From: Micropterix aruncella
Taxonomy: Eukaryota; Arthropoda; Insecta; Lepidoptera; Micropterigidae
Direction of reading: 5' to 3'
Assembly: GCA_944548615.1 (NCBI GenBank)
Contig: OX155951.1
Location: 41,583,964 to 41,647,963, forward strand
Length of the DNA stretch: 64,000 nucleotides
Shown here: positions 1 to 64,000 of the stretch, one piece after another
Layout of the letters: the number at the start of each line of letters is the position of its first letter
Position numbering within the stretch: position 1 is the first letter of the stretch
The notes under the pieces: generated by a model
The model's database searches: none
Seen by the model: only the letters and a program-made list of their open reading frames with translations
Told to the model about the DNA's origin: nothing
Made by a program: the position numbers and the translations under genes

Positions 1-1665
1 CCCTTCAGGCCTCGGCCCCTCAGCCGATTGACAAGTTGATGTCCCAAAAAAATTTAGTAAAAATTAGTAAAAAAAATTGAATTATGACACTGTCTCACCA
101 AAACATTAATTACTGCCAAACCACTTTACCCATAATTAACCCCTCCTGTCGCGAAGTAAAAACTCACCTATCACTTTTGCGCGCGACATATTCGGGCATA
201 AAATCGACGCGAGTCAACGGCCTTGAGAAAAACGATCATAACTTATAAACCACTAAACGGATTTAAAAAAGATAAAGAGAAAAATGATCGCATTGAAATT
301 TGACATATAAAACATTATAACCTTATCTCGTAAAACAATTAAGATAATAATGAATAAATATTACAAAATTGGCAAACTGAAAAAACTCGCCTATAAAATA
401 ATTTCGATTTTTTTGTCCCAAAATACGTAAAATATGCAAAAATTGTAAATACAGTTATATTCTTTATTAAATGCTTTACCAAAACGATATATTTTTTTTA
501 CTTATTTGCATACAAAAATATTTATTTATTCAGCCAAGAAAAATTTTATGTATTCTCGAAAAAAAAAAATTTTGTAATTTTTAATTTGTGACTACTTATG
601 GTATTTTTTTATATGAAATTCTTTCAAAATAACTTTATTACTACATCACACTTCTTAGAAATCACACCAGAACTTTGAGCTTTGTCTGATATTATAGAAA
701 AATCTAAAGTTTTGAGAGTTTCCGCGTCCGAACTTAATAATAAACTTTGAATGCTCATAATATAAAATTCGTTAGATTTTTTCAATTATATTGTCTTATC
801 ATAGACTTATTATATGTCTAATAACTAATTACTATACTCCAAAGAGTCACATTTCATCGAAAAACTATGGAAAATCGCACTTTATTCTCTCATAGTAATT
901 ATCAAAACAAGTTTCTTTGCGCGATTCATTTTACAAAACAAGATATAATTTTCAAAATACGCCTAATTATGTGATAACTTAGGATGTAAATGAAGCAATA
1001 CTTATTTTGTTAGTAAATTAAAGCGACATTACGTCATATTTCGCAATATATCGGGATATTTCATAAACATTACAAAATAATAACAACCATTTTTTCGCGA
1101 GCCGTTTGTTGTCGCCGAAGTGTTTTCTTTAAAAATTCGTGAAAAACAGCAAATGGACTATCTGAAATGACTAATCCTCATTCCGAAACTACTTAAAATG
1201 CAAATTACTCACTGTTCTCCGGTAAATAACACTCAAAAACTGCACACACACACTTTTTATCACCAATTCCGCAGAGCCGTACGCGGCCGTGCGAATGCCG
1301 ACGGGAGACTAGGCGTTTGACGTCTATGCTCACTTTTTAATCGCCGTTCGATATTGCCACACAGAAATCTTGAATTAAAGATATTTTGGCCATATCGTTG
1401 CGCCGTCAGAAAACATATAGTACGACGTTTCGAATCGTAAATTGCATTTTTCGCAGCGGCGAGCGCTTGGTCCGGTAGCGGATGTTACGGAGTTTAGGCG
1501 GCCGACATAAATGTCCCGAATCGGATGTTACGGATAGAGCGGGTTAAAATAAAATACATTAACATAATAAAATAAAACAAATTAAATTAAAATAAAATAA
1601 AAACGGGGCCATCAAGCTTAATCGTGTTGTGGCCGATATCGGCCGATTGGGGCTCTAGGGGTTAA
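1..1665 (-). mobile_element. TTAA element (GGCCGATATCGGCC family) split by a nested TTAA element
   Basis: The right end, read on the minus strand from 1665, is TTAACCCCTAGAGCCCCAAT followed by the palindrome GGCCGATATCGGCC. The left end (1 onward, cccttcaggcctcgg) matches the far end of the copies at 3435-3703 and 16191-16440, but its outer TTAA would lie just before the window. The outer element is about 260 bp. The extra length is the 136-1547 insertion described separately. It encodes no protein. Confidence 0.85.
136..1547. mobile_element. Nested 1.4 kb TTAA-flanked element
   Basis: TTAA at 136-139 and at 1544-1547 flank 1404 bp that are absent from the related copy at 16191-16440. That copy reads cccataattaaaataaa across the same point (TTAA at 16299-16302), so this is a clean insertion with TTAA target duplication. 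Ends are TTAACCCCTCCTGTCGCG on the left and, on the complement, TTAACCCGCTCTATCCG on the right. The right end carries two direct copies of TCCGTAACATCCG, each followed by a CGG-containing inverted repeat. The interior is AT-rich with no convincing ORF, so it is non-autonomous. Confidence 0.85.
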
Positions 1666-1904
1666 AAGCCTTCCATAACAGTACAGACTTTATGCTAATG
1701 CTGTTTAAGTTTGTTTTGTTTGAAAAACTTTATTGCACACTCAATAGAGTACAACACGGTGGGGCCTATTGCCAAGTGGCAATATCTTTCGACCATACCG
1801 CCAGGATTATTGTGACTAAGGTGTGGACCAATTGATTTGTAAAAGAAGTCATTATATAATTTTGGTGGAAGTCATAAATGAATACACTTACAAAATAATC
1901 ATCA
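1666..1904. other. Unassigned spacer, possible LINE 3' scrap
   Basis: No gene. The stretch aaaaactttattgcacactc near 1721-1745 resembles 3' ends of degraded LINE copies, but this is weak. Confidence 0.3.
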
Positions 1905-2217
1905 TTAACCCCTTGAGTATGATACGACCAAATCTGGTTCTGAAACAATTATCCGTTGAGTATGATACGACCAGATCTGGTTCCGCGTTTTTTTCACTTA
2001 TTTGACGTTCTCATATTTATTCATAATTATCTAATTGTTTTACAAAATGATATTTCAATATTCTATATTCGAAATTTTCAATGCAATCATTGTGCAGTTG
2101 TTCTTTTTATGATTGGTGTAGTAGTTTCGTAGTTATAGTACTTTAAGGTCGATGTCGCTGAAAATCCTGCAAGAGACAGATGCATCCATGAAAATACCCA
2201 TTTACTCCAAGGGTTAA
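1905..2217 (+). mobile_element. TTAA element, CCAGATCTGG family
   Basis: TTAA occurs at 1905-1908 and at 2214-2217. Ends are TTAACCCCTTGAGTATGATA and, on the complement, TTAACCCTTGGAGTA. A unit of about 28 bp (TTGAGTATGATACGACCA, then A or G and ATCTGGTTC) is present twice at the left end. The first copy places a CCARATCTGG palindrome centred 28 bp from the outer TTAA. No coding capacity. Confidence 0.8.
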
Positions 2218-2399
2218 GAAAATAACACGTATCAACTCGATATCAAAGGGAGGAATGGAATATAAGGACAAGCAAAGGAGACGGGAGGGGGGGTATTCAT
2301 GAGTCCTATGTCCGGCCGCCACTGGCTATCACGTTTGGAGTCCCTATTTGGTGAAGGGCATCAACTTGCTTGATAGTGCAGTAACGCTTCACAAAGTTA

Positions 2400-2985
2400 C
2401 CGCAGACACTAAGACAGTCGAGTTACGAGAAGAGGCTACGGAGCTTAGACTCACAACCGGCATACGGACCCGAACCTATCGTGCCCCTACCATACTCGCA
2501 CATAAACAACCAACTTGACAACCACTACAAACAACTACATCAAACACACTGGAAAGAGATAGACACCTGCAGACAAACCAAAGAAATAGTAATGGAATAC
2601 AACCACAAACATACCAAAACACTTCTAAGGACAAAAAGCCCCCAACTACGCAAACTAGTGGGACTGATAACAGGACACAACACACTAAACAAACACCTCT
2701 TCAAAATGGGCGGAACGAATAGCCCTATGTGTAGAGCATGCATGGAGGCGGAAGAAACCACAAAACACATTCTGCTAGATTGTGAACAGGTAGAAGTATA
2801 CAGGACAAAACACCTTGGGACCCCAGGCACCCTGCGCGAGGCGGCAGGAAACCTGAAAGCCCTGTTGGCTTTCGTCGAGGAACTGGGGTGGGTGGAATAG
2901 CGCTACCCCCGTTACACGCAAAATAGGCACACTGGATGTCGACTTGCGGAGGAACGCCCAGTATAACTAACTAACTAAGACTCAC
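2400..2985 (+). mobile_element. LOA/R1-like non-LTR retrotransposon, 3' fragment
   Basis: The frame 2481-2900 has the C-terminal zinc-knuckle region of such LINEs: RKLVGLITGHNTLNKHLFKM, then CRACMEAEETTKHILLDC. It ends in GWVE and a stop. A short ACTA repeat at about 2967-2980 is a typical 3' tail. The reverse transcriptase is missing, so this is a 5'-truncated dead copy. Confidence 0.8.
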
Positions 2986-3039
2986 AACATCGGTGTTAAC
3001 GGCACACCGAGAGTAGGTTCATGAAAATAAATTTCTAAC

Positions 3040-6000
3040 CTTGTGTCATGCCATCAGAGTCATCGAGATCTTGTCCGTGATCATAGCGCGCTCTTTTCTT
3101 TGGATCGCTGAGTACAGTATACGCCTCTCCCACTTCTTTAAAGCGTTTTTCCTGCTCTCTCTTTTCGGAGTCCGGTGCGCCTGCGTGTCGATCGGGATGG
3201 TGGACCATTGCTCGTTTTCTAAAATAAAAATGAATTTTTTTATTTCCTCGCGCCTTTAACTTTTCACCGCACCTGGCCCAATATGCGACCACGCTAAACA
3301 TATGTAAGGAGTAAAAAAAGTATGCACCAATTCATGTTTCTCGCCTATTATTATAAAAAAATGATCAATCCACGATTAAATATTACGATCAATCTACGAT
3401 TATTAAATGACAAAAAATTGGTTACAGAATACATTTAACCCCTCAAGCCCCGATTGGCCGATATCGGCCAAATCACGATGCAGCGTGACGACCCGTTTTA
3501 GTTTTATTTTAATTTAAATTATTTTATTTTATTATGTCTTATTATGTTAATATGTTTTATTTTATTTATGGATACAGTGGTTTGGCATTAATTAATGTTT
3601 TGGTGAGACAGTGTCATAATTCAATTTTTTTACTAATTTTTACTAAATTTTTTTGGGAAATCAACTTGTCAATCGGCTGAGGGGCCGAGGCCTGAAGGGT
3701 TAAAAAGGTCAAACATGAGGACAATGAATAGTCGCCATATGCAATATCATCATCAAAATTGTTTAAAGTAAACATATCGTAATGTCTCAACTAGGGAATC
3801 CAATCCTGCAAATGCGGGATCCCGCAAATGCGGGAATCCGTAACGTTTTTGCAGGATCAGAAATGCGGGATTACTCATGCGGGATCCAGCAAGTTTGGGG
3901 GATTGAATAAAATATATTTTAAAATTAAGGGCTCAGACGACGTTCTGATTATTTATAAGACCCCTATAGCCTCATTAATAATAATAGTGATTTAACAACT
4001 TTCCTATAGAACTGAACTCGTGAGTTTTCTATAGAATTTGTATGGAAAATTATTTTTCTTCAGTTTTTAACTTACAGCGAAATAAATTTTGAATTTCAAT
4101 TTTGTATTGTGTGAATCCTGTATCGGAACGGAACAAAATCAATGTCACCAAGTACTCTATGACTAGGGATTCCCACACGGCTCGCGGCACGGTGATTTAC
4201 CTTCGCGCGCAGTCAACTCAACCTCAATCGGTCGGGTTATTGCGCCGTTTGTGTCTACTTGTGTAGTTGTGTGTGTGATGTGAAAAGATACGTTACGTAC
4301 GATACAAATATTTCTTGTTATAAAAGTTTTTATAGCTAATTAAACGAGTTACTAATAAAAAAATTACAAGTTATGATTAAAAATGAGTGTCAATTTCGTT
4401 TATAAAGAGTTTAAAAGCTTGAGTGAAGTGTGGAAACATTTTTTAAGAGCAGAAAATGGGTCAACCGCTAAATGTAAATTATGTCCGCTCGAGTACAAAG
4501 GATTAATAATATGCAACACTTAAAATTAAGTTAATGTCTTTTATAAGATTATAATGATTATCTTTTTAAGGTTAAATGTATTGATTTTTGGAACCACTTT
4601 ATGTCCGTGTAGAGAATAAATGTAGCTAACTTTTGTACATTCAGTTTTTGTAAATATTATACGATAGTGTTTTAGTGATGTAAAGATACATCTTTTATTT
4701 GCATCCATTAAACAGGGCATGCTGGTTGGTTTCCGGCATACTGGACGCTTGTGGTAAAAGGTTAAAAATTACATAGATTCAGCATAAGTGGTAACAAAAT
4801 TAAAATTGGTATACCTGTACGCTTTTTTGATGTCATCAACTGATGCATTTTTTTCAATTCCGAGTATTTTATAATAGTCTTTACGCTTGGATCGCTTGAG
4901 CGCCGCCTTTGCCTCGTGCAACAAGTGCTTGTTCTCCTTGCTTTTGTCCATTTTGACAGCTCGCTCGTAGTCTTTGACCGCCTCCTCATGCTCGCCGAGG
5001 TCCGAGTAGCATTTGGCCCGCCGCAACAAAGCTTTGAGGTAAGTGTCATCTAAAGCTAGAGCCGACGTACACGCTTCTACGGCTTCCTTCAGACGGCCCA
5101 GCTTTGTGCATACCGTTGCTTTGTTTTGGTACAATTTGGCGTTGACAGTCTTGTTGTTGGGATCGATTTTTAGTGCATCTCCGTATAGCCGGTAGGCATC
5201 TTGCCATTTGCACATTTTGAAGGCTTCGTTACCTGTAATGTTGAGAATATGAAAGAATAAACGAAAACTAAAAATGTCTGGCATTCTGTAAAGCTGCTGA
5301 TGTTGAAACCATATTTGGACTGCAAAAAGAAACTATTTGTTCGATGTATGATCTAGTTTCTAGGGAGACACTGTTGGGAACTTTTCAAGGAAATTATATC
5401 CTCGCCGTTGCTTATCAGTTTATTTTTGCAAATATAATGTATGTCTGAAGCTGTTCAATAAAGTCAGTGACTGCCATAACATAAATATGTTATATATGCT
5501 TTCAGTTCCTAATTTCCAATTTAAAAAGGTCAGATGTCCTTTCATGGGGCAATGTATACATTTCTAAGACAGAATTGTCCACGAGTTTCTAATTAATCAA
5601 TTTAAGCATCGTATTAAAGACCTACTTTGTAAAAAACACACTAAAAGATCAACGACTACTTGATGATAAGGATGACTGGTGTTGGTTGATACAGCTTAAA
5701 TTTCACTGGTCAACACATTTTTTGTCCCTTTAACAAAAGTAATTAAATCTTATAGGAAATTTAACGCTGATTTCAGATATGTAATTAGTTTTTTTCTATT
5801 ACGTCAGGTTTTTATGGAATTTATGGAGTTTTACTAAAATATGTATAAATTCATATTTTTTCGTGTGTTATCATTGATACTGAAAAGTCGGATTCTGAGT
5901 TCTCTGTGGAGGTGTCTACTTCTGCGAAGCCTCACTTGTTGAACCAAAATGACCTAAATGATCTGGTACGTGACCTGAATTTATCAAAACTGCAATCAGA

Positions 6001-9000
6001 AATGTTGGGTTCGCGCTTGCAGCAGTGGAAACTTCTCGAAAAAGGTACAAAAATCACACACTTTAGAAACCGGCATCGTCTCTTGGTTTTCCATATTATG
6101 TCATGGAAGACACTTTATGTTACTGTCAAGACATTGAAGGTCTGTTCCAGCTCTTGGCTTGCAACATAACGCAGCAGATTGGCGACTTTTCATAGACTCA
6201 TCAAAAGTAAGTTTGAAAGCTGTTTTAATTCACAATGGAAATACTCAACCGTCCATTCCCCTTGGTCATGCTGCAAACATGAAAGAGAACTATGACAACA
6301 TGAAGCTGCTGTTTACAAAAATAAAATATGTAAAATACGAATGGAAAATATGTGGTGATCTAATAAAAGTAATAGGGCTCCTACTAGGAATGCTAACGGG
6401 ATACACAAAGTATTGTTGTTTTCTGTGCGAGTGGGACAGCAGAGAGAGGAAAAACCATTATACCAAGAAGGACTGGTCTACTAGAGAGCACCTTATACCT
6501 GGCACAAAGAATGTTCACCATGTTCCCTTAGTAAAATCTGAAGATATCTTACTTCCACCCTTACACATTAAATTGGGTTTGATGAAAAATGTTGTAAAAG
6601 GCTTGTCTAAGGATGGAAATGGCATGACTTACTTAAAGCAAAAGTTTCCTAAGATCAGCGACGCTAAAATTAAAGAAGAAATATTCGTGGGACCACAAAT
6701 AAGGGAGATCTTGACTGATCTGAATTTTAAAACAGTGTTGAGACCAGATGAGCTAGCCGCTTAGTCGGCCTTCAAGAATGTTGTCGAGAACTTTCTTGGA
6801 AATCATAAAAGTGAAGACTATATCAGCATTGTATCTGAAATGCTCATGGCCTATAAAAATATGGGATGTAACATGTCACTAAAAATACACTTTCTTCACA
6901 CTCACTTAATTTTTTTTCCCGAAAATATGGGAGATGTCAGTGACTAGCACGGCGAACGATTTCACCAGGACATTGCGGCTATAGAGAAGCGATACCGAGG
7001 AAAGTGGAGCCCATCTATGCTGGCTGACTATTGCTGGACCCTGCAGAGAGACTCTCAAGATACTCACAAGCGCAAATCAGGAGCAAAACAAATTAAATTG
7101 AATTAAATTTGAAATTTTGTTAAGTAAGTACCCGTCATATTATGACAGAATTATGTAAAAACACTTTGTTCATTTAACAAAATGAACCTGACCTATAAAA
7201 TTTTTTTTGTTTCATTTTGTGTTTAAGGATAGTAAATACATATAAAAAAATTAGCTATGCTTTAGGGACTGCACTTAAAAAAAATATGTCGACCAGTGTT
7301 TTCAGACTCGCTTTGCTTTATATACTGGGTGACTGGGTAAACGGGTTTCTGTACTTTATACTAAGAAAGATTTTTTATTTTATTTTATTTGACTATTCCT
7401 GAAAAAAAAAAAACACATTTTTGGATATTAGTTTTTTTATACAGAAGGTACATGAAAACATGAAAAACGGAGTTGAAACTCTTCCTCATATTTTTTTTTC
7501 TGATTATAGGTAGTTTTTGTTTATATAACATTATTCTACATAAAACAGAGTCAAAAATCATCTACAAGTTTTTTAGGCCTTTGGTGTTGAAACAAATTGA
7601 AAATTATCCAAAAGTTGAAAATAAAATATGCTTTTTCTCAGTAGTTTGATAAATTTCTCGGTAGTTTGATAATTTCTCGGTAGTTTGATAATTTCTCGGT
7701 AGTTTGATAATTTCTCGGTAGGTGCTGAAATGGACAGATTACACATAACTGGTGAAAATGGCCAAAATTCATGAAGTTAAAAAATGCTGCCAGTGAACGA
7801 AAAGACAGTCGGAGTCCCAAAGAATCACCGGAACCACTCGGACAGAAATGGAAGATGTTATAGGCTTAATAAACTTACCTTCCTCCTTCTTTTGCTTCAA
7901 TAATTTGGCTTTTTTATAGATTGCAACTGCTTTGTGGTGATCGGGCGCCAGCCGCAGCACCTGCTGAAAGTGTTTGAAGGCCTGCTCCACATTGTCCTGG
8001 TAGTAGAGGCAGACGCCTCGCACGTAAATGGCGTCCGGGTTGACTTTGTCGAAACGCAGGCTGTCGCTGGCTATCTCCTGCGCTTCTTGGTAGCGGCCGA
8101 GAAGGGCCAGACACTCCGCTTTTCTCAGCTTTGCCCTAGGAACATAATCGGATGTCAAAATCGTAACCGACTCGGCGGAACGGAATAAAGTTTGGCAATG
8201 CGAGTATTCAACTTGACAGTATCAGATTGTGCATTTAAAAAAAATTAAAAAATACGTGTGGCACTCGGGGACTGCCGCGGTAAAGCTATTGCATAGCATT
8301 TTTAAAAACTTATGCAATTAAAATTATAAATTAATTTAATTTTTTCTGATATCAGATAACTGCGCTCTATCGGAAAACGTTGAAATTATTCCGAATCATT
8401 TGCGGCTGCGTGCAGTAGCAAATGATTCGGAATAATTTAAACGTCTTCCGATAGAGCGCCGCGCACGAATTTTTTATTCGATAAAGCGTAAAAAACGGAT
8501 TTTTCGAAAAAAATCGTAGATAAAGATAGATAATTAAATTATCTTTAAAATGGTGCAGGTTTTATAATAATACGCCAGATAGTATTTGCGTAGTAGTCGT
8601 TTTTGTGTTCGGTTAGACCTAATTTCACAAATTAATTACACTATGTAATATAAACAAAATCTAAAATATTCAAAGCTAAGAATATTAGGAAAATGTTCTT
8701 GTTTAACATATATTTTTTTCGAATCGTAAGCAGTACTCGTTTAGACGTAATTATCAGTTTAAAATAGTTAATTTTCGTTAAGAAATTTCTTCATTCGGTC
8801 GCCGCGCTGGCCTAGGCCCGCGATAAAAGCTATGCAATAGCTTAAAAAGAGATGTAATATACCCACTTGTTGCTGGCAGGACAGAAATCCAATATTCGGT
8901 CCATGCAGTAAACAATGCGTCTATTGTCGGCGGTTGATGCTGCTTTTTCAACCTCATCTTCGAGGCGCTTCAAGGATTCCATGATAGACAATTCAGTAGA

Positions 9001-12000
9001 GACCACTCCGCTGCCACCCAAAGCCGTCGCCCATTTGATCGCTTGCTCAGCGCCCAACATATCTCCTACAATCAGAGTAATACTCGATTAGACAGAGGAA
9101 TTCAGAGCCATGCAAGTATTACATTGAGGAGTTTTGTTATTAATCATTAAAAGTCTTTGTAAGGTATACGCTCAAGTTTAATTTGACAACTTTGACATTT
9201 TCCGGATAGCCTTGAGAGAAAATGATTTTATGAAATCGAAGACTATCGCGGATGTTTGGCATTATAAAAAGTTTTAAAAACGAATTTAACACATGAAGTT
9301 TGTAGCACCCGATGTTTCGGCGATGTTGCAACTGCTGTTGTCCAGGGTAAGTATACTGAAGTAGAGTTCAGTCTACCCTGGACAACATCGCCGACGGGCT
9401 AGGTACAAACTTCACATTGTAAATACCTTTTTAAACTTATTTAAAATAAAAATGATTTTGTCGTTTTCCTAGATGATGCCGGTCATCTTTATTGTAAATT
9501 CTTGAAATAGCATCGAAAACTTTTAATGACTGGGCAACACCGGGAACCAAGATATCCAAACAGCGGATGCTGTACGTAATTACAACTAAAATACTTGAGG
9601 ATGCCATAGTCCTCGAATGTATGGTTTGCTAAGCAGAAATATTTAAAATATAGTGTAGATAATTCAGATAATAAAAAAAGGCTGCCTGAAATATACCATG
9701 AAAAAATAATGTACATAGAACACATGTAATAATTGCGTTTGCCTCAATGTCAAATACAGTAGTAGAGATGTTGCTGGAGAATGTTAAAGCGATGAGTGTC
9801 TTGGACCAACAGTGAAGCATTCTGCTGGACAAATGGTCTGGGGATGTTTCTCCTTTTATGGAGTGGGGCAATTAGCATTCATAAAAGGAACTGTGAATGC
9901 AGAAGTTTACAAAAAAATTTGGAAGAGTATTTATTCGCATCAATTGAAATGCACTATTCCTATATTTCTGAGTGCATTTTCCAAGATAACTCTGCACCAT
10001 GACACCAAACAAAAACTGTAAGTATTATTTTTTTCTGACACTGTGATTTAAAATGTTCAAAAAAAATATTTTAAAAATATAACACTATTAAAATAATTTT
10101 TAGGTCAAAGAATATATGAACGAATAATTTAGGTCAAACAATATAGGTCAGTAAATAATTTTTAGGTCAAAGAATATAATAATATGAAAATTCATGGAAT
10201 TACAACACTGGATTGGCCCGGAAATAGTCCTGACCTGAACCCTATCAGGAACTAGTGGCATAAAATGGCAATTGAAATAAATAAACTGAGCCTTCGTCAA
10301 AAGAAAACCTTAAAAACATTGAAAAAGTGTGGTTTGATTTTTTTACCCAAGACTACGTACAAAATTTGGTGAGATCCATGCCAAAACGTATTGAAGCAGT
10401 AATAAAAAATAAAGAGAGGAACAACAAAATACTGATTTTGTTCGTTTTTGGTAATTGTTAGTGTTGTGTACCTATGTAATTTTATTTTTAAATAAATATG
10501 TGGTTTTTTAAATTATATGAGCATTTTTAATTTTTGTGCGAAAAAATCCAAAATCTACAAATTAACTATAAAATTATATTTAAAAAAAATTTTGGTCACT
10601 CAATAGGCACATTTTTTTTGTATATCATCTTTAAACATTGCTACTTCATAATTTGGACTGAAAAGCTATCAAGAAATCACAATAAAAAAATATTACTTAA
10701 AAAAAAAAGTGATACTTTCAGTCTGGAAAGATTTCTGTGCTCGCTACTGCATGGTTTACAGCTATTGGAAAAGCGGGCCGAAAATGCCCAATCTCTTTTA
10801 ATTGCATATATTGCAAAGTTGTATAAAAATTGTTAACCATTTGGAACAAACTTCAAAACTTGTATGCTTTTAATGTATTTAGAAGCGTACGCAAAGATGT
10901 AAGTAAAACATAAGTTACGCAGGCAAAGGCCATGTTGCGACGCCGTCAGTAGCGACGTCGCCGGCCGTAAAATAGATGATTTACGGCCGCTATGAGGGTG
11001 CCCGAGGAAGCATAAGACATTTGCAGAAAAATCATTTTTTACGAGAAAAATGGCAAAATCGCCTCGGGTTACCTTTATAGACATCGCAGGCGTCGCTTCG
11101 AGCGAATCGAGCGAGCGAGAAAGCCTACGGCCGCCCGCTCACACACGGAGATCGAGCGAGCGAGACTCCCTACGACCGCCCGCTCTAACATAGCTAGGAG
11201 ACGAACTTTGGTGCAGAAAACGGACAGTTTTGAACTCGTCAAACCGAAAATGAAAGCGGGTAATACTGCCCGAAACAGTCGTATAAGAGTCGAGGTATAC
11301 GTATACAACACCCCTCTTACGACCTGCCGTGAAAATTCACGTGTTTTCAGCAAGAAACCGTGAAACACGAGAGAAAACTCGTGGTATTTTCTACTCCCAA
11401 AAATAGTAAAAAACTGTTAAATGGGAGTAGAAAACAAGGCACCATCACCACCGACCACCGGCAAGTAAACAGAAACACAGGAATCATCGATTCTAGTTTA
11501 CGTGGCCGGGAAACTGCCCTCAGCCGATTTCGAAGACATTCGCAGACGCGAAAATAACGGGAACGTATACGTGAGGTACCGGGCCAGACTCTGATGATGT
11601 TTGGAACCCGAAGAATCCACTCCTAAGAAAAGGATGGGTTTTTAGCCATTCTCTGATTGGTTGGTTGCCGACCAATCAGGAATGCGCTCTAACGAGCCAG
11701 TAGCTGCCAACCAGAAACTGTTGGTCGGCCCTGAAGTCTGGACAAACACGTAGCGTACCGTAACGGCTTTTAGAGGGGAGGAGATAGCTTTTCTCCTAGG
11801 AGAGTGCGAGAGGTCGATAGAAAAGGGAAGATCCCCACCTTTCACGGAAAGCTGTCCGCGGCGTGTCATTGGTGGACACGAAAGCAGGTGCACAGCAGGT
11901 GCACGGCGAGAACCGCGGAAGTGAGTACAAATATGGGCCCCTGGGCCATACCAAATCACTCGCTCTCTCAGTTCCACAGCTAACAGTCAACCGACTAGGA

Positions 12001-14341
12001 AGGAAGGAAGGAAGGAAGGAACCCCAACGACTACAAGGACCGCACCATGGAACCGCTCCGCTGCCCTTGCAGTCTGGAAGCCAGTCGCGAGCGGCTCTAC
12101 TGCACCGTGCAGTATTGAGCGCGGTCCAAGTAAAGGACACTACGGTCGACGAGACGCTCACTCCTATTCGGGGAGTTGAGTGTCGGTCCGAGTCGGGATT
12201 TACAGTCCGACTCGCGATTTACGGTCGACGGGGACGCTCTCTCCAGTCGTGGAGTTCGAGCACCGGTCCAAGTTGGGACCTTCGGAGAGTCGGGTCCACG
12301 CGGCGCACACGCGGTCAGACGGGCGCACATAGGCGCAGTCAGACACACGCGGGCGCAGACGGGCGCACATAGGCGCAATCTGGTGCGCATCGGCGCACAC
12401 GCGGCACCCACGCGGCGCACACGCGGTTAGACGGCGCAGTCAGACACAGGCGCAGTCAGACACACGCGGGCGCAGACGGGCGCACAAAGGCGCAGTCTGG
12501 TGCGCATCGGCGCACACGCGGCACCCACGCGGTGCACACGCGGTCAGACGGGCGCACATAGGCGCAGTCAGACACACGCGGTCAGACGCACGCGATCAGA
12601 CGGGCGCACATAGGCGCAGTCGGACGCACGCGGTCGCAGACGGGCGCACATAGGCGCAGTCAGGCGAACGCGGCACAGGCGGACGCAGCACAGGCGGACG
12701 CAGCACAGGCGGACGCAGCACAGGCGGACGCAGCACAGGCGCCGACAGGCGGACGCAGCACAGACGGGCGCACTCAGGCGCAGTCAGGCGGACGCAGCCC
12801 AGACGAGCGCAGCCAGGCGCAGTCAGGCACACGCAGACGCACACTGGCACACTCAGGCGCACTCAGGAGCACGCAGGCGCACGCACAGAGACGCCGCTCG
12901 ACAACAGAGAGATCTTGTTCGACCCGCTGCCCGGCAAGAACAGGATAGAAACATCCAGAAATAAGATTTATTGTATTTTATGTACGTAGGTTACATTTTA
13001 CTGTACAATAAAGAATTTTATAATATTGTGTATGTACCTAGGTTAATTGCGGTACCTAGGCTATGTCCTATTGTAAAATTGTATTTGTTATACACCTTAT
13101 GCACTTTGTTATGCATCCTAGACTAAGATCTCATGTTTGTAAATTTATGGTGTGTCATTGAAGTTCATCGAAAAATAATATGCCGTGTTGGCACTTGTGA
13201 GTGGAAGGCGTGTTTTATTGGTGCAGGGGACGGGGAGTAAAACGGTGGTAATAGACAGACTGAGGCGTATCGAGGCTTGCAGCAGGTGTCGTGGCCGCCC
13301 GTTACGGGGCAAGCGGCGACCAAGCGGTGGACCTCTTTTTACAGTCCTGGGTCCACACAGCGCTGGGTCGGTCCGCGCCACAGGGCACCGCATATGTTGT
13401 GCAACGGGCGCAACAGGCCAAATTAGTGATTTTGAAGTTTTCTAATTTCACAACATTACTGTCAATGACCTTAATCAGATGGCAATGATTTGTAACTTTT
13501 TGCTGGATGAATAAAAAACAATTAGTCATCAGGGCAAATGGCTGCCATATTCTCATCGAATTTAAAATGCGATTACCCAGTGACTATCGCTGAAATATCG
13601 AAGTATCGGCTGAATGCAGTAATTGAAACTATCCGCAATGAAATCGACTTACTATCACTGAAATGTTGAAAATACAAACATACCCAAGGCAATACAACAC
13701 TTTGCAATGCGGACATATCCTTTGGTGAATGTGTTGTCTAGCTGAACTGCTCTTTGGGCATCATCGTATGCTTTGTTGTAATTTCCGAGCATCATGTAGC
13801 ATGCAGATCGATTCCCATAATAAGCCGCATTTCCTGGACAAAACTCAATGGCCTTTTCGTACAGCTCCAATGCCCCTTTGTAGTCCTTTCGTTTGTAGAA
13901 GTGATTACCGAGTTCTTTCTTTTCTTCGGCCTGTCTATAAAAAAAATAAGCGAGGCTCAATTTTATGTTACATTTTCGTTTGTTGTTTCGCTACCCTATC
14001 TAACTTCAAATTCATGGGTGAAAGATCACTTGAAACGTCATTACCTGAAACATCAATTTTTGGACGTTGCTCAGAATAATGCAACTAGAGATTCAATAAA
14101 TATCAGTTTTGTCCCTAATTACGACTCGCAAATGAAAAAGCGTAGAAAGAAAGTCACAACAATAGCAAAAAACACATTGGCATTTTCAGCGCTCTCGTAA
14201 TGCGACACGAACACAAAATATATTAAACACGGCTACATTTTATAATACATATATCAGTTACCTTTCGGTACTCTTCGGGATTAAATCATCGATAGTTACT
14301 GTTAGATCTTCCTCCCAGGGATTGGACTCTGCCTCCGCCAT
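3040..14341 (-). CDS. DNAJC7: DnaJ homolog subfamily C member 7 (TPR2 co-chaperone), 3' end missing
   Basis: Co-chaperone that bridges Hsp90 and Hsp70 through TPR repeats and stimulates Hsp70 ATPase through a C-terminal J domain (family knowledge). Six coding exons on the minus strand: 14262-14341 (ATG at 14341), 13684-13934, 8867-9065, 7879-8135, 4815-5232 and 3040-3218. All junctions are GT-AG, and the phases join into 461 codons without a stop. Seen: TPR repeats through exons 2-5 (for example [20 protein letters not shown] and [20 protein letters not shown]), then the J domain from [14 protein letters not shown]. Its HPD triplet (HHPDRH, about residues 409-411) lies on the last visible exon. 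The reading stops at a donor at 3039, so the Gly/Phe-rich tail expected in this family must lie left of position 1. I searched 1-3039 and found only repeats. Introns hold a TE pseudogene, a Tc1 copy, two inverted-repeat elements and a minisatellite. Identification is secure. Confidence 0.95.
3435..3703 (+). mobile_element. TTAA element, GGCCGATATCGGCC family
   Basis: TTAA lies at 3435-3438 and 3700-3703. The left end is TTAACCCCTCAAGCCCCGAT, then the 14 bp palindrome; the right end is ggcctgaagggttaa. The AT-rich middle matches 16191-16440 and the outer element at position 1. It lies in the last visible intron of DNAJC7. Confidence 0.88.
3785..4740 (+). mobile_element. hAT-like remnant with a BED zinc finger reading frame
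   Basis: A 46-codon frame starts at 4383 and contains [15 protein letters not shown] followed by [12 protein letters not shown], the start of a BED zinc finger (C-x2-C) as found at the N-terminus of hAT transposases. The frame stops at 4521 before the second His/Cys pair, and no DDE catalytic domain follows. Upstream are hAT-like ends (ctagggaatccaatcctgc near 3790, tagggattccca near 4166) and several copies of aatgcggga. The right end is not visible and the borders are approximate. Confidence 0.55.
5880..7110 (+). pseudogene. Decayed copy of a multicopy transposon-associated protein of unknown class
   Basis: Two frames (5906-6169 and 6159-6764) and their continuation past a TAG at 6762 read as one broken protein. 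Recognisable blocks are [86 protein letters not shown] and [20 protein letters not shown] recall this family as a very abundant uncharacterised protein in arthropod genomes with transposon-like distribution. A frameshift near 6160 and stops at about 6762 and 6945 make it non-functional. It lies in a DNAJC7 intron. Confidence 0.7.
7637..7720 (+). repeat. 19 bp tandem repeat, about 4.5 units
   Basis: The unit ctcggtagtttgataattt is repeated with little change in the DNAJC7 intron. No gene lies in 7111-7878. Confidence 0.85.
8240..8848 (+). mobile_element. Inverted-repeat element with a long central hairpin, copy 1
   Basis: Shares nearly its full length with 15196-15749. Ends carry aaagctattgcatagc (left) and its complement-related gctatgcaatagctt (right). 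The centre folds into a stem of about 42 bp (gcgctctatcgga ... tccgatagagcgc, 8363-8461) around a short loop. No ORF. Its right end is 18 bp from the splice donor of DNAJC7 exon 3 (exon border 8867). Confidence 0.8.
9200..9430 (-). mobile_element. Foldback element with GACGTTTCGG-type core, copy 1
   Basis: Contains tttgtagcacccgatgtttc and an inverted arm ending in gggctaggtacaaacttc, plus the conserved loop tctaccctggacaac. The 5' flank tcgaagactatcgcgg is the complement of the 3' flank of the 41213-41406 copy, so the two copies are in opposite orientation. Part of a third copy lies at 22633-22760. Confidence 0.7.
9790..10460 (+). pseudogene. Tc1/mariner transposase pseudogene
   Basis: Translated blocks are [20 protein letters not shown] and EVYKKIW, then, after an AT-rich interruption of about 170 bp, [17 protein letters not shown] stop follows at the [14 protein letters not shown] position, and the C-terminal [19 protein letters not shown] comes last. 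These are the Tc1 DDE-domain blocks. It is interrupted and not functional. It lies in a DNAJC7 intron. Confidence 0.8.
10470..11080. other. Intronic DNA, nothing recognised
   Basis: AT-rich DNA in a DNAJC7 intron with no gene or repeat I can name. Confidence 0.5.
11085..12290 (+). repeat. GC-rich repeat block, possible retroelement regulatory end
   Basis: Holds a direct duplication around gagcgagcgaga with cgaccgcccgctc (11098-11190) and a GGAA microsatellite at 11998-12019. It also has a promoter-like stretch with an AT-rich box near 11930 and the arthropod initiator-like tctctcagttcc near 11970. None of the frames looks protein-coding. It may be a long terminal repeat or LINE 5' region; unproven. 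Confidence 0.4.
12290..12900 (+). repeat. GC-rich minisatellite in DNAJC7 intron
   Basis: Irregular tandem array built from ggcgcagtcagacacacgcg, gacgggcgcacatag and, at 12670-12745, a clean run of caggcggacgcag units. Long frames here on both strands are repeat artefacts. A polyadenylation-like aataaagaatttt follows at about 13008. Confidence 0.85.
13020..13680. other. Intronic DNA, nothing recognised
   Basis: No gene or named repeat between the minisatellite tail and DNAJC7 exon 2. Confidence 0.5.
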
Positions 14342-14518
14342 TTTTATTCGTCCAAAAAATAGGACGTTCGCCGTTCGTCTGACAGCGGCGGAAACAGCAA
14401 TGTCGCCAGTTACGGAAAGTGTCCGTGGGAAAAATATTTTCCCAAATTTTTTTTTTCGTGGCAATGGTACGAATCATTTTTGGCCAAAATGAAGTTAAAA
14501 ATAAGAACATATTTTCTT

Positions 14519-14919
14519 ATGCCCGCTCTACACACCAGCCAACATACCTGTCATTGGCTCCACACGTTGGCCAATGTTGAGCCACTTCGTTAAGTGGAAG
14601 CGAGTCAGCATGTAGTCAGCACCACTAATGCCCGGGCCACACTAACGGGAAAACCGTTAATTATCGCGCTAATTTAGGTGTGCCACAGTGAAAACGACCA
14701 TTATCGCCCTTTCCCGTTAGTGTGGCCCGGGCATAAAACGTGTGAAAAATGTATGAGAAAGTAGGAGACATAAACAATGGCACATAAGTTGGCTAACATG
14801 TCATTGTAGAGCGGCATCTCGCTGTTTCCCATAAATTTTTAACATCACAGCAGTCAGCAGTGCCAATTTGCTTCCACCTAAAGATGGCTAAACATAGGTC
14901 AACGTGTAGAGCAGGCATT
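14519..14919. mobile_element. Inverted-repeat element ATGCCCGCTCTACAC
   Basis: Left end atgcccgctctacac, right end gtgtagagcaggcat. Sub-ends (cagccaacata and atgttagcca-type motifs) are also inverted. Non-coding, upstream of the DNAJC7 start. Contains the nested element 14628-14734. Confidence 0.8.
14628..14734. mobile_element. 107 bp element with perfect 25 bp inverted ends, nested
   Basis: The ends are exact inverted copies, beginning atgcccgggccacactaacg and ending in its complement. The element sits inside 14519-14919. Confidence 0.88.
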
Positions 14920-15195
14920 ACGAACATAGTTCGGTGCTTAAGGCAAAAAATAGTATGTCCTTGATTACAATAGATCTTTGTTCATATACAGACCAAAAAC
15001 ACCACTAAACTACGGCAGAACAAAACCCTAAACAATGTCACTGAAGTCTGTCACATGTCCAGTCCACATTTATTAATCTGGGCAGCGCGCTTGAGCATCT
15101 CGCGACGATCGCTAAAAAAGCCCTGGCAGATGGGTCTACCATGGCATTAAATACTATCCTCTTTCTCTGCATACTCTGGGTTGTCACTGACAAAA
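14920..15195. other. Intergenic DNA between DNAJC7 and RpS18
   Basis: I see no gene or recognisable repeat. Confidence 0.5.
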
Positions 15196-15749
15196 ATAAA
15201 AAAAATACGTGTGGCACTCGGGGACTGCCGCGGTAAAGCTATTGCATAGCATTTTTAACAACTTATGCAATTACAATTATTTATTTATTTTATTTTGTCT
15301 GATTTCAGATAACTGCGCTCTATCGGAAAACGTTGAAATTATTCCGAATCATCTGCGGAAGCAAATGATTCGGAATAATTTAAACGTCTTCCGATAGAGC
15401 GCCGCGCACGAATTTTTTATTCGATAAAGCAAAAAAACGGTTTATTAAGAAAAAATCGTAGATAAAAAGATAGATAATTAAATTATCTTTAAAATGGTGC
15501 AGGTTTCATAATAATACGCCAGGTAGTATTTGCGTAGTAGTCGTTTTTGTGTTCGGTTAGACCTAATTTCACAAATTAATTACACTATGTAATATAAACA
15601 AAATCTAAAATATTCAAATCTAAGAATATTAGGAAAATGTTCTTGTTTAACATATATGTTCTTGTTTAATATATATTTTCGTTAAGAAATTTCTTCATTC
15701 GGTCGCCGCGCTGGCCTAGGCCCGCGATAAAAGCTATGCAATAGCTTAA
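15196..15749 (+). mobile_element. Inverted-repeat element with a long central hairpin, copy 2
   Basis: Same family and orientation as 8240-8848, with small indels (shorter loop, an internal atatgttcttgtttaa duplication near 15654). It ends 49 bp from the RpS18 stop codon, just past that gene's polyadenylation signal. Confidence 0.82.
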
Positions 15750-15797
15750 AAATAAGACATTTTCCAAAATTTTTAATGTTTATTTTAGTCATACATT

Positions 15798-17701
15798 TTA
15801 CTTCTTCTTGGACACACCAACGGTTCTGCCACGACGACCGGTGGTTTTGGTATGTTGACCGCGAACCCTCAGGCCCCAGTAGTGACGCATACCTCTGTGA
15901 GCGCGAATCTTTTTCATCCTCTCCAGATCTTCACGAAGCTTCGAGTCAAGTGACGAGGAAGTCAACTGAAAAGCGAAAAAACGCATTAAAAATTATTGTT
16001 CACAACAGTGCTCAGTTTCACGAGGCGTAAAAATAGTCACCATTTTGAGCAGTTAGATAACTGCTTCTCTATCAAAGGAGGCAATGAAGCCCTTTGGTGC
16101 ACTTCGGCGGAGGATTTCATACCGTTAGAAACCCTCGTGTTGTGCAGGTTAACCAGACTGGGGCACAAGTTTAAAATGACGCAGATCGCTTAACCCCTAG
16201 AGCCCCAATTGGCCGATATCGGCCACAACACGATTCAGCGTGACGGCCCCGTTTTAATTTTATTTTAATTTATTTTATTATGTTTAATATGTTTTATTTT
16301 AATTATGGGTACAGTGGTTTGGCAGTAATTAATGTTTTGGTGAGACAGTGTCATAATTCAATTTTTTTACTAATTTTTACTAAGATTTTTTGGGACATCA
16401 ACTTATCAATCGGCTGAGGGGCCGAGGCCTGAAGGGTTAAGGTTCGTATCCATTTGACAATGCTCAGGCAAGCGTGCTCAGAGGAACAAAATGAAAGTTT
16501 CGAACGACGTCGAACAAGCATCAACATTGAAATAGCTGTGCTCATTACACGCTCAGCTACGTCATGTCTTCATGTACCACAAAAAAACTGTCCACACTGA
16601 GCATTGAGCAAATACTGAGCGCCTTTTGAGCACGGAAAAAAACCAACAAGGCGCGGGCTCGCCCTGAGTGAGCAAGCGTGCTCAGGCGTCTGCGCTTGAG
16701 CGGCTCGGCCAAATGAGACGCTCATTCGCCTGAGCATGCTTAACCCTTCGAACCTCAGAGGGACCGATCGGACTCAAACGTAAAAGCACAGTTGCGCGTC
16801 ATTGGGACCGATCGGACTCAAGACTATCGGTGTAAAATTTGATTGTGAATAAAAATATATACATATTTAGTGTTTTCAAAAAATTAATTCTAATATCAAA
16901 TTTCATCGGGAACAAAACAACGTTTTTATTTTAATTATCGCAACGGTTTGGGAGAAATTAATATTTTGGTCGGCCACCATAATAAATCTAAAATTTCCAT
17001 AATTATACATAGTCTTTCAAAGACATGCGCTCGCGAAATCTCGCAGCTCGGGGGGTTTAAGTGGATATGCGGCTTTACTGCACATTAAATACAATAACTA
17101 CAAACCTGGGTGTATTTACCGTCGACGATATCTTTCTGCCTGTTGAGGAACCAGTCCGGAATTTTGTATTGACGAGGATTGCTCATGATTGTCACGATTT
17201 TTTCAACCTGCAAAATGTCAAAACCGTTAGTGCCGTTGCCTTGCTTCAGTTGTACTAATTATTATATTTTGTATTTATTACGTACCTCCTCCTCAGTGCA
17301 TTCTCCGGCACGTTTATCCAAATCAATATCGGCCTTTTTCAACACAATGTTGGAATACCGCCGTCCGATACCCTTGATGGAAGTCATCGCAAACATTACT
17401 TTGCATTTCCCATCAATATTCGTATTCATAATACGAAGAATGTGCTGGAACTTCTCCGGAATGACGAGCGCCTAAAATAAAACGGTTCCATTGATAAATG
17501 CAACTAACCACAACAATACATACGTTTTATGACAGTCGCCGACGAGGTTATTTCGTCAAATCCACGATTAATCACAAAATACACCAATTTGATTCAAAAG
17601 ATCACTTAATTAATGATTTGAGAACATATGTCATCGATTTAAATATAACGATTGTTGGAATATTCGCGGATTTATAGAAATTACAGCGCAAACCTCACCA
17701 T
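15798..17701 (-). CDS. RpS18: 40S ribosomal protein S18 (uS13)
   Basis: Small-subunit ribosomal protein at the head of the 40S particle. Four coding pieces: 17699-17701, 17286-17471, 17106-17207 and 15798-15965. They sum to 459 nt, giving 152 residues, the usual insect length. Exon 1 contributes only the ATG: the donor GTGAGG follows it directly and exon 2 opens with [13 protein letters not shown]. Family landmarks seen are [27 protein letters not shown]-type [20 protein letters not shown] and the basic C-terminus [14 protein letters not shown] polyadenylation signal lies just past the stop (complement of 15779-15784). Upstream of the ATG is a pyrimidine run (complement of 17722-17729) that could be a 5'-TOP start, as expected for ribosomal protein genes; this is inference. 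Intron 3 is filled by three mobile elements placed end to end. Confidence 0.98.
16191..16440 (+). mobile_element. TTAA element, GGCCGATATCGGCC family (empty-site copy)
   Basis: TTAA lies at 16191-16194 and 16437-16440. The left end TTAACCCCTAGAGCCCCAAT is followed by the palindrome centred at base 28/29. It keeps an uninterrupted TTAA at 16299-16302, where the copy at the window start carries its 1.4 kb insertion. Located in RpS18 intron 3. Confidence 0.88.
16459..16739. mobile_element. Inverted-repeat element TGCTCAGGC
   Basis: Left aatgctcaggcaagcgtgc, right gcctgagcatgc. The motif tgctcag recurs many times inside. No ORF. It fits exactly between the two TTAA elements. Confidence 0.7.
16740..17060 (+). 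mobile_element. TTAA element, CCGATCGG family
   Basis: TTAA lies at 16740-16743 and 17057-17060. The left end TTAACCCTTCGAACCTCAGA leads into ggaccgatcggactc, centred at base 28/29. A second direct copy of gggaccgatcggactcaa follows about 40 bp on. The right end on the complement is TTAAACCCCCCGAGC. In RpS18 intron 3. Confidence 0.8.
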
Positions 17702-17912
17702 TTTGTCGAAAGAATACCACCAAAAAGAACGGAACGAAACGTCAAAATTTGCCACATAGATTATTTCTTGACCCAATATTTTTTTTCTATTATGCCGTAT
17801 GATATAAAATATTGCCATATGATATAAATAGCCTTAAAATAAATACACTTTGCATGATTACATTTTTAATCTTTATTTTAAAATATTGATAAAAATGTAG
17901 GTAGAAGCGTCA

Positions 17913-18348
17913 TTATGAACCTCGGTAGGTAGAAAATCCATACGGACTTATCAACAGCGGAATATGGTAATGCTCGAGATCTCCACTTTGAAAAACAATC
18001 TGCAAAATGTAATCAAAAATAATTATTTACTATATCTACTAAATGTACCTACGTAACTATAAAAAGATCTAATATTGATAAACAAACCTCAATGAAGGGA
18101 TAAAACGCTTCCAACCCCTTCTCCTTATAATAGTCATCGGTTTCAAACTTCATTTTATACGTCTCTTTTTCGAGTACTTTTCCTTGCATTAACGTGGCGC
18201 ATCTACCATTATCATTCGTCGTGCCTTCGTTTACTTTCAGCCATTCTTTCCCGTCCATCTTATAAAGCGCAACTTTCATATTTTGTACCGGCCGCCCTTT
18301 TGCCAAATCCAATATGTGTGTTGTTATAGGCGAATTTGAGGATGCCAT
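17913..18348 (-). CDS. 5-hydroxyisourate hydrolase (transthyretin-like)
   Basis: Hydrolyses 5-hydroxyisourate, the product of urate oxidase, in the uric acid degradation pathway. Two exons: 18088-18348 and 17999 down to 17913, in phase, 115 residues, which is normal for the family. Signature residues are all present: His11 in the N-terminal SPITTHILD, Arg49 in TNDNGRC, His99 in [10 protein letters not shown], and the C-terminal STYRGS ending, the YRGS tetrapeptide that separates the enzyme from transthyretin. An in-frame ATG at 18399 would add 17 residues (start MAFAPVLKSSS). I prefer 18348 because the family begins close to the SPITTHILD motif, but the longer form is possible. A polyadenylation signal is seen on the complement at 17872-17877. 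The gene is divergent from VPS52. Confidence 0.95.
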
Positions 18349-18589
18349 TTTTCTATTACGAAAAAAACTTGACGATTTTAAAACTGGAGCGAACGCCACG
18401 AAAAATAAAACTGAGGAGGGTAAAAGGTTATCAATCAGGTGACTGTGGTTATGAAAACCAAACTACTGGTAGATTTTTTTTAAACTGGCGGTCATAAAAC
18501 TTGATCACATAATTAAAAACATAACTGTCAACACGAATGACGTTTGTTTCCCGAAGTTTGCGAATTCTGTTTTCTTTTTAGTTTTAAAA
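18349..18589. promoter_or_regulatory. Shared head-to-head promoter interval, hydrolase gene and VPS52
   Basis: 241 bp separate the preferred hydrolase ATG from the VPS52 ATG on the other strand (190 bp if the upstream ATG at 18399 is used). This spacing is typical of a bidirectional promoter. I see no clear TATA box on either side. Inference from spacing only. Confidence 0.55.
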
Positions 18590-21500
18590 ATGTCTCGACG
18601 AAATCCGATGGATATCGACGAATTGTTAGAAAAAAACCTACAAGACGACGAAGTGCAAAAGGTTTTACAGACTGGCACCGATTTGAGAGACTACGCCAAA
18701 CAAGTCGAGGCTGAATTGAAAGATGCCGAAAAGCGCTCCATACAGGATTATTTGAAAGAAAGCGAGAATATTGTGAGTTTGCATAATCAGATTGAAGCGT
18801 GCGATGGTATTTTGGAGCGCATGGAGTCGATGCTGCTCGGATTTCAGAACGATCTGGGCAGCATAAGCAGCGAGATCATGAGCTTGCAGAAGAAATCTGT
18901 TAGCATGTCCGTGCAGTTAGCCAATCGTCAAGCTCTGAAAGGGCCGCTTTCATCGTTCATCGAGGATATGGCTGTGTCGGAGACATTAATTGTGTAAGTG
19001 TTTAGTTTAATTATAAAAACGATTTGTAATTTAGTCAGATGATAAGTATAGTTTTATGTATTAGGTGGCGGACGGTTAGTCTGATAGTTGATAGTTAGGA
19101 GGGCAAAAATTATATTAAAAGAAAAAACAATATTTTTCACATCTTCCACTTGTCTATAGCATTGATTGTAAAAGGTACTAGATTTCTCAATGCCATAGTA
19201 CAGTTTGGCAACCCTTCTGCGCCGGTGACATGCAGGTGGCGCTGATAGCATTGTCCGGCAAAACTAATAGCAAATTTATTTGGCCATCTATAATAACATT
19301 GATAATGAATGTTTTTTTTATAAAGGACTGATTACTTATAAAAACCTATTATTTAACCGGTGATAACAATATCAACATTAGATTATTAGTGCCATCTGTC
19401 GCATTTTTATATAATCTTATTTAATCACAGAAATTACCTGCCATCCATTAGATTATTTGAACAGTAAAGCGCTGAAGTATTATGAATTGAAACCTATAAA
19501 GCAAATTATAATTAACCTCTATGTAAATAATATTAATATAATAAGAGGTAAGATTTAAAAAATTGTTGGTTATTATATTATTGTTTTATTTTGAGATAGG
19601 ATACCATATAGGATGTTTAGAATACCATATATTGGGCTACTCAACATAAGAGACGATTAATCAATGTTTGGAACTATGAGTGCGTTGCGTTTCATAGTAA
19701 AATCCTAGCTGCCAAAATGTAGTACGACATTGAGCAATCTAACACTCTGTATATTCAATGCTGTTAGCCATAAACTGCATTAGGTATCAGTTTTTTATTT
19801 GGGTGGTTACTTAAATATTTAAGGCTAGCGCGTCGCATTGCAAAGATCTCATGGTTTTCATGTTACCAAAGTTAAGCAGTGTTGGGTGCGGTCAGTACTC
19901 GGATGGGTGACCGCATGAGTGTCTGTCCGCGTCTGTATTACAGTTCTCTTCTAACAACTATATCCAATACGTTACGGCTAATGATGTTATAATATTGTTG
20001 CAACTTCAAACAAGATGCAACTTCAATCCAAAGCTTCTACTCCACTAGAACTCTACAACAGCACAACTGACTCCAACACAAGCAACCCTCTTGATATTGC
20101 GGAAATTTTTGCTAAGCAGTTTAATAATGCCTACGTTTACGAACCTGATGGACCTTTACCACCTCTAACTAACCTGACCAGGGTTAACAATTGTTTTGAT
20201 GATGTTCATATTAGTACAGATTTAGTGGAAAAAACCTTAAAAATGCTAAACGTCGAATCCGCCATGGGTCCAGACAACTTACCGGCTTTACTCTGGAGGG
20301 AATGTGCAAGTCAGTTGAGTAAACCGCTAGCTGTAATTATGCAGCAATCAATCACATCAGGGAAATTACCTGCAGACTGGAAACACGCAATTGTAACCCC
20401 CATCTATAAAAAAGGAGATAAGCGCACTGCTTCCAATTACCGTCCCATCAGCTTAACTTGCATTGCTTGCAAATCCATGGAAAGAGTCATTGCAGCAAAA
20501 TTACGCGAATTTATATCGCAAAACAAAATTGTCCCAAATGAACAGCACGGTTTCATTCCCGGGCGCTCCACTGTCACCAACTTACTTCTTTGTCTCAACC
20601 GCTGGACTGAGAACTGGGATGGGGGTATACCGACAGATGTTATATATCTCGACTTCGAAAAGGCCTTCGACAGAGTTCCTGTAAGAAGACTTTTGCAAAA
20701 ACTTGAACATCTCGGAATTCGAGGAAAAATTTTAAGTTGGATATCAGACTTCTTAACTGGTCGCACCTTCCAAGTGAAAGTAGGCGACTTTAAATCTGAA
20801 CATTTCACTGTATCCAGTGGTGTACCCCAAGGGTCAGTGCTGGGTCCAGTTTTGTTCACCTTGTATATTACGGATCTTCAAGCCTCAATCACATCGCAGA
20901 GCAGCTACTTTGCCGATGACACAAAATTCTTCGCCAATCCTATTCTATGCAGTGGACAGCTTCAGCAAGATCTTGACAAGATCAAAGCGTGGACGGAAGA
21001 TTGGTTGCTTACCTTAAACGTTAAGAAATGTGTAGTGCTTCATATCGGGAAAAGCAACCCCAACAAACAATATTTTCTGGCAAACGCCCAACTAGAAGCA
21101 GTCAAGCAACAAAAAGATCTTGGAATAACAATTACTGATGATCTCAAATGGGAGCAACACATAATTGCAATTGCTAAAAGAGCCAACTCTATTCTCTATC
21201 TAATAAGGAAGGCTTTCCAACATCTATCAATAGAGGTTTTTATCAAGATCTACAAGGCATATGTGAGACCTATTCTTGAGTATGGCTATCAGATCTGGAA
21301 CCCTTACTTTTGCAAGGATGTAGATATCCTGGAAAAGGTACAGCGAAGGGCAACCAAAATGCCAGTGGGCCTGAAAAATAGGAATTATGAAGATCGCTTG
21401 AAATTACTTGGAATTACTACACTCAAACAAAGAAGACAAAGAGGGGACCTGATTGAGACATATAAAATTCTAACACATTATTACGATGTACCTGCACTGA

Positions 21501-24500
21501 ATAATATTTACAAATTCAACGTCAATACAAATCTTCGAGGTCACAACAAAAAACTCAACCGTACAAAATTTAAATCTAATCCTCTTAAGAACGTTTTGCC
21601 AAATAGAGTGGTGGACATGTGGAATAAACTACCATTTGAAGTGATTAGTGCAATCTCTGTCAATCAATTTAAAAACAGACTCGATTTGTACCTAAAAACT
21701 TGTTAATATTGTTTATATTATATTGTTAATATTGTTTAGCTTTACAAGATCTGATCTGGACGTATCAGCAGAGCTGCCTGTCCAGAATAAATAATAATAA
21801 TAATAAAATAATAATTGTTTCTAATATTTTTTTGTCATATATACCTACCTATTTTTTTTCGTAAATCAAAAAAAATGTTATTTGTTTTTTTTAGATTTGA
21901 ATAATTTGTTTACATATTCTGTTTACATACATTATGCCAAACTTTTCACCCATATAGTTTCGTTTTCCTCCTCATCCTCTTCTAGTGCAACTCAATTTTG
22001 TTCCGAAGCTGACAATACTTTGGACAATGATTTTGACTTATTTTGCCCCTTGAATTGGAAGCTACTTTTTATAGCCACAAAAATATATTTGAAGTATGTC
22101 ACATTAACGCTCAAAGTATTCCGCAGCACTATCCTGGCGACCCGGCTACCTTCTCCGGACTAAACCTTAGAAGTGAAACTATGTTGAAACTGTCGCTGCC
22201 ATCTCATCAATACCCACTGCCAGGATATCAGCTAATGCAAAAACGACAGAGTGGGCCCCACAAAAAAACTAATTATATAATATATTTTAACTGAATATTT
22301 TAACCACAGATCGTATTATACAAATCAATACCACCCTTTTGCCGTATTGTTGGCCGTCGCGCTGCTTTCATACGAATTTCGTTTTTACTAGTATTATTGT
22401 CGGTATATTGAAGGCGAATCATTCCATATCCACATCAAACCGTAATGGGCATCGACCGATTGACGTTTTACAGCGGTTCATTCAAGGCGATTTTCTAACG
22501 AATACCTATACTATAATAAAATCACTGTTCAGTGTTCATATAATGCCCTCCCGAGCACAAGCTATGCTTAGTTAGTTGATATCGGACACTAAACATAATT
22601 TAATAGTTGAGTTTAATTTCTTGCTGTTTCTTTAATAACGAATTTACCGTGTGAATTTTGTAACACCCGACGTTTCGGCGACGTTGCAGCCGCCGATCTT
22701 TTGTTACGAAATCGCATAGTTTAAGGCGACGATGTATGTAAATTTCGAAAATTACATTTTTTGGCAATTTTTGAACCGGCATACTGAAATAGGTAACTGA
22801 TGATGTTAGCCAACTGATGGTGGGGTGGGGTCCGTATTTATACCCGGGCTGAGATTAAATGTATCCTTGTTGCGTAATCCCCATCCACATCCAAGGGTCA
22901 TCAGGAGATTTTTCATTGGTTCTCAACTTCAGACTTCCTCTTCTGCTTGGTCTTATCTTCTAAGTATTTTCGGATAAGTTTTAAGTTAAAGTAAAGTTTT
23001 ATATTATGTTTTAGTTAAGTTTTTTCCAACTATATTAATGTTTTTAAAAGTTTTCTTTCAATAAATAATAATTATATATCGAAAGAAACTAATTATGGAA
23101 CAGCCGCCATCGCATAGACCTTCTACCAGGTAGTTACTAGAGAGGGCACTGCGGTTTTAGTGACTTGAGATACATAGTTAGAGACGATGACACATTTTTT
23201 GGATCGTCTAATTTTTGTTTCAGGGCAATCATGGACCTGAACGCCACAGATGCAAATTTTCTAAACCAGCTCATAATATTAAATCAGAAAATAAATTTCG
23301 TAAAAGAACAAAGTTTTAAAGAGGCAAAATCCTGTCAGGATGTTTCCGAAATACTGCGCAAATTGAAAATAAAAGCAATGGCCAAAATTCGAACGTACTT
23401 ACTCGAGCAGATTTACAAATTTCGCAAACCGATGACAAATTATCAAGTGCCGCAAAACGCTCTGCTGAAAAATAAGTTTTTCTTCGAGTTTATATTGTCG
23501 AACGAGAGGAATGTCGCTCAGGAGATTTGCAACGAATATATGGACACGATGGGCAAGGTGTATTTCAGCTATTTCAAAAGTTACTCTACACGATTGAACA
23601 AACTCCAGTACGAGGAAGCGACCACAAAAGAAGATTTGATGGGCGTGGAAGACACAGGCGCGAAAAGCTTTTTCCAAAAAACGACTCTGAAAAATAAAGG
23701 CACGGTTTTTACAATTGGGAATAGGGGGGACGTGCTTGCCCAGCAGTTGGAAGCTCCTATCATAATTCCTCACGCGCAACAGAAAATCAAGTATTCATAC
23801 GAATCTCTGTTTCGGAGTCTGCAGTATGCGCTCGTGGATAATTGCTGTCGGGAGTATTTATTTCTTACGGATTTTTTCCACGTCGACGGAGCACAGTCAC
23901 AAGATCTGTTTAATAGGATAATGGGGCGAACACTAAGTCTCATGGTGGTATGTATTTCTGGTGTTTCTTCTCCCAATTTACAATAATATCATAATCTCTC
24001 ATCTCTTGAGATCTGTCATTATTATTATTATTATTATAGTTTAATACACTAGCAGCTTTTACTGATGCGTGTATGATACATGCACTTATTTTATTTTATT
24101 TTATTATCTCTTAGATGATATAAAGATATCCAGTTTGTTTTTAAAACTGTTCACAGTATTCATACTTAGCATTTCTTTTATGTTCAATTTTAATACCGAT
24201 TTTATAATGGAATTGCCAATTTTTTTTCTTTGAGGACCACATTTTAAGGCAATTAAGTTTTTAGCAAGCACTTTACTACAACGTTTAAATAATTTACTGT
24301 ATTATTAAAGCGTCCACCCTAAAACGGGTTAGTCCCAGTTGGGTGACAGAATTGAAAAAGCATGGTTTTGCCATTCAGCTCCTGTTATTGTTGTAAGCGA
24401 AATCAACGTTTTATAGAAATCATCGTTTTGAGCTCGGGCACACTATAATATCCACTTTTGTAGGTTTTGATCAGGTCCCCTGCCCTCTTCACTCTTCAAT

Positions 24501-27500
24501 GTCGTCAAGCCATGTTTCTTCAGTCGATGTTCATGTGCTTTGTTTTTTAGCGCTGCAACCATCTTTGTTGTTTTTCTCTGCGCTCTTTCTAGTGACAATC
24601 TATGTCTTTTCCAAAATAGGAATTCCATGTCTGATATGATTGTTTATTTGTTTGTTTATACTCTTTATTGTGAAAATGTCACAATGGGCGGGTTTATTGT
24701 CATATGACAATCTCTTACAACCAACCCTACTATGACTTGTTATATGTAAGTGTGCGTGTAACATGTCTGTAAGTGTGTGTCTTGTTATTGCATTTGATCG
24801 ATAGAATTGAAAATGTAATTCCGTTAATTAGATGCCAACGGAAAATGGTGACCCAGCCAATACATATGAGTATTTGACGAGTGGGCAAAAGTAGATTGTA
24901 TAATTGAGGACCGTTTTCTCAAAGTGATACATCAGGTTTATTTTTAAAAACGAGTTTCTAGTGGTTTTATGTACCTTTCTTGGAGCCGGAGACTAAGTGA
25001 AAAGAAATTTCTAGAAAACGATATAAAAACCATCTTTTAGCAGGCGCAAAATGTGAGTTTTTGCAACGTCATATATCATCCATAGATAATTTTTAATTCT
25101 TTGTCTTGTCTTTGTTAATATACAGACATCATATGATGTCCCTACTAAGATACTAGTCATTTGTCTTCTATAAGTCGAGGAACCAATTATAACAAAATAA
25201 TTTTAATGTTGAAATTGTCAATGTTGAAATCGCAATTGGAAAATAATTAATTGAAAAGTAATAATTAAATAATATAATAACATAATAATTAATTAATTGG
25301 AAAACAATTAAAATTGAAATAATAATTGTCAATGTTGAAATCGCCATGAAAGATTTTTTCAAAGCGATACTGCAAAAGTATCATTTTGATAAAAACTCAC
25401 ACTTTATAACCAAGATAATAAAGAAGATTTGTATTTATAATTATCAATATGCGTTTAATTTTATTGATATCTGACTTAAGAACTTACAAATATTTGTTTA
25501 ATTTAAATGTATCTTAGGAAACGTTTTATGAATCATCTTGTAAAGAAAGATTTTTGCTGATGTATCATTTAGAGAAAACTGTCCTCAATTTGAGAATGAG
25601 ATCGCTGTTGATGAAAGAAAAAGCCATTCTTACCAAATATAAGAGCAAATTAGCTCTCTACTCATTTATCTAAATTATATGTGCCTCCCACTTGAGATCC
25701 CATGATCCTTTTGGGTCATGGAATATTGCAGCAATTTTCCTTCAACATTGTAGCGTTTTTGTTAACATTAATTTAATTTAAATTTCAGAAAAACCTAGAG
25801 ACATATGTCATTGAATGCTATGACAGTATCGCTTTATTCTTGTGCATTCAGCTTATATACCGTTATCAATTGATGAGCCACAAGAGAGCAGTACCAGCAT
25901 TAGACGAGTATGTAGTTTTATTCATTACTAGCTGAATGTCATTCAGTGTTTCTAGGGTTCCTTCTGTGGCATTCTGGAATATTGTGGAACATTCTAATGC
26001 ATTCAGTCTTATCATAAGAAAATAAGAGTTCTACTTATGGAGCACAACTCTGAAGTCGATGCAGTTTAAAATATTGCTATTTTACCTCACCTGATTCAGA
26101 TCAAGAGATATTGTGAATAATAGAATTTGCAACCACGATTATAGATCTTTAGGTTTGTCCACACTTGTGGGCTTTCGACTTCATCTTGCATCGTCACTTT
26201 CAATTTCATCTTGCGTCTAGTGCAGTGGTTTCCAATTAGTTTTTCTACGTACCACTTCACGAAAGACGCCAAACTCGCATACCCCTTATTGCAGGAATGA
26301 TAAATAAAAAATGAAATCCGATTTTTAAAATTATTTAGTACCATCAAAATACAGTTGATGACGGTGAAAATCAGTTTAATGTGACAAATGTGCGCGTTTT
26401 TCTTTGCACAACTTAGTCAAGAGATTGCCACGCGTACCCCTTGATGCAACTTCGCACACCCCTGGGGGTTATACAAATACCAGATAACGTCACATACCAA
26501 CACCTAGCCATAGAGGCTCAAACGCCACCACATATGGAACCTTACTAAATAAAGGGTAAAACAATTTTGAGAGGCAGATTCTTCGCTGGAAGAATGGACC
26601 TCAGAACTCAATATCCGCACAAAAATTCTGCTAAAGGTTTAAAACCAATTGCAAGATCTACAAGGAAAAAAACTAATTAGGAAGCACTGGTCTAGTGTAT
26701 GCATTATTAAATGCCTTAACCCTTCAAGCCCCGCGACTTCTATATCGAAGTCAACTTCCAGGAAAAGTGATTTGATTGGGTTTTTTGTCATTCCATATTA
26801 AGTTGTATTTTATTTAAATGCACAATGATATTTGTATGATCGTGCATTTAAATAAAATACAACTGCATACGGAATGACACGAAAAACCCAATCAAATCAC
26901 TTTTCCTGGACGCGTTCAGTTGACTTCGATATCGAAGCCGCGGGGCTTGAAGGGTTAAGACGCATGCAGCTATATCGTCTAAACTTATGCGCTTACGTCT
27001 ATTCAATTGCGATCACTCAGTTTCCTGGTGGAGATTATGATGGACGAGTGTGAACTTGTAGCAATCATTGATGTACCTTGGAGAAGTATAACCGCAGGCT
27101 TTTTATCTTGTTTTTGACCAATTTCACATTTAAATTGTATTGTTGGCCCAGAGCAGTCGAAAGCGTCATTCCTTTTTGTTTTATTATTGAAAACTATATG
27201 ATTCGGGTCCTATGATACATGACAATTTCGATTATCTTCTATAAATTGCAATGAGTGACGCATGTGGATCCCCTAGCTCTGGATCCGAGTCCGCTGGAGG
27301 CACATGTTGTTCAACTAGTTTTGACGCATAGTATTACACGCATGTGTCAAAGGAAAATGCAATATAAATTGAAACGTGCACGAGTGTGGACATACCTATC
27401 GTACTCCAAATTTCTAGTGTTTGCGCAATTCCAGTATTTTGGAAAAAGTAATCAAATTACCTCTATGAATTCCTATGTCTTGAATGGAATAAAATATAAA

Positions 27501-30500
27501 AAAAATGCATTCTCTCAGTCTGAGTTTGATAACAGTGGTTTGATCATTTGTAAAATTATTAACTTTCAGAGACTAATAACTTTTATATAAAAGCGAATTA
27601 AACAAAAGTATTTTAATGGAGACATAGTAGTAGAAACGATGAATTGTATTATTTTATTCTGGAATAATAAATTTCCATGAGTCGAGATAGACATGGGTTG
27701 CATTAATATAAATATTTTTTTATGACATTTTAGATACTGGGATTCTTTGCAGTCAGTTCTGTGGCCTCGCCTGGAATACATATTCCGATTGAATATACAG
27801 AGTGTTAAAGATTGCGATCCAACAAAATTCTCCAGCAAAGAGATGGGACCGCATTATGTAAGTAGTCGTTTCAGAATTCTGAAAAATATTGTTATACCAC
27901 TCTGTGTTGCTGAGTGCACTAGTCTCTCGGTATTATTTCTGTGATTTAATCAGCCTATATAAAAATGCAATAGATAGCACTAATGCAATAATTTAATGTA
28001 ATTATTGGTTAAATAATGGGTTTTTATAATCAATCAGTCCATTATAAAAAAAAACATTAATTATTGGTTGTATTATATAGTGGGTTTTTATTAGCTGTAT
28101 CCTTGAAAAGGGTGGATCAGTACCAGCAAATAAGCAACTTTTAATTTAAAAAAATGCAAATAAATTTATGGCATATGGGTGTGTGTAATGTCATTCCAGT
28201 TATGATTCCGATGAGGCGTGGATCTTTTCTCCAGTATAATAAGTGATAAAAGTGAGTTTTTTTAGTGGTTTCATGAGTATAGTGGTCTAAATTGACTAAG
28301 TGCAGCGAGACCCTGTCTTAATTCAACTGTTTATTTTGCAATAAACTGTAATGGAACAGGATCTCATGTTGTTATTGCAATCTGCCCCACTGTAATGCCT
28401 TTTGTAGTTAGAAATGCCCACTGCTATCCACCCATTGTCCTAGAGGCCTAGCAATACTTTGTTAGTTGGGAGGTTGGTCCTCTTAACCCCTTGAGCGGCA
28501 AACGGGACAATTGTCCCACAATTGAAATTACCGTAGAGCGGCAAAGGGGACATCTGTCCCAGCCGAGATCGGCGCCGATGTTTTCCAATTATTTACCCTT
28601 GATACCTCACATAAATCATACGGCCTGTGGTATGTGCGAAAAGAGGAGAAGATTCTCTGTCGTTAACTCGTTGGTTCATTATTTTTCATAGTTGCCATTT
28701 TTTAGTCTATGATTGAACCAAACCAATTGTCCCACAATTGAAATTACCGTAGAGCGGCAAAGGGGACATCTGTCCCAGCCGAGATCGGCGCCGATGTTTT
28801 CCAATTATTTACCCTTGATACCTCACATAAATCATACGGCCTGTGGTATGTGCGAAAAGAGGAGAAGATTCTCTGTCGTTAACTCGTTGGTTCATTATTT
28901 TTCATAGTTGCCATTTTTTAGTCTATGATTGAACCAAACCAAACCAAAAACTTCAATATTCATGTTGATTTTCAACACCGAATATTTTTTTATTTTTGTA
29001 TGGGTATAAGTAAAACGAAGTCATAGGTTGAATGAAGCATATTACAATTATTATAAAAGTATTCACAATTTCTTGTATAGGCTGATTTATTTCCAGAAAA
29101 GGCAGTTTTTTTTCTGTACCACAACTTTGACAGATAATTCTGAATAATGCTTATTGCTTTACAAAACGACGTTACATGTATCTAATAGCAAATTTCAACA
29201 GGAACATAAAACAGGTCTTCTTTATACAATCCGTGTAGTAGTTTCGGAGTAATCGTCGTTTTCCTGAAACGCTATATTTTTGTTGTGATGTAATCTTCTT
29301 CTTCGCGTTCTCTAAGAGAAACTACAATTCAAACGTCAGCGCTCGAGGTATTATTGGCTTTCTTTGCCTGCCTGGATTTTGCGTTCCGCATCCAGTTTTT
29401 ATTCAGCCTCTCGTTCTTTTGCGCAGAGCGGTTCTCTTGTACCTCTGCCAGTGGCAGTATAGGTTCAGGTCCGATTGACATTTCGTTGAAGCAGTGGCGG
29501 ATACAGGGGGGAAGGGCACGATGTCCCATCCTTAGAGCACGATGCGGACGAGCAACGCAATAATTTGAATAATAGATCGTCATGTGTTACATATTCCTTT
29601 CACCCGGTGAATTCAAAAACTGTAATTTTTTCACTGCGAGTATAAAATAAAATGTAAACTCCGGTTAATAAAGGAACAAAATCAGTATTCATTTGAATTC
29701 AGTAAAATCCTTTAACAAAACTGCAATAAAATAGATATGAAACAAAAAAATCAATTGTGGTGGTATTTTGGTGGGCTCTCACTGCCCCCCCTCCCTCTCC
29801 CGTCTAATGATTTAATTGGAAACAACAATAATTCCCTTGCTTGTCCTTTTCTCACTAAATAAATTTCTATATTTGCACTAATCTGCCATTGCCCACTGCC
29901 TCCGCCATTATTTATTCTGGACAGGCAGTTATGACAGGACAGGCTGATACGTGCAGATCGGATCTTGTCAAGCTAGTCATAAACAATATTAATAAGTGTT
30001 TAGGTACAAATCGAGTATGTTTTAAATTGATTGACATGCTTGCACTAATCACTTCAAATGGTAGTTTATTGCATACGTGCACCGCTCTATTTTGTAGAAC
30101 GATTTTAAGACGATTAGATTGAAATTTTTCACGGTTAGTTATTCGCTGGGATCTCAAAGGTTTGTGTCGATGTTGAATTTGTAAATATTCTTTAGTCCGG
30201 GTTTATCGTAATAATTTGTCAGAATTTTACGTCTCAATCGGGACCTCTCTTCGTCTTCTTCGTTTGAGAGTAGTCAGTGTAATTCCAAGCGATCTTCATA
30301 AGTCCTATCCTTCGGGTCTAGTGGAATTTCGGTCGCCGTTCGTTGCACCTCTTTCGGAGCGTCTAAGTCTTCGTATAAGTAGGGGTTCCGGAGTCGATTG
30401 TCATATTCGAGAATAGGTCTCGCGTACGCCTCGCAGATCCGTAGAAACGTTCGTATCGACGGACGTCGGATAGAGTAAAGTTGTCTTTTTTAGCGACTGC

Positions 30501-31236
30501 GACTATTCGTCTTTCTTCATTCGAGATCGTCGCTAATCGTTATCCCGAGCGAAACTAATAAACGAACGGCAATCGAACGCATAATCGAGTAAATGAGCTC
30601 TTTCAGATCACGAGACGGTACGCGGAATATTCGGCCGCAATCGTCGGCCTCAGCGAGCAATTCCCTTCGGAGACGCTCGGTTCGCTGACGCTCGCGCTTC
30701 GGGAAGAAGTGCACTATTTCATCCTGCGCATGGCGGCCGTGTTTCCGCAGCGGATCCAGCAGCTGATATTTCTCATCAACAACTACGACGTGATCCTGGG
30801 AGTGCTGATGGAGCGCACGCGGGACAACTCCGAGGAGGCGGAGACGTTCCGCTCTGCGCTGCGCGCCCGCAGCGCGGAGTACGCCGAGGAGGTGCTGCAC
30901 CCCCACTTCGGGGGGCTCATGCAGTTCGCCAAGGAGGGCGAGCGCTTGCTCGAGCGCGGGCAGGGCGAGCAGCTGCGCGCGCTCGAGCGCCGGAGCCTGG
31001 CGCTGGCCGCCTCCTTCGGCGCGGGCTGGCGGCGCAGCCTGGAGGAGATCAACCGCGAGGTGCTGCGCTCCTTCCCCAGCCTGGTGACCGGCTCGGGCCT
31101 GCTGCAGCTGGCCCTGGCCGCGCTCGTGCAGTACTACCACCGCTTCTTCAAACTCCTCACGCCCGACGCCAGGACGCAGCTCGTCAACGTGCACGTTATA
31201 ATGGTCGAGCTCAAGAAATATAAAACGAGCTATTGA
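18590..31236 (+). CDS. VPS52: Vacuolar protein sorting-associated protein 52 (GARP/EARP subunit)
   Basis: Subunit of the GARP and EARP tethering complexes that bring endosome-derived vesicles to the trans-Golgi and recycling endosomes. Five exons: 18590-18993, 23224-23947, 25789-25907, 27734-27857 and 30607-31236. The sum is 2001 nt, 666 residues, slightly shorter than the human protein. Landmarks seen: LKESENIVSLHNQIEACDGI in the N-terminal coiled coil, the core TKIR-like region with YKFRKPMTNYQVPQ, DDLMGVEDT-like EDLMGVEDTGAKSFF, CREYLFLTDFF, VPALDEYW across the exon 3/4 junction, and PHYITRRYAEYSAAIV across exons 4/5. It ends in HVIMVELKKYKTSY. AATAAA lies at 31247. Exon 5 is strikingly GC-rich compared with exons 1-4. 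Introns hold LINE copies, a 5S-like sequence and two TTAA elements, yet every splice site and the frame are intact. Confidence 0.97.
19180..19740 (-). mobile_element. Inverted-repeat element TTGCTCAATG, copy 1
   Basis: Left end ctcaatgccatagtacagtt, right end gccaaaatgtagtacgac plus attgagcaat: inverted copies of each other. The body (for example ctattagttttgccgg on the complement, tcaatcagtcctttataaa) is shared with 35041-35602, 55880-56285 and parts of 27943-28110 and 61965-62330. In VPS52 intron 1. Confidence 0.78.
19822..19925 (+). ncRNA. 5S rRNA-like sequence (SINE3-type head or 5S pseudogene)
   Basis: The segment aaagttaagcagtgttgggt followed by gcggtcagtactcggatggg and tgaccgcatga matches the internal control region of 5S rRNA (box A, intermediate element and box C). 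The 5' half is more diverged and there is no clean 3' stem, so it is not a functional 5S gene. It may be a SINE with a 5S-derived promoter. Confidence 0.7.
19940..21805 (+). mobile_element. CR1/Jockey-like LINE with intact reverse transcriptase frame, 5' truncated
   Basis: The frame 20015-21706 gives 563 residues with RT blocks in order: PIYKKGDKRTASNYRPISLT, YLDFEKAFDRVP, SGVPQGSVLGPVLF, the catalytic YFADDTKF box, and LGITITDDLKWEQHI. The C-terminal EYGYQIWNPYFCKDVDILEK and VQRRATKMPVGLKNRNYEDR follow. The upstream endonuclease domain is missing, so it is truncated, but the RT frame has no stop. The 3' end is an AATAAT microsatellite tail (21785-21810). It lies in VPS52 intron 1, in the sense direction. 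Confidence 0.92.
21810..23160. other. VPS52 intron 1, mostly unassigned
   Basis: Apart from a foldback-element fragment at 22633-22760 (gtgtgaattttgtaacaccc, then gacgtttcggcgacgttgca) I see no gene or full repeat. Confidence 0.5.
24016..24640 (-). mobile_element. CR1-like LINE, 3' fragment
   Basis: The frame on 24443-24628 reads RAQRKTTKMVAALKNKAHEH then RLKKHGLTTLK, the same block as VQRRATKM...RLKLLGITTLK of the element at 19940. The TTA microsatellite at 24017-24036 is its reversed tail. Decayed. In VPS52 intron 2. Confidence 0.75.
24661..25780. other. VPS52 intron 2, AT-rich, nothing recognised
   Basis: Short imperfect ATT/AATT-rich repeats at 25190-25350; no coding signal. Confidence 0.5.
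25920..26700. other. VPS52 intron 3, nothing recognised
   Basis: No gene seen; possible decayed repeat around 26100-26480. Confidence 0.45.
26716..26958. mobile_element. Foldback TTAA element, TTCGATATCGAA family
   Basis: TTAA at both ends (26716-26719 and 26955-26958). Nearly the whole 243 bp is one inverted repeat with arms of about 110 bp and a loop of about 18 bp near 26826-26843. Each end reads TTAACCCTTCAAGCCCCGCG, then a palindrome (gcttcgatatcgaagtc on the right) centred 28 bp in. No ORF. In VPS52 intron 3. Confidence 0.9.
27943..28110 (+). mobile_element. Inverted-repeat element TTGCTCAATG, partial copy
   Basis: Shares tataaaaatgcaatagatag and tttttataatcaatcagtcc with the fuller copy at 35041-35602. 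Both ends are missing. Confidence 0.6.
28483..28939 (+). mobile_element. TTAA element end, GGGACAATTGTCCC family, with perfect 216 bp duplication
   Basis: TTAACCCCTTGAGCGGCAAA leads into the perfect 14 bp palindrome gggacaattgtccc, centred at base 28/29. A related unit (gagcggcaaaggggacatct, then gtccc) follows. Segment 28508-28723 is repeated without any difference I can find as 28724-28939. I see no matching right end, so the element is either truncated or longer than expected. In VPS52 intron 4. Open frames here are not genes. Confidence 0.75.
28940..29900. other. VPS52 intron 4, nothing recognised
   Basis: AT-rich DNA without a gene or repeat that I can name. Confidence 0.45.
29905..30255 (-). 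mobile_element. CR1-like LINE, 3' end fragment
   Basis: On the minus strand it reads NRLKIVLQNRAVHVCNKLPF then EVISAS, matching PLKNVLPNRVVDMWNKLPFE of the 19940 element. Its 3' end (complement of ttattctggacaggcag at 29910) also matches. In VPS52 intron 4, antisense. Confidence 0.82.
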
Positions 31237-31642
31237 AATTAAATTCAATAAAATATCTATTTTCACGTATTTGCTTTTATTTCAAAATTTTCATATTAAA
31301 CGTTTCTTAATAATATCATAAATTAATATCACAGCTAAATATTTAAAATACCGACCTATCGTAATTAGTTTATCGCGCGGGCGTAAGCCCGGTTAGATGT
31401 GCGATGCGCCTCGGGTCGCGCGGGATTGAGGCGAATCGACTCGTCGCTTTATTTGACTAGAGAGCGATCGTTTTTCCTATGTAACCTCGCAAAAAATATG
31501 TAATATTGAAATAAATAAATGAGACTCCGAAAATAAAACTATCGCAATTACGACGATCGAAGCGTCCGAAGTTTGTGCGATCCGAAACGCTCCTTTTTTA
31601 TTTACTTTAAAAAACAACACCGCGACGAGCGACGACGATCCC

Positions 31643-34600
31643 TTAATTTAAAATTTTGCACCACATCGATGCGGATCTTTCCCCCGCGAAGACTTTCAAT
31701 CGAGCGACGGTCGCTTCGGATACGGGATATTTCGGTTCCCACTTTTGGAAAATGTCGACGAGTATCGCGAAACAGTGCCTCCTCAAGTAGAACAGACTCT
31801 CGACGACGGCCTCTTCCGTTTCGCCGGAATCTGCGTCGAATAAAATCGTCTTCAGTTTACCGACTGCGTTTTCGCAGCGATTAGTCATGCGCTTCGGATA
31901 CGGTCTCATGATCAGTCCGATCAGTTTTATGGCCGTCGCTCGCGCGCGCGGAGACGCCGATTCGTCGCAGACGACGGGCATCAAGATGTTTTCTTCGATG
32001 TTTTTATGGCACCAATCTGCGCCGTTTCTTTTCGCGACGAGGACGAATGCCAGCATTAAATCTTCTCGCGCGAACTTCGGGTCTTCCATTGCGATATATT
32101 TTTTTAGTAAATTCAAAATTTCGACCTCGTTGATATCGCTGAGACTATATTTGTATCGATAATTTAGAATGTCTCTTATGGACGCTGAAGTCTTTTCGGG
32201 CGTCGGTTTCTTTTTCTCCTTAAAATAGTGCAATAGGTGCACGATAACTTTGATCAAAGGATCGTCGGCGCGTTCGAAATCGGCCCTCGGAATTACATCC
32301 GACCATACATTTATTACAGTCAACGATAGCACGATCGCTTTATAACACATGCAATATAAGGCATCTACGATAAAGTACCTCAATTTTAGACCGTTATTGT
32401 AGATACGACAGAGGGCAGCGTACACCCGAGCTAAAACTTCCACTTGGTATAGTTTCGGCGATTCTTTCAAACTGAAGAGAGTATATTCGATTCCGCTCAG
32501 AATCAATTCCACGAATGATATTCCCGGGCCGAAGTATTGTCCGTTTTGCAAATGCACGATGCAGAGGATGAGCCGCTGTTCGGATTTGGTCAGCGGCGGC
32601 GCCGGCGGTGTGTACATTTTACAGATGACATCTTGGGAGCGATTCTCACCGGCGAGAAAAGCGATCATCGCACGCGCCACATGCTTTGGCTTCTGAGAGG
32701 CGAGCGCGCTGCAAATTTTCGCGTATCCAAACGCTTGTAGCTGTAGTTGCGGCTGGCCTCCAATTTGCGCTTCTAAGTTTTCGAGTATGCTTCCTATTTT
32801 ATTTAAGCTTGATTTATTTTTCTTTTTACCCATCTTAGCAATGACATTACCGGCGTTATATAGCAATATCTCATTGAAAATTGATAATTTTTTATGTTTT
32901 GCTGCTTTTTCCGCTGGGGAATCATCAAAAATATCATCTTCGTATGAGATTTGTCTCCTAATTGGAATTTCCGGCCCGTCTTTTTTAGCAGTCTCTACTT
33001 TACGCTTAGTTTTGATGGAAGGCGAGCCGAAATCGTCAGGTGATTTTGCATTGCAATCGTCGAACAAACTATCATACGATATCGTCGTCCTATCTGGATT
33101 CATATTCGTGTCGAGTGGCTTTGTTACGGGGGATGAGATGTTGAAATACTTCGGCTCCTCTGCATTACAATCGCCGAATATACTTTCGTACGATATCAGC
33201 GTCCGACCGGGATTTGCTTCATTTCTTTCCATCGAGGCGCCAGTGTTATTACGTTGTATTTTAACAGGTTTTTTATTTGCATGTTTTTCTGCATTTTTGG
33301 CCTTTATTTCTGCCATTACTTTTATAGCGTTTTTCATTGCATCTTCATTTTTTTCTTGTGGACTGCGTTCTTTTAATCGCGAGGATGAGCGTAAAACAGT
33401 TGTAACAATCGGCTTTTTTGGTTTATTCTGACTTTGTTCAGGCGTCGTTTTAGAGGGGGCGCCGCAAACTATATTAGAATCGTTCAATATATTAGTCGGA
33501 GTCTTATTTAGGTCTGTTTCGGGTGTTTCAACGACGACATCACTTTCATTTGATATTTTTCTTCTTGCTGTTTTCACGGCCTTTTCTGGAGTTTTAGCTT
33601 TTAAATTAAATGTAGCAACTTTCAGGCGTGGCGACGATCGTATTGCTATTTTAGTATCAGGTAGAGTCGTATGTGCTTGCGATGGCGTCGACCGAAGGAA
33701 ATACTGTGTTTCTTTATTTGTAGATAAGTCTGTAGTAGATGTAGGTAAGTCATTGTTCGTTCGCCGTAGTTTGGGCGAGATTGAGTCTGGGTCTGACAGT
33801 TTTCTCTTTTGAGTCGTAGTTTCAACGGCACTTTCGTCAATATCTGAAGTACTGTCTTCATTACCGAATAATTCGGTGATGGTTGGTTTTTTCGGTTCCA
33901 TTTTTGAAACTTTTGTTTTAGCTATTGGACGAACATTACGTCTGTTCCTAGATAGTTTCGACAGAATAAGGCTGACTTTACGATTCAATATTCGAACGTT
34001 GCTTTTTAATTCTATTATATTTCTCTTATAGAAAAACTTCCTTCGCGGCCTTCGTTTTGCTATTTGTTTATTTTCAATGTCATGGATTTTTGATTCATCG
34101 GATATATCCAACTGTGAAACGTTAGGAATCGGGCTAATTTGGTTAGGAATTCTGCAAGCGTCTTCCAGTATTTGATCAATTACAGAATCTAAATTTTCTA
34201 CATTATCTGATTCGTTCAGAGTTGATAATAGGTTTTCCAAACTGTCCGATTTTGATTTTGATTCATTTTGAATTCTACACGATATGCTTTTATCAGATGT
34301 GTCTATTTTTCTAGTGCTGGTTGCCGTGTTGGTTGTGCTGATTTTAAAAGTGCTTGTTGAAGCGTCTTTCAACACTTTTGAGGTACATTTGTCGCATTGA
34401 TTTTCTGTAATCAGACTGCACATTACTCCCGTACTGGTAGTAGATGGTGCAGTCATGTCTATCCCGACATCAGTAAGACTGTCGACGAGCTGCTTGGACA
34501 TTTTCTCAAATTGGAATATTTCTTCACTAGGTGAGCCGCAGAGACTGCTGTACAAGCTATCGGGCGTACCCGTGGAGTACTTATCGTCTTCGGATACTTC

Positions 34601-37600
34601 TGCAGCGGTAGTCGTGTCTGGAAACATTGGGGTTGACTCGTTTGGAGCATCTTTGCTTTTATTTTTTTTCATAGCGGCGATCTTGTCTTTGTATCTTTTT
34701 AGGATATTCGTCTGTTCTTTTTGTAGCAAACCTGAAAATGATAATTTGGATTAGTCAAACTAAAACACTAGCACATAGACGGAACCATACAGAAACGTGT
34801 TGGCAGCTGGGAGCAAACACTTCAAGCGCATACTGCATGCACATGTGCATATGCGTCCACCATAGATGGGGCAATTTGGGCCGCCGCAGTTTTTATTTTC
34901 CAGTCAGTCAGATAGGATAGCTCCGACAAAAATATAGTATTCTTGTTTCAATTATTTTTGATAAAGAAATTATTCTATAAAAAAAAGCCAAGGTCTATTT
35001 TTTTTGGGTGCACGATATCAGTGATTATATAGCATATTAGGATGCTCAATGCCGTACTACGATTTGGCAGCTAGGATTTTATTACGAAAAGCGACGTGTA
35101 AATGGCACTCAGATTTTTAATTAAAACAGAACATTAATTATCTTCTCTTATGTTCAATATAGATGGCGCTCTAAACACGCCTATGAGACACCCTATCCCT
35201 AAATAAATTAATAATATAGTAAACGAGTTTTAAAATCAATTAGGCAATTATGTCCATTTTTAATTTGGTATAACAGGTTTCAATACGTAATAACTACGCA
35301 CTTTGAAGTTCAGATAGACTAATAGATGGCATTCTATCTGTTTGTATTTTGTCTGTGATGTAATCAACCTGTATAAAAATGCGATAGATGGCACTAATAA
35401 TTGAATGTTATTACTGTTATCATCGGTTAAATTATTGAGTTTTTATGATCAATCAGTCCTTTATAAAAAAGAATTCATTATCATTGTTAATCCAGATCGC
35501 CAAATAAATTGCTATTAGTTTAGCTGGACAATGCTATCAGTGCCAGCTGCATAACACTGACATAGAATCGCTGCCAAAATGTACTATAGCACTGAGCAAT
35601 CTATATATACTTTTTGTACCACATCCTCGAAAGGTTAACAAAAATTCTGCTGCGTGCATACTCATATACATTGACTATATAGGTCGTGGCTGGATATTTT
35701 TGCAGCGACCCTAAACTTGGCCGGTCGATTCATAGTTAAATATAGACAAGCAATATTTTGTGATTCGACCCATCAGATGGACACAGCTTACGTATGCAGG
35801 AGTAAAATGTGCAAATTGTAGTATTTACTAAAGCAATACATTGTTTGAAGTAAATTATATAACAAAAGCAAAAACAACATACCTGCTTGTTTAGCTAATT
35901 CCCCAAACATGATGACGTTATTGATATGACCCTGCTCTTTGACTTTGCCGTTAGTTTTCTTTAAATTTTCAACCAGATTTTTGTAATTATTGCTGTTTGC
36001 CTTTTCGGACTTTAACTCTCGTTCCAAATTGTTAATCAATGACTGAAAAAAATATAGATACCAGAATTACTCATTTTTTTTCCTAAAATTGAAAATCGGT
36101 GTAAATATTATTATATATAAATGTATTTTTTCTATATCATACCGTTTGCTGGTCATTCAGGGCTATCGAGGATTTATAATTCACGTTCTCCGATTCCATA
36201 ATTTTATAATTTTCAATCATATTTTCATGAACCTGAAACAATAAATTGAATCGTTTTTATGAAGTTTTCAAATCTGCATTTTATTACTAAATATGTATTA
36301 ATTAAGTTTCTTTCTCCTCTTTGAGACTATGACGAAAGGTTAAAAAAATCGGTTATGTCACCCCAAGACTTTCCCAGCTAGCAGCAACCCCACCCCCCAC
36401 CCCCTCACTCGCTAAACCCTCTCCCCAACAACCCTCCCTACACCCCCGCCCACCCCCCTCTCCCATCAACCCAAACCTTTCCTCTCTCGCTCTCTCCTCC
36501 TTACCCTCCCCCATCCCGCAGCCCTGTATGGACTGGAGGAATGTCCCTAAAATTAGGACTAAGTGCGGGTAGTCATGTGCTCGGCTACCCCCCCATTTCA
36601 TCATCATCACAGTGACCGATGCAAAGGTGCAACTTTTATATTACAATCGGAAGGTTAATAATAAGGCATCTAAATACATAACAGTTCATGAAAATGTAAA
36701 AATCGGTCTCTATGACCAAAGCGGGGAAATTTGATACAAAAGAGGTACGAGAGTCAAATATCTATAGGCCTCAAGGGCTCTACTCAGGGGTTGGGGCATT
36801 TCAGGAGTTTGATGTTCAGACAGACTTCAGAAATATTATAAATAGCGCGATAGAAACACTGTATTGAAATACTGTATAGTTTTCTAACAGATTCCAGTTG
36901 AATGTCAAGGTGAAACTGAGGCTTTAGATTTTTTTTTCATTTACTCACTAACCTACATTTTATAACTTACATTCTATAACTTACATTCTATAACACAACG
37001 AAAAATGAATGTTCAAGTTGTACGTTGCGCAGACAAAGAGGGTGTCATTTTGTGACTTTTCTGAAATGATTGGGTGGTTTCAAACTAACGCACATGGCTA
37101 GCTTAGTCAGAGCTGTCCGCTTCATAGTTTTATTACCAAATATCCATTTACAATGAGTATGTTTACAATTTACAATTATCTTAAATTGTAAATTGAATTA
37201 GGAAAATCTATTACCATTTACCGTTAAAAATGTAAATACATTATTGTTAGTAATGTCGTAATATATACGTCTATGTAAAAGATACTAGAATATTTCCCTT
37301 TGAGATAAAGAATAATTAGATAAAGACTCCATTATACTCTACACCAGCGGTTCCCAAGATGTGGGTCGCGAACCAACTCCAGGTGGGTCGCGAACACAAT
37401 GTATGAACGTAGGGTATATGACAGATGGATGACGAGATAGATTGACGAGATAGATTGACAAGTCTAAGTGTATTTAGGATACCTACAGAAAATATAATTA
37501 AATAAAATAAGTAAATAAAATAAAGATAGCACTTGAAAAGAATAGAATATACAACTTGCAATCTTGCAACAGCGCGGAAGATGAAATAGCCGCGCGAAGA

Positions 37601-38894
37601 GACAGCGTCTCAAGCCTCGTCTCGCTCGCCCCCAGCGCACGAGCGGCCGGGCGGCAGCGCTCTGCGCTTTCCGTGGTGGGTCGCGGGGTCAATAAGTTTG
37701 GGAACCCCAGTTCTACACCAATCTGTTAGAAAACTTCATAGAGGTTAGGGTTTCTAATTTAGCAACAGATACAATTGGAAAGGATTCAAAACACTCCAAC
37801 ACCAATGTATTTTCCGATGTGAAATCCAACAAAATGTCGGAAAAATCAACATTTTCCTGCACACATTTCCAATAGTCAAATTCCCGCTATAATCACGCCA
37901 TTCACAACTGTCAACTACACCTTATTCCTGATGATTAGAGCACTTCACTATTATTCACTAACCCGTCGGACGCCAACAGTGCCTATAGGCAATTTGCATC
38001 GTTTGACAGATCCACGCGTAACCGTTTAGGCCGGCCTCCATTTATATTATATAAATATATAATATACATGACTAACAAGATTAATTACTAGGTAAGAAAA
38101 GGGAATTTATAAAAAAACGATAGTTAGTATTCGTTCACAAAATCGACCAAAAAGTTGCAGCGCAGTTTGTTGCGCCTGAAGGCTGGCTTCCGAGCGGCTA
38201 AAGATTTGCATTGTTATTTATAGTTTTAAAAATAAGAAGTTTGACGTCTCCCATGCGAAACTGCTGTATAATCGATCAATACATTGTTTTGGAACCTTTC
38301 CAATATTTTTTTCACTAATGTTAGTTGTGGTTATATCGAAAGTCCTATCGCCGACGACGGTATGTTGGTTATGGTGTCAAAAGTGCGGCCAAATGGGAAA
38401 ACACCACCCAGATTTGAGCATGCAATATTTAAATACACGATTCCCTTGTGGAACAACTCACCTTTTCGAGAATAAGAAATTTTTCAAGCACCTCCTTGTG
38501 CTGATTCTTTGTCGATTGCAGCTCTATCTTTAATCTTCTAGCGTGCTCCCTCCATTCTCGTATTCCCTTTATAACACTGCTGCAATTTTTAAAATAAAAT
38601 ATTAATACCTGCCTACCCACCCACCACTGGAAAATTTTGGATGTAATTAATATGAACAACAAAACACGATCGAAATTACCTCACAGATGCTATCCTGCTC
38701 TTTAACTTGGACAATTTAAGATCTTTAACAGTGTCATCTTCCTTCAGGATCTGAAAATAAAAGAAAATATTTTGCCGGTTAGGCGTGCCAAACATAACCT
38801 CAAAAACACGTAAATTATCGATTTTTCCACTTACTTTGTCGGTGGATATCTGGTCAAAATTAAACAGATCAAGATCGAAATCCAGGTCAGCCAT
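31643..38894 (-). CDS. Large coiled-coil protein with helical C-terminal domain; possibly ICE1-like
   Basis: Six exons: 38835-38894 (start MADLDFDLDLFNFDQ), 38680-38750, 38462-38579, 36143-36232, 35883-36042 and 31643-34731. They sum to 3588 nt, 1195 residues, with consistent phases. Residues about 21-200 are charged and heptad-like, probably a coiled coil. The middle (about 200-680) is Ser/Thr/Lys-rich and probably disordered. It repeats a short motif three times (RTLISYESIFGDCNAEEP, RTTISYDSLFDDCNAKSP and RQISYEDDIFDDSPAEKA). The last roughly 450 residues look all-helical, with DALYCMCYKAIVLSL, NVWSDVIPRAD and WCHKNIEENILMPVV. The layout and C-terminal pattern recall ICE1 of the little elongation complex (snRNA transcription), but this is a memory-level resemblance only. 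A polyadenylation signal lies on the complement at 31597-31602, about 40 nt past the stop. The gene converges on VPS52. Confidence 0.8.
35041..35602 (+). mobile_element. Inverted-repeat element TTGCTCAATG, copy 2
   Basis: Left gctcaatgccgtactacga, right ccaaaatgtactatagcact then gagcaat. About 560 bp, no ORF. In the first intron upstream of the large exon of the coiled-coil gene; inverted relative to copy 1. Confidence 0.8.
36350..36640. repeat. C-rich low-complexity tract with CAT-repeat tail
   Basis: 36385-36520 is a C-rich tract with short Ts and As; it is followed by catttcatcatcatcac at 36595-36612, which looks like a retroelement 3' end. In an intron of the coiled-coil gene. Confidence 0.5.
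37345..37710. mobile_element. Non-autonomous hAT element
   Basis: The ends cagcggttcccaag and tttgggaaccccag are inverted copies typical of hAT elements. Flanking 8-mers are ctctacac and ttctacac, a target duplication with one mismatch. The interior contains gtgggtcgcgaa twice and a GC-rich segment, no ORF. In an intron of the coiled-coil gene. Confidence 0.88.
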
Positions 38895-40980
38895 TTCGAC
38901 GATTGAGACGTAGTTCTAACCACATTTACCGGTCATATTTCGCTATTCAATAAACAAACTGGCGTTGCCGAAAAAACTCGAGAAGACTGACAGACCGCCA
39001 TTTTACCATGCGTATGCATGCAGATGGTATGCAGTCATAAGGAAGGTCTGGGAACGTCTATCTGAGGAGGTATCGTCCTTGTAACGTTATAAAAACGACG
39101 TATTTTGTAGTAACCTAATGTTCCAAAAATACAAAAATACAATATATTTCTATCATTTCGATGGGCACGAGTTTTCACACCTCTAAATGAGCATTAACCG
39201 ACTTTAGGAAAAAGGAAAAATCGACTTTAGGAGCAAAAACCGACTTTAGGACCGACTAAAGGTATCGCACCCGCCGAATCCTTACCACGATGATTATGCT
39301 GAGGATTTTCTTTGGCCGTATTATCGGCTGATGACATTAAGTTGTGTTGAGGTATCTAGAGCGACTTCTAAGATGAAACTATACTCTTGGATTAGTTTTG
39401 GTTAGTTTATTTGTGAATATCTGGCGGGGTGAAAATCCGGCGGGTTTTGTGGCTAGGGTGCGATGTCGGTGGGTGCGCATTCGATACTTTGGCGTTTGTG
39501 TAGCCGTGGGTATACGACTTGCCATGACCATGGATCCAGTTTGATGTAGAGAGAGCGTAGTCCCATTTTTATTTTATATTTGCCTAGTCCTCTCTATGCG
39601 TTCGTTCAATGACGACAGTGTGGTGCCTTCTGTTCCTACAGGTTCCTACATGCACCCGCCGAAGTTGCGCCCACCACTACTTTGAGGGCGCCAGAAGTGC
39701 AACCGTCTAAGTTGCACTCTGCCAACCATAATTCCGTTGAATTCGTACCCCACCAGACAACCTATTTTTTTTAAACTCAAACTTAATATTTAAAAAATCT
39801 ATTTTAAAGATATCGACATGATTTGCTCGCCATTGGTTTCGTAATTATGGCTTACATTGTCGATTTTAGTTCAGGAGAAATGCAACCGCTCTCGTTAGCC
39901 AGTCAGGCATTGCTATAGTCCTTAGACATCCAGGAATACAAATATAGTAGTAGGTAGGTACCTATATCATAAACTCTTCGCACCGATGTATCATGTTCAA
40001 GCAACATAATCCGGCACAAGACTTGAAATCCCCGCCTCAATAACGCACCGACTCATTGTGCGTTCTTTTTTGCAAAATTCCAAATTCCTGTGCGTCCGCA
40101 ACCTATTCCGATTTAGTACCTGTCAACTTCTAAATTATAAAATTCGCTGAAAGCAGCCCAGGAACTACGATTTTTCTGAGCCGGGGCAAAAACTGAATAT
40201 TTGTGCCCCTTCTCTCCAGCATTTGAGATAAATGATTTAAAAAAACTCACGAAACAAATATACCTACTTGGTGGGATTTTTTCACACTGAGGAATAAGAA
40301 CCCTTAAATAAGTTTGCATTCTTTATTATAGTTATATGCTAATAACTTTTCCTTATGTGGTATTAATATAGAATAATTACAAACAGAGCAGATAACGCAC
40401 AGCCAGACTTTACAAACTCCTTGAATCCTTAGGTCCCACCAAATGTTACTATCTAAACTTGCTACAGCTTTACATGTAACGCTTTCCGCAATCAACTAAA
40501 TAGTATAGTGATACGTTTAAAAGAGTAGTTGTTAACAAAGTAAATCAATGGTAATTACTCGCATACCTAATCAGTCACATAAATACCGACCGTCGCTCGA
40601 CGTTCGGCCGTTCGGGTATATGGTATTTAGAGTTTTCAGACATACCTACTGCGCACGCTTTGAAAAATCAACTTAGGGTGCGTTTCAAAATTGGGTTTTC
40701 GTGTTTTAAATCTTTATTATAAATTTAATTATTAATTGTTTTACAATTAAAAAAATATTTAAACATTGATTTATACCAAATATTTATCAAAAATCAATTG
40801 ACTATACTAAGACTAGGGATCCCTATTAACTGGCTTATTTGAAAAATATAAAAAATATAATAAAATTTAATAACTGATTCAATTGCGGGTACAAATGTTG
40901 CGAAGAACCATCCTTACCCACCTTGTTCACTGGATGTCACGCCGCCGGATTTTTTCCTCTGAGACTATTTAAAGAGCAAT
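38895..40980. other. Intergenic DNA, no gene recognised
   Basis: Short direct repeats of cgactttagga occur at 39199-39262. I see no ORF or known repeat in the remainder. Confidence 0.5.
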
Positions 40981-41502
40981 GGGCTCGATTGCGTTTCTCT
41001 TAAACTAAAATCGGAAATTAGTTCGTGTGAACGAGACAGTGCAATACGTCAGAGCGGAATGTGAAGTGAACGGTTGTCACTTTTTCGCATTAAAACTACC
41101 CACCTAAAGCAGCTAAATCTAACACAGCACGAAATGTGTTAAAACTTATTCGGGCGTTTTAGAGTTCGAAAGGTATTTTTGATGCGGGAAAATCGACGAC
41201 AGTTCATTTCATTATAAATAGGATAGAAAACGAATTTACCGCGTGAAATTTGTAGCACCCGACGTTTCGGTGACGTTGCAGTAGTCTACCCTGGACAACG
41301 GCGGCTGCAACGCCACCGAAACGTCGGGTGCTACAAATTTCACGCGGTAAATTCGTTTTCTATCCTATTTATAATGTCAAACAACCGCGATAGTCTTCGA
41401 TTTTATAGTTCATTTCATGTTCCGTTCTGAAGCATTGCTCCGTCTCGTTCGGTTGAACTATAAAGTTACCGTTTCAGTTCACGAAGAAACGCAATCGGGC
41501 CC
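40981..41502. mobile_element. Long inverted-repeat element GGGCTCGATTGCG, copy 1, with nested insertion
   Basis: Left arm gggctcgattgcgtttctct, right arm its approximate complement ending gaaacgcaatcgggccc. A shorter uninterrupted copy is at 44297-44590. The right arm is split by the foldback element 41213-41406. Confidence 0.82.
41213..41406 (+). mobile_element. Foldback element with GACGTTTCGG core, nested, 12 bp target duplication
   Basis: Inserted in the arm of 40981-41502 and flanked by agttcatttcat on both sides (41201-41212 and 41407-41418). Two arms of about 65 bp, near-perfect inverted copies (tttgtagcacccgacgtttc in the left arm), surround the loop tagtctaccctggacaac. The unpaired 3' flank is gtcaaacaaccgcgatagtc. 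Confidence 0.85.
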
Positions 41503-42299
41503 AATGTTTGCGATCCGCCCGCCTTTAAATTTGGCCCAGTTAAAAGGAAGTTTTTAGAGGGAAATTATGCAGATTACTCTACAGTTATGCCAGCGAGTTT
41601 CCACATCGATGAGGTGAGAGACCTGGACCGGAATTCCGGAGCGGCGATACGATATACCTACTATTGTCGTCACTCGACAATTTTTGCGTTTCTCTGAAAG
41701 CGATTCGATAGTTCTTGAATCGTCAGAAGTAAGGCTAGGGACAGACGACAGCACGTAAGATGCCGTTTGGCCGATCACGATAAGTCGCTCGTTTCTGGTT
41801 TATGAAAATAAACAGCGGTGGAATTAAATGTCGTATCGCGTTGACGTACCATCCGCCACTTCAGAATTCCCCAGCATACAAGACATGTTGAAGGCCATTA
41901 TCTTGACAATGTTATATTCAAAACAAAAAATCCGCATGCCTTCATTTTATTTTATTCACAATAAATAATAATAATAATTTAAATGACTACGTTTTTAAAA
42001 TTCATTTTTAGAACAGTGGTTTTGAATCGCGGGCACATGTTCCCGCGGCACACCGGTGTGCCGCAGGAACATGTGCTCCGCGAAGTGCTGTCTTCGGACA
42101 AAATGAGATATTTCACTGAAAAATAAACACTGGGATACAACATATTCATCAGGACATCTTGTCGATGTTTCCGGGCACTGCTTTGAGAATCGTTGACGCT
42201 GCAACCATTTCTATTATATGATACCTGATTCATTGTTATTACTCGTAGAAATGCTAAACTCTCTAAGGCATACATATGTCTATTCGTATGTTTTTCAAG

Positions 42300-43330
42300 C
42301 AAAGCCGTCCATTTGGAGTTGCTTTCTTCACTGTCTTCTGAGTGCTTTATAGCAGCACTTGATCGTTTCGTATCGCGTCGGGGTTTATGTGAGACTATAA
42401 TTTCGGATAACGGCGGTAATTTTGTGGCCAGCAACAAATATCTAAACGAAGTTAGGGCCTTTCCCCTTGCGAATCGAGACGAATTAATAGGAAGTTGTGC
42501 AATTCGAAAAATTTAGTGGAAATTTAATCCACCATTAGGTCCACCCTTCAATGGACTGGTAGAGAGCGGTATAAAATCCGTGAAATACCATCTCAAACGC
42601 GCTTTGAGGGATCAACATATGACATTTGAGGAAATGTCATCTTTATTATGCTCATCTTTGCACCTGCTCATTTTTTAATCGGCAGTAGTTTAATCTCGGC
42701 TCCAGAACGCATTTTCGATGATATTCCGTTAAACCGCTGGCAACTTGTGAAAGCGACTTCTCAACATTTTTGGCGTCGCTTCAAAAATAAATATTTGCAC
42801 ACATTGCAACAGAATCTAAATGGCTGAAGGGTGACCGAAATCTTAAAATTGGAGATCTGGTTCTAATCCATTCGGATACTATTCCAAGTATCCGATATTG
42901 TCAGAGTAGTGACCTTGCGAACATCAAACGGCACGCTTAAACGCCCGGTCGTTAAGCTATTTCCCCTGCCTTGTAATTAAGCGTAAATTAATTAAATAAA
43001 AACATAAAAAAACCTTATTCTAAATTAATTTTAATTACCTATAAGCCTGTAAAAAAAGAAATTTTATATTAAAACGTTTTTGTTATACTAGCTCTTATCT
43101 ATTAAACTATAACTAACAATATTTTCAATGTAGTTTAGATCTGTGCTTGAACTCTTTTGAAATATTTGGTTACTATTTCTAATAATAAATTTAAAATTAT
43201 TGTTCTCTCTTTTTCAATTACCTTTAACAGAAAATAACCAAGTCATTTTGTCGGGGGGCATGGACACGCCTGGTGTATCCTTAAGTTTTATTCCTCCCTA
43301 ATTCTAAATAAATGTTTTCCAATATATTTT
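42300..43330 (+). pseudogene. BEL/Pao LTR retrotransposon, integrase and 3' end remnant
   Basis: Broken frames give the integrase core and C-terminus: FIAALDRFVSRRG, ISDNGGNFVASNKYLNE, WKFNPPLGPPFNGLVESGIK, then LNRWQLVKATSQHFWRRF, KYLHTLQQ and LKIGDLVLIHSD. The order and motifs are those of BEL/Pao Pol. Stops and frameshifts abound. A purine run (cggggggca, 43252-43260) then begins what may be the 3' LTR. Confidence 0.85.
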
Positions 43331-43499
43331 ATTCCTACCCTGTTATAATAAATAAGTACCTACAAAAAGTCATCGCTCGGACCATCTGCGCGGTCGGCGA
43401 TTCAGTTATCAAATTTACGCGCTGCGGATCGTATCGAACGTCGTGAAATACTTGTCTATCCGAGATAGAAAAATTACATAAAAATAACTTCCGGAAGTG

Positions 43500-44290
43500 C
43501 CGTGCATTTTAGGGAGTTTGTTTCATCGGGATCAGCACCAGCGTCTTGGTAGCTATACAGCGAAGCAGCCAGAGAAGATCAGGAAGGAAGCGGTTTTTTG
43601 AGGTACTCCTTTTCCTGGATCTATTTCCACTGTGGCTGTTCAGCGCCCACCACACCTTAACAAAATACAGTCCATTGCCTGACGTTCAGGATATCGACCA
43701 AAGGTTGTCAAATACTTTCCTAATATTGAAGTCAACGATTTCCACTGGATAAGAGACCCCTTTAATATTTCTGTTAGCAGTTTGGTTGGTTTTAATTTGG
43801 GAGAATAAGAAAAGCTACGCGTTAAAAAACTAACTCACTTTGCAGTTAAAATATAAGGCGCTGCATTTAAACAAGTTCTGGATATACATTTATTTGCAAT
43901 ACCTAGAGTTGAGTAAAAAAGCACTGATAGCTCTTTTACCCTTTCAACCTCGTAACTATGCGAACAGGGATTTTCAGCAATAACAAATAAAAAAGTTTCA
44001 AAAGCAAACGACTTCTATCCATCGAAGAAGAAATTAGAGTAGGTACGTTTGACGACAATTCACCCAATAATAAAATATCAGCGTACGTTGCGTCAGGCCC
44101 GAATCTCACACTGATTTCACTAAATGTTACAAAGATATAAATAAACAATTAGTCACCTTTTATTTTAAACAATGTACAGTACACTGTATAATCAATGGTA
44201 TCTACAGCTAAAAGCACATCAACCTTTACGTACTCTGAGGTACGTACAAAAATGTAAAGCTTGATGTACCCTCGACTGTACGCACAAACA
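43500..44290. other. Intergenic DNA, nothing recognised
   Basis: No gene or full-length repeat seen. Confidence 0.45.
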
Positions 44291-44296
44291 TAATAG

Positions 44297-44590
44297 GTCT
44301 GATTGCGTTTCTTCGTGGACTAAAATTGGAAGTTAGTTCAACGAACGGGACAGAGCAATGCGTTAGAGCGAAATATCAAATGAACGATCACCGTTTTCCC
44401 GCACCAAAACTACCTGTCGAACTTATATACGTCCGAATAAATTTGAACACATTGGTCTTCAGTGGGTAGTTTTAATGCGTAAAAGTGACAACCGTTCATT
44501 TCACATTCCGTTTTAACATATTGCTCTGTCTCGTTCGCATGAACTAATATCCGATTTTAGTTCACGAAAAAACGCAATCGAGCCCAGTGT
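44297..44590. mobile_element. Long inverted-repeat element GGGCTCGATTGCG, copy 2
   Basis: Arms of about 120 bp: tctgattgcgtttcttcgtg at the left and acgaaaaaacgcaatcgagc at the right. Same family as 40981-41502, but uninterrupted. Confidence 0.82.
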
Positions 44591-45207
44591 ATTTTCCATA
44601 AGTTTGGAAAATAAAATGTGAGCCAGTAAAAAAAAAATAAGGTTATAACATCTGGTGTAGAAAATACTAAAAAATAAAATAAAACGCGGGAATTTTGTAA
44701 TGGATTCTTTTTATTTACAAAAAAATGTGTAAATCTGGTTCTCTCCTTCGTCTTATTACATAAAAATTTAAGGACTATTCTCTTAAAACTATATCATTTT
44801 ATGTACAGTATAATAATGAAACACCCAGAACGATGGGCGTTTGATACTTATTCGATAAAATGAAGAATGGATTGAGGAGATTTGAACTTACTAATTATTT
44901 AATATTACTAAATCATACTGTCATGCATAAACGGTAAGAGAATAATAGCATCTTTTTACATAGTTCATAAATAATTAGGCACTAAAACGAGCTCTTAAAA
45001 ATGAATAATTTAAGGGGTCTTTTTGAACGTTGGCTGTTGCTTCTCTAATGCACTAGAATGAATTTTCTATTAAAAAATTGGCGTACATTATTTACAAGCT
45101 AGTTTGTTAAATGGGGAAATCAGTTTAGAAAGAACATGGACACTCAACTGGGGCTTGAGTACAGCTTTCAAATATTTATCAAAATATATTTTTTTAAAGT
45201 TTAGGGT

Positions 45208-60142
<14,935 letters not shown>

Positions 60143-60359
60143 CTGTCAAAAAAACAGATAATCACAATTTATTACAAAAAAAACATGAAACTTCTTGTAG
60201 TTTCTCGTGAATGAGACTATCAACCTACTTTACCTGTCTAACCTACTCCACTCTGCTAACCTAACTACCTACTAAGATTATACTCAAACAAATCATACAC
60301 GTAGTATGTTCAAAAAGTATCGTTTTTTTTTCGTTAACAAGTGAAGCACGAGAGGTATG

Positions 60360-60802
60360 TTGCGGTGAATGAAGATGTGTAGGGGTTATTTAGTTATCCT
60401 GGTCCGAATTTAAATTTGGACCAATATATTGTCATCTTATCAAACTATGTAGTACGGGAGCTTCACAAGGTATATCCTTCTAACGAGAGAATTTTGCAAC
60501 AGGATCTCGGCCCATGCCATTCTTCGAAAAAAGTGAAACTTTTTTACACACAGAACCAAATTACTGTACTTGAATGGCCTGGAAGCTCCCCCGATCTCAA
60601 CCCGATCGAAAACCTCTGGGCCATTTGCATAAAACGGCTCTCCAAGATGGACTGTACAACGAAAACCAAGATGATCAGTGCAGTAATTCAAGTCGGGTTT
60701 CATGATGATGAACTGAAAGAAATCTGTCAACACCTGGTAAATTCTATGGCTACAAGAGTGAAAGGTGTTATCAACGCAAAAGGAGGACACATTCTATATT
60801 AA
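60360..60802 (+). pseudogene. Tc1-like transposase, 3' half
   Basis: Frame 60416-60802 continues an upstream part and contains ILQQDLGPCHSSKKV, ITVLEWPGSSPDLNPIENLW and the tail MATRVKGVINAKGGHILY. That is the second D and the E/D of the DD(34)-type catalytic core. The N-terminal helix-turn-helix and first D are absent, so the copy is dead although this half has no stop. It lies 220 bp upstream of the first visible FAS1-gene exon, antisense to it. Confidence 0.9.
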
Positions 60803-60829
60803 AAACTAATAATCTATAACTACCACTAC

Positions 60830-61875
60830 TATTTTTGTATGATTATGTCCATTAAAGTGCTTTTCGAAGAAAAATGCTCTTTCTTCGCACTGTATAAACT
60901 GCTGTCCGATATTAATGCGAGCGAAGCTGCAGGCAAACACGGGGCAGTGCACGCATATCTATTATAGTGCCGTGGTGTATTCAATCGCGTTTTCTAGTGG
61001 GAAGAAAACGAATAGATACATTCCATAGATTCAGTTCATGCTCTAACTGGCAATACTAATTAGTGCGTGCATCGCTCCGGTGTATCTCTCTCCGTCACCT
61101 CACGAACTCTCTTTCACGCGTTCCTCTCGAAGTTCCTCTCCTCGCCTCTCACGTGATGCGAAATGGCGGGAACGTAACGGTCAAAATTAGCGGGAAGCAG
61201 CCATCTTGTAATACGAGTTTCAGGCTAAAATCAAAAGCGTGCCTCTGTGATGAATAATAGATGGTCACTATGTAATAGAATGTTCGATGTTTGTGTCTGT
61301 GCGAGCAGCGAAGATCAGCAGAGACCAATCCTTGGACGACGCTATAAGAAGTGATTCGAATAATCAAATAATTATAATCAACTTTAATGGTATAATTAAC
61401 TGGTGGAATAAAAGGCCATAAAATACTACTATATCCGCCAGGTTGGTATAAACAATGGATTAAAAGTATTTATTTATGTTGTAGGAAACTGGCTGAATGA
61501 AGTAAATAAGAACTCTTAAAAAAGTGATTGATGACTAGACAATTCTGGCGCTTGCTAGTCTGGCTTCAGTAGACTTATTTATTGTATTCGAATATTATTC
61601 AGGAGCTTTACAGACGAATCCAATTAGCCCTTTAATATTAAATCTATAGTATACAAGTCCGTAATAACTGACTTACATAAGTATGCTAATACTGACATTA
61701 AGAAGAACAAAAACTACGTAAGATAAAGCACCTAATTATTATATAAATGAGATAGCGCACATTTGTCTTTTAAGCTGCCAAGGGATATTCAAAAGATTTA
61801 TTTCAGTGAGTAATGAATTAAGAAGGGTAATAAGCCTTCCCACTGGCCTGTCTACAATTAACTAATAACAATTTA
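60830..61875. other. Intron or upstream DNA, nothing recognised
   Basis: I looked for an upstream FAS1-gene exon with a signal peptide on the minus strand here and did not find a convincing one. Confidence 0.4.
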
Positions 61876-61879
61876 TTTG

Positions 61880-61951
61880 GTTATATGATTGAATGGTTGC
61901 ACGAATGGTAATATGATTGAATGGTTGCACGAATGGTTATATGATTGAATC
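61880..61951 (+). repeat. 28 bp tandem repeat, 2.5 units
   Basis: The unit tatgattgaatggttgcacg plus aatggtta recurs at 61882, 61910 and, in part, at 61938. Confidence 0.85.
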
Positions 61952-61964
61952 ATTGATTTTATAG

Positions 61965-62330
61965 AGGATTGATTTATTATAAAAACCCAATAATTCAACC
62001 AATGATAACAAGAATAACATTTAATTATTAAAGCCATCTATCGCATATTTTATATAGGCTGACTAGATCACAGAGATATTACGGAGTGCTAGATTGCCAT
62101 CTATTAGTTTATCTGAACTTTGAAGTTCGTAATTATTACGCATTGAAATCTGTATTTCAAATTAAAAATTATTCCAAAATAATGACAATAAGTAGTAGGA
62201 CAACGGCGCTAAAGCTCCTCGAGGATCATTGGCCAATTCGGAACGTCATCATAACCGATGGCACCAAAATCGATGAATGGTGTCTGCAGTCTTTCATGAT
62301 AATAGCATTGATTATATAGTAGCGAACGTT
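61965..62330 (-). mobile_element. Inverted-repeat element TTGCTCAATG, partial copy
   Basis: Shares gattgatttattataaaaac and catctatcgcatattttata with copies 1 and 2 on the reverse strand. The ends are incomplete. Confidence 0.6.
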
Positions 62331-62339
62331 TGGCAGTGA

Positions 62340-62995
62340 ACGGTTTCGTGCAGCTTGGTCCATAAGATCCACTGTGTTTTCGGGTCGGCCCAACTCACGA
62401 TTCAACTCCTATTAATTAGCATCCTCGTGTGGAAGGCTAGCTCGGGTAGAATTCTCGCGTCCCAGGCCTCACGGCTGGTGGATCGGTTTCCCCTAGGGCA
62501 TTGCCTCTGGATGGTTTTCGGTTGTGCACTCTGAATAATTGCTGAAAGAGTCTGAAGACTATGGCAATATACTGTCTCCTAAGCAGTGGGGGCGGATGTT
62601 GACCTGTCGCCAACCGCTCTTGAAATGACCATATGGCTACCTGATCCTGAATTCAGAGCCGGGCAAAGGACGCCATTGGTCCGCGATGGATTCATACTGA
62701 AACACCGCTAAATATACGAGGCCGCCCAAGCGACTTCGGACCCGTAACCATTTGGGAGGTTGGAGGTATCCTGATGGTTATTTCCAGATGGAGATATCCT
62801 TCCAAAACCGGTAGACAAGGGGCGAGGCTTCCCGCTGGGGGGAACCTTTCCTGGTGCCTCGCTGGTGTTCGTTGGCTTAGCTAGACGGTAGATTTGTATT
62901 GTCTCTAGGTCATCTACGCTCACCTCGCGAGAGATAGAACTATCACTAACCTTAAAACTTCTTGAGGTGACGGGTTCACCCGTTATAGTTGATTA
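62340..62995 (-). repeat. Inverted, more diverged copy of the 670 bp unit
   Basis: Ends in gaggtgacgggttcacccgt and includes gccgggcaaaggacgcc and gaccatatggctacctgatc, counterparts of the array units on the complement. Confidence 0.8.
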
Positions 62996-63366
62996 TGTAA
63001 TGCTATATAATCACTGCTAATAGCTATCAATCTATTTTCAAACTCTTTTGTTTTCTTCTCTTTTATTTAATTGATTTTTTATCGGCTATCGGCTATAGGT
63101 AATAAACGGGATTTTCAGGTTCGATTTTCAAATTCTTCATTTTCTACCCGTTATTTTACAAATTTAGTATTAAACTCGGAAACCTTTAATGATATCATGA
63201 AATTACTCGTAATAAAGTTAGAGGCTAAATTGTCAAGATTCTAGGAAAATTTTGTTTTCCATTCTACGAAGATTTAATTTTTAGATTATAATATTTTAAA
63301 CCAAAACTAGCTGAAGATGTCGAAAGGCGACGTAAGCAAGAGGGGTAGGCAAATGTACTCACATAA

Positions 63367-63792
63367 GGGGTGTTATTACTGCACGGGCTTTTTTTTTCTG
63401 TGGGTGAATCAGTACAACGAAATAAGCAAGTTTTAATAAAAAAAATAAAAAAAACTGAAATATAAAAAATTAAAAAATATTTTTTTTTCCTTTTAATTTG
63501 TTTTTTATTTAAATTTTATGATTAAATAGTATGAAAATCTGTAATCACGATGCGCTATCTAGCGGTTGTTTATTTACGACTTTTTACCTACCGCTAGATG
63601 GCGCAGAGCGCTCAAACACCTCTAAAAACCTGTATTTAACTTCTTCAAAAATTTCAAATAAAAAAAACATTTTTTTTTCCAAAACAAAAAAAAAATAATT
63701 GTTTTTTTTTTAATTTTTTTTTATCAAAAGTTGCTTACTACGTTGTACTGATTTACCCACAGAAAAAAAAGCCCGTGCAGTAATAACACCCC
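63367..63792. mobile_element. 426 bp element with inverted ends of about 50 bp
   Basis: Left ggggtgttattactgcacgg, right the complement ccgtgcagtaataacacccc, continuing inward through a T/A run and gtgggt / acccac. The interior is poly-A/T-rich with an inverted centre (tgcgctatctagcggt and accgctagatggcgca). No ORF. Confidence 0.9.
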
Positions 63793-64000
63793 GTATATTT
63801 ATTTTTCTACGACTATTTTAAAACAAATTGGCGGATATCCCTCAACAGCTTTTTAAATTTCGGCATTAGGATAAACTATTTCTGTACGTCCTAAATGGTG
63901 GTGTAGTTTATGAGATACTGTAGCCACATGCACAGCATAGTGCGCCAAAATGGTACCATATTTTTCCAAATTTATTTTTTTACAATAGACAATAGTCCTT

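What the first reader, a model, noticed from the sequence alone, without database searches (positions are those of the whole stretch)
1..28939. Unrelated TTAA elements share a palindrome centred exactly 28 bp from the end
Counting from the first T of TTAA, the symmetry axis falls between bases 28 and 29 in every case I counted: GGCCGATATCGGCC (complement from 1665; 3435; 16191), CCARATCTGG (1905), TTCGATATCGAA (both ends of 26716-26958), GGGACAATTGTCCC (28483) and CCGATCGG (16740). Outside the TTAACCC start these families share no sequence, and each has its own palindrome. A sixth family (right end at 1547) has CCGATTCGG centred on base 28. Constant position with changing sequence suggests a docking site for a dimeric DNA-binding domain. 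In piggyBac transposases a C-terminal cysteine-rich domain is known to bind subterminal palindrome-like sites. My inference is that each family is mobilised by a transposase whose finger domain reads a different palindrome while the TTAA cleavage core is shared: a modular address code.
Basis: partly seen in the sequence, partly recalled or inferred. Interest (0 to 1): 0.88.

Follow-up and report, generated by a model that had tools for sequence, protein, structure and literature searches.

The report
Jumping-gene ends with fixed-position address sites
Six families of piggyBac-type jumping genes in this stretch carry differing mirror-symmetric DNA motifs at almost the same distance from one end, as expected if each family's enzyme docks there as a pair; the docking design is known from two studied transposons, and several families sharing it in one genome make it testable.

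Summary
In the window, 8 of 15 element ends (families A-E) have a palindrome with its axis exactly between bases 28 and 29; F is at 28.0; 6 of 15 ends lack it. Fetched genome copies keep it: A 28/29 (one being the window's own), B 20/20, E 8/8, C 4/6 unchanged. Four families carry a second unit 43-44 bp further in.

The families are not unrelated: four share a 13-bp tip (C nearly), and five share an internal block (C weakly).

The geometry matches two solved transpososomes: piggyBat (28.5, second unit +44) and piggyBac (29.0). The palindrome is most likely the binding site of the transposase's cysteine-rich-domain (CRD) dimer. A published domain-and-site swap already shows modularity.

The rule is not universal: one autonomous family lacks the palindrome, another has it at 29.5, and a scan with one other core peaked at 18.5 and 22.5.

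Verdict: known mechanism, new members. "One address per transposase" stays inferred; no A-F palindrome was seen in an element together with its own transposase.

The parts
1544..1665 (-). Family A copy A1, palindromic end (TTAACCCCTAGAGCCCCAATC GGCCGATATCGGCC), interrupted by element F; continues at 135-1
   Evidence: Axis 28.5, 6/6 steps; A1 flanks joined across F align with A2 and A3
1..135 (-). Right part of A1 beyond the F insertion; end lacks a palindrome at 28.5 (its TTAA lies outside the window)
136..1547 (-). Element F, 1412 bp, inserted in a TTAA of A1; palindromic end at 1547 (TCCGATTCGGGA, axis 28.0; half-sites TCC/GGA symmetric about 28.5), second unit +43, possibly a third near axis 114; other end at 136 without palindrome
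   Evidence: bases 1-775 match the right terminus of the 683-aa transposase element at 81%; tip pattern 672 times in the genome with up to 3 mismatches, reversed control 0
1905..2217 (+). Element B, 313 bp; palindrome ACCARATCTGGT axis 28.5 (first unit with one central mismatch), perfect second unit axis 71.5
   Evidence: 20 of 20 fetched genome copies identical over both palindromes
3435..3703 (+). Family A copy A2; palindrome TTGGCCGATATCGGCCAA axis 28.5 at left end only
16190..16440 (+). Family A copy A3; palindrome TGGCCGATATCGGCCA axis 28.5 at left end only
   Evidence: 28 of 29 distinct fetched copies (this one among them) keep at least 6/7 steps
16740..17060 (+). Element C; GGGACCGATCGGACTC axis 28.5, identical second copy +44; right end TTAAACCCCCC without palindrome at 28.5
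   Evidence: 40 places scored, the 39 others at 82-90% identity
26716..26958 (.). Element D, 243 bp, largely an inverted repeat; (CT)TCGATATCGA(AG) axis 28.5 at both ends (left copy has one mismatch)
28483..29262 (+). Element E; GGGACAATTGTCCC axis 28.5, second unit GGGACATCTGTCCC axis 71.5; homology to F and B runs past 28939 into the shared internal block; no right TTAA end found
   Evidence: 8 of 8 fetched genome copies keep the first palindrome
29236..29262 (+). Shared internal block TAGTRGTTTSGGAGTWATNNTNGTTTT; other window matches at 100-126 (-), 229-255 (-), 2119-2145 (+), 16312-16338 (+)
   Evidence: 5 matches with up to 3 mismatches, 0 expected

Best explanation
These are non-autonomous piggyBac-superfamily elements, mostly MITEs. 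Each palindromic end is a piggyBat-type 'left end': a TTAA + CCC tip for the catalytic core, then a palindrome centred 24-25 bp inside the tip on which the two CRDs of a transposase dimer sit, in B, C, E and F followed by a second dimer site 43-44 bp further in. The axis is nearly fixed because core and CRD are held at a set distance on the DNA; the sequence can change because another CRD reads it. Shown: position, symmetry, second unit, conservation among fetched copies of A, B and E, relatedness of the families, coincidence with the solved piggyBac and piggyBat sites, and piggyBat-type CRD motifs in transposase genes of this genome. Inferred: that a CRD dimer binds these palindromes, and that each family is served by its own CRD.
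For: The same code gives axis 29.0 for piggyBac LE35 (6/7) and 28.5 (5/7) plus 72.5 (5/7) for piggyBat LE85 (oligo sequences); published CRD sites agree. Second units at +43 (B, E, F) and +44 (C), piggyBat being 44. The ends opposite the palindrome lack it in A, B, C, F, as reported for the piggyBat RE. Differences between unit 1 and unit 2 fall in the centre (positions 26-31) in 6 of 7 cases, P 0.00095, zone chosen post hoc: arms kept, spacer free. A2 and D keep tip and centre while both arms change. Family A, 29 distinct copies: positions 21-36 conserved 0.98-0.99 versus 0.81 at 8-13 and 0.94 at 37-44. Autonomous elements in the same genome: Auto1 (595-aa ORF with a cysteine-rich C-terminus) has a 7/7 palindrome at 29.5 and a +43 unit at its 3' end; L146 has 6/7 at 28.5 and a piggyBat-type CRD motif in another frame. 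F's relative encodes a 683-aa transposase aligned to piggyBat (28%, E 4e-51) through the CRD.
Against: Auto2 (7 loci read) has at most 3/6 steps at 28-30 at either end, though its cysteine-rich C-terminus resembles Auto1's by eye. One end each of the 858-aa and 676-aa elements also lacks a palindrome there (other ends not seen). One other palindromic core showed no 28.5 peak. D has the palindrome at both ends, an arrangement (LE35/LE35) reported inactive in cells with wild-type piggyBac transposase. In C, 2 of 6 fetched copies have an altered palindrome centre. The palindromic end of the 683-aa element itself was not seen.
Confidence: 0.82

Rival explanations
1. One transposase lineage with a relaxed CRD mobilises all families; the palindromes drifted from a common ancestor and do not act as separate addresses.
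For: Shared tip, shared internal block and shared right-half sequence show common ancestry. Position 25 is C in A, B, C, D and F, so half-sites are partly alike.
Against: Drift should break symmetry, yet the families have symmetric arms, and A2 versus D changed both arms together. Between B, E and F positions 14-36 match only 7-11 of 23 while the internal segment is 68-74% identical; within family A positions 21-36 are the best conserved after the CCC.
Confidence: 0.3
2. The palindromes act as hairpins or cruciforms, or as sites for a host dimeric factor, not as CRD sites.
For: A preprint discusses subterminal inverted repeats of piggyBac-like elements as possible dyadic DNA structures and PGBD5 targets (passages).
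Against: Arms as short as 4 bp (C, F), a distance equal to the solved CRD sites, and duplication of the unit at about the piggyBat dimer spacing.
Confidence: 0.07
3. Selection effect: a reader picked palindromes that happened to fall at one distance.
For: Only 9 of 15 ends fit (8 exact, F at 28.0); another core shows other distances genome-wide.
Against: Sum 31/36 versus a shuffle maximum of 23 at any axis (ends were selected); kept in fetched copies of A, B and E; a separate piggyBac-like locus at 28.5.
Confidence: 0.02

Closest known systems
piggyBat (Myotis lucifugus) left end, PMC11707139 and PMC13405395
   Same: Palindrome axis 28.5 counted with TTAA; core motif then palindrome repeated every 44 bp; opposite end without a palindrome (as in A, B, C, F); relatives with the same CRD motif occur in insects
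   Different: piggyBat tip is CACTTGG; its palindrome is imperfect and of other sequence; three units described, against two in B, C, E (F possibly three) and one seen in A, D; spacing 43 in three families; D has the palindrome at both ends
piggyBac (Trichoplusia ni) LE35, PMC7351741
   Same: TTAA + CCC tip; palindrome centred ~bp 25 bound by a CRD dimer
   Different: Odd palindrome (axis 29.0); both ends carry it at different distances; another CRD fold
Human MER75, MER85, Looper elements (PMC12324416)
   Same: Subterminal inverted repeats in TTAA elements (passages and legend)
   Different: No axis distances in the passages read; sequences not seen
Coral CMITE families (PMC2872659)
   Same: TTAA MITE families with a shared interior and differing terminal repeats (passages)
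   Different: No subterminal palindrome position in the passages read

Membership tests
piggyBac superfamily | TTAA target site, duplicated on insertion | tested here: met
   F sits in A1 between two TTAA copies and the joined flanks align with A2 and A3; 20 of 20 fetched B left ends start with TTAA in different flanks. Seamless excision was not tested
piggyBac superfamily | CCY/CAC terminal motif and short TIR | tested here: met
   TTAACCC at 14 of 15 ends scored (for A1R the TTAA lies outside the window and was put in; C right end is TTAAACCC); left and right TIRs of A, B, C, F agree only near the tip
piggyBac superfamily | Mobilised by a PF13843 transposase | tested here: inconclusive
   None in the window (tblastn, 11 queries, E<0.1); 116 places scored in the genome, the listed rows over the cut-off; only F linked, by terminal homology
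piggyBat-type left end | Palindrome at bp 19-30 from the tip (axis 28.5 with TTAA) | tested here: met
   A-E at 28.5; F at 28.0 with half-sites symmetric about 28.5
piggyBat-type left end | Motif + palindrome unit repeated every 44 bp | tested here: inconclusive
   +43 in B, E, F and +44 (palindrome part) in C; no clear repeat in A and D
piggyBat-type left end | Opposite end without palindrome | tested here: inconclusive
   Met in A, B, C, F; not met in D; E right end not found
piggyBat-type left end | CRD dimer binds the palindrome | not testable with these tools
   needs protein-DNA work

The most novel reading that the evidence does not exclude
A single genome keeps several piggyBac families on one chassis (shared tip, 43-bp dimer spacing, shared internal block) that differ chiefly in a palindromic address at a fixed axis; new families arise by symmetric switching of the two palindrome arms together with the CRD, isolating each family from the others' transposases.
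Probability: 0.35. Interest if true: 0.72.

Novelty: new member of a known kind. Interest (0 to 1): 0.5.

Why it matters
It extends a geometry known from two solved transposons to seven families in one genome (A-F and L146; Auto1 one base off), some of them young (listed B and E copies at 98-99% identity). That makes the co-evolution of zinc-finger and DNA address testable by swapping ends and CRDs, could help assign orphan MITEs to their transposases from a 16-bp site, and gives candidate natural CRD-palindrome pairs for orthogonal piggyBac tools.

Tried and rejected
Other collections led nowhere: no transposase relative confirmed in viral contigs or genome contigs. The exact A core in viral contigs gave a capped list of loci that I did not use. 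A MITE-shaped pattern gave 0 hits in viral contigs and 1 in genome contigs (L121), without a palindrome at 28.5. A protein search with window:31643-34750 found nothing. A paper search for end sequences typed from recall found only a piggyBat paper, and one for the internal block nothing.

CRD recognition position as a dial: in 58 non-redundant CRDs (64 of 120 listed homologues matched my motif) position 545, a DNA contact in piggyBat, is variable (E 26, R 10, S 5, L 4, D 4), but positions not named as contacts in the passages read vary as much or more, and R543 is mostly kept, so this is weak. A first conservation table for family A mixed orientations and was discarded, then redone.

A universal 28.5 rule was rejected. 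The chance explanation was rejected. 'Unrelated families' was rejected.

Full report
Setting. The window is eukaryotic, probably animal, nuclear DNA (DnaJ/TPR, VPS52 and fasciclin matches, a LINE reverse transcriptase, a DDE_3 transposase fragment), at G000:C2:41583964-41647963 of a 1.079-Gb assembly. The species was not identified.

Observation. Reading every TTAACCC in the window and scoring palindromes confirms the sites. Family A (three copies), B, C, D (both ends) and E have axis 28.5 with 5 or 6 of 6 inner steps; F (end at 1547) has CCGATTCGG at 28.0, though its outer half-sites TCC and GGA are symmetric about 28.5. Six of 15 scored ends have at most 2 of 6 at 28.5. Against shuffles the six palindromic ends together score 31/36, shuffle maximum 23 over all axes; these ends were selected, so the full tally of 15 is the fair one.

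Second geometric feature. The unit containing the palindrome is repeated at +43 in B (28 bases, 1 difference), E (26, 3) and F (22, 3), and at +44 in C (18, 0). Single repeats of this strength occur in roughly 0.1-5% of random stretches, but here the offset agrees in four families. In the first blind axis scan (to 79.5) the second-best axis over the six ends was 71.5; scanning further, 91.5 ties with it. Six of the 7 differences between units lie in the palindrome centre. F may have a third site near axis 114.

Relatedness. The families are a clan. Window copies of A, B, D, E share the tip TTAACCCYTNRAG and C nearly so; A2 and D share 17 of the first 18 bases and all 8 central bases but differ at 19-24 and 33-37, that is, in both arms. 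Over their whole length A and D do not align above shuffles. B, E and F share an internal segment, alignment scores 80-124 against shuffle maxima of 44-48; A and C share one (69 against 33), and C and E align above shuffles (54 against 33). A 27-bp block occurs five times in the window, only in A, B, F and the continuation of E, at 72-102 bp from the right TTAA in A, B, F; C has a weaker match at 94. F is inserted in a TTAA of A1 and the joined flanks align with A2 and A3.

Genome copies. Family A: 41 matches listed (40 scored of 240 candidates), 30 loci fetched, 29 distinct including the window's own: 28 keep at least 6/7 steps, 23 all seven; positions 21-36 are the best conserved after the CCC. 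Family B: 40 scored of 301 candidates, 39 of them other copies at 98-99%; all 20 fetched carry both palindromes. Family E: 40 scored of 729, 39 of them other copies at 98-99%; all 8 fetched keep the first palindrome, one has a shifted second unit. Family C: 40 scored of 687, other copies at 82-90%; of 6 fetched, 4 keep the palindrome and 2 have changes at its centre. F tip: 672 matches with up to 3 mismatches, reversed control 0. D did not complete.

Autonomous relatives. The first look gave 116 scored transposase places of 2326 candidates. Of 20 regions fetched, paired element ends were determined in 12. Auto1 (595-aa ORF and relatives; 4 loci): tip TTAACACGTTAAACGCC, 3' end with a 7/7 palindrome at 29.5 and a second unit at +43; its 5' end has 5 of 6 steps at 30. 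Auto2 (593-600 aa and related loci; 7 loci): at most 3 of 6 steps at 28-30 at either end, with a repeat at +44 lying further in. L146 (509-aa ORF; one locus): TTAACCCATTTAGACC tip, 6/7 at 28.5, a piggyBat-type CRD motif in another frame. The 683-aa transposase lies in a repeat of more than 8.2 kb whose right end is 81% identical to the non-palindromic part of F; its C-terminus aligns with the piggyBat CRD. Its palindromic end was not seen; among the listed exact F tips I found, by eye and without a script, none beside the 683-aa places that I compared.

An independent scan. TTAACCC followed after 6-36 bases by SCATGS (two of its four forms are palindromes) gives 3168 places (control 1102); of the first 100 listed, all on one contig, 27 lie at axis 18.5, 26 at 22.5 and 1 at 28.5. 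These peaks seem to come from a few abundant families; whether the motif is their CRD site is unknown. The fixed axis is thus a property of this clan and of some others, not of all TTAACCC elements.

Literature. PMC11707139 (passages): piggyBat LE motif at bp 11-16, 55-60, 99-104, each followed by an imperfect palindrome; P1 at bp 19-30 is bound by the two CRDs; the piggyBat CRD is unrelated in fold to that of piggyBac and reads an unrelated palindrome; the RE lacks it. PMC7351741 (passages): the CRD dimer binds bp 17-33, axis ~25. PMC13405395 (passages): piggyBac CRDs on the piggyBat core with a matching RE, together with a partner transposase, restore transposition as a heterodimer. PMC8086355 (passages): CRD diversity. 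PMC12324416 and PMC2872659 (passages). In the searches I saw no title or abstract start stating a constant palindrome axis over many families; six papers were opened, by passages only, so absence from print is not established.

Mechanism. [quoted passage not shown] a second dimer can sit 43-44 bp further in, as in the piggyBat tetramer. Changing the CRD changes the arms but hardly the axis. Binding and one-to-one specificity are inferred, not shown.

Noticed in passing
28508-28942: Two identical tandem copies of 216 bp inside element E, beginning within the first palindrome.
   Followed up: partly
8362-8459 and 15315-15402: Two similar hairpin sequences (GCGCTCTATCGG...), a further foldback repeat.
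   Followed up: no
L147, L148 (G000:C43, C4): A 683-aa piggyBac-type transposase sits in a repeat longer than 8.2 kb; dozens of listed places have the same score, and the two fetched are 99.4% identical, with internal direct and inverted repeats: an unusually large, recently spread element.
   Followed up: partly
G000:C51:19.68-20.46 Mb: Ten family-A copies with equal score (348 bits, 91%), several spaced 21,839 bp apart: a large tandem array.
   Followed up: no
G000: Abundant TTAACCC families with CCATGG at axis 22.5 (TTAACCCTTAGAAAGCTAGCCATGG) or 18.5 (such as TTAACCCTTTGATGACCATGG), possibly another end geometry.
   Followed up: no
12305-12881: GC-rich tandem repeat array (units of 39-117 bp) open in several frames.
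   Followed up: no
window 29236-29262 and four other sites: Conserved block TAGTRGTTTSGGAGTWAT shared by A, B, F and the E continuation (weakly C), in the same orientation relative to the palindromic end; function unknown.
   Followed up: partly
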